From Slackia sp. ZJ119 (GTDB lineage: Bacteria > Actinomycetota > Coriobacteriia > Coriobacteriales > Eggerthellaceae): a stretch of 64,000 nucleotides of DNA. Numbering within the stretch: the stretch's first letter is position 1; each line of letters opens with the position of its first letter. The position numbers and the translations under genes are program-made. The notes beneath the pieces were generated by a model that did no database searches, had not been told where the DNA came from, and was given only the letters and a program-made list of their open reading frames with translations. Shown piece after piece: positions 1 through 64,000 of this stretch. The stretch is taken from NCBI RefSeq assembly GCF_011039175.1, contig NZ_JAAKEN010000011.1, positions 1-64,000 of the forward strand, read 5' to 3'.

Positions 1-30
1 TTGTGAACCCGAAATGAGAAAGGTCGATCT

Positions 31-3000
31 ATGTCCAAGATCACTCCACTTTCCACCAAAACCTACGGGGGGGGGGCAAGGTTCTTAGCCTGATCCTTGC
101 AGGCACCCTCGCCCTCGGCATGACCCCGGCCGCCGCCCTGACCCAGGCGGCGATGGACGTGACGCCGGCTTATGCGGCAGAGGGGGACGAGAATGAACCC
201 ATCGAGCTTACTAATTCAGCCACTATCGATACTGCAGTGTCAAAGCCTGAAGGCGCGACCGAAGAGCCTGGCTGGAGCGACGTCAAGGTCAAGCTGCCGA
301 CCGAGACCGAATTCACCTACGACGGAACGAACCAGATAGGTTCCGAAAAAGGCAACGTTGAAATCACCGTTAAGCGCACGTATTACACCGAGGCGACCGG
401 CACCACGCCGCAGCATAAATGGTACAAGGTTGCTGCGGATAACATTGTTGCAGGCTACACCGAAGGCGGTGAAGACGCAGCCACTGCCGTGAGGAATGGC
501 GATGCGGGGACGTACACCGCAACATATACCGTAAATAATTCTGGTGTTACTGAAGCCGCCCCGAAGGCGGGCGTGGATTTCGTCATCGCGCATCTGGGAG
601 AAACTCCTCAATCGAAGAACACCCAGGATTTTACGATCAACAAGGCCACTGCCACGGTGAACCTTGTGGAGGGCATCGTCGGCGTCGACTCGCCTGGCTC
701 TCTCAAAAATAACGCTAACAGCAAGGTGACGGCGACTCCTGAAATAACTGAGCCGGCTCCGACGATCACCTACTACAACACCAACAATTCCGACGTGAGC
801 CTGACCGGCGGCGTAACGGGGGACGCTGCGAAATACGTTACCGAAGGCCGCGCAAAGGTCACCGTCGCCGTGGCGAACGTCGACGCCGGCAACTACAAGT
901 TCATGGTGGGCGGCAACGAGCTGACTGGCGGCGTTTCCGAGGAAGGGACGACTACGTTCACGACCGACGTCGCCATCAAGAACGCGAGCAAGTACGACGT
1001 GACGCTTACCAGCCAAACGGACCCTGGTACCATCAATGCGGTCGACAACGGCAAGGCGCTCGAAGCTCCCTACACGGGAGCCAGCCTGAAGGCGACTATC
1101 GAGTCCGCGATCGGCGTCAAAGCCGGTGACAAGGAGGTTGAGGAGACCCTCGTCTATCTGGACGCGGCCGGCCAGGCCATGGTCGACGGCCAGGGCAACC
1201 AGGAGTATCCCACCATGCCCGGCAAGTACCAGGTGCAGGTGAAGGTCGGCGACCAGGTTGTCCAGACCGTGCCGCTGACCGTCTACGTCGACCTTACTTC
1301 GATGGTTGAGACTAAAGCCGACAATGAAAGCAACGTCATGAACGTCACCATCGACGGCCGCATGACCGACGAGGTGAAGCTGGCCTTCAAGGACAACATC
1401 GCGTTCGCCGACGTGAAGTCCCAGATCGAGGGCGGCGCCGTCGCCACCCTCAAGAAGGGTGACACGACGGTCCCGGTCGATTTCGCCGAGACGTTCGAGG
1501 TCATCGACGGCACGCTCGCCACGACCGCCGGTGCCGCCGGCACCGCCTACATCAAGCCCCTCTCGAGCAACGGCGTCTACCGCGGCCAGCTGCCGGTCAA
1601 GTATACCTACGGCACCCTGCTGCCCAAGGCCTCGCTCAAGAATGCGAGCGAGCCCTACAACGGCCCGGCCGGCGGGGCGAACGGCTACAAGGTCGAGGAA
1701 CTCGTGTCCGTCGCCAAGGATGTGAACGGCAATACTCTTAGCCCCGACGGTCCCACTGCGGGCTACACCGTCACGGCCACGCGCACGGTCGACGGCGAGC
1801 CCGAGGTGAAGACCGGCGACGACTTCATCACCGAGGTCGGCACCTACACGGTCGTCGTGGAAGGCGCCGGCAGCTACGTCGGCGAGTCCGAGGAGATGAC
1901 GTTCACGATCACGCCGCTCACGCTGAAGTTCGGCGCGAACGGCAACGCGACCGTCACCTACGCCGACCTGGCCACGCCCGCGTCCGGCGGCTTCAGCGCC
2001 ACGTACACGGGCAGCCAGATCAAGCCGACGCCGACGGTCACGGCGACGGTGAACGGCCAGCAGCTCACCCTCAAGCCCCAGAATCCCGGCAACAAGCAGG
2101 CCGCATACGACTACACGGTCGCCTACGGCGACAACACGACGGTCGCCGAGGGCGGCACCGTCGATTTGGCCTTCTCGGGCAACTACGCCTACGACGGCAC
2201 GTACTCCCAGGCGTTCGCCATCACGCCGGCCTCTCTGGCCGACGTGCACGCGAAGGCCACGGCGGCCTCGCAGCTCAAGAGCGAGTTCGACAACACGGTC
2301 GAGGGCCTGACGGTCGAGCTTCCGGGCGGCACGGTGCTCGAGGAGGGCGTCGACTACACCGTCTCGGCTCCCGCCAAGGCGTCCAGCCAGGCGGGCGTGC
2401 CGACCGGCTGCACGAAGTACGAGTTCACCGTCACCGGCAAGGGCAACTACTCCGACTCGGCCACCGGTATCCTCAAGAGCAGCTTCCTCGTGACCGACAA
2501 GTCCATCGAGGGCCTGTACGACGTGGTCGTCGAAGAGGGCAGCCTGTACAACCCGAACGGCAAAGCGGAGCCGGACGTCACGCTGTATACGAAGGGCACG
2601 AAGAGCGACGTCACGGATTCCGCCCCGGTCAACGTCACCTACGAGAACAACGTGAACGCCACGACCGAGGACGCCCCGGCCTACGCCGTCATCACCGGCA
2701 CGGGCCAGTACGCCGGCTCCGTCAAGGTGCCGTTCCAGATCGCCCCGCTCGAGCTCTCCGACGCGTCCAACGTGAAGGGCTCGGTCAAGCTCGATGGCGC
2801 CGAGGGCCTGGTGTACAACGGCAAGGAGCAGACGCCGCAGGTGCTCGTGAAGGGCTCCTCTATCACGCCGGTCAACAAGGACTACGAGGGCGGCCCCATC
2901 GCGCTGTCACAGGCCATCGACCAGCTGGACGTCAAGTCCGAGGGCGGCGTCGACGCCGGCACGTCCTACATGGTCATCGCGCCCAAGACCGGCAACTTCA

Positions 3001-4169
3001 CCGGCCAGGTGAAGGTCCCCTACGAGATCACCAAGGCCGACGTCGCCAAGGCGACGATCGAGCCTGCCGCCGTCGTTCCGGGCGCCGATCTGGCCGACGC
3101 GGTGAAGGTTGTGTACGAGGGCATGGAGCTGGTGCCCGGCACCGACTACACGGTCGCCGCCGAGGGGGCGCTGCCCGGCAAGGTGACGGCGACCGTCGCC
3201 GGCGCGGGCAAGAACTTCACCGGCACGGCCACCGAGGACATCGAGGTCCTCTACGACCTGTCCGGCGTGACGTTCGAGGTCGCGCAGACGACCTACAACG
3301 GCAAGGCCCAGGCGCCCGTCGTCACCGCCGCCTACTACATGGACGGCGGCAAGAAGGTCCCGGTCGACGCCTCGGCCTACGACGTGAAGGCCGGCTCCTA
3401 CGTGAACGCCGGCACCTACCCGATCGCCATCGCCGGCGACGCCGCCGCGGGCTGGACGGGCGAGAAGACGGTCGACTTCGTCATCAAGCCCGCGACGGTC
3501 ACGGCCAAGCCCCAGGTGTCCTACGCCGGCGGCCTGCCGGTCGTCACGGTGCCCGGCCTGTCCTCGAGCGACTTCGACTGGAAGGCCGACGCCGCCACCA
3601 AGACCATCACGGTGACCTACAAGGGCAACTACGCGGGCACCGCGAAGGTGGCCTACACCCCGGCCGTGGCCCCCGGCGACCCCGGCTCCGCCCAGCCCGC
3701 CGCCGGCAAGACCGGCTGGGTCGGCTCCGGCAACGACTGGGCCTACTACGAGGACGGCCAGGCCGTCAAGGGCGGCTGGGAGCTCATCGGCGGCGAGTGG
3801 TACCACTTCGAGAAGAGCGGCAAGATGACCAACACGAAGTGGTTCCAGGACGCCGACGGCACCTGGTACATGCTCAACCAGTCCCACAAGGGCGAGTACG
3901 GCGCCATGCTCACCGGCTGGCAGAAGGACGGAGGCGACTGGTACTACTTCGCCAAGTCCGGCGCCATGCAGTCCGGCTGGGCCAAGGTGGACGGCGAGTG
4001 GTACCTGCTGAACGCCAAGCACGACGGCACCTTCGGCAAGATGCTCACCGGCTGGCAGCAGGTCGGCGGCAAGTGGTACTACATGGACGCCTCCGGAGAG
4101 ATGGCCTCTAACGAGTGGGTCGGCCGCTACTGGGTCAACGGCTCCGGCGTGTGGACGGCCACCCGCTAG
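31..4169 (+). CDS. Secreted Ig-like repeat protein with C-terminal cell-wall-binding repeats, frame broken at a G10 tract
   Basis: A surface protein. ATG at 31 follows a GAGAAAGG ribosome-binding site and encodes MSKITPLSTKTYGGG, but ten G at 67-76 shift the frame and TGA at 91 stops it. The other frame gives KVLSLILAGTLALG and then a likely cut after PAYAA, a textbook signal peptide, and stays open to the stop at 4167. Eight or eleven G would join the two into about 1,379 residues. Most of the protein is tandem 80-110-residue beta domains with phrases such as YNGKEQTP, YNGKAQAP and GTYPIAI, resembling bacterial Ig-like/MBG-type adhesin domains. From about 3715 the tail has aromatic repeats (GGEWYHFEKSGK, GDWYYFAKSGAM, GKWYYMDASGEM) of the choline-binding/cell-wall-binding family. 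Starting at ATG 120 would remove most of the signal hydrophobic core. Either phase variation or a sequencing error explains the shift. Confidence 0.8.
67..76 (+). repeat. Homopolymer of ten G inside the signal peptide region
   Basis: Ten consecutive G follow codon 12 of the surface protein gene. The tract separates the ribosome-binding site and ATG from the in-frame hydrophobic core. Lengths of 8 or 11 restore one frame; 10 does not. Runs of this kind are known slipped-strand contingency sites in surface-protein genes of other bacteria; here that role is inferred. Confidence 0.85.
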
Positions 4170-4196
4170 TCCGCGCCTAGGCTGACCGCCTGACGC

Positions 4197-4238
4197 CTCC
4201 CCGAGAGGGACCCGGCTCACCGGGCCCCTCGGGGGAGC
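4197..4238 (+). terminator. Strong G+C hairpin after the surface protein gene
   Basis: CTCCCCGAG (4197-4205) pairs with CTCGGGGGAG (one bulged G), and ACCCGG pairs with CCGGG inside it around a CTCA loop. It begins 28 nt after the stop codon. No U-tract follows, so this may be a non-canonical terminator or an mRNA-stabilising hairpin. Confidence 0.5.
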
Positions 4239-4680
4239 CGCCTTCCTGGGAGCCGGGGCACGGGCCTTCGCCCGCGTTTCGGCTGGCAGGCTGGGGGCTC
4301 GGGCCTGGCCTGCGCCTTGGCTTGCAGGCCGGGACCCGGGCTTTCGCCTGGGCTTCGGCCCCTGCGGCCGGGACTGGGCCTTGGCCCGGGACCCGGCTGC
4401 CCGGGGAGGCGCCGCCGCGAGGCGGCCCGCGGGGGCGCCTGCTGGCGCTTTCGAGCAGCCGCCCCCGTGGGCCGCCGGCCCACGGACGAGACGAGCCGCC
4501 GGGCGGGACCCCGGACGGCCCTTCGCACCCCCTCGCCCCGGGACAACCTTTCTGACCCGCCCGGAGCGGGGCCCCGGGCGCCGGCCTCCTTTCACATACT
4601 GCCGGCGCCGGGACGGCGGCCGCCGCGCGACGACCTTTCTTCACCTCAGTTCACATCGCGCCGCGGCCGGCGAAAGACAG
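4239..4680. other. G+C-rich intergenic stretch full of short hairpins, no gene
   Basis: No frame here has a ribosome-binding site or recognisable protein; open frames on both strands are products of extreme G+C content. The stretch holds many self-complementary pieces: CGGGCCTTCGCCCG near 4263, GGGCCTTGGCCC near 4376, CGTGGGCCGCCGGCCCACG near 4468, and GGCGCCGGC (4577-4585) facing GCCGGCGCC (4601-4609). The phrases ACAACCTTTCT and ACGACCTTTCTT recur about 85 nt apart, which suggests decayed tandem copies. I see no promoter. Confidence 0.5.
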
Positions 4681-4682
4681 AA

Positions 4683-4720
4683 GGCGGCGGGAAGCAAAAA
4701 GCGCTTCCCGCCGCCTTTTT
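4683..4720. terminator. Rho-independent terminator, probably bidirectional
   Basis: GGCGGCGGGAAGC (4683-4695) and GCTTCCCGCCGCC (4703-4715) form a perfect 13-bp stem with a 7-nt loop, followed by TTTTT on the plus strand. The other side has AA then GACAG, so it works best left to right. It closes the surface-protein region about 500 nt after its stop and insulates the following operon. Confidence 0.85.
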
Positions 4721-4913
4721 CGCGTCTCCGGGCGCCTGCCGACGGCTTTGGATGACGGCTTTCATGCTTGCTCGGGCCTTCGCAGCGACTCCGGACGCCT
4801 TACGCCCCGGAGCCGGCGGACGGGACGGGCGGCTTAAAGCCTTGCCGGCAACAATGTTCCGACTCTCGGCAGGCGGTTCCGCCACGGCGGCGCAGCCGAG
4901 ATTGGAGGCTGGA

Positions 4914-5033
4914 CCCCGGAATCGGCAGGGGGAGGGTCCACGCGCAGTTCCACAGCGAACGGAAATGTCCAGTGGACATTTCCGCCGAGCGAGGACTGTT
5001 TGAGCATGGGCCCTCCCCCTGCCTATTCCGGGG
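4914..5033. repeat. 120-bp imperfect inverted repeat with a central palindrome
   Basis: The outer arms 4914-4943 and 5004-5033 match as a 30-bp inverted repeat with three mismatches (cores GGCAGGGGGAGGG and CCCTCCCCCTGCC). At the centre, 4961-4983 is a perfect 10-bp palindrome, GGAAATGTCC and GGACATTTCC around AGT. The segments between are related but diverged. There is no coding potential. It resembles a small interspersed intergenic repeat, or a nonautonomous element; whether it recurs elsewhere in the genome cannot be seen here. Confidence 0.75.
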
Positions 5034-5342
5034 CCCTCGGGAATCCGACGACGACTCAAGGCGAAGCCGTCGCGGCGAAAGCGCCGTCCCGCAGCTTCGC
5101 GACAACGATTTTCGCAAGCAAGCCAAAGGAGGCCGGGCCGGTCGCTCCCCTCCTTCGTTGTCGTTTCCATTTCGTAAACGTTTCTCTTCTCCCCAATCTG
5201 CGCGGAATAAACACTTCGGATGGATGGGTCGGGGATTTTTCTAACGCTGATGAACGACCATAGTAATATGTATCGAATCAATTTTGGCTCGAAGGAAAAA
5301 GCGCGGGGCGGCTTGGCCGTCTTGCCAGCTTGGAGTGCGTAT
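5034..5342 (+). other. Leader region of the fatty acid operon, no gene recognised
   Basis: The sequence turns from G+C-rich to A+T-richer after about 5170, as expected of a promoter region. An open frame joined to fabK begins at 5220 but has no ribosome-binding site and lacks FabK similarity before the ATG at 5343. I find no convincing -35/-10 pair and no FabT- or FapR-like operator. Confidence 0.4.
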
Positions 5343-6317
5343 ATGAGAACACGAATCACGGAACTTCTGGGCATTGAGGCGCCCATCATCCAAGGCGCCA
5401 TGGCACGCATCGCCGACGGCCGGCTGGCTGCGGCGGTCAGCGAGGCAGGCGGTTTGGGGATCATCGCCTGCGGGGGTGCGCCGCTTTCCTGGGTGCGCGA
5501 ACAGGTCGCCATCGCACGCGATTTGACGCAAAAGCCCATCGGGGCGAACGTCATGCTGATGGATCCGGGCGCGGCCGAAACGGCGAAGCTGCTGGCTGAC
5601 CTGCGCGTCGACGTCATCACGACCGGCGCGGGCAGTCCGGCGAACTACCTTCCCGCTTGGAAGGAGGCCGGCATCAAGGTGCTGCCGGTGGTCGCGTCGA
5701 CGGCGCTTGCGGTGCGCATGGAGCGCTTGGGCGTGGACGCGGTCATCGCGGAAGGCACCGAATCGGGCGGACACATCGGCGAGCTGACCACGATGGCGCT
5801 CGTGCCGTCGGTGTGCGACGCGCTGAGCATCCCCGTCGTGGCGGCGGGCGGCATCTGCTCGGGGCGCTCGTTTGCGGCGGCGGCGCTGCTCGGCGCGGAA
5901 GGCGTGCAGATGGGCACGCGGTTCCTCACGGTGGAAGAGTGCTGCATCGCCGAGGCGTACAAGGAAAAGGTGCTGGCCGCCAAAGACGCCGACACCATTG
6001 TGACCGGGCGCGGCAGCGGGCATCCCGTGCGCTGCTTGAAGAACAAGTTCTCGCGCAAGGTGCGCTCGCTCGAGCAGGACATGGACAAAAACGGCGACGC
6101 GCTGGAAGAGATGTATCTGGGGTCGCTGCGCCGCGCCGTCGAAGGCGACGTGGACAACGGGACGATGATGGCCGGCCAGGTGGCGGCGCAGGTGCGCGAG
6201 CGCAAGACGGCGGCGGACGTCGTCGCCGACATCATGGCGCAGGCCGAGCAGCTGGGGGCGATGGGGCTGCAGGACGTGTTCGACCTGAACGCCCGCCGCG
6301 GAAGCGAGCGTGCATGA
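5343..6317 (+). CDS. fabK: Enoyl-ACP reductase II, FMN-dependent
   Basis: Catalyses the last reduction of each fatty acid elongation round, using FMN and NAD(P)H, in the cytoplasm. The 324-residue protein is a nitronate-monooxygenase/FabK-type TIM barrel: N-terminal ITELLGIEAPIIQGAMA, then EGTESGGHIGE with His144, the catalytic position known for FabK, AAGGICSGR and GAEGVQMGTRFL for flavin phosphate binding, and GRGSGHPVRCLKN near residue 222. The ATG at 5343 has GGAG eight bases upstream; an in-frame start at 5220 would add 41 unrelated residues. It is the first gene of the operon and overlaps fabD by four bases. No FabI- or FabV-type gene is in the window, so this is probably the cell's enoyl reductase. 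Confidence 0.93.
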   Translation: MRTRITELLGIEAPIIQGAMARIADGRLAAAVSEAGGLGIIACGGAPLSWVREQVAIARDLTQKPIGANVMLMDPGAAETAKLLADLRVDVITTGAGSPANYLPAWKEAGIKVLPVVASTALAVRMERLGVDAVIAEGTESGGHIGELTTMALVPSVCDALSIPVVAAGGICSGRSFAAAALLGAEGVQMGTRFLTVEECCIAEAYKEKVLAAKDADTIVTGRGSGHPVRCLKNKFSRKVRSLEQDMDKNGDALEEMYLGSLRRAVEGDVDNGTMMAGQVAAQVRERKTAADVVADIMAQAEQLGAMGLQDVFDLNARRGSERA

Positions 6318-7315
6318 TGGGCGCGACGGTTCTGATGTTTTCGGGCCAGGGGTCGCAAAAGCCCGGCATGGGGCTTGACCTTCTGGACGTGGCGGAAGTG
6401 GCGGAAGCGTTCGAGGCGGCAAGCGACGTGCTGGGCTTTGACGTGGCCGCCTTCCTGGAGACGGTCGACCAGGCGACGCTCAACGACACGCGGCACGCCC
6501 AACCGATGCTGGCGTGCGTGTCGATGGGGCTGGGGCGGGCGCTCGTTGCGCGGGGGCTGCGGCCAAAAGCCGTGCTCGGCTTTTCGCTCGGCCAGGTCAG
6601 CGCACTGGCGGTGAGCGGCATGCTGTCGCTGGAAGACGCGATGCGCTTCGTGCAGCGCCGCAGCGCCGCCATGGCCCAGGCGGCCGAGGCGCACCCGGGC
6701 GCGATGAGCGCCCTTCTGAAGGCCGACGCGGAAAGCGCGGCGGCGCTGTGCGAGGCATGTGCGGAAGGCGAAGTGTTAGTTCCGGCTAACTTTAACGCGC
6801 CGGGGCAGATCGTCATTTCGGGCGCGACGGCGGCGGTCGCGCGGGCGGAGGTCGCGTGGGCCGCCGCAGGCAAGCGCAGCTCGCGCCTGGCCACGTCGGG
6901 CGCGTTCCATTCGCCGCTCATGGCCGAGGCCGCCGAAGAGGTGGCCGCCTTTTTGGAGACGGTCGAATTCGCCGAGCCGGCCGTTCCGCTCATCGACAAC
7001 GTGAGCGCCGCCCCGCTTGCGGCCGCCGACGCGCGGCGGGCCCTTGTCGACCACCTGACGCGCCCGGTGCGCTTCGACGAGAGCGTGCGTGCGCTCGTCG
7101 CGGACGGCGCGACGGAGTTTGTCGAGGTCGGAAGCGGAAACGTGCTTGTGAACCTCGTGAAGCGCATCGACAAGGGCATCGCCCGCGCCGCCGTGACGGA
7201 CCGCGCGAGCTTCGAAGCCTTCTGCGCCCGCCTGGACGCGGCGGCAGCGTCGGATGCGGCAGACGCGCCGGTCCCGGCGGCGGACGCTTCGGCCCCGATC
7301 GACAACCTTGCCTAG
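6314..7315 (+). CDS. fabD: Malonyl-CoA:ACP transacylase
   Basis: Moves malonyl from CoA to acyl carrier protein to feed elongation. The 333-residue protein has GQGSQ at residues 11-15, the nucleophile elbow GFSLG with Ser91, the catalytic His199 in SGAFHSPLM, and EVGSGNVL near the C terminus, all in the family's order and spacing. The elbow reads GFSLGQ where the family usually has GHSLGE, so the residues flanking the serine are changed. Its ATG overlaps the fabK stop as ATGA (a second ATG at 6317 is possible), a sign of translational coupling. The C-terminal 25 residues are an Ala/Asp-rich tail beyond the usual end. Confidence 0.93.
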   Translation: MMGATVLMFSGQGSQKPGMGLDLLDVAEVAEAFEAASDVLGFDVAAFLETVDQATLNDTRHAQPMLACVSMGLGRALVARGLRPKAVLGFSLGQVSALAVSGMLSLEDAMRFVQRRSAAMAQAAEAHPGAMSALLKADAESAAALCEACAEGEVLVPANFNAPGQIVISGATAAVARAEVAWAAAGKRSSRLATSGAFHSPLMAEAAEEVAAFLETVEFAEPAVPLIDNVSAAPLAAADARRALVDHLTRPVRFDESVRALVADGATEFVEVGSGNVLVNLVKRIDKGIARAAVTDRASFEAFCARLDAAAASDAADAPVPAADASAPIDNLA

Positions 7316-7331
7316 AACCAGGAGACAACCC

Positions 7332-8093
7332 ATGCAACAACCTGCTTTGACCGGTGCATCGGCGCTCGTCACCGGATCGTCTCGCGGCATCGGCGCCGCC
7401 ATCGCACGCGCTCTGGCCGCCCAGGGCGCAAACGTCTGCCTGAACTGCTCGTCAGAGGCAGGCTATGAGGCGCTGGCCGCCTCCGCAGCCGGCCTCGAGC
7501 GCGAATTCGGCGTGAAAGCGTGCGCCGTCGTCGGCGACGTCGCCAACCCGGAAGACGCAAAACACCTGGTCAACGAAACGATTGACGCCTTCGGCACGCT
7601 GGACGTGCTCGTGAACAACGCCGGCATCACGCGCGACGGCCTGGCCGTCCGCATGAGCGACGACGACTTTTCCGCCGTCATCGACGTCAACTTGAAAGGC
7701 ACGTTCAACTGCTGCCGCGCGGCCGTCAAACCCATGATGAAGCAGCGTCGCGGCCGCATCGTCAACCTGAGCAGCGTCGTCGGTATCGCGGGCAACGCGG
7801 GCCAGGCGAACTATGCGGCGTCGAAGGCGGGCGTCATCGGGCTTACGAAGTCGCTTGCGAAAGAGCTGGGGTCGCGCAACATCACGGTCAATGCCATTGC
7901 GCCCGGCTTCATCGAAACCGACATGACCGACGCGCTCAGCGACAAGCAGCGCGACGGCCTTGAAAGCGCCATCGCGCTGCGGCGCCTCGGGCAGGCCGAG
8001 GAAGTCGCCGCGCTGGCCGCCTTTTTGGCCAGCGACAGCGCGGCCTACATTACCGGACAAGTCATCGCCATCGATGGAGGAATGTCGCTATGA
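7332..8093 (+). CDS. fabG: 3-oxoacyl-ACP reductase
   Basis: Reduces 3-oxoacyl-ACP with NADPH. The 253-residue short-chain dehydrogenase has the cofactor loop TGSSRGIGAA at residues 14-23, the NNAG motif, the catalytic serine in NLSSVVG, and the YxxxK pair in NYAASKAG. The C terminus, GQVIAIDGGMSL, is typical of FabG. AGGAGA stands nine bases before the ATG, and fabD ends 16 bases upstream. The stop overlaps the fabF start. Confidence 0.95.
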   Translation: MQQPALTGASALVTGSSRGIGAAIARALAAQGANVCLNCSSEAGYEALAASAAGLEREFGVKACAVVGDVANPEDAKHLVNETIDAFGTLDVLVNNAGITRDGLAVRMSDDDFSAVIDVNLKGTFNCCRAAVKPMMKQRRGRIVNLSSVVGIAGNAGQANYAASKAGVIGLTKSLAKELGSRNITVNAIAPGFIETDMTDALSDKQRDGLESAIALRRLGQAEEVAALAAFLASDSAAYITGQVIAIDGGMSL

Positions 8094-9382
8094 TCGAAGT
8101 CGTATCTGGTACGGAAACACGACGCCCGGACGGCACGCATCGCGTCGTCGTGACGGGCATGGGCGCGGTGAGCCCCGCCGGCGTGGGCGTGGAGCCGCTG
8201 TGGCAGGCCGTCACGGAAGGCCGGTCGTGCTTGGGCCCCATCGAGCGCTTTGACACGGAGGGCTATGAGGTGACCATCGCCGGCGAGGTGCGCGGCTTCG
8301 ACGCGACCGAGCACGGCCTTTCGAAGAAGGACGCCCGGCGCAGCGAGCGCTTCGTGCAGTACGCCATCGTGGCGGCCGACGAGGCGCTTGCTCAGGCCGG
8401 CATCGACTTGGACGCGGAAGACCTTGAGCGCTTCGGCGTCGTGGTCGGCACCGGCATTGGCGGCATTGACGAGCTGCAGCGCGGATTCTCCACGCTGGAA
8501 GGAAAGGGCCCCAAGCGCGTGAGCCCGCTGTTCATTCCCACGATGATCGGCAACATCGCCGCAGGCCAGCTTGCCATTCGCTACGGCATGAAGGGCGAAT
8601 GTCTCAACGTCGTCACCGCGTGCGCCACGGCGGCCCACTGCATCGGCACGGCGGTGCGCGACATTCGCCACGGGTATTTGGACGCGGCGCTGGCGGGAGG
8701 CGCCGAGGAATCGGTGAACCCTGTCTGCATCGCCGGCTTCACGAATCTGGGGGCGCTGTCGCGCTCGGACGATCCCGAACGCGCCTCGATGCCCTTCGAC
8801 GCGAACCGGTCGGGCTTCGTCGCGGGCGAAGGCGCCGGCATTGTGGTGCTGGAGTCGCTCGAGCACGCCCTTGCCCGCGGCGCGAACGTCATCGCCGAGG
8901 TGACGGGCTTTGGCTCGACCGGCGACGCCTACCACGTGACCGCGCCCGACCCGGCAGGCGAAGGCGTGGCTCGCGCGATGCGGCAGGCGCTCGCAGAAGG
9001 CGGCTTCACGCCGGACGATCTGGGGCATGTGAACGCCCACGGCACCGCCACGCCGGCCAACGACGCCACAGAATCCGCCGCCATCATTTCGCTGTGCGGC
9101 GAAGAAGCGGGGCGGCGCGTGCCGGTGACCTCGGTCAAAGGCACGACGGGCCACACGCTGGGAGCCGCCGGCGGCATAGAGGCTATCGTGTGCGCGTTGT
9201 CGGTCGCTCGCGACTGCGTGCCGGCGACGGCAGGCTTTTCCACGCCGGATGCGGAATGCCCGGTCAACGTGGTTTCCGAAACGCTTTACGACGTGCCGCA
9301 GAAAGTGGCGCTGTCCAACTCGCTCGGCTTCGGCGGGCACAACGCGAGCCTCGCGTTTTCGCCGTACCCGCAAAGGGCGTGA
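8090..9382 (+). CDS. fabF: 3-oxoacyl-ACP synthase II
   Basis: Condenses malonyl-ACP with acyl-ACP. The 430-residue thiolase-fold enzyme has VVTACATA with the catalytic Cys178, then the two histidine motifs NAHGTATPAND and TTGHTLGAAGG, and a glycine-rich end (NSLGFGGHNA). About 15 extra residues precede the usual start (HRVVVTGMGAVSP), but the ATG at 8090 has GGAGG nine bases upstream and overlaps the fabG stop by four bases, so I keep it. There is no accB between fabF and fabZ, where it usually sits in comparable operons. Confidence 0.95.
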   Translation: MIEVVSGTETRRPDGTHRVVVTGMGAVSPAGVGVEPLWQAVTEGRSCLGPIERFDTEGYEVTIAGEVRGFDATEHGLSKKDARRSERFVQYAIVAADEALAQAGIDLDAEDLERFGVVVGTGIGGIDELQRGFSTLEGKGPKRVSPLFIPTMIGNIAAGQLAIRYGMKGECLNVVTACATAAHCIGTAVRDIRHGYLDAALAGGAEESVNPVCIAGFTNLGALSRSDDPERASMPFDANRSGFVAGEGAGIVVLESLEHALARGANVIAEVTGFGSTGDAYHVTAPDPAGEGVARAMRQALAEGGFTPDDLGHVNAHGTATPANDATESAAIISLCGEEAGRRVPVTSVKGTTGHTLGAAGGIEAIVCALSVARDCVPATAGFSTPDAECPVNVVSETLYDVPQKVALSNSLGFGGHNASLAFSPYPQRA

Positions 9383-9388
9383 GGCGCT

Positions 9389-9847
9389 ATGGACCTTGCC
9401 TTTCCGTGCGACCAAGAAGCCGTCAAGCGCATTTTGCCGCACCGCCCGCCGTTTTTGTGGGTAAGCCGCGTGATCGCGTGCGAGCCGGGCGTGCGAGCCG
9501 CAGCCGAGCTGGACGTCGATCCGACGCTTCCCCTGTTCGAAGGCCATTTTCCGGACTACCCCGTGCTGCCGGGCGTCATCATCATGGAGGCGCTCGCGCA
9601 GACGGCGGCCATCGCGCTTTTGGTCGACGAGCGCTTTGAAGGCATGCTCGGGCTGTTCGCGGGCATCGACAAGGCGAAGTTCCGCCGCCAGGTGCGCCCG
9701 GGCGAGGTGCTTTCGCTTGAGGCGGACATCGTGCGGGCGACCAAGCGGATGTGCGCGGCCGAGGTCCGCGCGTACGTGGACGGCGAGCTTGCCGCCGAAG
9801 CGCAGCAGAAGTACGTGATGGCGCCGGCGGCGAAGCCCGGGCCTTAA
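9389..9847 (+). CDS. fabZ: 3-hydroxyacyl-ACP dehydratase
   Basis: Removes water from 3-hydroxyacyl-ACP to give trans-2-enoyl-ACP. The 152-residue hot-dog protein shows the family signature LPHRPPFL with catalytic His18 and, farther on, GHFPDYPVLPG followed by IIMEALAQ with catalytic Glu67. It begins six bases after fabF and ends 18 bases before accDA. Length is normal for FabZ. Confidence 0.95.
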   Translation: MDLAFPCDQEAVKRILPHRPPFLWVSRVIACEPGVRAAAELDVDPTLPLFEGHFPDYPVLPGVIIMEALAQTAAIALLVDERFEGMLGLFAGIDKAKFRRQVRPGEVLSLEADIVRATKRMCAAEVRAYVDGELAAEAQQKYVMAPAAKPGP

Positions 9848-9865
9848 ACCAGAGGGGACGCAGAG

Positions 9866-12445
9866 GTGGGAACAGAAGAAAAGGCCGACAAGGCCGCGAA
9901 AAAGCACAAGCATCGCTACGTGACGTTCGGCTCCGACGGAGAAATGCGGACCGCGGCGGGCGATGGGGGCGACGGACGCGACCTGTCGGTGGGATATAGG
10001 CTGCAGTCCGTCTTTGACGAAACGGTCTGCCGGTCCCGCTCGCAGCAGGTGGCGCCGAACGCCGTGGAAGTCGGGGCGCTCGACAGCTTCACCGAAGCGC
10101 CGCTGCCGCCGACGCGGCAGTCGCTGCGCCGGCGCGCCGCCCGCGCCGACGCCTCTGCGCCCCGCGCCCTCGTGATGGCCCAGGGGACCGTCGGCAGGAG
10201 CTATGCGCAGGCCGTCGCGGCCGTCGGCTTCTACGTCGTCGTGCCGTTCACGGCCGACAACCGCTACGACATGGCCACGCGCGAGGCCGACGAAGCCGTG
10301 ATGCTGGGCACGCTGGCTTCGCCCCAGCTGTTCGCGAACGCCTACGCCGTGCTGGAATGCGCCCGCGAGGCGAAGGCGCACGTGATCTTTCTGGGCGGCG
10401 ACAGCCTGCCGCTGGCCGACGTCGACACGTTTTTGGCCCGCGCGAACGCGGCCGGCATGAAGGTCTACCGCCCCGTCGACGCGCAGCGCCCCGGTTTTGC
10501 CTGGGTGCTGTGCGAAACCGACAAAGCGCTGGCGGCCGAAGGCGACTGGCAGGCGTGCGCCGAGTGCGGCCTGGTGTACGACCGCGGCACGCTGGCGGCC
10601 CATAGCGGCATCTGCCCTGGTTGCGGTGCGTATTTGCGGCTGACGTCGCGCCAGCGCATCCAAGACGTGCTCGACGCGGACAGCTTCGAGGAATGGGACG
10701 CGGGCTTGCCGCAAACCGACCCGCTCGGGTTTCCCGGCTATGGGGACAAGCTGGCCGGCCTGCGCGAAAAAACCGGGCTTGACGAGGCCGTGTGCACCGG
10801 CGCAGGTGCCATCGCGGGCCTGCGCGTGGCCGCGGGCTTCATGGATTCGACGTTTTTCATGGGATCGATGGGCTCGGTCGTGGGCGAGAAGGTGACGCGT
10901 TTGTTCGAACGCGCGACCGAAGAGGGGCTGCCGGTCGTTTTGTTCACGGCGTCGGGCGGCGCACGCATGCAAGAGGGCCTGGTGTCGCTCATGCAGATGG
11001 CGAAGGTGTCGTGCGCGGTCGAGCGCCACGGAGAAGCCGGGCTGTTCTACGTGTCGGTGCTGACCGACCCGACGACCGGCGGCGTGACGGCCAGCTTCGC
11101 CATGGAAGGCGACGTTGTTTTGGCCGAGCCGCAGGCGCTCATAGGGTTCGCCGGGCAGCGCGTCATTCGCGACACCATTCGCCAAGAGCTGCCTGTCGGG
11201 TTCCAAACGGCGGAGTTCGCGCTGGAACACGGGCTGATAGACGCCATCGTGGCGCGGGAGAACCTGCGCGAGGTGCTGGCGCATCTGGTGGCGCTGCACG
11301 TGGCGCGGGCGGACGTCGTCGCGCTCGTGGACGAGCGGCACGCGCAGGAAAAGCTCATCACCTACGAAGCGGTGGCCGACACGCTGGCCAATAAAATGCG
11401 CACGTACAACACCGTCACCTACGACTTGGCGGCCATCGGCGGTGCGGGCGCGGCGCCGGTCGGGGGAGTCCCGATGCGCCATTGGCGGCAGCCCCTGGGC
11501 GAAAAGCGCGGCACGGGCGGCGACGCTTCCGCCGCAGCCACGAGCGTGGCGGCCGCGGCGGGAGACGCCATGGCGGGCGATACGGCATCCTTCGTCGAGC
11601 CGACGTCGTACGCGGGCGCTTCCGCCGAAAACGCCGGCGGGACAGAAGCGGCACCCGGGGCGCCCAACAAGGCCTGGGAAAGCGTGCAGCTGGCCCGCAA
11701 CACGCATCGTCCCACGTCGCAGGCGTATATTGACGGCATTTTCCGCGGCTTCATCGAACTGCACGGCGACCGCGCCTTCGCCGACGACGCGGCCGTCGTC
11801 GGCGGCGTCGCGTGGCTGGGCAGCCAGCCGGTCACGGTCATCGCGCAGGAAAAGGGCGCCGATCTGAAAGAGCGCATCCGACGCAACTTCGGCTGCCCCC
11901 AGCCCGAGGGCTATCGCAAGGCGCTGCGCCTCATGCGGCAAGCCGAGAAGTTCGGCCGCCCGGTCATATGCTTCGTGGACACCCAGGGCGCCTTTTGCGG
12001 CACCGAGGCCGAAGAGCGCGGCCAGGGCAACGCCATCGCCGACAACCTGCTGGCCATGGCCGGCCTGCGCGTGCCGATCATAAGCGTCCTTCTCGGCGAA
12101 GGCGGCAGCGGCGGGGCGTTGGCGCTCGCGCTGGCCGATCGCGTTGCCATGTTGGAGCATGCGGTGTATTCTGTACTTTCGCCCGAAGGATTCGCGTCCA
12201 TCCTGTGGAAGGACCGCGCCCGTGCCGCCGACGCGGCCGCCGTCATGAAAATGAGCGCGGCCGAGGCCTGCGACATGAGCATCGTGGACGCCGTGATCTC
12301 GGAAGGCGCAGAACCTGCCCATAAAAACCGCGACCAGGCGGTAAACAACGTGCGAGCCTACGTCGAAAAGACGCTGGACGAGCTGCTTGCGCTGCCCATC
12401 GAAGACGTGCTGCAGCAGCGTTACCGTCGGTTCCGCAGCTTTTAG
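9866..12445 (+). CDS. accDA: Fused acetyl-CoA carboxylase carboxyltransferase (AccD-AccA) with a biotin-carboxylase-like N-domain remnant
   Basis: Transfers carboxyl from carboxybiotin to acetyl-CoA, making malonyl-CoA. GTG at 9866 follows AGAGGGGA. Of 859 residues, about 228-510 are AccD: a zinc ribbon (Cys231, 234, 250, 253), then [11 protein letters not shown] and [13 protein letters not shown]. Residues 517-600 are an Ala/Gly-rich linker. About 601-859 are AccA ([36 protein letters not shown]). Ahead of the zinc ribbon, residues 100-203 align without gaps to the N-terminal domain of biotin carboxylase as I remember it (ADEAVMLG for ADETVCIG, final KVYRP for FIFIGP); the ATP-grasp and C-terminal parts are absent. 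Residues 1-99 are charged and unrecognised. In the common order fabF-accB-fabZ-accC-accD-accA this is exactly where accC would be. No accB or accC is in the window, so those subunits must come from elsewhere. Confidence 0.93.
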
Positions 12446-12469
12446 ACGAACAGAATGCGAGGGATGTCC

Positions 12470-12751
12470 GTGCAAACCTATCTGGCCCACTACGTGTCGC
12501 CCATCGCTTCCGACGCGCGTGCGACGGGCTTGTTCGAGTTCGAAAGCGACAGCCGCATGGGGTCGAAGGCGAACCTGCACGACGCCCGCATGCGCATGTT
12601 GGAGCTGTACGGCAAAGACGCCGTGTCGTGGTCCATCGACAAGGTGGAGCGCAAGCCTGCGAAGTCGCTCGACGCCGACGGCCAGTTGACGATTGACTTT
12701 CGGCCGCCCAAGCCCGTGCGAAAACGGGCGCCGAAGAAGGAATACTGGTAA
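12470..12751 (+). CDS. Small protein of unknown function following accDA
   Basis: I do not recognise the family. About 93 residues, hydrophilic, with no membrane segment or signal. It reads MQTYLAHYVSPIASD at the start, has an Arg/Met-rich middle (HDARMRMLELYGKDAV) and a basic end (RKRAPKKEYW). GTG at 12470 has GAGGG six bases upstream; in-frame ATGs at 12455 and 12464 are alternatives, but their spacing from a ribosome-binding site is poor. It starts 24 bases after accDA and is probably cotranscribed, though nothing ties it to lipid synthesis. Confidence 0.7.
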   Translation: MQTYLAHYVSPIASDARATGLFEFESDSRMGSKANLHDARMRMLELYGKDAVSWSIDKVERKPAKSLDADGQLTIDFRPPKPVRKRAPKKEYW

Positions 12752-12874
12752 GGGTTTCGAAGCGGTGCCGTCTGACGCGCCGCCGCACAAGGGGCGCCGC
12801 TTCTGCTGTTTGAGCCGCCGAGGCGCCGCACCGTGCGCCTTGTTTTGAAGCCTTGTTTGCGAGAAGGGATTCGC

Positions 12875-14020
12875 ATGAAGAAAAAACACGTTGCCTACCT
12901 GCAGAAACTGCTGGAAACGCCGTCGGCGACCGGCACGGAGGGCGCCGTCGCCGACGTGGTGCGCACGCGTCTGGCGCCGACGGCCGACGAGATTTCCACC
13001 GACGTCATGGGTTCGGTCCACGCCACGCTGCGCGGCACGGCGCCCGGCGCTCCCAGCCTCATGCTGGCGGCCCACATGGACGAGATCGGGCTGATGGTCA
13101 CCTACATTTCCGACGACGGCTTTCTGTCCGTGTCGTCGGTCGGCGGGGTGGACGCGGCCATTCTTCCCGGCATGCGCGTCGACGTGCATGCCAGCGGCGC
13201 AGAGAAGCCCCTGCGCGGCGTCGTCGGCCGCAAGCCCATCCATCTCATCAGCCCCGACGAGCGCACGAAGGTCACGCCGCTTTCCGATCTCGTCATCGAC
13301 GTGGGCATGAAGGCGAAGAAGGTGAAGCGGCTCGTGCGCGTCGGCGACGTCATCACGTTCGGCGTGGGCTTCGAGCGCATGGCGAACACGATGGCGGTGT
13401 CTCGCGCCTTCGACGACAAGTGCGGCGTGTGGGTGCTCACGCGCGTGCTCGAAAAGCTGGCGGCCGGCGGCAGGGCGCCGGGGGATGTGTGCGCGGCGTG
13501 CACCGTGCAGGAAGAAATAGGCGTGCGCGGGGCCATGACCTCGGCATACGGCTTGAACCCCGACGTTGCCGTGGCCTTTGACGTGACGCATGCGACCGAT
13601 TACCCCGGCATCTCGAAGGCGAAGCACGGCGACTTGTCCTGCGGGCGCGGTCCCGTTATCGCCCGCGGCCCGAACATCAACCCGGAAGTGTTCGAGCGTT
13701 TGGTGGCCGCGGCCGAGGCCGAGGGCATTCCGTACCAGGTGGAGGCCGAGCCCGCCGTGACCGGCACCGACGCCCGCGCCTTGCAGGTGACCCGCGCCGG
13801 CATTCCCACGGGGCTCGTGTCGGTGGCGCTGCGCTACATGCACACGCCTGCCGAGGTCATCGACTTGAAAGACTTGGAAGCGACCGTTGATCTGCTCGTG
13901 CGCTTCGCTCGCGACCTTGACGAGGACGCTTGCTTCGTGCCCGGCCTTGCCATGGCGCCCGCGCGTCCCGCCCGCGACACCGACGACGCCGAGGCTGCTT
14001 CTGCCGCCGAGAGGCGCTGA
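12875..14020 (+). CDS. M42-family aminopeptidase
   Basis: A cytoplasmic, cobalt- or zinc-dependent aminopeptidase of the M42 (FrvX/glutamyl aminopeptidase) family, usually a dodecameric shell trimming peptides. The 381-residue protein has the metal ligands in family order: AAHMDEIG (His67, Asp69), AFDDKCG (Asp180/181), QEEIGVRG (Glu213 catalytic, Glu214), DVTHATD (Asp236) and RYMHTPAEV (His323). ATG at 12875 has GAGAAGGGA upstream. An acidic/alanine tail of about 30 residues follows the catalytic domain. It ends five bases before smpB, so the two are cotranscribed. The family includes deblocking aminopeptidases and some proteins named endoglucanase; the exact substrate cannot be read from sequence. 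Confidence 0.9.
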   Translation: MKKKHVAYLQKLLETPSATGTEGAVADVVRTRLAPTADEISTDVMGSVHATLRGTAPGAPSLMLAAHMDEIGLMVTYISDDGFLSVSSVGGVDAAILPGMRVDVHASGAEKPLRGVVGRKPIHLISPDERTKVTPLSDLVIDVGMKAKKVKRLVRVGDVITFGVGFERMANTMAVSRAFDDKCGVWVLTRVLEKLAAGGRAPGDVCAACTVQEEIGVRGAMTSAYGLNPDVAVAFDVTHATDYPGISKAKHGDLSCGRGPVIARGPNINPEVFERLVAAAEAEGIPYQVEAEPAVTGTDARALQVTRAGIPTGLVSVALRYMHTPAEVIDLKDLEATVDLLVRFARDLDEDACFVPGLAMAPARPARDTDDAEAASAAERR

Positions 14021-14025
14021 GCGCG

Positions 14026-14490
14026 ATGAAGGCGTCCCGCGAGGTCATAGCAAAGAACCGCAAGGCGAAGCACGAATACGACATCCTTGAGACGTTCGAG
14101 GCGGGCATCGTGCTCAGCGGCACCGAAGTGCGGTCGCTGCGCGACAACCACTGTCAGATGACGGACTGCTTCGCGTTGGTGCGCGGCGGGGAAGTGTGGC
14201 TGCACAACGTGCACATTCCGCGCTATCTCAACGGCACGTACAACAACGTCGATCCCGACCGGACGCGCAAGCTGCTGCTGCACCGCCGCGAGATTTCACG
14301 GCTCGACGCGGCGCTGCGCGAAAAAGGCCTGGCCATCGTGCCGCTTCAGATGTATTTTGACGAGCGGGGCCGGGTGAAGGTCGAAGTGGCCATCGCCCGC
14401 GGCAAGAAGCTGTTCGACAAGCGTGCCTCGATGGCCGCCCGCGACGCCAAGCGCGACATGGAGCGTGCGTTGAAGGAGCGCAGCCGTTAG
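14026..14490 (+). CDS. smpB: SsrA-binding protein
   Basis: Binds the tRNA-like domain of tmRNA and takes it into stalled ribosomes for trans-translation. The 154-residue protein has the family's order: AKNRKAKHEYDILETFEAGIVL, GTEVRSLR, then LHNVHIPRY, DPDRTRKLLLHRREI, PLQMYF, and a basic C-terminal tail (KRDMERALKERSR). ATG at 14026 is preferred because the upstream in-frame extension only reads aminopeptidase sequence out of frame. Its RNA partner ssrA lies about 840 bases downstream. Confidence 0.96.
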   Translation: MKASREVIAKNRKAKHEYDILETFEAGIVLSGTEVRSLRDNHCQMTDCFALVRGGEVWLHNVHIPRYLNGTYNNVDPDRTRKLLLHRREISRLDAALREKGLAIVPLQMYFDERGRVKVEVAIARGKKLFDKRASMAARDAKRDMERALKERSR

Positions 14491-14589
14491 GGAAACGCGC
14501 CGGCCGGTGCGGGCGTCTTGCGCGTGCGGGCGGCGCGACAGGCGGTCTGTGGGGATAGATGTACCGAAAGTGGGACAGGAGACAACGCT

Positions 14590-15180
14590 ATGAGCTTGGA
14601 TGACGAACTTGCGGCCACTGAAGAGGGCTTTCAGGCCGAAGCCGAGGCCGCAGAAGCGGAAACCGAGGTCGAAGACGCGCCCGAAGCCGCCGAGGGCGTC
14701 GAGGACGCGCTTGGGGACGACGGTGCGCCGGAGTGCTCGGCCGAGCCTGCGGACGACGAGAAGGGCCTCGACGTTTCCGAGGCGGGCGTTTCGGCGGAGG
14801 ACTCCTGCGGCGGCGAGGATGCGGCCGAGGACGCGGCCGACGAGGCTGACGACGACTTCGAAGTGCTCGAGATCGAGTTCGACGAAGCCGACATCGTTCG
14901 CTACGTGCACGACGAGGACGGCAACGACATCGGGTTCGTGCTCATCGAGGACGGCAAGGAAGTGGAGTACCTGTACGTCGACGAGGACGAAGACGATGCG
15001 ACGGACGCGGGGGCGGACGACGAGTACGATCTGGGCATCACGCGCGAAGGGGTGGCCCAGGCGACCAACGACATGAACGCCATCTATCGGGAAGGCGTGC
15101 AGACCGTCGCCGAGCTGAAAGGCGCCTTCGACGACATCAAAAGCGCCCTTGACTTCGGCCCGCTTTTCCCAAAGAAGTAG
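14590..15180 (+). CDS. Very acidic protein of unknown function between smpB and ssrA
   Basis: I do not recognise this 196-residue protein. Its first half is almost entirely Glu, Asp and Ala and probably disordered. A short ordered-looking part follows (DDDFEVLEIEFDEADIVRYV and GNDIGFVLIEDGKEVEYLYV, which look like paired strands), another acidic run, and a helical end (ITREGVAQATNDMNAIY to GPLFPKK). AGGAG stands ten bases before the ATG at 14590. There is no signal or membrane segment, so it should be cytoplasmic. It could be a nucleic-acid mimic or chaperone-like acidic protein; that is a guess. Confidence 0.75.
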   Translation: MSLDDELAATEEGFQAEAEAAEAETEVEDAPEAAEGVEDALGDDGAPECSAEPADDEKGLDVSEAGVSAEDSCGGEDAAEDAADEADDDFEVLEIEFDEADIVRYVHDEDGNDIGFVLIEDGKEVEYLYVDEDEDDATDAGADDEYDLGITREGVAQATNDMNAIYREGVQTVAELKGAFDDIKSALDFGPLFPKK

Positions 15181-15264
15181 GGAAGGGGCAGGCGAGGCCG
15201 CCTTCAGGGTGCGTTCGGCGTGCGGCGTTTTGCGCGGCGACGGCGTCGCGAGTGCCGCCGCCTC

Positions 15265-15293
15265 TTGACAAAACGTCTGCTTTCTGCAATACT
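15265..15293 (+). promoter_or_regulatory. Sigma-70-type promoter of ssrA
   Basis: A perfect TTGACA at 15265-15270, a 17-base spacer and AATACT at 15288-15293 preceded by TGC, an extended -10. Transcription would begin near 15300, about 27 bases before the mature tmRNA 5' end, which RNase P would generate. Confidence 0.85.
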
Positions 15294-15326
15294 GTAACGC
15301 TTGATCATAGTATTATTTCACAGAAA

Positions 15327-15700
15327 GGGGCCGACTGGTTTCGACATGGTATGTCTGCACTGAGGAGCAGGTCGTGGTCTCCTCGCCACGTTAAACAGGG
15401 GTACTGCCTTGTAATTGGCAAAAACAACTTCAAGGCCGTGAGCTACGCTCCGGCCGCCATGGCTGCTTAATTTCAGCCATCCGTCAACCTCAGGTGTTTC
15501 CCCGCCCTGGGCGCGACGTCATCTCAGGGGAACGCTCTCTGGCGAGTTTTCGGTGCAACCAGGGCTAAGACCAACCGAATAGGGCGCGTCCCGTCCGTCG
15601 ACGAACCGCGGCGCGTCCGAATTTCGATCGCCGACTAAGCTTGTAGAGCCTCAGGAACGATATAGTATGGACCGGAGTTCGATTCTCCGCGGCTCCACCA
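15327..15700 (+). ncRNA. ssrA: Transfer-messenger RNA (tmRNA)
   Basis: Rescues stalled ribosomes and tags the nascent protein. The 5' end GGGGCCGACTGGTTTCGAC and 3' end GGAGTTCGATTCTCCGC followed by GGCTCCACCA are diagnostic. GGGGCCG pairs with CGGCTCC in the acceptor stem and includes the G3-U pair that marks tmRNA for alanine charging; CCA is encoded. The resume codon appears to be GGC at 15417, giving the 17-residue tag GKNNFKAVSYAPAAMAA with stop TAA at 15468. The 374-base length is normal for a one-piece tmRNA. It follows smpB and a strong promoter. Confidence 0.97.
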
Positions 15701-15709
15701 CGCATCTCA

Positions 15710-15751
15710 CCCCTGATTTGGATTGTTTTCCCAGGTCAGGGGTTGTTTTTT
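15710..15751 (+). terminator. Terminator of ssrA
   Basis: CCCCTGA (15710-15716) pairs with TCAGGGG (15736-15742), with extra pairing inside, followed by TTGTTTTTT. It begins ten bases after the tmRNA CCA. Confidence 0.85.
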
Positions 15752-15772
15752 GATTGTGGAGAAATTGTGAAA

Positions 15773-15846
15773 CACTGCCTGCATTGCCTATAACTTTTCG
15801 TATCTTCCTGCATCTTTTCGTGGCTTTAGGCAGTATGCAGGCAGTG
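15773..15846. repeat. Long perfect inverted repeat next to the tmRNA 3' end
   Basis: CACTGCCTGCAT (15773-15784) and ATGCAGGCAGTG (15835-15846) are a perfect 12-bp inverted repeat, continued inward by TGCCTA and TAGGCA. The 36-base loop contains CTTTTCGT twice. The region is A+T-rich and lies between ssrA and the integrase remnant, so it could be part of an attachment or excisionase-binding region of the lost element, or a transcription stop for the minus-strand integrase. Confidence 0.6.
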
Positions 15847-15905
15847 AATGTACATAAAACAGTACAGTTTGAGTACGTCGTTTGACAAACGCTTCGAAAC
15901 GTGCA

Positions 15906-16046
15906 TCAGAGGTTCGGCACGACGCCGGACCCGCGCAGCACGTCGAGGGGCGAAGAGCGGACGTAGCGCTCGTAGGTGGTGTTGATGTCCTCGTGCCCGA
16001 GGATCGGCGCCGTTGCGCTGCGGCGGCTTGACAGGCGCTTGCTCGG
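15906..16046 (-). pseudogene. C-terminal remnant of a tyrosine recombinase (integrase)
   Basis: The minus strand reads SSRRSATAPILGHEDINTTY, then ERYVRSSP and a short tail to a stop at 15906-15908. LGHEDINTTYERY matches the end of phage-type integrases: the LGH motif and the tyrosine nucleophile region. The frame is closed by a TAG at 16047-16049, and nothing resembling the rest of an integrase follows, so only about 46 codons survive. Its place just 3' of ssrA, pointing toward it, is typical of elements integrated at the tmRNA gene. The insertion sequence lies 34 bases farther out. Confidence 0.7.
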
Positions 16047-16067
16047 CTACTTTCGGCCGACACAACC

Positions 16068-16080
16068 GTGCGTTGCCCCT
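16068..16080. repeat. Left copy of 13-bp target duplication
   Basis: GTGCGTTGCCCCT lies directly outside the left end of the insertion sequence and is repeated exactly at 17701-17713. Confidence 0.8.
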
Positions 16081-16184
16081 GGTTGATTTGCGAAGTTAAC
16101 TGAACAAAGGGGGTTCATCTGGGATGTTTGCTGCATTCTCGCAGTCATCGCAACACTTTCGCGAGAAAAAGAGAGGATTCGGCC

Positions 16185-16252
16185 TGTTCAGCTGGGTTTG
16201 GAGGGCGCACCGGACCAGGGGTCCGCGCATCTGTTCCAGACCCAGCTGAACA
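16185..16252. repeat. Large stem-loop inside the insertion sequence
   Basis: Arms 16185-16202 (TGTTCAGCTGGGTTTGGA) and 16235-16252 are an 18-bp inverted repeat with one mismatch; GGACC and GGTCC pair inside. It lies just beyond the transposase stop. TGTTCAGCT also occurs in the right terminal repeat at 17675, so the arms may double as transposase-binding sites. Confidence 0.65.
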
Positions 16253-16290
16253 CCTATGCGGATCCGATCGGGCGCCGTTCGGGCGCCGTC

Positions 16291-17544
16291 CTATGCCAGC
16301 GGGTCGAGCCCCCTTTCTTCGCGCTGGCTGTTCACGGCCCCAAGCGTCAGCGCGAGTTCGCCGAACGGGACCTCTTCTATCCCCAGGGCCTCTTCGAGAG
16401 CCTCGCAGGCTTCAGGGTCGGCGGCCCTCAGCATCTGCAGCGGCGACAGGCCCATGAGGGAGGGGCGGGGCTGGGAATTCACGTGCGACGTCACGAAGGC
16501 GCAGTCGCATCTGTCGAGGTTGTCGAAGGAGACGCCTCGGCGCTTGGGCAGCATCTTTCGAAGTTCCACGTGATTGCGCTCGCAGGCACCCTTCTGCTGT
16601 GACTGGCGCACGTCGCAGTAGTAGACTTTGCAGCGGGCATCTTCACCGAAGATCGAGGCCTCGATCGCCGAGATGTCGGAAAACTCGGTCCCGTTGTCGG
16701 TAAGAATGATGCCGAACAGACGCTTGAACACTCGCTTTCCCAAGGAGCGTTCGAGCATGTCGAGCGCGGCGGCAACCGCGCTCGACGTCTTTTTGGGCAG
16801 CAGCAGCGCAAGCTGCACCTTGCACGGACGCAGGTAGAGGGCGGGCGGGCGCTGGGCGTCATGGGTCCGCCCGATCACGGCGCCCGTCTCGCATGCCCCG
16901 GCGCGCTCCGCCTCCGCCAGCGCGCAGAACGCCGCATAGGAGCGATCGGCTCCGTGCGAGGTAATCTTGGGCGCAGCATGCCTGGCGCGCGGCTTGTAGC
17001 CGACCTTGCGCCTGAAGCCCGTCGGCGACATGGAGAAGCAGCCGCGTTCGGCCCAGCGGCAGGGGGTCGAGGGGGCAAGGTCGAGGTGGGGGTTGGCCAT
17101 GCAGATCTGCTCGGGGGACTTGCCGTCGAGGACGTCAGAGCGGATGGCGAAGACGATCTTCTCGAAGTCCTCCTCCCGGCGGTTTATGCCGCGCCTGGAC
17201 TCCGAGCGGACCCTTTCGCTGGCCGCCTGCGCCAGCGAGGCCTTATACTCCATCCGCTGCCTGCGTCCGCAGCTTTTCTTATAGGCCATGCATCCGTTGC
17301 AGGTCCAGGGCCGCTTCTTCAGGCGCATGCACGACGCCTCTTCCGGCTCATCGGGGACGGTCTCGCCGCGCCTCTCCCCGTCCTTCCAGGTGCGGTGCTT
17401 TCTGACCTCTTCGGTCACGGTCGCCGGCGAGCGCCCGATCGATCTCGCGATCTCGCGGCAGCCCTTGCGCTTGTCCAGCCCGTTTTGAATCGCTTCCCGG
17501 TCGGCCTTGTCGATGCGAGCATAAGCCCTGTTTTCGCCATCCAT
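16291..17544 (-). CDS. IS30-family transposase, possibly inactive
   Basis: Cut-and-paste DDE transposase. The 417-residue protein begins MDGENRAYARIDKADREAIQ, with AGGAG seven bases before the ATG; an upstream in-frame ATG at 17607 lacks one. Residues 20-50 are the HTH_38-type helix-turn-helix (GLDKRKGCREIARSIGRSPA). A cysteine-bearing linker (CNGCMAYKKSCG) follows, then the rve-type catalytic core with TDNGTEFSD, the second Asp, and ERNHVELRKMLPKR, the Glu. The first catalytic position looks changed: CETGAVIGR stands where IS30 proteins have the pattern WExDTVxG, so Gly replaces Asp; one base could cause that. The frame is otherwise full length. Confidence 0.88.
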   Translation of the reverse strand: MDGENRAYARIDKADREAIQNGLDKRKGCREIARSIGRSPATVTEEVRKHRTWKDGERRGETVPDEPEEASCMRLKKRPWTCNGCMAYKKSCGRRQRMEYKASLAQAASERVRSESRRGINRREEDFEKIVFAIRSDVLDGKSPEQICMANPHLDLAPSTPCRWAERGCFSMSPTGFRRKVGYKPRARHAAPKITSHGADRSYAAFCALAEAERAGACETGAVIGRTHDAQRPPALYLRPCKVQLALLLPKKTSSAVAAALDMLERSLGKRVFKRLFGIILTDNGTEFSDISAIEASIFGEDARCKVYYCDVRQSQQKGACERNHVELRKMLPKRRGVSFDNLDRCDCAFVTSHVNSQPRPSLMGLSPLQMLRAADPEACEALEEALGIEEVPFGELALTLGAVNSQREERGLDPLA

Positions 17545-17700
17545 GACGGCTCCTTCCCGCAGGAAGGGTTCGTGCCGCGTCCTCGTGACGCGGCATCGTT
17601 CCTGCAAGAGCCATTCTCATGCTCAACTGAACGCGTGCGGCTGAGCATGGAGAAAGCACCTTTTTGGAAGAGGGTGTTCAGCTAACCTCGCAAATTGACT

Positions 17701-17713
17701 GTGCGTTGCCCCT
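17701..17713. repeat. Right copy of 13-bp target duplication
   Basis: Exact repeat of 16068-16080, abutting the right end of the insertion sequence. Confidence 0.8.
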
Positions 17714-17839
17714 TCGCAGAAGCCGTGGGCGTTTCGTGCAGCTTTGACGGGGCTGTGGCGCCGGGCAATCCTAGACCGTATTCTGGACTTCTACCCTTAT
17801 GACGCCTGTTGAGACACGACGATTCTCGCGAGAGTGAGT

Positions 17840-19621
17840 ATGAGCGACAAGATAAAAAACGCGAAGCACGGAAAGCATGCCAAGCCTGAAACCGACGAGA
17901 ACACGCCGCCTGGAAAGGACTTGAGCGGCCTTGATCACTTGGTGACCGAGAAAGGGAAGAGCGCGTCGGAAAACGCGCAGCCCTCTTCTGCGGACGCGGA
18001 TTCGGCGTCCGCCCAGCCTGCGCGGCCGCAGCGCCCGCAAACGATGCGGCTGCCGCCGATCACCCATCAAGACCTCGCTCCGCTTGCCGGCTCGCGCTCT
18101 CAATCGAACCAGCCCATGAGCTATGGCATGACGCCGTACGGGGCCGTCGCGCCGTCGCAAGGCATGCTTCCGGTCGACACCGCCGCCGCCCTGAAGCGCC
18201 AGCGTCGCAAGCGCGGCATCTTGAAGGCGCTCGGCATCACGTTGGGCGTGCTGGTGGCGCTTGTGGTCATCGCGTACGTGGGCGTGGCCGTGTACTTTTC
18301 CGACCGGTTCATGCCCAATTCCAACATCGGCGACGTGGACGTGTCGCTCATGAGCGCGAGCGAGGCCCAGCGTGCCGTGGCCAATTCCGTGTCGGACTAC
18401 GAGCTGACCGTGGAAGGCATGGGCTTCACGCTCAACCTTTCGGCCGTCGACACGGGCCTGCGCATCAACGCGGCCTCCATGGTGGACGAGGCGCTGTCGC
18501 ACGAAAACCCGTGGCTGTGGCCTATCGAGCTGCAGCGCGAGCACAACGAGACGGCCGCGCTTATCGCCAGCTACAACGATGCGGGGCTGACGCGCATCGT
18601 GGAAGAGGCCGTGGCGGCCTTCAACTCCACGGCGGAGGGTCCCACGAACGCCTCGGTGGCCTATGACGAAACGTCGCACGCTTATGTGGTGACGCCGGAA
18701 GCGCCTGGTCAGGCGCTTGAAGCTTCGAAGGTCGTCGAAGTAACCGAGACCGCGCTAGCCGCGCTCGAGCCCACGGCGACCCTTGACGAGACCGCGCTCA
18801 AGCAGCCCGAGATCACGTCTTCCGACGAGCGTCTGGCGCAGGCCGCCGAAAACGCCAACAAGATGATCGCCGCCGACTTCGACCTCATTTTGGGCGACGA
18901 CAGCGTCGAATCGGTCAACGGCGATATTATCCATCAGTGGATAACGCTGGACGACGAATACCAGGCGACGCTCGACCGCGAGGCCATGACCACGTGGGCC
19001 AATTCGATGGCCGACAGCCTGAACACGGTGGGCACGTCGCGCACCTACGAGCGTGCCGACGGCAAGACGTTCACGGTGGAAGGCGGCGTCTACGGGTGGG
19101 AAGTCGACCGTGAAGCGCTGGTGGAAGCCGTGGTCAGCGGCGTGGACAACGGTTCGTCCGAGCCGGTCTACATCCCCACGTTCTCGGAAGGCGACGTATA
19201 CAACGGCGTTGGCGAGCGTGACTGGGGCAACCGGTATCTGGACGTCGACCTGGCCGACCAGTATGTGCGCCTGTATGACGACAACAACAAGGTCATTTGG
19301 GAGTCCGACTGCATCTCCGGCACGCCCGACGGCGTGCACGACACCTCCACCGGCGTCTATTGGGTGAACCGCAAGCAAAGCCCCTCGAAGCTGACTGGCT
19401 ACGAAAACGGCGAAAAACTCTACGACACCGTCGTGCAGTACTGGATGCCCTTCGACGGCAACGCGATCGGCTTGCACGACGCCGACTGGCAGCCGGACTT
19501 CGGCGGCGAGATGTACAAGGAAGGCTACGGCAGCCACGGATGTGTGAACCTGCCGCCCGACAAGGCGGCCGAGCTGTACGGGCTTTTGAACGAAGGCGAC
19601 GTGGTCGTGAGCCACTGGTAG
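17840..19621 (+). CDS. Membrane-anchored L,D-transpeptidase
   Basis: Crosslinks peptidoglycan stem peptides by 3-3 bonds, or attaches material to them, outside the membrane. The 593-residue protein has a long disordered, proline/serine-rich cytoplasmic N terminus, one membrane helix at about 129-153 (ILKALGITLGVLVALVVIAY) preceded by RQRRKR, two PG_binding_4-like domains, and a C-terminal YkuD domain. The catalytic motif is complete: GLHDADW with His546, then SHGCVNL with Cys568. ATG at 17840 is chosen; GTG two codons earlier is possible. Just before it is the palindrome TCTCGCGAGA (17824-17833). The upstream neighbour is the insertion sequence, so its promoter must lie in the 126 bases between; TTGACG at 17744 is a weak candidate. 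Confidence 0.92.
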   Translation: MSDKIKNAKHGKHAKPETDENTPPGKDLSGLDHLVTEKGKSASENAQPSSADADSASAQPARPQRPQTMRLPPITHQDLAPLAGSRSQSNQPMSYGMTPYGAVAPSQGMLPVDTAAALKRQRRKRGILKALGITLGVLVALVVIAYVGVAVYFSDRFMPNSNIGDVDVSLMSASEAQRAVANSVSDYELTVEGMGFTLNLSAVDTGLRINAASMVDEALSHENPWLWPIELQREHNETAALIASYNDAGLTRIVEEAVAAFNSTAEGPTNASVAYDETSHAYVVTPEAPGQALEASKVVEVTETALAALEPTATLDETALKQPEITSSDERLAQAAENANKMIAADFDLILGDDSVESVNGDIIHQWITLDDEYQATLDREAMTTWANSMADSLNTVGTSRTYERADGKTFTVEGGVYGWEVDREALVEAVVSGVDNGSSEPVYIPTFSEGDVYNGVGERDWGNRYLDVDLADQYVRLYDDNNKVIWESDCISGTPDGVHDTSTGVYWVNRKQSPSKLTGYENGEKLYDTVVQYWMPFDGNAIGLHDADWQPDFGGEMYKEGYGSHGCVNLPPDKAAELYGLLNEGDVVVSHW

Positions 19622-19625
19622 GAGC

Positions 19626-19652
19626 AAGGGCGCTGCGGGCGCCCTTCTTCTT
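19626..19652 (+). terminator. Terminator after the L,D-transpeptidase gene
   Basis: AAGGGCGC (19626-19633) and GCGCCCTT (19639-19646) form a perfect 8-bp stem with loop TGCGG, followed by CTTCTTG. It starts four bases after the stop codon. Confidence 0.75.
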
Positions 19653-19764
19653 GCCTGGGGATTGGGCGCGGGACGTGCGAGCCGTGCCGCGGCTTCGAAG
19701 GGGCTGCGCGAGCGCCGCCGCGCAACCGCGCGGGTTGCGCGGACGCGAAAGGGCGCCGGGCCTG

Positions 19765-20244
19765 CTACACCACGGTCAGGTCGGCGTAGCGCAGGCCGAC
19801 GAGCTGCTCGAGCGCGTGCGGGCTTGTCTCTATCTGGCAGCCAATGCGCCCGCCGGAAAAGAAGATCGTGTCGTAGAGCGCGGCGGTCTCGTCGATGGCG
19901 GTCGCGAACAGCTTGTGCATGCCCAGGGGCGAGCAGCCTCCGTGCACGTATCCGGTGAGCGGCAAAAGCTCGCGGGACCTGATCATCGCGATGGACTTTT
20001 CGCCCGCGCACGCGGCCGCCTTCTTCAAGTCAAGCTCGCACGCCACGGGAATCATGAAAACATAGTGTTCGCTCGTTTTTCCCTGCGTGACGAGCGTCTT
20101 GAACACGCGGTCGGGGTCGAGCCCCAGTTTGGCGGCGACTTCTACGCCGGACAGCGCCGCGTCGGCGTCGAAAAACCGCGCCTGGTAGGGCAGCTTGGCC
20201 GCGTCGAGCAGCCGCATCGCGTTCGTTTTGGAATGGTCGGTCAT
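19765..20244 (-). CDS. ybaK: YbaK/EbsC-family aminoacyl-tRNA deacylase
   Basis: Hydrolyses misacylated tRNA, typically Cys-tRNA(Pro), in the cytoplasm. The 159-residue protein has the family's length and order: MRLLDAAKLPYQARFF, then GLDPDRVFKTLV with the conserved Lys49, HYVFMIPVACELDLKKAA, GYVHGGCSPLG with the GxxSPxG-type substrate loop, and IFFSGGRIGCQIETSP. AAAGGAG stands before the ATG at 20244. It is divergent from murI, with 87 bases between, and convergent with the L,D-transpeptidase gene. Confidence 0.92.
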   Translation of the reverse strand: MTDHSKTNAMRLLDAAKLPYQARFFDADAALSGVEVAAKLGLDPDRVFKTLVTQGKTSEHYVFMIPVACELDLKKAAACAGEKSIAMIRSRELLPLTGYVHGGCSPLGMHKLFATAIDETAALYDTIFFSGGRIGCQIETSPHALEQLVGLRYADLTVV

Positions 20245-20331
20245 TGCGCTCCTTTCCGTCGTCGCCGATTTTACTATGATACTTCGGAAGGCGGACGACA
20301 GGTTGTGGGCGCGGCGGATATACTGAAAACC
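20245..20331. promoter_or_regulatory. Divergent promoter region of ybaK and murI
   Basis: An A+T-rich patch (GATTTTACTATGATACTT, 20267-20284) lies between two G+C-rich genes. TATGAT at 20275 could be the murI -10, and TATCAT on the other strand could serve ybaK. Matching -35 elements are weak, so single sites are not assigned. Confidence 0.35.
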
Positions 20332-21282
20332 ATGAACGAGAACGCAAAGACCTCCACCTTCGAAAGGGCTGCGCAGAACGCAGGCGCGTCGGCGTGCTGC
20401 CAGCCGTCTGCGCCGCTTGGCGACCCGAGCTTCATCGGCGTGTTCGACTCCGGCTTCGGCGGCATGACCGTCGCGCGGGAGATCGCCAGGGCGCTGCCGG
20501 AAGAGTCCATCGTCTATGTGGGAGATTCGGCCCGCTGCCCGTACGGCCCGCGCTCGCTGGAAGAAGTGGACGGGTTCGTGCAGCAGATCGGGGCGTGGCT
20601 GGTCGAACGCGGGGTGAAGCTCATCGTCATCGCCTGCAACACGGCCACGGCGGCGGGGCTCGCGCACGCCCAGCAGACTTTCCCCGTGCCGGTCATCGGC
20701 GTGGTGGAGCCGGGCGCACGGGCGGCGGCGCATGCCACGAAGAACCGCCGCGTGGGGGTCATCGCCACGAAAGCCACGGTCGAATCAGGCGTGTACACGC
20801 GTGCCATCAGGCATTTGGACGCCGGCATCACGGTGTTTTCCATTCCGACGCCGCGGTTGGTCGAAATCGCCGAGCAGGGCATCCGCATGGCGGAAGGGCC
20901 GGTGGAGGACCTCACGTCGCGGGCGTCGAAGGTCTACATCCGCCCGGAATTCCAGGCCATCGCCCGCGACTACCTGGAGCCGCTGCGCCGCTGCGACATC
21001 GACACGCTCGTGCTGGGCTGCACGCACTTTCCGCTGCTGAAGGCGCTGATCGGCGGCGTGGTCGGGCGCGAGGTGACGCTGGTGTCGTCTGCAAAGGAGG
21101 CCGCCCGCGACGTGGCGGAAATCCTTGAGCGGCGCGGGTCGCTCGCGCCGGCGGGCTCGCGTCCGGCGTACGAGTTCTACACGACCGGCACCGATCTGCG
21201 CGACTTCCAGAACTTCGGTGCCCGTGCGTTCGGCCGCCCCATCGAGCACGTGGCCGGCGTCAGCTTCCCCGACCTGCGGTAA
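20332..21282 (+). CDS. murI: Glutamate racemase
   Basis: Makes D-glutamate for peptidoglycan. The 316-residue protein has IGVFDSGFGGMTV, VYVGDSARCPYG, IACNTATAAG with catalytic Cys102, and LGCTHFPLL with catalytic Cys230. The family is usually about 265 residues; here about 35 extra residues (Ala/Cys/Ser-rich) come before the first conserved strand. ATG at 20332 has no good ribosome-binding site. GTG at 20305 is in frame, and starting there would lengthen the extension further, so the true N terminus is uncertain. Confidence 0.93.
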   Translation: MNENAKTSTFERAAQNAGASACCQPSAPLGDPSFIGVFDSGFGGMTVAREIARALPEESIVYVGDSARCPYGPRSLEEVDGFVQQIGAWLVERGVKLIVIACNTATAAGLAHAQQTFPVPVIGVVEPGARAAAHATKNRRVGVIATKATVESGVYTRAIRHLDAGITVFSIPTPRLVEIAEQGIRMAEGPVEDLTSRASKVYIRPEFQAIARDYLEPLRRCDIDTLVLGCTHFPLLKALIGGVVGREVTLVSSAKEAARDVAEILERRGSLAPAGSRPAYEFYTTGTDLRDFQNFGARAFGRPIEHVAGVSFPDLR

Positions 21283-21400
21283 GGCGGCGGGGTGAAGGCC
21301 GGGCTGCGACGTCGGGCTGCGACGGCCGGGCGTCTGGCGCCGCGCAGCCGCTTCTGACGGCCGATGCGGCCTTCTTCGGCACGGGGCGTCCGCCTCTGCT

Positions 21401-21427
21401 TTGCCTTCCCTTACTTTATACTATATA
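21401..21427 (+). promoter_or_regulatory. Possible promoter of the pyrophosphatase gene
   Basis: TATACT at 21417-21422, within TTTATACTATATAT, is the only A+T-rich box in the 241 bases after murI and a five-of-six match to a -10. TTGCCT at 21401 is too close to it but sits 15 bases before TATATA. The leader to the ATG would be about 95 bases and is G+C-rich. Confidence 0.35.
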
Positions 21428-21523
21428 TCGTGCAGGCGCCGCGCAGGCCGCGTCGCCGGCTTGCCGCCTGGCCCGCCGAAGCGCCGGCAGCCCCAGTTCG
21501 CCCGACCTCTTGAAAGGATCCCC

Positions 21524-22117
21524 ATGAGAGACATCGTCCTTGCTTCCAACAACGCCCACAAGGCCTCCGAGATCGAGGCCATGCTCGGCCGCGACGACGT
21601 CCGCGTGCGCACGCTGGCCGATTGCGGGCTGGCGTCCGACCCGGTCGAAGACGCCGACACGTTCTGGGGAAACGCCCGCATCAAGGCGCGGGCGGCCCAG
21701 GCGTTGGCACCGGGCGTGGCCGTGCTCGCGGACGATTCGGGCTTGGAAGTGGACGCGCTTGGCGGGGCGCCGGGCGTGTGGTCGGCCCGCTTCGCCGGCG
21801 AGGACGCGACCGATGCCGCCAACAACGCGAAGCTGTTCGCCGAGCTGGCCGACGTGCCGGAGGGCAAGCGCCAGGCGCGGTTCGTGTGCGAGCTGGTGTT
21901 TCTTGACGAAGCGGGCGAAGAAACCCACGTGCGCGGTACCATCGAAGGCGTTATCGGCTTTGAGGAGCGCGGAGACGGCGGCTTCGGCTACGACCCGCTG
22001 TTCTATCCGGACGCCTACGGACATGAGCGATCGCTCGCCGAGGCCACGGCCGAAGAGAAAAACGCCATTTCGCACCGCGGATGCGCCGTCCGCGCCCTGA
22101 AGGAGGCTTTGGCGTAG
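21524..22117 (+). CDS. rdgB: Ham1/RdgB-type XTP/dITP pyrophosphatase
   Basis: Removes noncanonical purine nucleoside triphosphates (dITP, XTP) to monophosphate plus pyrophosphate. The 197-residue protein has the nucleotide-binding start DIVLASNNAHKASEIEAML, the acidic ADDSGLEVDALGGAPGVWSARFAG, FGYDPLFYP, and ISHRGCAVRALKE at the end, with normal family length. AAAGGA stands seven bases before the ATG at 21524. It follows murI in the same direction, a frequent pairing, but has a 241-base gap that could hold its own promoter. Confidence 0.94.
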   Translation: MRDIVLASNNAHKASEIEAMLGRDDVRVRTLADCGLASDPVEDADTFWGNARIKARAAQALAPGVAVLADDSGLEVDALGGAPGVWSARFAGEDATDAANNAKLFAELADVPEGKRQARFVCELVFLDEAGEETHVRGTIEGVIGFEERGDGGFGYDPLFYPDAYGHERSLAEATAEEKNAISHRGCAVRALKEALA

Positions 22118-22267
22118 AGCGAACGGCGGGCCGACAGAGCCGGACCAGCGAACCGAGCGGCGCTGCACGTGCTCGCGCTGCGTCTGCCTGCGTCCGTCGA
22201 CGGCGGCTGCGCTTCGAAAAGAAGCGTGGTGGGGCTGCAAAAATCTCGGAAAAAATGCCGCATCGTT

Positions 22268-22297
22268 ATACAACTGAAAGTTGTATGCGTGTATACT
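22268..22297 (+). promoter_or_regulatory. Operator-like inverted repeat and -10 box upstream of the giant gene
   Basis: ATACAACT and AGTTGTAT (22268-22275 and 22279-22286) are a perfect 8-bp inverted repeat around GAA. TATACT at 22292-22297 is a good -10, so the repeat would cover the -35 position, where a repressor could block polymerase. No regulator gene is adjacent. The 150 bases before it, after the pyrophosphatase gene, hold nothing else but a small CGCTTC/GAAGCG hairpin near 22210. Confidence 0.55.
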
Positions 22298-22324
22298 GTT
22301 GACTAATTGAATAAGAGGACGAGT

Positions 22325-22423
22325 ATGTTCGGCTCAGTTTCTGTCCGACGAGGGATGCTCGAACCTGTGGTTGCAAGCTCGGGAGCGTGCTTTGTTTGCG
22401 CACCCGAGTTTGCGGTTGCGTGA
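22325..22423 (+). CDS. 32-residue leader peptide frame before the giant gene
   Basis: ATG at 22325 has AAGAGGA seven bases upstream, a better site than the giant gene's own. It encodes MFGSVSVRRGMLEPVVASSG, then ACFVCAPEFAVA and TGA at 22421. It is in the same frame as the giant gene and ends 12 bases before its ATG, so translation could be coupled. CTCGGG near 22379 and CCCGAG near 22404 could fold into a hairpin within the frame's end. Whether the peptide is made is unknown. Confidence 0.45.
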   Translation: MFGSVSVRRGMLEPVVASSGACFVCAPEFAVA

Positions 22424-22435
22424 AGGCGGGTTCGT

Positions 22436-22666
22436 ATGAAACTGGGAAAACTGAACACACCATCGGTCGATGTCGAGCAGAAGGACCGACATCTCGCTCT
22501 TTCGCTGGACGGCGATCTGCCGTCTCAATCGGCGCATGCCGACAGCGACGCCTCAGAGGAGGTGTCGACGACAGCGCTGCCGCATTATTCCTTGAGCCAC
22601 AAGATAGTGTCGGTCATTTTGGCCGTTTTGTTGGCCCTGATGACGTGGGACTCTCGTGCCGTTGCC
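22436..22666 (+). other. Signal peptide with extended N-region of the giant protein
   Basis: Residues 1-77. A charged 55-residue lead is followed by SHKIVSVILAVLLALMTW and SRAVAE, a plausible type I signal peptidase site after AVA. The long N-region resembles the extended signals of very large secreted proteins in other bacteria. Confidence 0.65.
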
Positions 22667-25600
22667 GAAATGCGCGTCATCGTCCAAAACGAAGACGTTC
22701 CTCTGGCATCGCCGGCAAAAGACTCGGCCGAGCAGGATGCCGACGTGCTCGCAGCGGACGGCGGCAGCGGGGGCGACGCGTCCGAAAGCGACGAGGCGGG
22801 CGACGCGCCCGAAAGCGGCGACGCGCAAGACGACGCTCAAAAGACGGATGAGGCGAAAGCCGATGCCGACAACGCCACGAAGGGCAATCCCAGCGCGGAA
22901 GCAACCGCGGCCCTGAACGGCGACGCCGACGAAAAGGCCGTCATGGAAGAGGCCGACTATCCCGATCCGAACACGTTTCTTCCCGAAGGCCTGGAGAAGG
23001 CCGACGCCGTGCTGCCTTCGCCTTCGGCAGACCTCGTCGCCGCGTCCCAGAAGGCCGGCGGCGTGTCCGATTCCCAGCTTGCGGACAAGTTGTCAGGTTT
23101 GTTCTCGTATTCTTTGACGGCCACGGGCGCTATGCAAACGTCCGATGGCGCGTATCAGGTCGGTGCGTCGTCGGTCGCCATCCAGCCGAGCTTCGGCGAT
23201 CTGGACGAGCTGCTTGGCGGCGGTTACCTCGGCGGCATGGAGCACAACGACTTCGTGGCGTACGTGTTCGAGGCGCCGTACCTTTATAAGAACGTTGACG
23301 GAGTGCTTGAGCAGACGACGTCCGAAGAAATGTGGAAATCGCGCGGGGGCGACAAGGAGGACCTGCGGGCGGTGTTGAAGGCCGACGAGGTGCCCGACGG
23401 GTGGACGGTTTGGACCGAGCATGACGGCAAGTACTTGAAGCGAACCGAAGACGAAATCGCCGCCGGCCTGTCGGGTCGGCTTGTCGTGCGTTATGAAGGC
23501 GCACTCGACGAAAACGGCATCGTGGACCCTGACACGCGCGGGCGCATGAGCGCGACGGTGGCGGCTCCGACGTTCGAAGCGTCGCTGACGTCCGGCGTGC
23601 CGGCCGACTGCATGGTGGAAGTGCGCGGCGGCTACAAGGTGAGCACCTATACCGCGCCGGCACCCGAGGGCGGCAAGGAGACGGGCGAGCGCGTTGTCGC
23701 TGATATGCGCGTCGACGACGCGGCGGCCGTGAAACTTTCCAACGTGGAAGCGGAAACGCGCTTGGCAACAAGCGTTGAGGCGGCGCCGGATGCGCAGGTG
23801 GGCGACGAGATTGCGCTCGCTGTGCTGCAAGCGAAGGTGTATGCGGAAAAGGGGAGCGCCGAAGAAGGCTCGTACCGCTTGACCGTGGCGCCGCAGGGCG
23901 AAGAAGCAGCCGGGCTGAAGGCGGCCGACGTGCGCGTGTACGACGTGACGAAGCTTGCGGCCGACCAGCGCGAGGCGGTCGACTGGACGAATGCCGAAGC
24001 AGCTGCCGCCGCGGCAGGGCAAGGCGCGGTCGAAGTCGCGGTCGAGGCCGCAGACGACGGCAGCGTGGTCGCGACGCTCGACGTTGCAGAAGGGCAGGAG
24101 CTTGCGGAGAACGCCGACGGCGCGGGCGAGAGCGCCCGCGTGTTCGTCGTGGTGGCGCCGTTTGATGCGAACGCCCTGGTGAAGGCCGATGTTGAAGGCG
24201 ACGGGCCCGATACGGGCGACGATGAGCTTGTAGAAGGCGCGACCGAGGAAGCATTCGAGCCGGCGCAGCTGCACGTGACCATCGAGGCGAACGCGAACGC
24301 ATCGCTCGCGCAAGAGGAAAAGGTCGCGGCGGGGGCAAGCTGGAAGGATGCCTGCGCACCTGAAGCGTGCACGTACCGAAGCGTCGCCTTCGTGCCGGTG
24401 ACGTTTGCCCCGCGCAAGGTGCCCGAGCCGGCCAAGCCGGAAACGACGGACAAAACGCCTGCCGACGAAGGGTCGAAAGACGACGACGTGGACGCCGACC
24501 CAGATGGAGAGGATGCGCAAAAGCCTGAAGAGAAGCCTGCCGCCGACGATGCGCAGGCGAAAGACGACACAACCGCAGACGACCAGCAGCAGGCTGCAGA
24601 CGAAGCCGCCCCGAAAGACGAGGCGGCCGACGTGTCTGATGAGGAGGAGTTGAACCCGGTCGAGCTGCTCGCGCCCCAAACGCGGCTTTACAGTGTGGCG
24701 TTGTATGCGAATGCGGCGGCTGGCGCAGGAGGGTTCTTCCTTGACGAAAATATGTTCAAGCCTGAGTTCCAAGAACCAGATATGGAAAAGATCGACGGCG
24801 TGGGCAACTATCTTATGCGTCCGGGCAATCCGGGCAGACTTGTTGTAAGAATGTCCGGTAATGCTGTGACAGCCCATGGCGGCTACTATGGTGGTTCAGA
24901 GAGTACGGCGACTACCTATTACTTGAGCATTCCGTTTTTCAAGATCAATGAAGATAACGGCGCTGAATCGGTGTATTACGGCACTCAAACCTCTGACAAC
25001 GCCTATATGGGTTTGAAGATCGAAAATGCATCCACAGTCACAGCCCATTACGACCTGTATGTGGACAGGGATCCTGACATACCTGATACTGACCCGAGCA
25101 AGTGGTTTCTCATCAATACGCCTGCCCAGCGCAACAATGCTGTGGCTGCGGGGTACCTGAGGGATCCTGAACTGCTAACGGGCAGGATTAAAATGGTGTG
25201 TGTGGGAAACAGGCAGGGTGCCGGTCCTGCTCACAACATGCCGGATTACAGGCAGACGGGCAACGATTCACTTGATTGCGCTATCATATTCGCCGGCGAT
25301 GACCTTCCGTCGACCACAGGCGGCAACATCAAGCTTGAGGCCAAAGTGTATAAAGCCATGCTTCAGGGTGTTTTGCCGGTGTATCCCGCAACGAATCCAG
25401 ATCCCTATGTCGCCAAGGCGGAAAACCGCTACATTCCGGGCGCGACAGACGGAAACTACCTGCGCAACATCACCATTATCTATTCGGACATCGACTTCGA
25501 CACCGGGATAAAAACGTTGTCGGAATACCACAATGACGGCGTGAGCCGCATAGATGCCAAGGCGAACGTGTTGTGGGACCAGTTCAATTACATGGTCTAT

Positions 25601-28600
25601 CGAGGAACTACCAACAACACGTCTGACGATGCGGACATCGATCGCGTTCAGTATCAAATCCGTGCTATGAACGTTACGACCGACAAAGGCAAAGGCCTCA
25701 AAAAATATGACCATCTGAGGTGGATCTACGACCCGGACGATCCGAGCAATCCAACGCTGGGCATTGGGTCGGACGAGAGGCCGCTGTTCCAAAACTATGA
25801 AAACAAGACGTTTGTGGGCAAGCCGGGTAAAGGCGGCGTCCTCGTTTACAACACGAAAGGATGGACTGACCAGGACTACAAGGACCTTGACACAAACGAC
25901 TTCCACAACATCAACGATATTTACGATCAGGTTATCGCCAGGTGCCCCGATGGTTCACTCGAAAAGTTTGAAGCGGAGCAGCGGCGCAGTCCCTTGCCAT
26001 ATTCCTGCCAAAATCAAAATGGCGTCACGTATTTCATCATTCATGGCTTGACGGATGGCTATCCGAACGGTGGAAAATACAACATTGGCGGCCATATGAA
26101 GGCCGATGAGACGAGCGAATACATCATTGCTGTGCCTTACACGACCAATATTCCGGTCACGAAGGCCGACGTCGGCATAGTGGCAGGATCTCCGGGAACC
26201 GAAGGCCATGACACCTATGTGTCGACCACCACAACCATTCGTTTCGGCAATCTGGGTGAGAAAAGCTATTCCTGGTCAAAGAACCCCAACGGCGGCAAAC
26301 TGCCGGTTTTGGATACGTTCAAACCGATTAAAGCGAATGTCAAATTTGAGAATCGCGTGATCGACAAAAATCCGCTTCTTGGTGCTAACAACATTGTCCA
26401 GACTACGGCATTCGAAAACCTGCTCGGATATCCGCGCACCATCGTGCTCGATGACTTCAAAATGTCGGGCAATCGGCCGATCATTGGAACGGACTACGTC
26501 AGCGACAACGACACGGCGGGCCCGGAGCTGTACAATCAGCTGCCGTCATATTTCAGGCCTTATGGCGTCGAGCTTACGGTCGCGGGCGAGCCCAATGCCT
26601 CTTCGGTGCAGTTGAGCGACGGATTTGACGACAACCCGGACGATTTCAGCAACGATGCGAGCAATCCGGGACGTTTCGCACTGGGCCAGCTCCCTGCGGG
26701 GCTTTCACAGGCTGCTCAAGACGAATGGGACGCGCTTGTTCCGAAAATCCCTGATGGCTCAGTCGTGCAGTTCCAGGTTCGGTACAAGTCCGACAGCAGT
26801 CCCGACAAGTATCGGTGGATCACGGTAGGCGAGCCGCAGCAGGTGTCGACGGGCACCGATGCAAGCGGCAGGCCGACGGCTACCTACATGATAGGCAAGA
26901 CGGACCGCGTTGATGCAACCGGAAACGCGGTTGACAGCATCAGCGAGATCCTTCATGACATGGGCGTTTACAGCGTGGTGAACCGCACACGCTTGCGGTA
27001 CCCCTTCACGCTCACCGGCAACGTGCGCATTGTGCTGAAGAACAACCTGAAGCCGCAAGACGAATACAGCGACACTGAAATTCCCATTTCGGTAAAAATC
27101 CATGGCGCCATGACGGTGGGCAATACCCATTACAACAACAATGCCAGGATTCTGTTCGGCGTGAAAAAATGGTCCGACGAAAATCGGAAGTACGTTTCGT
27201 CGAAAAAGGAGACGACGGCGGACGTCTCCCTTTTCATGAATGCGAAAAAGACTGGGCCGCATGTGCGAGCCAGTGCGTTGAACAGCCCCAACATGAACAT
27301 GCCTGCAGGGCAGACCGTTCCGTCTGAAGTCGCGTTTGGCAAGTCGCGGGATGCATGGCGCAGTGTCAACGGCAGTGAGCAGGACGAGCGTTACGCAGAT
27401 CATTCCAGCAATTTGGACGCGAATGAATGGAAAGAGCGCAAGGCCTACTTGGACTACACGGGTTCTGGGTGGCGCTACAACGTATGGAACGAGGCCGCCT
27501 CTCAGCTTGAACCGGCGTCCATCAAGATCGGCAACATCAGAGTCGAGCCGTCCAATCCGGCGTACGACGGCATTGACAAACCTTTCGATGCGGAAGGCAT
27601 CTACCTCAGTGCGGGGCTGGTCGACAAATGCGTGCTCGATTACTGCGACGTGGTGTACGTGAACAAGGTGACCGGCTCCCTATCGTCAAGGACCATCGAC
27701 TTGCGTGACGCATCAAGCCCCTACCTCTCCGTAACACCAAACGGCGGCCTGCTCATCGAAGAAGAAGCTTGGGGCGGCAGCGACTTGAACTACTTGAAGG
27801 AAGTCGAAATCAAGGTCGAGCGCTTCATTACGGACAAGAACACCTCTGACAACAACTTGAACCATGTTACCGATGAAACGACGCCTGCCAACCAAGAGGC
27901 GTCTTATGTCGAAATCTTGGGTACGCCGAGGTATGTGGGCGAGCTGCACCGCGAGGCAACGTTCGGGTCTGACTATGGCTTGAATGACGAGCTGGAATGC
28001 TGGGACACGGCTGAAGCGGTTTTGAACGTCGAGGTTCCTCCGTTTGAACCGCAAGTCGAGGCCTTTGCAATCCAAAGCAGCGGCAACGATCCGAACCGCG
28101 TGCGCAAGCCGGGCATGGATTTGGGACCGAGCATTGGGGTGACCCCTGCGGACCCCCCCACGCAGAAAAGCTCGGGCGATCCGAACGATGGGACGCAAAA
28201 CCGCATCGACACGTATTGGAACGACGTTGATTCAGGCTATCGGTATTACATTCGCAATACAGGCGACTGTGAAATGCCTAAGAGCAGTCTAAACATCGGT
28301 TTGACTGACAACGATCCGGAAATGTATCGATCGGGCAACGTGGCCACAAAGACGAACGTGGTCGAGGTTCCTTCGGGACAAACAGCGGAACGTTTCGGAT
28401 TTGAAACGACGAAGCTGTTCCTCAGCAAAGAGTTCGTGAAAATGGGCATCCATTCGATGACGTTGCAATACCTCAACGATCGAAACCTTTTGATAACGCG
28501 GGTGTACCACGATGGCAGCGGCGGTTTCACCGACAAAATGGGTCTCGTTTTGCATTACTTCCTGAAACAACTTTACGACCCGTCGTATCAGCCGGAGAAC

Positions 28601-31600
28601 GGCTCGTTCGAGAAGCTGGTGGTGGACGCGCTCGGCGATCCGACTTCTGACGAGGCGATATTCCTGCAGCGGCTCAATGATTGCATTGAAACGGATGTTG
28701 ACGGCAATGTCATTATCGACAAGCAGTTCTGGGACGATGGGTACCTGTTGGGCGTTACGTTGGGCATCGATGGCTACGATTCCAAGGCTCAAGCGATGCA
28801 GAAGGGCGTTTATGATATGCGCTACATCGAGTTCTACGGTGTGGCGACGGCTCGAAACCTCATCAACGGGACGAAGGCCGACATGGGCTTGTCCGGCCAG
28901 TTCAGCACGAATTTGCCAGTAGCTCAATGGAACGTGACGTCTGACCCTGACGATGGCAAGGCTATTCTGAATTCCGTGCTGCATCCGGTCAATCCCGACC
29001 CGACTATGCAAGGCTTCTACACCTATCCGAACAGCAACGATGTTGGCGACCGCAAGTACAGTAACCCCAACCATAACCAATACGCTTACTGGAACAACAA
29101 GACGTCGGGGTATCGCACCTACCTGACGAACAACACGCGCTTTGCCATGGACGGCGCAAAGTTGGTTATCGGCGACTTGGCGTACAAGTACGAGTCTGCC
29201 GTGCCGGGCCACCCGAAAAGCCGATATACGCTCAACAACGCTTTGACGGACGGCGTGCTGCCTTTTGGCACGCGTCTCGGCCTCATGCCGTTGAAGCCTT
29301 CTGGCTATTATGGTGACAACGACGACGATTCGATAAAGATAAGCAAGAAGGTGTTCGAGGTCGGCACGGTCAGCGACCTGCAGGTGAAATACACCTTTGC
29401 GGGCACCATGCCTACGTATGGATTGGATGGTGCCCATGGGCCCACCGATACGACGTACCCCTCGGCAAGCGAATACCAGGGAAGTATTTCCATTTCAGGC
29501 GAATATCTCATTGCCAAGTGGAAGGATCTGCGCCACAAATCGCTGACTGCGGAAGAGCAGGATGTTCTCAATACGTGGAATGGCTATTACGATCGGGCGG
29601 GCCGTCAGTATGACTTCCCGACGTACAACTATCTGGACCAAGATAAGGAGGAAAAGGCCGGTTTCATTTCGGTCAATCGGGCGCTGTCTGTGGACAATGC
29701 CGGCAACTTGTACATCGATTCGCGTCTGTGGGCTGGCCGCGAATACACGCTGCATGGCAACAAAGTCGGCGGAGGCGGCTATTTGCAAGGGCTGGAGATG
29801 ACGTTTTCGGCCTTTGACCGGCGTGTGAAGACGAACACGGGCGCATATGTGGAAATTCAAGGCGTCACGAACCTTGCGCAAGGCACGTTCGACGGGACTG
29901 ATCCGAATCATCCGCGCGACTCCTACATTGATTATTGGGATATGCCGCTGACTTCGAAGTTCTCCACCAATTACGCTATTGCGTCATGGAACACTGAGAC
30001 GGGCAATACTCACAAGCGGGAGATCAAGCTGTTTCCCACGTTGTATCCGGTCAAGTTGAATGCCGATATCGTGGCGTTCGGTCCTTATAACGACCCCTAT
30101 GCGAACACTCCTGGTCTGAGCACCTGGGACCAGAGCGACTTGACGCAAAATCCTGCTGGCAAGTATCCGGTAAACAGCGGACAGGACCTGAAGAACTATC
30201 GTCGCGGGAATGCGTATAAACACGGGCCCGATAACCTAACCACCGACACGAAGAAGGTATATCGCGGCAAAGAAGGCGTTGGTCTTCGTCTGCCGATGAA
30301 GAACAGCAGCAGCTTTGTGTTGGATGGTCGCATCAAGGCCAAATACGTTGCCGACATCGGCATCATGAAGAACGGCAACGCAGAATACACCGGTGCCGAA
30401 ACTGGGTTTGCCAAAGCGGATTGGGGCTTCACGCCTTCAAAGCTCGTGTTCAGTAAGGCACTGTGCGAGAACGCGGATGACAACGTCGAATACGTCATGA
30501 TCCACACGAAGGCTCCCGTTGATGGTTCCTCCACCGATCTGACGCAAAAGATTTCCGGAGAGGATCTTTACAGATATTGGGCCTATGATCCTGATCCTGC
30601 GTGGACTGGCTATGAATATCTGTGGTGGCTAAAGAGCTACAAGAACAATGACATGTCTGGCAACAATGCGACGTATGGCAATCTCGTTCTCAATGCGCCT
30701 GGCTGGAGCGATGGCGATACTGAAAAGATCCGCTACATCACGAAAATAGAAATCGTATTCAAGAACTTCCCGGCCGGGGCCGATGGCAAGTACTTTGTCG
30801 AAGTGTATGGCAAGGCCACCTCGCTTGGCACGGCGAACATTGAAACGACGTTCCAGACGTATTACGACGAAGACACGCACAGCGATCACCATTGGGACTG
30901 GGCGACAAACCATGCTCCGGCGGGCAACACAGTAAAAGACGAGATCAATCTACAGACCGTGCTTGATCCGGTGGAGCCGGTTGCTACGGTGGTTCCGTTC
31001 GGCATGCATCCTGCTGCGAATCCTGGCGGCAACAGCAGCGTCATGGGTGCGCGCTTGCCGGGCGCGACAGACTGTCGACCTGGCAGCGTGAACGGCAACA
31101 ACAACATCGCACTCGGCGGCTCTGGCGTGAACCAAAACGGCACGACGGGCAAATATGTGCCCGGCGTCAGCGGCGGCTCTGGCTACGACAAAATCGGCAA
31201 GCGTTGGGCCTACAGCGGCCGGCGCGGTTCCGGCTTCCGCCTGTACTTGGAAAACAAAAGCACGACGTTTGCGATGTACATGGGCGCTCGGGCAACTCTG
31301 ACGCTGAGTGACCGCAGCCTTGTCAATGACGCGAGCACACGTACGAATTTTACGACGAACGTCGTGGTTCTCAGCAAGAAGGCCCTTGAAAGCGTGCTTG
31401 CCGGCTTCCAGCCAGGCGCTGTAGGTCTGCAATCGCCGCTTGGCCCGAATGATGATGCCATCAATATGACGTTCAAGCATTCTGGCGGCGTTGCCGATTC
31501 GCACCTGGATTTGAAGGGAATTGCTATCAATTTCGATACGTCCACGTATCCTAAGCTCACCTCCGCGAGTGCGGTCAAGGAGTGGCTGGACGGCAATGGC

Positions 31601-34600
31601 ACCTATGGCTCCGATAAGATCGCGTGGCACAACGGCAACCTGCTGATCAAGGGCCACTGGACGGCCGACAAAATGAAGCGGGTCGAAGTAGCGATGAAGT
31701 ATTTCAATCGCAACGTCATCAACGTCGAGCCTTCTGCCAGCAACCCTCTTCCCGACTGGGCGTTCATCGAGTTGTACGGCACGGCTGAAGACTATGCTGG
31801 TACGTATAGCAGCTATAACAACGACACTGCTGGATCCATTGCGATGACAGGCGTCTTCGCGACGGATTATCCAACTCCCGCGCTGAATGACACTACCAAG
31901 GAGCATACAGCGAAGGCTGCCCTGTATTCTACGTTGGACCAGGTGCGTCCTTGGGTTTCGTCGTATTCGTACACTGGAGCCAATGGTCCTGCAGATTTGG
32001 GCGTTACCAAGCGGTATGAGTCGAAGCCGGTGTTGACGCACGTTAAAAACAGTCCCGACGTAGACGACACGAACCCGGTGGCTCTTTCGTTCGAGGAAAG
32101 TTCTGGCTTCCGAGCAGTGTTTAAAAACGACTCCGATTACGCCATGCCGAACAATTCTCTTATCACTCTCGAAATGAAGTACAACCAGCCTCGCTGGTGG
32201 AGCCACAGCACTGGAACTGACCCTTCGACGCACATTGACAATTCTGACCCGTTCAACCAGTCTTTGAGCTATGGCAAGGCGGGCAACATTGGCTTTAGGA
32301 CGACCAGCCTGACGTTCAGCAAAGACTTCCTTACTGCTGCGGATATCAAGAGCATCAAGTTCACCTACGTTCCCTATGACAAGACGTCTCCAACAAGTGC
32401 CAAAACATATGAAGACACTCAGAACAGCCAGGCTTTAGCGACGCTGCTCGCCGGTCAAACTGCGACGGGGCTCAGACTGCACAAGGATGCATGGAACAAT
32501 GGCGACCTTCTGAAAGTCGAGATAACGTTGAAGAGCTTTGCCGAGGGCGTTTCCAACGATGCGGCGTTCGTCGATTTCTTCGGCTATCCTATGGATTCCC
32601 CGGACGTGAACGAAGATTATTACATGCCGATGGTAAGGGCTGGCGACTATTCTCGGTTGACGGCTAATCCTCTTGGCCACTACATGGACTACGAGGAATG
32701 GTTGACCCTCGACGGCAAGTTCACGGTGAATTATCCGAATAGTAAACTGTGGAACACCATTGGACGTGCTGGGACGTCCAATGGCGCCACCGATTCACGT
32801 CTGCGGTTCTACTCATACGACTCCGACCAGACGGCCATGCGCATTCGTTTGGGCAAGCCGGAATTCGGCAGCGAGGTGTATGCCGCTTTCAAGCCCAAGA
32901 CCACGTCCCCCAGCGTCGTCAACGCCACTCCGCTGCGCACCATTGCCGATCATGATCTTGAGCGCAACCTGGCACCTGCCGCTTATGGCGACGACGAAAA
33001 ACCCTACCAGTTCTTCGACAACGTGAATACCCACGATCCTGTCACTACGACGCGTATGGAACACGGCGCTGCGTTCAGGGCCTATGTGTGGAATGCCGGC
33101 AAGGCGGCGCCTGAATCCGAGTTGACCATCAAAACGTCCAACGAGCAGGAATTTACCGATACGACGCTGGCACAGAATAACGGCATCAACAATAGGTTCG
33201 CTGGACTGAACGTGCAAAAGATCGGCTTCAGCAAGAAGCTGCTTGAAAAAACCGAGATCAAGAGTGTTGAGATCACGTATCTCAGCAATGCGAATGGCGC
33301 TGAGCAAAAGAAAGAGTTGAGCTGGGCCCAATTGATGGCTGCAGCATCAACGGAATCTGTCAATGGCAGCAACTTGACGAATCCTGCCACCGATGGCGGT
33401 GTGATCGTATCTGCTACCGATACCAATCTGTGGGGGCAGTCTGCCGGTCAGTACGTGCGCCAGGTCAAGGTGAAGTTTGAAAAGGTGCTTGGCGGCACTG
33501 CGAAGGGCGACGATCTGTATGTCGAGCTGTACGGCTATACCGACGTGGCTGGCCGCAGGATCAAAGCTCATTCCCAGTTCAAGACCACGCCGCCGACGGC
33601 GGTTGGCACTGCGTGGAACTTTTCAGGCAGTTCTATCAACGCCGAGTCCGATGCCGAAATGAACTGTCTGCTGGAAAACTACAAGAGCAAAGCGAAGACG
33701 GAGGCTTTCAGCGCGGCGTCCGGCGTAGGCCTGGCGACGGGCGGCCAGCTCAACGACGAATTCAAACGCGGCGACTACGGCGCGTACGGCTCTGGTTGGC
33801 GATTCACGCTTACGTCCGACGTGACCGACAAGACGATGCCGCACGCCATGTTCGAAACCGATGACATTGCCATGCAGCCCTATGCCGGTTCGAATACCTT
33901 CATGTCTAACAAGAATGTCAACCTGAACGTGACGAAGGTGCTCGTGTCCAAGGGCGTGTTCGAGCGCGCCGTCACACCGGACGAGGACGATCCAACCCAA
34001 ATGAAACAAGGCGTGATCGAGCTGCGCATACGCTTCAGCGGAGAAAGCGGCTCTGCGGTTCGCACCGTCTCTATGCCTATTGACAAAGTGTTGGCTGCGT
34101 TTGCCGATCCGACCACGGGCGAGGCGCCGGCGGATGCCAACGACCTTATGGCGAACTATGTCGGCCAAGAGTCGGAGGCGTTCCCGGCGTCTGAAGTAAT
34201 CGGGCCGCTGCCGGGGCAGACCGCTCCTTATGCGGTGCCGGCAAAGGCCTTGACGGTGACCGACCAAGGCCTGGTCATCAACAAGCTTGCTTGGGGCAAG
34301 TTGAATTACTTCCGCAGCCTGGCCATTCCCATGACGGGCTTCCAGAACGGCAACTACAACGGTGCGACTGCCTTTGTGGAATACTACGGCTTCGGCGACT
34401 ACCGCTTTGACCAGGAGATGGTGGGCGATCTGCGCACCAATTACACCGACGAGCTGCTTTCTACGTGGAACGCGCATGGCTATGACGATGCCGAATTGAT
34501 GATCGGCGTGCCGCAGTATCGTCCGCAAATGGACTTGTACTCGTATGTGAATCGCGACGAGGACCAGCTGAACAAGGATGTAGACGGAGCGTCGCTGGAT

Positions 34601-37600
34601 CTATTCGAGACGCATCTCAATGACAATAACTTGTGGTCGGCAGGCTATGACTACGCGACGCATCCTCGTGCGTACTATCGATATGAAGGCACGGGATATC
34701 GGGCGGTCGTCACCAATGCCAGCGCTATCCCTATGAATTCCGTGGCCATAGAAGACGACGAGTCGGTTTTTGCCGGCAACAACGCAAACGGCGACCCTCT
34801 GGGTGGCGCGAGCATCAAGCATGGCGGTGCCGTCATTGTGCTGGGCGAATTGAAACCGGGCACCGTAGGCTACAAATGGGACGGCATCAGTCCAGAAGCA
34901 CTGAACTATCGCGAAAACGCCTACGGCAATGAAACGACCGGCATTTTAGGCAATGCAGGCCTTCACACGAACGTGCTGACCATCGGCAAGAACTTGATTG
35001 CGGGGACTGGAAACGATCCGGAGTCGATCGAGTTCGTGTCGTACAAATCGACAAATCCTCTTACAGGACTTACCCCTCATGTCGTCACCATCGATTTGAA
35101 GCAGGCCAAGCAGTGGATTGCGGGAACGGTGCAGCCTCCGGCGCATATCACCGTTTCGGCGACGGGAGACTTGGTCATCGGCGAAGGCGCGTGGGGCAAG
35201 CCTGTGGCAGGCGGTTACGAGAAGCAAGACCTGTACCGCGTGACGATCAAGTACACGAATTTCGCTGGCAGTGCGGTGAACAGCAATGCCAATGTGCAGA
35301 CGACCAGGAACTACATTGACATGGTCGGCCACGCCATCGACTCGCCGAACAAGCTGACGTTGGACGGCGGGCCGTACTGCCATTGGGATCCGCTGGCTGC
35401 TTCTTATAAATTCTGGTACAACGACTCCGATAACCCTGACCGTGTCTATGAGGTCATCGACCTGCCGGGCAGGGTGGAATCCCGCTATGACGTTTCTTCG
35501 TGGAACCGCTTTACTGAACAAGTAGACCCGAACGATCATTGGGGCCAGAACTACAACGACTACAACGAGAAGACGTGCTCCTATGACTACGGTCGCGTGT
35601 TCGCCCAGGTGGCACCTGTTTCGCCGAAGGTCGAAGGCCGCACGTATATGGACAACAGCCTGAAGCATGCGCTCAAATACACTGGCAGCACGCCTCCGGT
35701 TTTGAGTTATAGCACCACTTCGGATGCATATTTCGACGAGCTTGGCGCGGCGTATCAGTTCCAATTCACGAATTACACGGACCTGGATGCTTCGGCGGAT
35801 TCGTGGACCGGCTCGGACACGTGGCCTTTGAACATCTATGACGGTGGAAAAGACTACGACATGTTCGACTCGGTCATCAAGCTGGAGGCGGTGCCGAAAG
35901 ATCCGCTCAATGCTGCTTTGGACAACCTGCCGCTGTTCCAAAACCTTCAATTGAAGGTACAGGACTTCTTGACGACGGAGCTGGCCATCTCCAAAGGCTT
36001 CCTTGCGGCTACGAGCGATCCTGACGGGGCGAACACGATCGGTTTGAACACCAAGGCGGGCAACCGCATGGGCTCCGTCAAGATTAGATACGTTCCGAAG
36101 AATTCCACTGCGACGTTGAACTGCATATTCGAATTCAAGAACGACGGATCGATTCTGGATCTGTGCAAGTACTACGACGCGTCGACGGGCCACATTGTCA
36201 TTCCGTACAAGGCATGGGACAACGGTTATCTGTTGTCGGTTGAAATACACCCGAAGCTGTTCAAGGGCGGCACGAATGAGTCTGACAAGGCCCTCATCGA
36301 ATTTTTCGGCAAGGCCACCAACGTCAAGGACGATATGGACGTGGCGGGTTCGTTCGGGACGGAATACCTGGACTACAACAACGTCTATCGCACGGAACTG
36401 AACTTCTCGGACACGCGCGCTGCATGGCCGGCCCGTACCGGACGTCTGGACGGCGAGATTGCCCCCGTGAAACCCATATCGGACGTGTATGTGTATTCGG
36501 ACAAAACGTCTGCCAACGCGAACCTGAACTACAGGGGTTTGTCTGGCGAGAACGGCAGCTGGGTCACGGATACCTCGCCGATTCCGCTCAAAGGGCTTGA
36601 CGTGTACATCGGCGAGCTGAAATCCGGCTGGCGTTTCTGGATAGAGAATCCCAGCAATCACAAGATGCCGCACAGCAAACTGGTCATCGACAAGTTCAGG
36701 GCCGATGAGCTTGACGGCATGTGGCGTGGCTTCGAGACCGAGCAGGTAACGTTCTCGAACAAGTTCATGAATTCGATAAAGAGCGGCTATTCAGCTACCG
36801 AAGTCATACCTGGCACGGTAACGCTGAAGTACCTGAAACAGGGAAGCGGCTCTGCAGCGGCCCCGGTTTCGGGTTTGCAAGTGACGAATGTGAGCGCCGT
36901 CGGCGCTTCTTCGAACCCGCCCACCGACCGGACCAGCACGTTTACGGCAGGTACCGACTATGGCGTCGACCCGTTGTGGATGGCTCCCGATCCGGCAGCT
37001 GCGGACGTGACGTTGCAGCTTGTAGATAATAAAATGGGATACACTTTCGATGCGATGATCGGCAAGCCGGGCCAAACCCTCATAACGAGCGATCCCTCGT
37101 CGAGCCTGCATCTGCCACAGCCGACGGCTACCAATTACGACTTCCTTGGTTGGGACACTCAGGAAAATCCGGCCGACCAGGTGGTCGATCCGGTGAGCGC
37201 GACGGGCGATTTGAACGCACTGCCCGATGCGGACACCACGCTGTATGCGAAATGGAAGGCAAAGCCCGTGTCGGCTGGTGGCAACGTCAGCGTGAGCAAG
37301 GCTTCCGGCATCATGGAGCGCACGCGAATCGACATTAATTACATGCCCGCCCAGGACCGCAAGTTGACCAACATTACGGTGAAGGGTGCAGGCGGCACGG
37401 AATATTCGGTCATCAATGACAACGGTCAGTTCTACTTCATCATGCCCGCCGAAAACGTGAGCGTGACTGCCACCTTTGGCTATTTGACTGATTCGTCGTT
37501 TACCGGCTCAACGGTGCCCACGCTCAACGGCACCGAGCAGTCCAAAACATATGCTCTCAACGACGTGCTCGGTCGCGGCAATCCAGACGAGCAGGGTATT

Positions 37601-40600
37601 TCTCCTGAGTTGAAGAAGATGCGTCAGTGGTTCAACGCTCATCCTGGCGTGTTCAAACGTTTGGAAGACAACGTCTCTGGCACTCCCGGCCACTGGAGCA
37701 CCAATACCTCCGGTGTCTGGAAGAGCGGCTATTTGCGATCCATTGAGATCGATCTGGACTATTTCGCTCCTAAGATCGAGAATCAGGATCCCGCACTTGC
37801 GCCGTCGAGCTATGCCTACACAACCGACAACACGTCCTACATTGACGTGTGGGGCATGCCGACGAAGGTGACCGACGGCGCGCAGTCGCCGGTGCCCAAC
37901 TATGCCAAGCTGAACGGTGCATTCGGGCTGAACCTGCCTATCGACTCGTGGAACAAAGACTCTTCTGGCAATTGGATCGGCGGGGAAGACGACGGTTACA
38001 TGAAGGTGCATACCGTCGTGCCTGACTTGACCGTGGAATACGAGTATGGCAAGGCCAATGATGGGGTAGGCCACACGGAAAACATCCGGTACAAAAAGGA
38101 TGCAAACGGCAACTACGTGCTTGATGCATACGGCAACAAACAGCCGATTTACAAGCTGGATGCCTACGGGAATATTCTCTACGACGAGAACGACCAACCG
38201 ATTTTGGATTACGACCAGGACGGTGCAGCGTATCGCTGGGGCGAAGGCAAGGACATCGGCGAGTGGTCACGTTGGAAGTACACGCTGGAAAACAACACGA
38301 AGGCATCAGCCGACGGCATCAATGTGGTCATGGCGCTCCAGGACGTTACCTCTTCGAATCATGGCTTCATCACCACGAAGCTGGAAATCGGGGGCTTGAA
38401 CACGGGCGACGTGCAGGCTGATGGCGTCAAGCACAAGGCTGGCCGCGTCAACGAGATTCAGCTGTATGGCTATAATGCATATGGCGCACTGTTAGCCCCA
38501 GGAAACAAGTTCAACACTCCTCAGATTTCCTTCACGATGCAGGAGCTGTGGAAAGCCAATGAAAAGTATCATGAGGCGACGGGAGCTTATCTGTTCAATG
38601 GCGGCACGCTGACGCTTCCGCTCGAAAACGAGACCGATTCGGCCTACGACTCGAAGGGGTATTACAAGAGCTTTGAAAAGCTGTGCGAGGCGGTCAATGA
38701 GGCCAACGGCTACAACGTTGGTGATCCGAGATGCAAGAAGGCGAGCGACTTGACTCTTCCGGTCGCCATGGTGACGGTGAACTTGTCGCGTTTCACGTCT
38801 ACGAACAGCTCTTTGCTTGGCGGTGCTGCGCCGTTTACGGCCTATTTGTACGGCGTGCCGCGCACGCACGGATCGGCGCTTCACAAAATGACGTCGACGA
38901 TGGACTTCTATGCGCTGGCCGATTTCTACGGACACATCGAAACCGCTAAAGGCCTTGACGTCGAGGTGCACGAGCATGTGGCCGACATCACTGGCAAGGC
39001 GATTCCGGACCAAGGCCACCAGCAGGGCCGGGTCGGCTATGGCGACAACAACGTAGGTTATGAGTTCACGTTCACGTCGAGCGACTACAATCGCGCTGAC
39101 AAGTCGAAGCTGCACCTGACGTTCGACAGCGTGTCGCAGAAGACCGCGACCACCGCGAAAGTGCGGGGCTTCAAGACGAAGACGCTCACCTTCACGAACT
39201 TGAGGACTGCTGGCACGAATGGGCGCTCCCGCGACAAGTCGAGCCTCGATAAGGTGGAGCTCAGATTCGTTCCCAGCACGCTTTCGGCGGTGGCAATTGT
39301 TGATCCTTCGACGCCGCCATTGTTAACGAGTATGGAGCTGGTCACGTTCGGTGCGTCGGAATTCACTAATGCAGTCACTCAAACGCTTGATTTGACGAAC
39401 AATCCCAAAACGAAGACGTATCTCGAACAGGGCTATTACCTGTATTCGGTCGACATTCACTACAACAACCTTGACCCGAACTACGAGATACACCATCCGT
39501 CTGGCAATAATGATTACAATAATGCAAAACTTACGGTAAAGGCGCTCGGCACGGCGGAGTGGTACAACCATCAGAAAAACGAGCGGCGCTCCTGCGTCTG
39601 CACGGATGTCGGCGATGACAGCCCCATCGACATGTATGTGAATCCGCATCATGCCCATATGCTGCATGCTACGCTCGACTACGACCGCTACGATAGTGGC
39701 GCGACTGAGTCCAACGTGTCGTTCAACTGCGCCGCGCTCGATGCGCGTCCGGCCACGTTGGGCGTGCGTTCGCATGTGTTCTACGGCAACTACAACCAGC
39801 CGTTGAGTGCGCTTGTCACCGACTATACCGAACAGACGAAGACGGATGCGGACAAGTCCCAGCCTGCATTGCCGGCGAATGAAACCGACCGCAACCGCAC
39901 TGAAGTGGCGGTGCCGTATGCCAAGCCGTTCCTGTACTACGCCAGCATGTTCAATACCGAGCCCAAAGGCTACTGGTCTGACGAGAACGATCCTGCCCAC
40001 AAGATCTATATGGACGGCTACACCTACAGTTCGCCTGCGAGAAACGTGATGGACGATGTCGACGTCACCGTGTCGCTGCCGACCGAATGGGAAAACGTCA
40101 ACGGCGGCGTCGGCACTGCTGACTGGCAAGTCACAGGCTATCACGTCAACGAAATGGTGTTGGCACAGCAGTTCCTGTCGCGCTTCCCGGCGGAAAAGGT
40201 CGGAAACATCGTGTTGACCGGGTACAAGCCTTATAGTGCGTCGGGGGTGCTTACCTCCATCGAGAAGGTGCTGGAACCTGTGGTGGTTGCCACGACGAAC
40301 GGTGTCGTGACCACCTACAAGCTGACGGGCTTCAAAACGAAAGACAAGAACAATGCTGATTATCTGATCGGTCTGCAGGCAGACGGCAGCTTCCGCTTGA
40401 CCGACACTCAGTTTGTGACAGATCTTGGCGTCGAGGTGATCAGGGAGATCAAGCTGGTCTCGTGGAAAGGCATGAGCAAGCACCATGCGTCAGAGGGCAT
40501 AGGTTCGCAAAACATCAAGCTGATCGGGTATATGGACTCGCGCATGGGCAAAGAGTGCCCGATCACCATCAAAAGCGAAACGCACATGTGCGGCTTCCGG

Positions 40601-43600
40601 CCCGACCCCGATGGTCTGAACGGCACGGTCGACAATTACATCACCACGGCGCGCGACCGTTCGTGCGTGCTGGTGTCCAAAATGTATTTCGACACGGTTA
40701 TGCGCGCCGGCTACTACGACAACACGATCAGTCCGACTGTCGGTACGGGCTACGGCAACAGCTCGCGTTTCACTGGCGCCAGCAAGGGGTCCAATGATTC
40801 AGGGCACAAGAAGACTGAGCCGGATGCCAACACGCTGGCCCGGGGCGAGAGGAAGGGCGACTTGACTGTCGGCTACAAGTCCATGGTCTCCTTTGTGGCC
40901 GATTTCCGCCAAGTGGAAACGACTCCGAATGAGCAGCACAATTTCCCTGAAAACACGCTGTTCTTCGAACAAGCAGGAACATCAGCTTACAAGATCAACC
41001 ATACAAGCGCCGCCGGGAGTGCTCCTGGCAATGATCCGACGTCCAGCGATGGAGCAAATAGAGAGTGGTATGCTCAGAAATATGGCTATCCATGGGATGG
41101 TTCTGATACGAGCGACTACAAAAATGTCAGCTCGTGGTTCAACAACCGCTTCCCCGACCATAAGGTGAACGAGTACTATAAGACGGTCGGTTCGAAAACC
41201 TACGACACGGCGGCGCGGGTGAAGCTGATCCAAACGCTGCCGTACACTCAGTTCGATGCGTATTACATAAAGATCCGCGAAGCTGCAATGCCGTATCTGG
41301 AAAGCGTCGACGTCACGTACCAAGACGGCAAGACGATTCATATTGCGAAAAGCGAGATTCAAGGTTTGAACTCGGCGAATGCAAGCGCATGGCGGTCGCG
41401 TCAAGCAGAGGAGTCCCATAAAGGGTACAGCGGCAACTACCTCCGCCTCAACCTGCTCAATTTGGCATCCCAGCCTGGCGGCAATTCGAACGAGCTTGAG
41501 CATAAGTTCGGCGACCAGATTGCCCACGCCTATCGTTCGCCCTTCTCGGATTACACCGCTGATAAAGAGTTGCATCCTGTCGCAAAAATCGAATATACGT
41601 TGAAGATCAACCAGACGTTGCCGACCAGCAATGCGTATAATCCGTTGGAGTATGGCCGCTGGGTGGAACGACAGGTAGAGAACGACGACAACCTTATTGA
41701 CTACCTGTCGTTTGAAGTGACCGGCCGCGCGTACAACCGGGGTGATGCGGTAAGCACGGTCGAGGCGAAAGTGACCGTCGGCGGTGCAGACAACGCTTCG
41801 TATCTCGATTCGGGCGTGCACAAGCCGGCCGAGCGCACCGATCGTCCGGACGCCAACAAGCGCGGCAACTTCTCGTACAAGAACTTCCGTCGCACTGGGG
41901 CTATATGCACTTCCTGTGGGAACTTCTACACTTGGGAAGAGGGTAAGATGCGCCACCTTATTTCCGAGTCGAAGCTGATCATCGAGAATTCGCGCAACTA
42001 CATCCGCAAAGGCGATTCGACCAAGACTTTGAAACTGGGTTTGGATGCGGCCAGCACTGCGGATGCCACCTACTCAGAAGACCGCAGTTTTGGGCTGGCC
42101 TTCTATCGCAAGCCGTATGGCAAGCAGAATGCGGCTGGCAATGACGTTGTCAAGTGGGACGAAAAGAACGGGCAGGGCAAGCTCATCGCCGATGACGACG
42201 TGGTCATTTCCGACACCATGCCCAAGACGCGGCGCTGGTCCGATACCGATTACTACGGATTCCTGGCAACTGGCATGACGTTCACGTACGACTCGGGCGT
42301 GTGGAAGCATTTGAATCCGTATAGGAACCCCATCAAATTGGAAGAGCAAGGCCACGAGTTCGACGCGATCAAGGACCGCATCTACATCAAGATCGTTACC
42401 GAACGGTCCAACGATCAAGGTGCGGTGAATGGCGGTTCGCAGCGCACGTACACCATCAGTCAAGATAAGACGCAGCGGACGCAAGGGGGCGTTACCGCAG
42501 AGCTTGATCAGAACGGCAACGTGATCGCCGGCAACAACGGCACGTCGTTCGGCTTGCGCAACCTGTTCAAGGACGGCGCTTATGCCAAAGACGCCAACAT
42601 CTGGTTCGTGCGCCAAACCGACAAGACCCCGGCGTTTGTCGGCAGCGCAGACAAGTCGACGCTGCTGAAGCTGCAGTTCGAGCAGGGTGAAAACGTGGTC
42701 AGCTTCGAGCTGCATCTTGGCCCCTATGCTGGTGCCGCCATGCGTTCCATCGAAACCACTGATTCGTTGGTGGGGAAGTACACGCCTGATAACGATGATG
42801 GTGGCAACAGCCTGGACTTTAAGATTCAGGGCCGCCCCTACATCTACAAGGACCAGACGACGCCGTCAGGGCTGCAGAGCAACAGCCTGCCCAATGATTG
42901 GAAGGCGAACGCCACGAATGAGGCGAAAGTCAAAGGCGTGCAGACGATTCATAACTCCAACGGCACCGGCGCAAGTTCTCTAGACACGCAGGCGAGCGAC
43001 ATCGGAAACAGCCATAAGTCGACCGACAAGGCCTACATCGTGGCTCGGCAGATAAAACGTGGCCTTGTCGCCTATATCCATGTGGAAAACCATGACGCCA
43101 AACCGTACTCAAACCCGAAGAGCATCACCGACTTCGTGAAAAACACCAACGTGGTGAATTCCTCGACCGACGTGCCGACCATCGCGACGTATGAGGTGCG
43201 TCTGCGCAACCGCGTCGACGGCAATTCAGAGGCGGACAAGGTGTCGCACATCAGGAAGATCACGCTGTCTTCAAAGATGGATTCTGACAATGACGGCATG
43301 TTCCGTCTGATGACGCTGTCCATTCCGAAGAACTTGGTGAGCGAAGCGGACCAGCAATGCAGTGGCAACAATTGTCTGGACTGCAACGATAATAAACGGT
43401 TCGTCATTACTTCCGCCAATCCCACGGCGCCGCATCCGGGCGACTACTACTATTGCAAGGCATGCGTTAAAGATTTCAATGACCATGTGAAAGAGGAGGG
43501 AGGGCAGAAGGTCATTGATCCGGCCTACACGCACACCTGCCCGAGCACCTGCACCTGCACTGATCGCGACGGCGAATGGTTCCGTGCAACGAACATTCGC

Positions 43601-46600
43601 ATTCATTATCTGGATGCGAGCAACAATATCCAGACGCTGGACGTTGCGCCGAACAACGCCGCGCTGAGGAACTACCGCAAGCTGATGAACGTGGGCATGG
43701 GCAACGGCAGTGGCGGTGCGTCGCAGGATTACGTATACGACATCCAGGCTTACCTGAAAGAATTGAAGGATGCCAGCGGCAATCCCGTCGTGAAGTACAA
43801 GGAATACCAGGCAAAAGCTACCGACATTGACAACGATACGAACACGCTGGGCGATAGCAGCTACAACCCCACATACGTGCGTGCCCGCATCTCCAAGGTG
43901 GAAATCACCTATGTGGCTCCCAATGCCAACGCGTCCTTCCCGGAAAAGACGCTGCTCGACTCCGGTCAATGGCTGACCCGCCTGGCTGAGCGCGACCATG
44001 CGGCGGGCGGCGCCTTGAATTCCGACACATCGAAGACGAACTATGCCTTCAAATACACTGGCGTCTTTGTGGACCACGAGAAGAACAACTACGACACCGA
44101 CGTCACCCAGGCGAACGGCTCGTACAAGTGGAACAGTGACGCTACGCCGACATTCGGCAAATGGTCCCCGTATTTCAGCGGCAGAACGTCTGAGCATACG
44201 GTTGACTATTCTGGTCTGGAGTTCAAGAACCCCTCTTCCGAGAAGAACAGCAACTTCTCTTCGTCCCGGTCTAACGGGGGCGCCTACCAGGTCAGCCACC
44301 TCATCAGCAAGATGGAGTGGCTCTACGAGCGCGGGCGTTCTGTCACGTTGAACGGCACGGCGAGCAAGGTGTTCGCCTACGATGCCGACAACACGTCTAC
44401 GACGAGCGCGCTCAGCTTTGCTCCGGACACAGCCGGCGTGAGAGGGCACAACGTGCCTGACGGCGGCCTGCATGCCGGTGATTATATTGACTATACCTTC
44501 CAAATCAAATCGTTGAGCGATAAGGTTCTGGAAGAGAACTACGCACTGTTTGAGGTGCTGCCGGGCCAGCGCATCGTTGCTTGGGAACTGTTGGAGGCGC
44601 CGGCGGGCATTACGGTGAGCGCGAAATTCAGCAACAACGTCGACTTTGGGAACTCTCCGACAGGGTCGGTTTCTGTTGCCAGTGCGACGAATAGGTCTCT
44701 TGCGGGCGGCGCGACGGGAAATGAGACGCGCTACCGCTATGCGGCCTTCACGGTAAAGGAAGGCATGAAGAACGCCCAGAAGGTTCGCATTCGCGTGGTC
44801 ACTCAGCTGACCGATGAGAACGACCGCAACGACGGCTGTTACGGTGGCGGGTATTATCAGAAGTCGGGGGCTGGACTGACGCCGGCGCTGCCGACCTACA
44901 CGTTCTTCAACCCGCCGTTCAACGGCACCTTGAATGACTACCATGGCACGTACACCTCGGCCGACACGTCCAGGCGCTGGGAAAGCAAGTCGCCGGGCTA
45001 CTACGGCAACGACAAGTACGACCCGCGCAGTCCGATCAACGGCAAGCGGTATTCCGAACCTTATTGGGTCGACGAGCACGATCCGAACCGCGGCCAGCAG
45101 GCGAAGCTGTACTTGACGGTGAAGCCGACGCATGGCTATGTGCAGTACGTCGCCATGAACGACTCGGCCAGCGACGGTTCGGTGTTCCAGAGCAAAGACG
45201 ACGGCGGCATGACGGATGTCGATTACGAGCATGGCACGAGCATCTTGTCGCCCAACGGCAAGAAGTGGTACGGCGGCATCGCGTATTCCAAGGTGCAGTA
45301 CTACAACCATCAAGATGACCTGAAATACAACAGCTCCAACGCCAATCGAAATAAAAACCATGCAACCCAAGACGTGGATATTTCGGCTTCGTGGGATTTG
45401 GCAACGTCTGCCCGCACGGAATCGGCGCCAGGGACCGATCTGCATGATCGCACACATGACGGTGACGGCGATCCGGTCAGCTGGAACGCCGACCAGGACG
45501 GCAATCCTCTGACGTTGAAGGTGACGGGGCTTTCCAATCCCACGTTCCACACGACCGACATCCGTGTCACGGTAAACTTCTGCACGGGTTGGAGCGGGAA
45601 CGCCCCGTCTGGCCAGCAGGCCTTCGAGATGAGCTCTGCTAGCAGTACGGAAAGCAGCGACATTGATTATCCGCGGTACATTCCGGGCGGCGTGCGTGCA
45701 AAAGATGCTGCAGGCAAGGGCACGGGTCTTGACGACAAGATTTCCAACGTGCGGAAGACTTATAACGACTCTGCGACGTATTCTGCAGGTTATTTCAAAA
45801 CGCGTACGCCGAACGATAACAATTTGCATCGTAACGAAGTTCTGAAAGAGTACTACGTAGGGGGACAGTGGCGGACGTTCGACCAGCTGTACGCATACTA
45901 CACCGCGAATACCTACAGCAACGTGACTTCGGGCACCGATTCAGAGGCCGACGAGAATATTTATCGCGACGTCAAGGCCCTGCGCTGGACCTACTTCAGC
46001 GTGCCGTCGAACGACAATGTGAACAGCACCGACCCGTACAAGCTCGACGACGTGACCATCAAGGGCGTCGGGCGCTACTACGACGATCGGTCTATGATGG
46101 ACAATCCCTTCATGGAGCCCGATGCTTTTTCCACGGCGAGGTTCCATGTCGATGTGGCGTACAACCACATGCATGACGAGCTCGGCGGCACCGAGCTTCC
46201 CAAGACGGGCGGCTTCATGGACCAGGTCGCGCCGGTGAAGGCCATCTGGCAGACGCGCCAGGATGCCCAGGACTACTCGAAAGAAATCGCCGTGTTCCGC
46301 AAGGTGCCGACGGTCCGCTTCCATACCCAGGCGTTCCAGACCGAAAACCAGGCTGCTGACGCCTACAAGCCCAATGCGGTGCAGAAGACCAGTTACGTGG
46401 CCGGTGAGGTCTTCTGGTACAAAGACACCGTGCGCAACGCCACGTACGGTGAGATCAACGACGGCGAATACGGCTATGCGTATCGGCCGCTCACCGATGG
46501 AAACGCTGACTTTAGCTATGGGCATTCTATGGACACGCGCTATGGCACGGCCGGCATTGGGGAAGTGTACGATCCGGTGTTCATCGAGCGTATCCCCACG

Positions 46601-49600
46601 GCCTATCTGAAGCAGGCGACAAGTTATGCCAATGACGGCGATGCCGGCAAGGACATCACGGAAGCCTATCTGGAGAAGGTGCTGCGCTACAAGTGGTATG
46701 ACGTCAATGGCAACGACGTGACGAACGAGCGCGTGTTCAAAGAGGGCAATACCGAGCACATGAAGGTGAAGGTGACCATCCTCAACACGCCGAACGCGAG
46801 CTATCACGACTATGGCGGATCGATGAACTATCGGTCGAACGTTACCTATCAAGACAATTCGACCGGCGATGGCTATTCCTACGGCAAGGCGTTCTCCGAT
46901 ATAGCGCCGACCGCTAGCGGCGTGTCGAATGATACGAAGTTCACGCTGTTCAAGATCGAGTTTGTGGCAAGAGACGCCAATGACATCAAGGCGCGCAGTC
47001 GCTTGAGCGCGTCGGCGTTGCAGCTGCGTCCGCTCGACGTGCCGAACATTGGGTCTACCGTCATGGAAACGGGCGACCGTCTGGAAGTGTACTTCCCGGT
47101 GCAGGCGTCCACCGAGGACCTGCCCCAGGTGTATGCGACCGAGGACAGCCCAAGCCTTGCGAAGGACCGGTTTGGCCATCCTAACACGAAAGGCAAGTCG
47201 CCTGCGTTCTTCCCGCGTATGGGTGAATACTACTATTCCGCGAACCACGAGACCACGAAGGCTGCAGGCAGCCAGAACGACAACGCCATTCCCGACAACG
47301 TGGAATTCGGCTCGACGAACTCGTTCTACCTGTATCCGGGCGCTGGGCAGCCGCTGTACGGCCCCATGGCCAACAACCGATTCGGCTTGGTGGGACCGTT
47401 GGACTACTGGAATGCCCAGAACAACGTGGCGCGGGTAGACACGTCCGGCGTGCTCATGGACATGGACTATCTCATGCACGATGCCGCCTTCACGTGCGAC
47501 AAGCCGAAGCATGTCGACATGTCCCACATGCTGAAGAACTCCACCACCTACATTCCCGGCAAAGCCGACCAACAGACCGATGTGACCGACTCCGACTTCA
47601 CGCCCGCGAAGAAGTTCAAGTACATTCGCGTCGAAAAGGACTGGTACGTCGATCCTTTGCTGGCTACGTATCTGGACAGCGCTCTGAACGGTCCGCAGGC
47701 GGGTGGCGACTATGGTCGTTCGGGCAACAATGGAACCTATGTCGACGAAGACGCCAAGACGACGAGCACGCATCAAAAGGTCGTCTATCGTCCGGTGATT
47801 CCCAACGCACCGACGCTGGCTTACGACGGCAAGCTCGTTCTTCCCAGCACGTTTGGGTATCCGGCCATGAAGAACCGCGCCACGGCGCAACTGGTGACGC
47901 AATACCGCCAGTACGCGGATATTTGGGGCAACTACGAGGGCAGCGACGATGTCAGCCCGGCATGGCACTGGGTTTATACGTATATCGGCAGCCAGCCTAG
48001 ATATCGTAGCCTTAAACACAATGGAGTTGTAATCTACAAGGAGAAGCGGCAGGGAGGCACTTGGAAACTCAACGGACCCGAGCCCGACAACTGGGGCTAC
48101 GGTTCGGACGCCCGTGGCCAGTACCGCTATCCCATGGTGTATGACTATTCGTCCATCAACTCGCCCGGCGAATGGCTCGATCGCGACTACTACAACTTCG
48201 TATCGAGGGCGCGAGTGGAGAACGGCAACGCGCACGCCGGCCGCACCGCTGCCAGCCCCAACCTGCAGAACACGCCGCTTCTGTGGAGCGAGACGAGCCT
48301 CCATATGCAAAAGGCATGGATAGCCGCATCGAGCGAAATGGTCAGCGATTACGACGACGGCGTTGGCGCCGACGATTACAAGGCTGCTCGCAAATACGCA
48401 AGCAAAGATCCCAACAAGGATTGGGAAGTGAAGGTCAACGGCTTGAACATGATGTCCGAGACGCTGGTCCCCATTGTCGCTCCTGGTGGATTGCCGGGCT
48501 CTGGCGGGGCGCTTGGCGGCGGCGCAGCGGGTGGCGCGCAGCTACAGCAGGCTTATACGCAGCCTGATGAAACGAAAGCCAATGTTGATCTGGAAGAGCA
48601 TAAGCGTCGCAGCGTGCTTGAAGGCCAATACGTGACGGCATTGGAGTACGGCCAGACCTTCACCAGCCGTATGGTGGCGTACAACTATGGTGACAGGAAT
48701 TTGGATGGCGTAGAATTTACATATGTGTATCCACGTGGTATTGAACCAGTACTTGATAGCAATGGCAAACTGCAAATCAAAGCTGACCTGCTGAAACAAG
48801 TGAACGGGGTGGATAACGGCAAGCTGACGAGGAGTTCTGCCCCCTTCGTGAAGGAGGACTATGCCGCCATTCCGTCCAATCTGATTTCTGTAGAAATTGT
48901 GCAGACGCCTTACAGTGTGTACAAGGGCTATCGCGCGGCGACCGAACCGCAAGACCCGGCCGAGTATCGCTTGGGCAGCATGCTTGCGAGCAACGTGAAC
49001 GAGGGTAAAGACTATTCGGCGAACTTGGACAACGGGGACAAGTCTGCCGTGTACAAACCGGTCGCGGATCCGGGCCGCACCGAACCGGTGCCGACAGGCG
49101 GTGTGGTGCCCGTCGAGCAGCGTAACCTGATGAAGGGCGACAAATACGTGCGCAGCGAGCAGCCGTGGGTCATCAAGATCACCGTCAAGCAGCCGCTCGG
49201 CAAGTGGTTCGGCCGCGACGCGGACAACCTGACCACCGATACGGCCGGCAAAGACGTGAACATGAACGGCCTTGACGCGTGCTACAGCGGCCATGCCGCC
49301 CCGAACGGACAATGGGTTCCCGCTGGCGGCTACAAGATCCGGGTGAACGTGCGCAGCCATGTGTTCGGCAACAACGAGTCCGGCGCATGGTACGATCGCG
49401 TGCTGTTGGCTCCCTGGGACAAGAACCCGCGCAAGGACGCCGATTCGAAGTACCACAACTCGACGCCGAGCAACCTAGAGGCTGGCAAGGTCTCATCTGA
49501 CTATTACCAGGTCTTCGATGTCGACCATATGGAGGGCACTTCGGCGCGCGACAGTTACCACAATGTGCACGCAAAGGAGGATTCCCAGCCTTACGGCATG

Positions 49601-52600
49601 GACTTCATCTGGTCGCTGCAAGGCATGCCGGGCGCCACGGAAGACAGGTACCCGATGTTCATCGGCACGCCGAACATGCCGGCCGTGAAGGGATATACCG
49701 TTCTCAACAATAAAGTGGCGGCTCAATATGTCGAGAATGTCGGAGTCGAGGCGGCGGCTCAACAGCAAGCGAAGCGCGTGACCGACAACAGCGCGGTGGA
49801 CTGGAAGAAGGCTAACCGCGGCGCCATGCGTCTTTATGCCCAGACTGGCGCGAAGGCCGTGCAGCGTCAGCCGCTCGTTCGCGCGTGGAATACGGTGTCG
49901 GAATACTCCAAGGACTTCGCAAGCGATCCGGTGACGGTTGAAAACGACCAGTATTACGTCAACGTCACTACCGACCGTCGCCAGTTGAACGTGCACGTCG
50001 AGAACCGCTACTGGCTCGATGAGCAGCCTTACGAGTGGTATACCGACAACATCGTGCCGCGTGAGGACTGCAACGAAATCACCGATCCTCTCACGCATGC
50101 CGTTACCTACGAGCCTTATCCAAACACGGAGTACTGGAAACGCTGGACGTCGGAATACAAGAACAATTACGCCGTCGATGGCGGGCAAAAGGGTTCGCTC
50201 GTGCTGCCGGTCGTCACGGTGGTGCTGCCCTATGGCGTGGCGCCTTACAAGACCGTGACCGGCGAGCCGTATGGCCAGCAGCCTGCAACGATGGACGATG
50301 ATGATTGGGATATTGCCTACACGGTAGGAGCCGACGCTGAGCATATGAGCGGATTGGCAACGTCCGACTTGCTGGGCAATCCGGCTGTGGGGAAGCTTAC
50401 CGACAACATGCCCGACAGCTTCAAAGACAAGTTCGAGGCAACGGTTCGCTACGAGACGGTTTATTCCGACGAGATTACCGACAGCGTAGGAAGCAAGACC
50501 TATCTGAAGGAAAAGCGCTTTGTCGTGCGCTTCGTGCCGAAGGCCGACGGCTTCAATTCGGACGAAGACTTGAAGACCGCCATCGCATCTGGCGCCATGG
50601 ACACGTTCAAGTTCAATATTATTACCTACGACGAGCCCAAGACCCATTCCAAGAACACCGGCAAGGACATTGATGCCTGCTATGAGAACATTCGTACGTA
50701 TGTGTCTTCGAAGATGATCGGCTATAAGAACCTGATCGACGAAGGCATTATGGTGCAGACGAAAAACTCGTTGCTCGCCAATCCGTTTACGCCAGGGGCA
50801 AAAGCCCAGATGGGCACTGACGAGCGCTTCGTGATTCTGAACTACAAGGACGGCATTCAACATTCTGGCGACAAAGACGAAGACGAGATAATCGTCGGCG
50901 GTACGCTGATGTACGAACAAATGCTGAATACTGGTATTGCCGCCGGTTTGCTCGAAGGGGAAGTTGACCAGGATTCTGATGATTGGGGCACGGATATCGG
51001 AGGGGCCCGCATCCGGAAGGAAACCCCTGGGTTCACTGACGATCGCCGCCTGGACGCCACGCAGGACTATTATCCGACGTATGAGTCGCTTTGCAATTGC
51101 GGCCACGTCTACGTGATTCACCGCGAAAGCAAGTGCGGCTTCATTCCTGACTTCTCCATCAACGATGGCAGGAATGTCGAGCTGACTCCTGGCGTGTTCT
51201 CGAGCGCCACCACTGAAGACATGCCGAAGAACTATTTGGCCGGCTTTTTTGGGCGCTACCAGGAAGACGAGGGGACGAAGCGTCTGAAAAACCCCGGCAT
51301 GGGCGTGACGCTGAAAGCCAACGGTTTGCACGGCATCGAATATCTGGCAGACAACAGCTACAACGGCCGCGGCCTTCTGGCGGGTGATTATTGGCTGGAA
51401 GACAGCGTGGGAGCTACGTATTCCTATGGCTTGACGGAGGCGACCACGAAGGGCCTTAACGGCAACAGTGTGAACGTGCAGTCCGAAGAGTTCTACGATG
51501 CACGCAACGTGGCGAATGGAACGGCGCAGCCGGTCATCCATCATGACGGCGGCGTGTACACGGCTACCAAGCTGCGCATCAAGCGTCCGTCTCTCACAAC
51601 GTATTATGAAGTGGAAGCAAACCCGATCGACCGTCCGAGTGACGACGAGACGATCGACTATTCCGACCCGACCACGTCGTACTTCAAACCGGGTACGCCG
51701 GAGACCGGCAAGGGTGCTTCTGCGGGCGACATCGTGACGCCTGACGGCTCAATGATCAGGACGAAGGAAGAGGAAACCCTCGACGAACTGGTGAAGACCA
51801 TTTCCAAGCGCTTCGAGCTGTACAACGGCAAATGTCTGGTGGACGACGAAACCAAGCTCGAAAAGAATCCGCTCAACACGATGGAATACCAGGCCATGAC
51901 GCAGACACGCACGGTCTACAGCGCTGACGGCACCACGAAGGTGGCTGACGCGACGATTACGACTGAACTGCCGTATTTGAACCGTTATATAGCCGTGATC
52001 ACGGTGTATCGTCCGACATCGGGTGCGGCGGCGGCTGTGCAAAAGATCGATTTCGATAGTGGCGAAAGCATTGGTTTGACGCTGTGCAACACCGCAGGTG
52101 TACCGGACGGCAATCTGAACACGGACGGCTGCAACACCATCGCTGAATACCTCACCAAGCATCCCGAAGTCGGTTGGGATTACGAAGAGCGCGACTTCCG
52201 TGTCGAAGAGGTGACGGTCGACAACGGCTATGTCATGTACGCATTCGATGACGGGGCTTTCGAGCCGTCGCGCATCGAAGACGCTTGGCAGTACAACGAC
52301 ACTCCGTGGTATTCCGCCACGGTGAAGAACATCGTGGCGCCGGGTGATGAAGATAACGAGGCCAAGAAGGGCGATCTGCCGTATGGCAAGTACGTCTTTG
52401 CGCTTGAACTGCCTGAACAGGTGACGTTCTATGACAGCACGTGGGCCAAAGAAAACCTTATGCGCAACATCGATGGGCTGTACAGCTATGGAGTCCCGGT
52501 CCAATACAAGAACACGTTCTACGACTATGAAAATGACGACTACTCCTTCTATGTGGAGCACACGTATCGTGATCGCAACGCCGGCCCGAACGACCCCGAA

Positions 52601-55600
52601 TTCGTCACCGAACGCTTGACCCCCAAGCAGATGGTGGAGCGCGGATGGACCATCAAGATTCTCTACGACGATGGTTGGGGAGAGAATGACTACAGCCAAG
52701 ACGGCTACGGCAAGCCTGATGCGGACGATTCGGACCAGAAGGTGTCGAAGAACAACGAGTTTGATCAGCCTCTCTACAACGCCACGGCGCAGACGGTGCT
52801 CAATCACAATATTCCGAGCCAGAGCAATTCGTGGTACGAAAGCGACAAGCGCACGACGGAGAACACGAAGCGCAAGTCGCACGGCAAGGAAATGGTCACC
52901 ATCGAGCTTTCGATGCCTTCCGACGAAACCGACGATGAATTCTTTGAGTACGATTCGCTGCTTGAGGCCACGTATGGGGGCGTGCACGCCGATGGCTATT
53001 TGGGATACGAGGATTCCATCACTTTGAAGGTGAGGACGCGCATCGACAACATCGGCGTCGAAAATTCCGACGATCCGGACAATCTGGGTGCCAACGATCT
53101 GGCCGAACAGTACGACCTGATCGATCCGATGGCACAGAAGATGGCTTCTTACCGCCAGATCGCCAAAGACATCAACGCATGGGATGGCAGCCAGTCGAAG
53201 CTCTATGTTGCCTTGCACGACACCGACTTCAAATGGAAGTCGGGCGAGGATGACCGTTCCTGGAGCCATACTTTCTCTGGATTCTCTGGGGAAAAGGACG
53301 CCCCTGCCGGCTTCATGACCTACAGCCAGCAGCATGGTGGCATGGTGCCGACGCCGAAGGTCGAAGCGAACAAGCCGTATTACAAGCGCGTACGACCCGA
53401 GCATCCCCTCAACGTCTCGAATGCCTTGGTGAACGAGTTTGCCAAGGTAAACAATCGAACGATCAACTTCACGAAGGACACGTTCGACGAGTTGTCTTCG
53501 CTTGTCGACGTGAACCGCGACAACATAGCTGCCGACGCGCACGTCGGACCTTATGACGATTTGTGCGGCATCGACGAATCCGGCTACTTCCGCACGCGCA
53601 TGCCGTCCATGAGCGTGCGTGGCGACACCGACATCCTGCGCACCTTGGTGGACAGCGAGGACTACGAGGGCGTGTCGTATTCCGTCGACGCCTACGAAAA
53701 GGAAGACAACAACTTCTACCTGACCCAGGCCATCAACACCGGCGGCGCGGTGAATTCGTTCATCGTCGATTGGCAGATCCCGTTCTGGGCAACCGACTTG
53801 TCATCGAAATTCGATGCCGTATTGAAGAGAAGCGCTCTGTACAACGTGGGTCGCATCCAGTCCGAATTCCAGACGGTCAGCACGGGCGTGTGGGAAGTGC
53901 CAGGGGCGGAATACGGCACTATGACCGTGGAAGCGACAGACGCAGATGGCAATCCGATTTTGGATGCCGACAACAATCCGACCTATGTGACGGTGAACGA
54001 TCCGTCGCAGCCGCAAAACGAAGAGGCTGAGATCGAAACGCAATTGCGCGTGTTCATGCTCGCCCGCATCGTCACCACCGATCCGGCCGATGACGGCAAT
54101 GTGTATCGAGAGAACAATGTGGAGGACGAGCCCGATCCCGACCCATCGGTAGGCGGCGTGCTCGACTTTGAGGATTATGCGCTTGCCGGCACCGATGCCG
54201 ACCGTGACTACTACTTCGGAGAAGACGACGAATATGCGACGCAGGGCGGCGTGACGGCCGTTGACGACAAGAACAACGCCTATGAAGAGCAGTGGGTGGT
54301 CATTGGCGATCCGGAGGGCTACCCGGTGTCCGAAAAGAAGAACGAGACCATCAAGCGCTCTGAAATCCTGAGTCTGAACAACGAGTTCGCGCAGGTTCGC
54401 CAGATCCGCTGGGTCGTGAAGGCGGTGCCCGACGGATCGACGGTTGCAGACGACACGCTGTCGACGAAAGTTGCGGTGCCGCATGGATTCCGTCTGGCCG
54501 TGGACGCGTTGGATGACGACCCGGCGCATCCCGAGACCTTGGGCGTGCAAGAGGCCGACGACGTCGACCCGAAGCGATTGAACCTTGGTTGGAAGTGGAT
54601 GTGGGACGCTGCTGGAAAGCAGCTGTTCAACGCCGATGGCACGCCGACGGTTGACGAGACGCAGAAGATGGGCGAAGGCATCACCAAGAATGCGCCGAAG
54701 CTCTACATCCAAACAAAGGTTGCCGAGGCTCCCGAGGACGATACGGGCGAGAAGGTCCGCGGACTGACCAACGATGTGCCGTATTTCTACAACACCGGCC
54801 AGCGCGAGACGACGCACATGAATCATTTCGTGTCTGCCACGCCGCGGTTCGACGACACCAAGTATGTGCATGCGCAGCGCCATCGCGTCGGCCTGTTCCG
54901 TTCCATCTGCCACCCGACGGTGACGCTTTCCATGCAGCAGTTCTACTACAAAGGTGATCTGGGCAGCGGCTTCTCATGGAAGGAAGGGCTGAGCTTCGCT
55001 ATTGACAGGGATTCGTCGTGCGCCATGAAATACCGCGTCATGCTCATCAATATGAGCGACGAAATGCTGCAACTGGTGGGCAAGACCGACTTGAAGGAAG
55101 ACTTCTGCTACAACCCCGAAATCTCGGTGTTGCTGCCCATCATCGAAGGCTTCTGGGATACCGCCCAAATAGGACAGCAGCTCACGTACGTCGAATATGA
55201 CGATATTGTCAATGCGACGGATCCGGAGGATAATTCGAAGAAGCGGTACGATTATTTCTACGATTCAAAGCCGTTCTACGATGATCCGTACAAATCGAAA
55301 GCGGATCCGACGAGCGGTGTGCATTATAATATCGACCAGATTTGCAGCGAACAGCCCATTTGGACCTATTACGTGGCCGACTTTGATGCACAGCGCAACA
55401 TCATACCGGAGACCATATCCCAGGTGAACGCCGAGTCCAAGTTGACGGTGTGCGCGCCGTACGTGAAGGAGCTTCCCGCTTCGGGTGCTCCGGAGACTTC
55501 GGTCACTGCAAAAAGCAAGTATGCCAGCGCGGACACCAGCGATCCGCTGCGCAAGTATCTGAACTGGAAGTTCACCGGTCCGCAGGCGCTGGGTTCCCCG

Positions 55601-58600
55601 ACGCCGTCTCAGGCGTTCTTGAACCCCGGCGAAGGCATCGTCCTTGAGTTCATGATGCCGGTCAGCAAATCTGCTAACGCTTCCGCAAAGCCGATTGACC
55701 GTACGGCGTCCGGCTATGGCTTCAAGTTGGGCGACTACGACATTTGGTGCCCGCCGCAACAAGGCAATTCCAAAGAACAAGTGTCGTCTGTTCACGACGA
55801 TCGAGACGTGAACTTGGACGGCATTGCCGAGAACCAGACGCATGTCAAATCCGAACTGGGGCCGCTTTCCTTCGTCGTGCCGCCGGTGTTGGACCAGTCC
55901 AAGGTTGCCAATACCGACTTGGCCGGTCCTGTCGATTACAATGTGAAGGGCGTCGCTCCGGTGACCGAAGGCGCGCTGTACAATTACCAGGCATCTGTGG
56001 TGAACACTGCATCGTCCGGTGCGGCAACGGGATCGGATCGCAAGTTCAAAGGCGTGGTGATCTATGACGTGCTGCCGCATGAGAAGGATGTGTGGACGCA
56101 CAATTCCCTGAACCGCGAAGACAGGGCGCGTGACAGCCAATGGAGCGGTTGGCTCGAAGACCTCGACTCCATCAAGGTAAGTGTGCTCTCCAATGACTAT
56201 TTGGATACTGAGCCTGATTATCCGTTGGGTATGGAAGGTGGCGTGCGCCCGACGGTGCATGATTTGGCGTCGTATAAGAATGGTTATGAGCTGAAGCAGG
56301 GTCGCGATGTCAAGATCTGGGTCGGTCCGTTCAAACGGGTAGGTACTCAGTACTTGGTTGGAAAAGAAACCGACTTGTTCATGTCGTACAAGTACGGAGC
56401 CGTGCTCTTTCCGCCTTTCTCACCCAACACAAGAAACGCCGAGTTCGACAAGCTGCGCAAAGGCGACGCCTCCAAGAGCGCCGATGAGTACAAGGCCGAC
56501 AACTGGCTGGTTCCCGTTGACGATTTGAAGGCCTACCTTGCCGGCCCGCTCGCCCCTGAGGAAAAAACGAAGATCGTTCGAGCGGTGCGCGCGATCTGGG
56601 CCCAGCTGACCGACGAAACGACTGACCCGAGCGGAGATCAGACCAACTTCCTCTATGTGCCGAGCAATGGCTCCGTGCGCTTGACCTACGAGCTGCGCAA
56701 CCCTCTGAATCTGCCCATTATCGCGGGCTCGCTTACCGGCGATGTCGATGCCGATATGGGCCGATACGAAGAAGCCAAGGAGCCCGTCCTGTACAACAAG
56801 TACAAGCGGTGGGCGGCAAACTTGGCGAATTCCACGCAGATCAACACGGCGGTCACGCGTGCCGACGGACAGACTCAGGAGACCGCGTTGAACGAGGATA
56901 AGCGCGCCGGCGTGTTCACCAATGCGCCCGAGGGCCGCGGCTACATCGGCAGCTACGTGTGGATCGACGAAAATTGGGACGGCAAGCAAAACGATACGCA
57001 GCTTGACGACGACGGCACGCCCGCTTACGAGAAGACGACGACCGGGCGCAAGCTTATGAGCGGCTACAAGTACGTCAAAGATGCCAGCGGCAACTATGTG
57101 CTTGACGCCGAAGGCAACCGCAAGACCGAATGGTTCGACCACACTGACGACGGCTGCCTGAAAGACCTCGATTACGAGCCCGATGCCTCCGGCGCCGCCG
57201 ACGTGGATAACCCTGGCGTCAACGGCGTGAAGGTGGAATTGCTCAACGAATACGGTCTGCCGGTGAACCGCGATTGCCAGGTGGCACAGCTTGTGAACGA
57301 TACGCTGACGGGCAACGTGGACCGCTGGGTGGTGTGCGAGCCGGCTACTGGTCATGTTCACGTCACGCCGATGGGCGGGTATCTGAACGCAGACGCGGGC
57401 GCTCCTTACACCTACACCACTGAAGACGACTATTACGGCAACCCTGGCTACTACATGTTCTCCAACTTGAAGCCGGCCATCTACCGCTTGCGCTTCACGT
57501 TCCCTGAGGAGTACTACAGCTATTCGCCAACAGACAACTCCATCGGTCTTACGCCCCAGGAAATTCAAGACGAGCTGGGCAGCTATGGCATCAACTTGTC
57601 CAACTACGGCTTGGGTTCGGCCGAAGCCAAGCTGACGGTGGAGCGCCACGACCGAAACGGATCCGATCCGGCGAAGCTTGTGGTGACGACCGATCCCATT
57701 GCGGTTGGCAAGGTGACGCTTGACAACACCAAGAAGCTCGACAACGTGCGCTCCTACGACGATCCGCTGTTCTCCTGCTACGACTATAAGATGAGCAATT
57801 ACTCTCTCGGCATCGCGCGCAGCGTCGTGTTCCACGGCACCACCTATCGCGACGACATCGTCGACGACGGCTCGCCCGAAGGCATCGTTGAGGATCCCGA
57901 AGTAATCAACTCGTTGCTCGACTCGGTGTCCGTGGATTCGTCTGCTGTGGAAAATGAGGACATGATGGCGGGGGCGAGCACCAATCTGCTCGTGCCGTCT
58001 GGCAATACTATGGTGGAGGTGACCGACGCCAGCGGCCACCCGATCAAGGCGAAAGAAAAGCGACTTGGCGACATCCGCGTGGACGTGTACGAGTGTGAAT
58101 ACAATGCCTCGCTGGGCGCTACCGTGGTGGGCAATCTGGCCATCGATGCCGACGGCAACAAGGCGTCCTACGTCACGGCCGACGACGGCTTCTTCGAGTT
58201 CAGGCTGCAGCCGAACAAGGACTACATCATCAAGACCTCTGACACCATCTACACCCGTCTGCTCAAGCCGACGCTTGTCACCTGGACCGGCAATCCGCTC
58301 GACTACACGGACGACGAGCTTGCCTACGACGATGACGCAAGCATTCTTGTGCAGGACAACGATTTGCGATACACCTCGGGCACGGCTCGCACGTACAAGT
58401 TCAGCGCTTTGCATCCGATCGACCCGAACACGAATTGCATCATTCATGAAGACGATGCGAATCCCTATCTGGGCTCTGAAATCCAGAAGAGGCTCGCCCT
58501 CGGCTTTATCGATGGCACGAAGGGCTATGTTGGCGACTACGTGTGGAACGACGCCAATGAAGACGGCGTGCAGGATGATGACGACACGCTCGAGCCAGGC

Positions 58601-61600
58601 ATCGGCGGCAACGGCGAAACGAAGCTGCGCGTGAAGCTGGAGCAGTGGTGGTATCACCCCAAGAATCTGAGCGATCCCGACTCTGATTACGTGTGGGAGC
58701 TCTATCCCGGTCCCTACATCGACGCTCGCGGCATCGACCACGGCTACGGCCTGCGCGAGGCCTACACCGGCGCCAGCTCCAAACCGGGCATCTATCTGTT
58801 CCGCGACGTGCCCACTTGCGTGACCGATCCGGCCGACACAGGAACCAACTCTGACCAGAAGCAGAAGTACCTGGCCGGCTATCGTTTGCGCATCGATCAA
58901 GAAGACCTCAACAAGCTTGATGAGGACTATCTGGTGACGCTGCGCGGCAACACGAATGCTATGGACAAGGATTCCGATCTGATGACGGGCGCGGTGGAAA
59001 CGGAGGTGCTCGAGCAGCCGAACTGCGTGCTCGAACCGAGCAACAACAATGGGCAAAACGTTGACGGCTCGCGCGACGACCATAAGTACACCATGGCTTA
59101 CTATTTGAACGAAGACGGATCGCTGCCCGAAGAGGGCTCGGTTGACGACGAGTTCATCGTGGTGTCGCTCATCGGCTCGCAAACGACCGACGTCGCTCCG
59201 TTCGAATTCTTGGAAGAAGTCGTGAAAGACAGCACGAAGACCAGCACGAAGACGTGTACCGTGTGCAACCATGGACACTATATCGACGGTGCCGATGCGA
59301 CGCCGCATGAGGTCACGTTCCGTCTGCGTTTCCCGAACACTACTGCGGACGATTTGGACATCGTGCTGAGCGACGAGATGCCCTACGCTTCCGAATACAA
59401 GAGCGCCACCATTCAGGTGGGCGAGGATCCGGCGAACCTCAAGAGCGGCAATGCCGCCATCGATGAGGCTGCGTCCACTCCTACGTTCGTGAAGTTCGAC
59501 CAAGTCACGCTGCCCGTGGGCGAGGTGCTGTATGCCACGGTGACCATGACGTCGCTTGCCCAGCGCACGCTGGAAAACGAGTTCGTGCTGGTCACGCCTG
59601 ATTCTCAGCTGGGCGTGCTGGAGTCCAATGTGGTGACGCGCCGCGTGAACCGCGATGCCCACTTCACGCTCGCTGCTATGCCCAAGATGCCGCTGTACGA
59701 GGACGACGGTGGAAATGACTCCATCGATCTGCTGCTCGATCTGGTAAACAAGACGTTTGACGCCATGCCCGATCCGGTGAACGATCCCGAGATGCAGGAG
59801 CCGGCGCACTACGATCCCAATCCTCCGGCTCAACCTGTCTTCTCGGAGGTGGAGCCGGAAGAGCCGCCGGAGCCCGAGGAGCCGACGTACAGCAAGTCGC
59901 TGCCAAAATTCGACTCCGACGGGGTGAATCAACTGAGGGACAAGTTGCAGAGCCCTTCGGAACAGGCTGCGTTTGATGGTGCCTATAAAGCTTTGAAAGG
60001 GCTGTTCGCAAAGCCTGAATACAACCCTGCTATGGTGGGGATAGATTGGTATGAAGCGCAGTACGCTGAAAATCTCGCCGCATTCCAAAGGCGTGACGAG
60101 AATGGCTTGTCGGTGCTTGAGGTTCCTCTGTTCGACCTTGATGCTTATGGGAAGGCTTCGACTGTTGAAGAGAAGCAGCAGATCGAGCAGAGCTATCAAG
60201 ATGAGCTGAACAAGTACAAGCTGCTTGCGACCACGGAGCTGCCGAGCATGGAGCTGCCAAAATTCAACGTGCAGGCTTATGAGGCGGCAGCCGACGATCA
60301 GACGAAGCAGCAAATTCTTGCCGACTACGATATGGCGATGCGGATATTCGAAGCTTCGGTTGGCGACAATTTCCCCGAAGCGGAACTGCCTAAGTTTGAC
60401 GTAGATCGTTACGAGAGCTTCGTGTCGACGGCGAACCGTGAAGCATATCTGAATGACTACAACGACGATGTGGAAAACTTCGAAGACGGGTTGACGGCGC
60501 TTCCGCTGATCGCGGTGCCGACGTTCAATTTTGTGGAATACAACAATATCCCCCAAGCTGATAAGGATGCATACTATCAGGGCTATCTGAAATCGGTAGA
60601 AGCCTATGCTTCCGAGCTCAACAAGGACCTCGTCTTTACGGCGGTGCCTCAGTTTGACACAGCTGCCTATTCGCTGCTTAGAACCGATAAAGAAAAGGCA
60701 GACTTCCTCGAAAAGCATTGGGACGAATATCTGCTTCAGGCAAAAGCCTTCTTCGATGAACAGAACGAGTCGTTTACGGTGGTGACGCCGCCGCTGTTCA
60801 ACGTGAGGGAGTATGAAGCGGCGCTGCAGTCGGACGCCAAGCGCGAATACGTTGACAAATACCTTGCGGACTTGCAGGCGTTCAAGGATCAGGAATTGGC
60901 TATCGATTCGACGGCCACCGTGCCCGAATTCAAGATAGAAGAGTATCTGGCGCAGTTGAACGATCCTACACGTGGAAACTTCATTGAGAACTTCCAGGGC
61001 AAATGCGACGAGTTCAAAGCGTATCTGCAAATCACGACGTTGAAAGGTGCAACGCCCACTAACGAGGAGGTCGAAGCCGCGCTTGCGAACCTGCCGAACC
61101 GCAACCCGAACGATGCCAACTCGTATACCGCTCGATATCTGAAGTGCGACGATGCGGAGGGCAAGTCCACGCTGATGAGCGACTACAACACGGCGTGGAC
61201 GGACTACTGCAACGCTCTGATAACCGCTGGCTGGGCAATTGATTTCACCGAGAGCAGGGTGCCGAAGTTCGATTTTACCGAATTTGAGCTGCTTCCTGAC
61301 GGAGCGGCTTTGGCCAAGGACTACGTCGATACGTACGCGACTGCCGTGGCAGCCTATCAGCCCAAGACCGCTGTGGAAGAAGAAACGCCTTCTGGCAACG
61401 AGGAAGACGAAACGTCTTCTGGCAACGAGGGCGAAGGGCCGCAGCCTGCCGCAGGCGGAGAGACGCCTTCCGGCGGCGAGAGCGAAGAAACGCAGCCTGA
61501 GAGCGAAGAAACGCAGCCTGAGAGCGAAGAAACGCAGCCTGCTGCGGAGGAAACGGTGCCGTCCAACGTTGATGGGACTGAAGAGACGCCGTCTGATGTT

Positions 61601-64000: not shown

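Follow-up and report, generated by a model that had tools for sequence, protein, structure and literature searches.

In the 64-kb stretch of DNA analysed here (the window), a single forward-strand frame opens at an ATG at position 22436 and continues for 13,855 codons to position 64000 without a stop. This frame belongs to one gene for a protein of 22,170 residues, which we consider likely to be secreted and anchored to the cell wall by sortase as a fibre with an adhesive distal part. The window is part of contig 2 (99,528 bp) of a source genome of 2.84 Mb that is 99.9% complete in 40 contigs. When the remaining contig was fetched, the first in-frame stop was found at codon 22,171 (nt 88946-88948), and the whole gene spans contig positions 22436-88948 (66.5 kb), encoding an acidic protein of 2.43 MDa and pI 4.5. 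The initial annotation, made from the window, had described a frame of at least 13,855 codons open to the window edge and a protein above about 1.5 MDa; both statements hold and understate the full length. That annotation had also proposed extending the contig for a stop and an anchor, and the extension revealed, ahead of the stop at 88946, a C-terminal LPQTGD, a membrane helix and RRRK.

Over the same DNA, the other two forward frames contain 692 and 740 stops, in comparison to about 775 expected from base composition, while the antisense frame contains just 61 stops and one opening of 3,394 codons. Since long antisense openings arise by chance here, an open frame alone is weak proof of a gene, and the split of the source genome into 40 contigs could likewise point to a misassembly. 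The question is settled by conservation of the frame and purifying selection on it. A comparison of strains, another suggestion of the initial annotation, revealed an intact syntenic ortholog of 22,297 aa in a related genome assembled as a single contig (G003), 69.5% identical over 21,572 aligned positions, with flanks that are 90.6% (upstream) and 90.7% (downstream) identical. A simple counting estimate placed dN/dS between 0.22 and 0.38 in each 1,000-codon block across the full length of the gene. The longest exact repeat within the gene is 43 bases, too short for repeats to have plausibly confused the assembly; furthermore, dozens of family frames are intact, and a published complete Sanger genome carries two such genes (PMC3778203). 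The ortholog, the selection on the frame and the intact family frames rule out both a misassembly and a chance open frame, for which we see practically no probability. Judged from sequence comparison, the giant frame is real and intact and is no assembly artefact.

To describe the domain architecture, we used iterated profile searches among five giant proteins of two genomes, the source genome and G003. The order is a signal segment, an N1 domain with an acidic linker (together reaching to about aa 750), a head, approximately 12 repeats, a central region of about 6,400 aa, a set of helical repeats, the SdrD_B array and an LPXTG motif (Table 1). The repeats are only about 30% identical to one another, and in the absence of any exact repeat above 43 bases a recent tandem-repeat expansion of the gene is ruled out. 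Of the five giants, this gene and its ortholog in G003 have the helical repeats, which were not found in the paralogs. The SdrD_B array covers about 8,300 residues, with PF17210 matches of up to 81.9 bits in the C-terminal half. There are 21 acidic VWxDxxxDG loops, the first two at residues 11.5k and 12.0k. The initial annotation had proposed mixed SdrD-B-like, InlB-type and helical repeats. The SdrD-B-like (PF17210) and helical (~44 aa) types were recovered, whereas the InlB type was not, the best match to the Flg_new/InlB repeat (PF09479) being one copy at 19 bits against a cut-off of 27. No Pfam family reached its cut-off over roughly the first 10,000 residues, nor over most of the length of the central region (aa 5542-12000); the head and centre had no Pfam family match, and no Pfam hydrolase, protease or other enzyme domain was seen in the pieces scanned. 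A search of solved structures by sequence, using the head, repeat, central and SdrD_B regions, returned nothing useful. Cysteine is rare in the protein except for CxxC/CxC-type clusters at window 41900-43600 (aa ~6491-7041) in the central region, which are kept in the G003 ortholog and may represent metal sites or disulfides.

Table 1. Features of the giant gene located in the 64-kb window (window positions; residues of the encoded protein).
Feature	Position	Strand	Residues (aa)	Description	Basis
Ribosome-binding-like sequence	22423..22429	+		AAGGCGG, 6 bases 5' of the ATG	by eye
Window portion of giant gene	22436..64000	+			open frame, full contig 2
Hydrophobic signal segment	22586..22645	+	51-70	within YSLSHKIVSVILAVLLALMTWDSRAVAE, after 50-residue extension; TSWNS..IAEAR-like segment in paralogs	hydrophobicity
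N1 domain	23288..24595	+	285-720	conserved in 23 family members; acidic Pro-rich linker at end	alignment
Head	24833..27355	+	800-1640 (from ~770 by profile)	single copy, conserved family-wide; predicted tandem beta-sandwiches	alignment, model, structural matches
Repeat array	27083..38548	+	1550-5371	~12 divergent repeats of ~290 aa	profile searches, alignment
InlB/Flg_new-like repeat	37043..37252	+	4870-4939	single, below cut-off	Pfam scan
Central unique region	39059..58435	+	5542-12000	collinear in paralogs, to aa 10090 in Bacillota	profile searches
Helical repeats	59759..63232	+	12442-13599	~44 aa each	profile searches
SdrD_B-like array, start	63236..64000	+	13601 on	runs past window to ~aa 22000, LPQTG after	Pfam, profiles

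The two ends of the protein resemble those of sortase substrates. The protein terminates in ...LPQTGDMLRVAVPVSIAALCIALVVVLGRRRKEDEEESEKR, with LPQTG at aa 22130, a helix at 22136-22157 and a basic RRRK tail. The two strongest hydrophobic stretches among all 22,170 residues are the signal segment and the helix after LPQTG, and their location at opposite ends of the protein supports this reading. The signal peptide claimed by the initial annotation corresponds to a hydrophobic segment, directly followed by AVAE; this putative export signal lies behind an N-terminal extension that is unusually long. The G003 ortholog likewise ends in LPXTG, a helix and a basic tail, and an LPxTG or close variant was present at family C-termini in 14 of the 19 windows sampled, the remainder being mostly mis-aimed or at a contig end. 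The curated LPXTG models TIGR01167 and PF00746 had no match reaching the C-terminus of the giant gene, and the LPQTG assignment therefore rests on position and conservation; NCBIfam had no match in the N-terminal and C-terminal pieces. The source genome has four matches to the sortase family PF04203, two above cut-off, with a best score of 88.7 bits. The gene with the best score (G000:C37 83747-84683, minus strand) adjoins a small Gram_pos_anchor protein (frame of 621 aa) and no giant gene.

Structural modelling of the head (aa 800-1638) produced a chain of beta-sandwiches with a pLDDT of 73 and a pTM of 0.64. The best matches were integrin alpha legs, with Z up to 11.5 and a very large rmsd. 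Model residues ~500-805 matched the Gram-positive pilins PilA/PilB of S. sanguinis, BcpA and EbpB (Z 8.4-8.8, rmsd 2.9-3.9), antigen I/II C-terminal domains matched over a longer range (Z 8.3-9.2, rmsd about 10), and the match to SdrD A2-A3 was weak. These matches, of middling quality, suggest an adhesin-like fold class and do not indicate a ligand; neither a site for ligand binding nor an enzyme motif was recognised. A model of one 290-aa repeat (pLDDT 73, pTM 0.57) had no meaningful structural match and is uninformative on the novelty of the fold, as the chosen cut probably splits a sandwich.

When the gene was compared to its G003 ortholog along its length, identity was 0.90-0.94 at aa 1-750, fell sharply afterwards to mostly 0.46-0.72 over aa 750-12,000 and to 0.30-0.39 in the helical repeats, and returned to about 0.75-0.94 in the SdrD_B array, the putative stalk. 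Synonymous divergence follows the same steps, which favours exchange of allele blocks over positive selection. It is likely that the region from aa ~750 to ~13,600 (window 24700-63200) represents a swapped, divergent allele block in surroundings that are ~90% identical. In a second ortholog pair, of approximately 30k codons, the ends are 75-90% and the middle mostly 35-65% identical, with one less conserved stretch within the stalk. In both pairs, the ends are conserved and the distal part is diversified.

The source genome encodes two further paralogous frames, of 30,463 codons (G000:C12 62031-153422) and 34,927 codons (G000:C39 9969-114752; loci L012 and L056-L061), the latter exceeding the window gene. 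Both paralogs are collinear with the window gene and terminate in LPQTS, a helix and RRRR, in contrast to LPQTG in the window gene. The three giant frames sum to about 263 kb, or 9.3% of the genome, and two of the three have counterparts in G003, of 22.3k and 30.6k codons (30,639 codons for the C12 paralog). In the C39 paralog, the signal segment lies just upstream in a different frame; this change of frame at the 5' end could stem from faulty assembly or be a genuine mutation. The part of the window upstream of the giant gene contains a 1,349-aa secreted-looking protein with C-terminal choline-binding (cell-wall-binding) repeats (120-4169, plus strand), an HTH_38-domain protein that is probably an IS30-like transposase (16291-17607, minus strand), and, 2.8 kb from the giant gene, an L,D-transpeptidase (YkuD with PG_binding_4; 17834-19621, plus strand) of wall remodelling.

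Homologs were detected in 20 of 138 Eggerthellaceae genomes with the N-terminal query and in 18 of 138 with the central-region profile, and in a class-wide sample they were found in Eggerthellaceae only. Family frames reach 34,927 codons without internal stops, and some are cut by contig ends. The named carriers are Adlercreutzia (caecimuris, muris, mucosicola, faecimuris, equolifaciens and agrestimuris), Parvibacter caecicola and Enterorhabdus sp. P55. Adlercreutzia and Parvibacter are gut bacteria, and isolates exist among the relatives. A tree of the heads separates a long lineage (18-35k aa; support 100/98) from shorter members (8-13k aa) with weaker support (80/70), and places the window gene and its G003 ortholog as a deep branch inside the long lineage. 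The long clade also includes the giants of A. equolifaciens DFI.6.87 (24,860 and 20,475 codons). In that strain, loci L072, L084 and L090 match the giant family, with homology over the head and the central region; the comparison with A. equolifaciens was made through these DFI.6.87 loci.

Collinear homologs of smaller size were identified in gut bacteria of the Bacillota: Massiliimalia timonensis (6,701 codons), a Ruminococcus MAG (8,210) and a Ruminiclostridium MAG (5,340, probably truncated where the contig ends). They have a head, about one repeat unit and then a central region matching aa 5542-10090 of the giant; no other part shows such extensive conservation between phyla as the central region. 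The Massiliimalia protein continues after the central region with an SdrD_B array (279 bits) and an LPKTGD-helix-KRK end; its first 3,887 residues had no Pfam or NCBIfam match. The central region was present in 2 of 394 sampled genomes of Massiliimalia's order. This patchy distribution may reflect either transfer or repeated loss.

The hydrophobic ends, the LPXTG motif at most readable family C-termini and the sortases in the genome are best read as the initial annotation proposed, as a giant surface fibre, with the fibre shape and adhesion as the predicted elements. The protein would be exported by Sec via its N-terminal signal segment, after which a sortase would link it covalently to the wall at LPQTG. 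Next to the wall, the SdrD_B array would form a stiff stalk, in which the acidic VWxDxxxDG loops probably bind calcium and would stiffen it, and head, 290-aa repeats and central region would be held far from the cell. A beta-sandwich spans about 4 nm per 100-120 residues, and an extended chain of this protein would thus approach 0.8 micrometre. Host mucus, matrix or adjacent cells are the most likely binding partners of the distal part.

The protein might also be cleaved after export. In one alternative, the giant is a surface protein processed into several shorter pieces, of which the central region would do the work; conservation changes sharply at aa ~750 and ~13,600, Pro/acidic linkers lie near the first of these positions, and it is the centre whose conservation extends furthest across phyla. 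We regard this as unlikely: neither a protease domain nor a known cleavage site turned up, and the domain order is kept in all paralogs, suggesting that order matters. A degradative or predatory surface machine would be a reading in line with the very large proteins of Omnitrophota and relatives, which have been interpreted in this way (PMC12057145), and the undescribed centre could hide enzymes; against it, the pieces scanned contain no Pfam hydrolase or protease domain, and the protein has one anchor helix, not many. This we consider highly improbable. An intact, sortase-anchored adhesive fibre is the reading that we prefer.

Giant genes of this kind and their surface interpretation are already known: the complete Sanger genome of A. 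equolifaciens contains two, of 74,766 and 74,247 nt, with LPXTG, which were proposed to encode surface proteins (Toh et al. 2013, PMC3778203). A. equolifaciens subsp. celatus has smaller homologs (PMC8142583), and the giant genes are absent from strain 68-1-3 (PMC4599084). The initial annotation's view that proteins of such length are very rare holds across bacteria but not within this Eggerthellaceae lineage, in which carriers typically have one to several, the first of these genes having been published in that 2013 report. The window gene is similar to the A. equolifaciens giants in size class, C-terminal LPXTG and proposed extracellular location; it comes from a different species and differs in its length of 22,170 aa, its deep separate branch with the G003 ortholog, its helical repeats, and the two additional frames, of 30.5k and 34.9k codons, that accompany it in its genome. 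Like the MSCRAMMs SdrC/SdrD of Staphylococcus, it has SdrD_B domains that bear acidic loops and lie between LPXTG and a distal head, for which an Ig-like fold is predicted; however, it is more than 10 times larger, its central region has no counterpart there, and neither a serine-aspartate repeat region (no run of at least 12 S/D residues) nor YSIRK was found in it. Giant1-5 of Apilactobacillus kunkeei (PMC12863079) and Ebh of S. aureus are likewise very large extracellular Gram-positive proteins, but with 3,000-10,000 aa, and are likened here by description; A. kunkeei has several giants per genome, and the text of that paper does not mention LPXTG (PMC12863079). The giants of Omnitrophota and relatives reach about 85,800 aa, with a proposed surface location, and are interpreted as carrying several membrane helices and domains for carbohydrate degradation (cited in PMC12057145), in contrast to the single anchor of the window gene, in which no enzyme domain was found. 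Literature on the exact gene or species yielded nothing beyond the A. equolifaciens announcements, and a search that reached few subscription papers and preprints brought up no published map of the domains, no tree of the family and no homologs from Bacillota. The present analysis adds the full length, the family tree and the cross-phylum core.

About 9% of the genome is spent on three uncharacterised proteins, in a group whose relatives include the cultured gut species A. equolifaciens, A. caecimuris, A. muris, A. mucosicola and Parvibacter caecicola. We lean towards the view that the giants are expanded forms of a conserved and previously undescribed core of head plus centre, which exists in a compact form of ~6,700 aa in Bacillota, rather than random repeat blow-ups, and that the long and shorter lineages have been inherited separately in Eggerthellaceae. 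The extreme length would then be old and selected. As a single molecule of near-micrometre length, such a protein would offer an alternative to pili built by sortase; its stalk beside the wall would be conserved, and its distal part would diversify between species. The 6,701-codon homolog of Massiliimalia timonensis brings the family within reach of bench work, and the natural series of lengths, which spans about 6.7k to 35k aa under a single domain order, makes it testable why bacterial proteins of titin size are retained.
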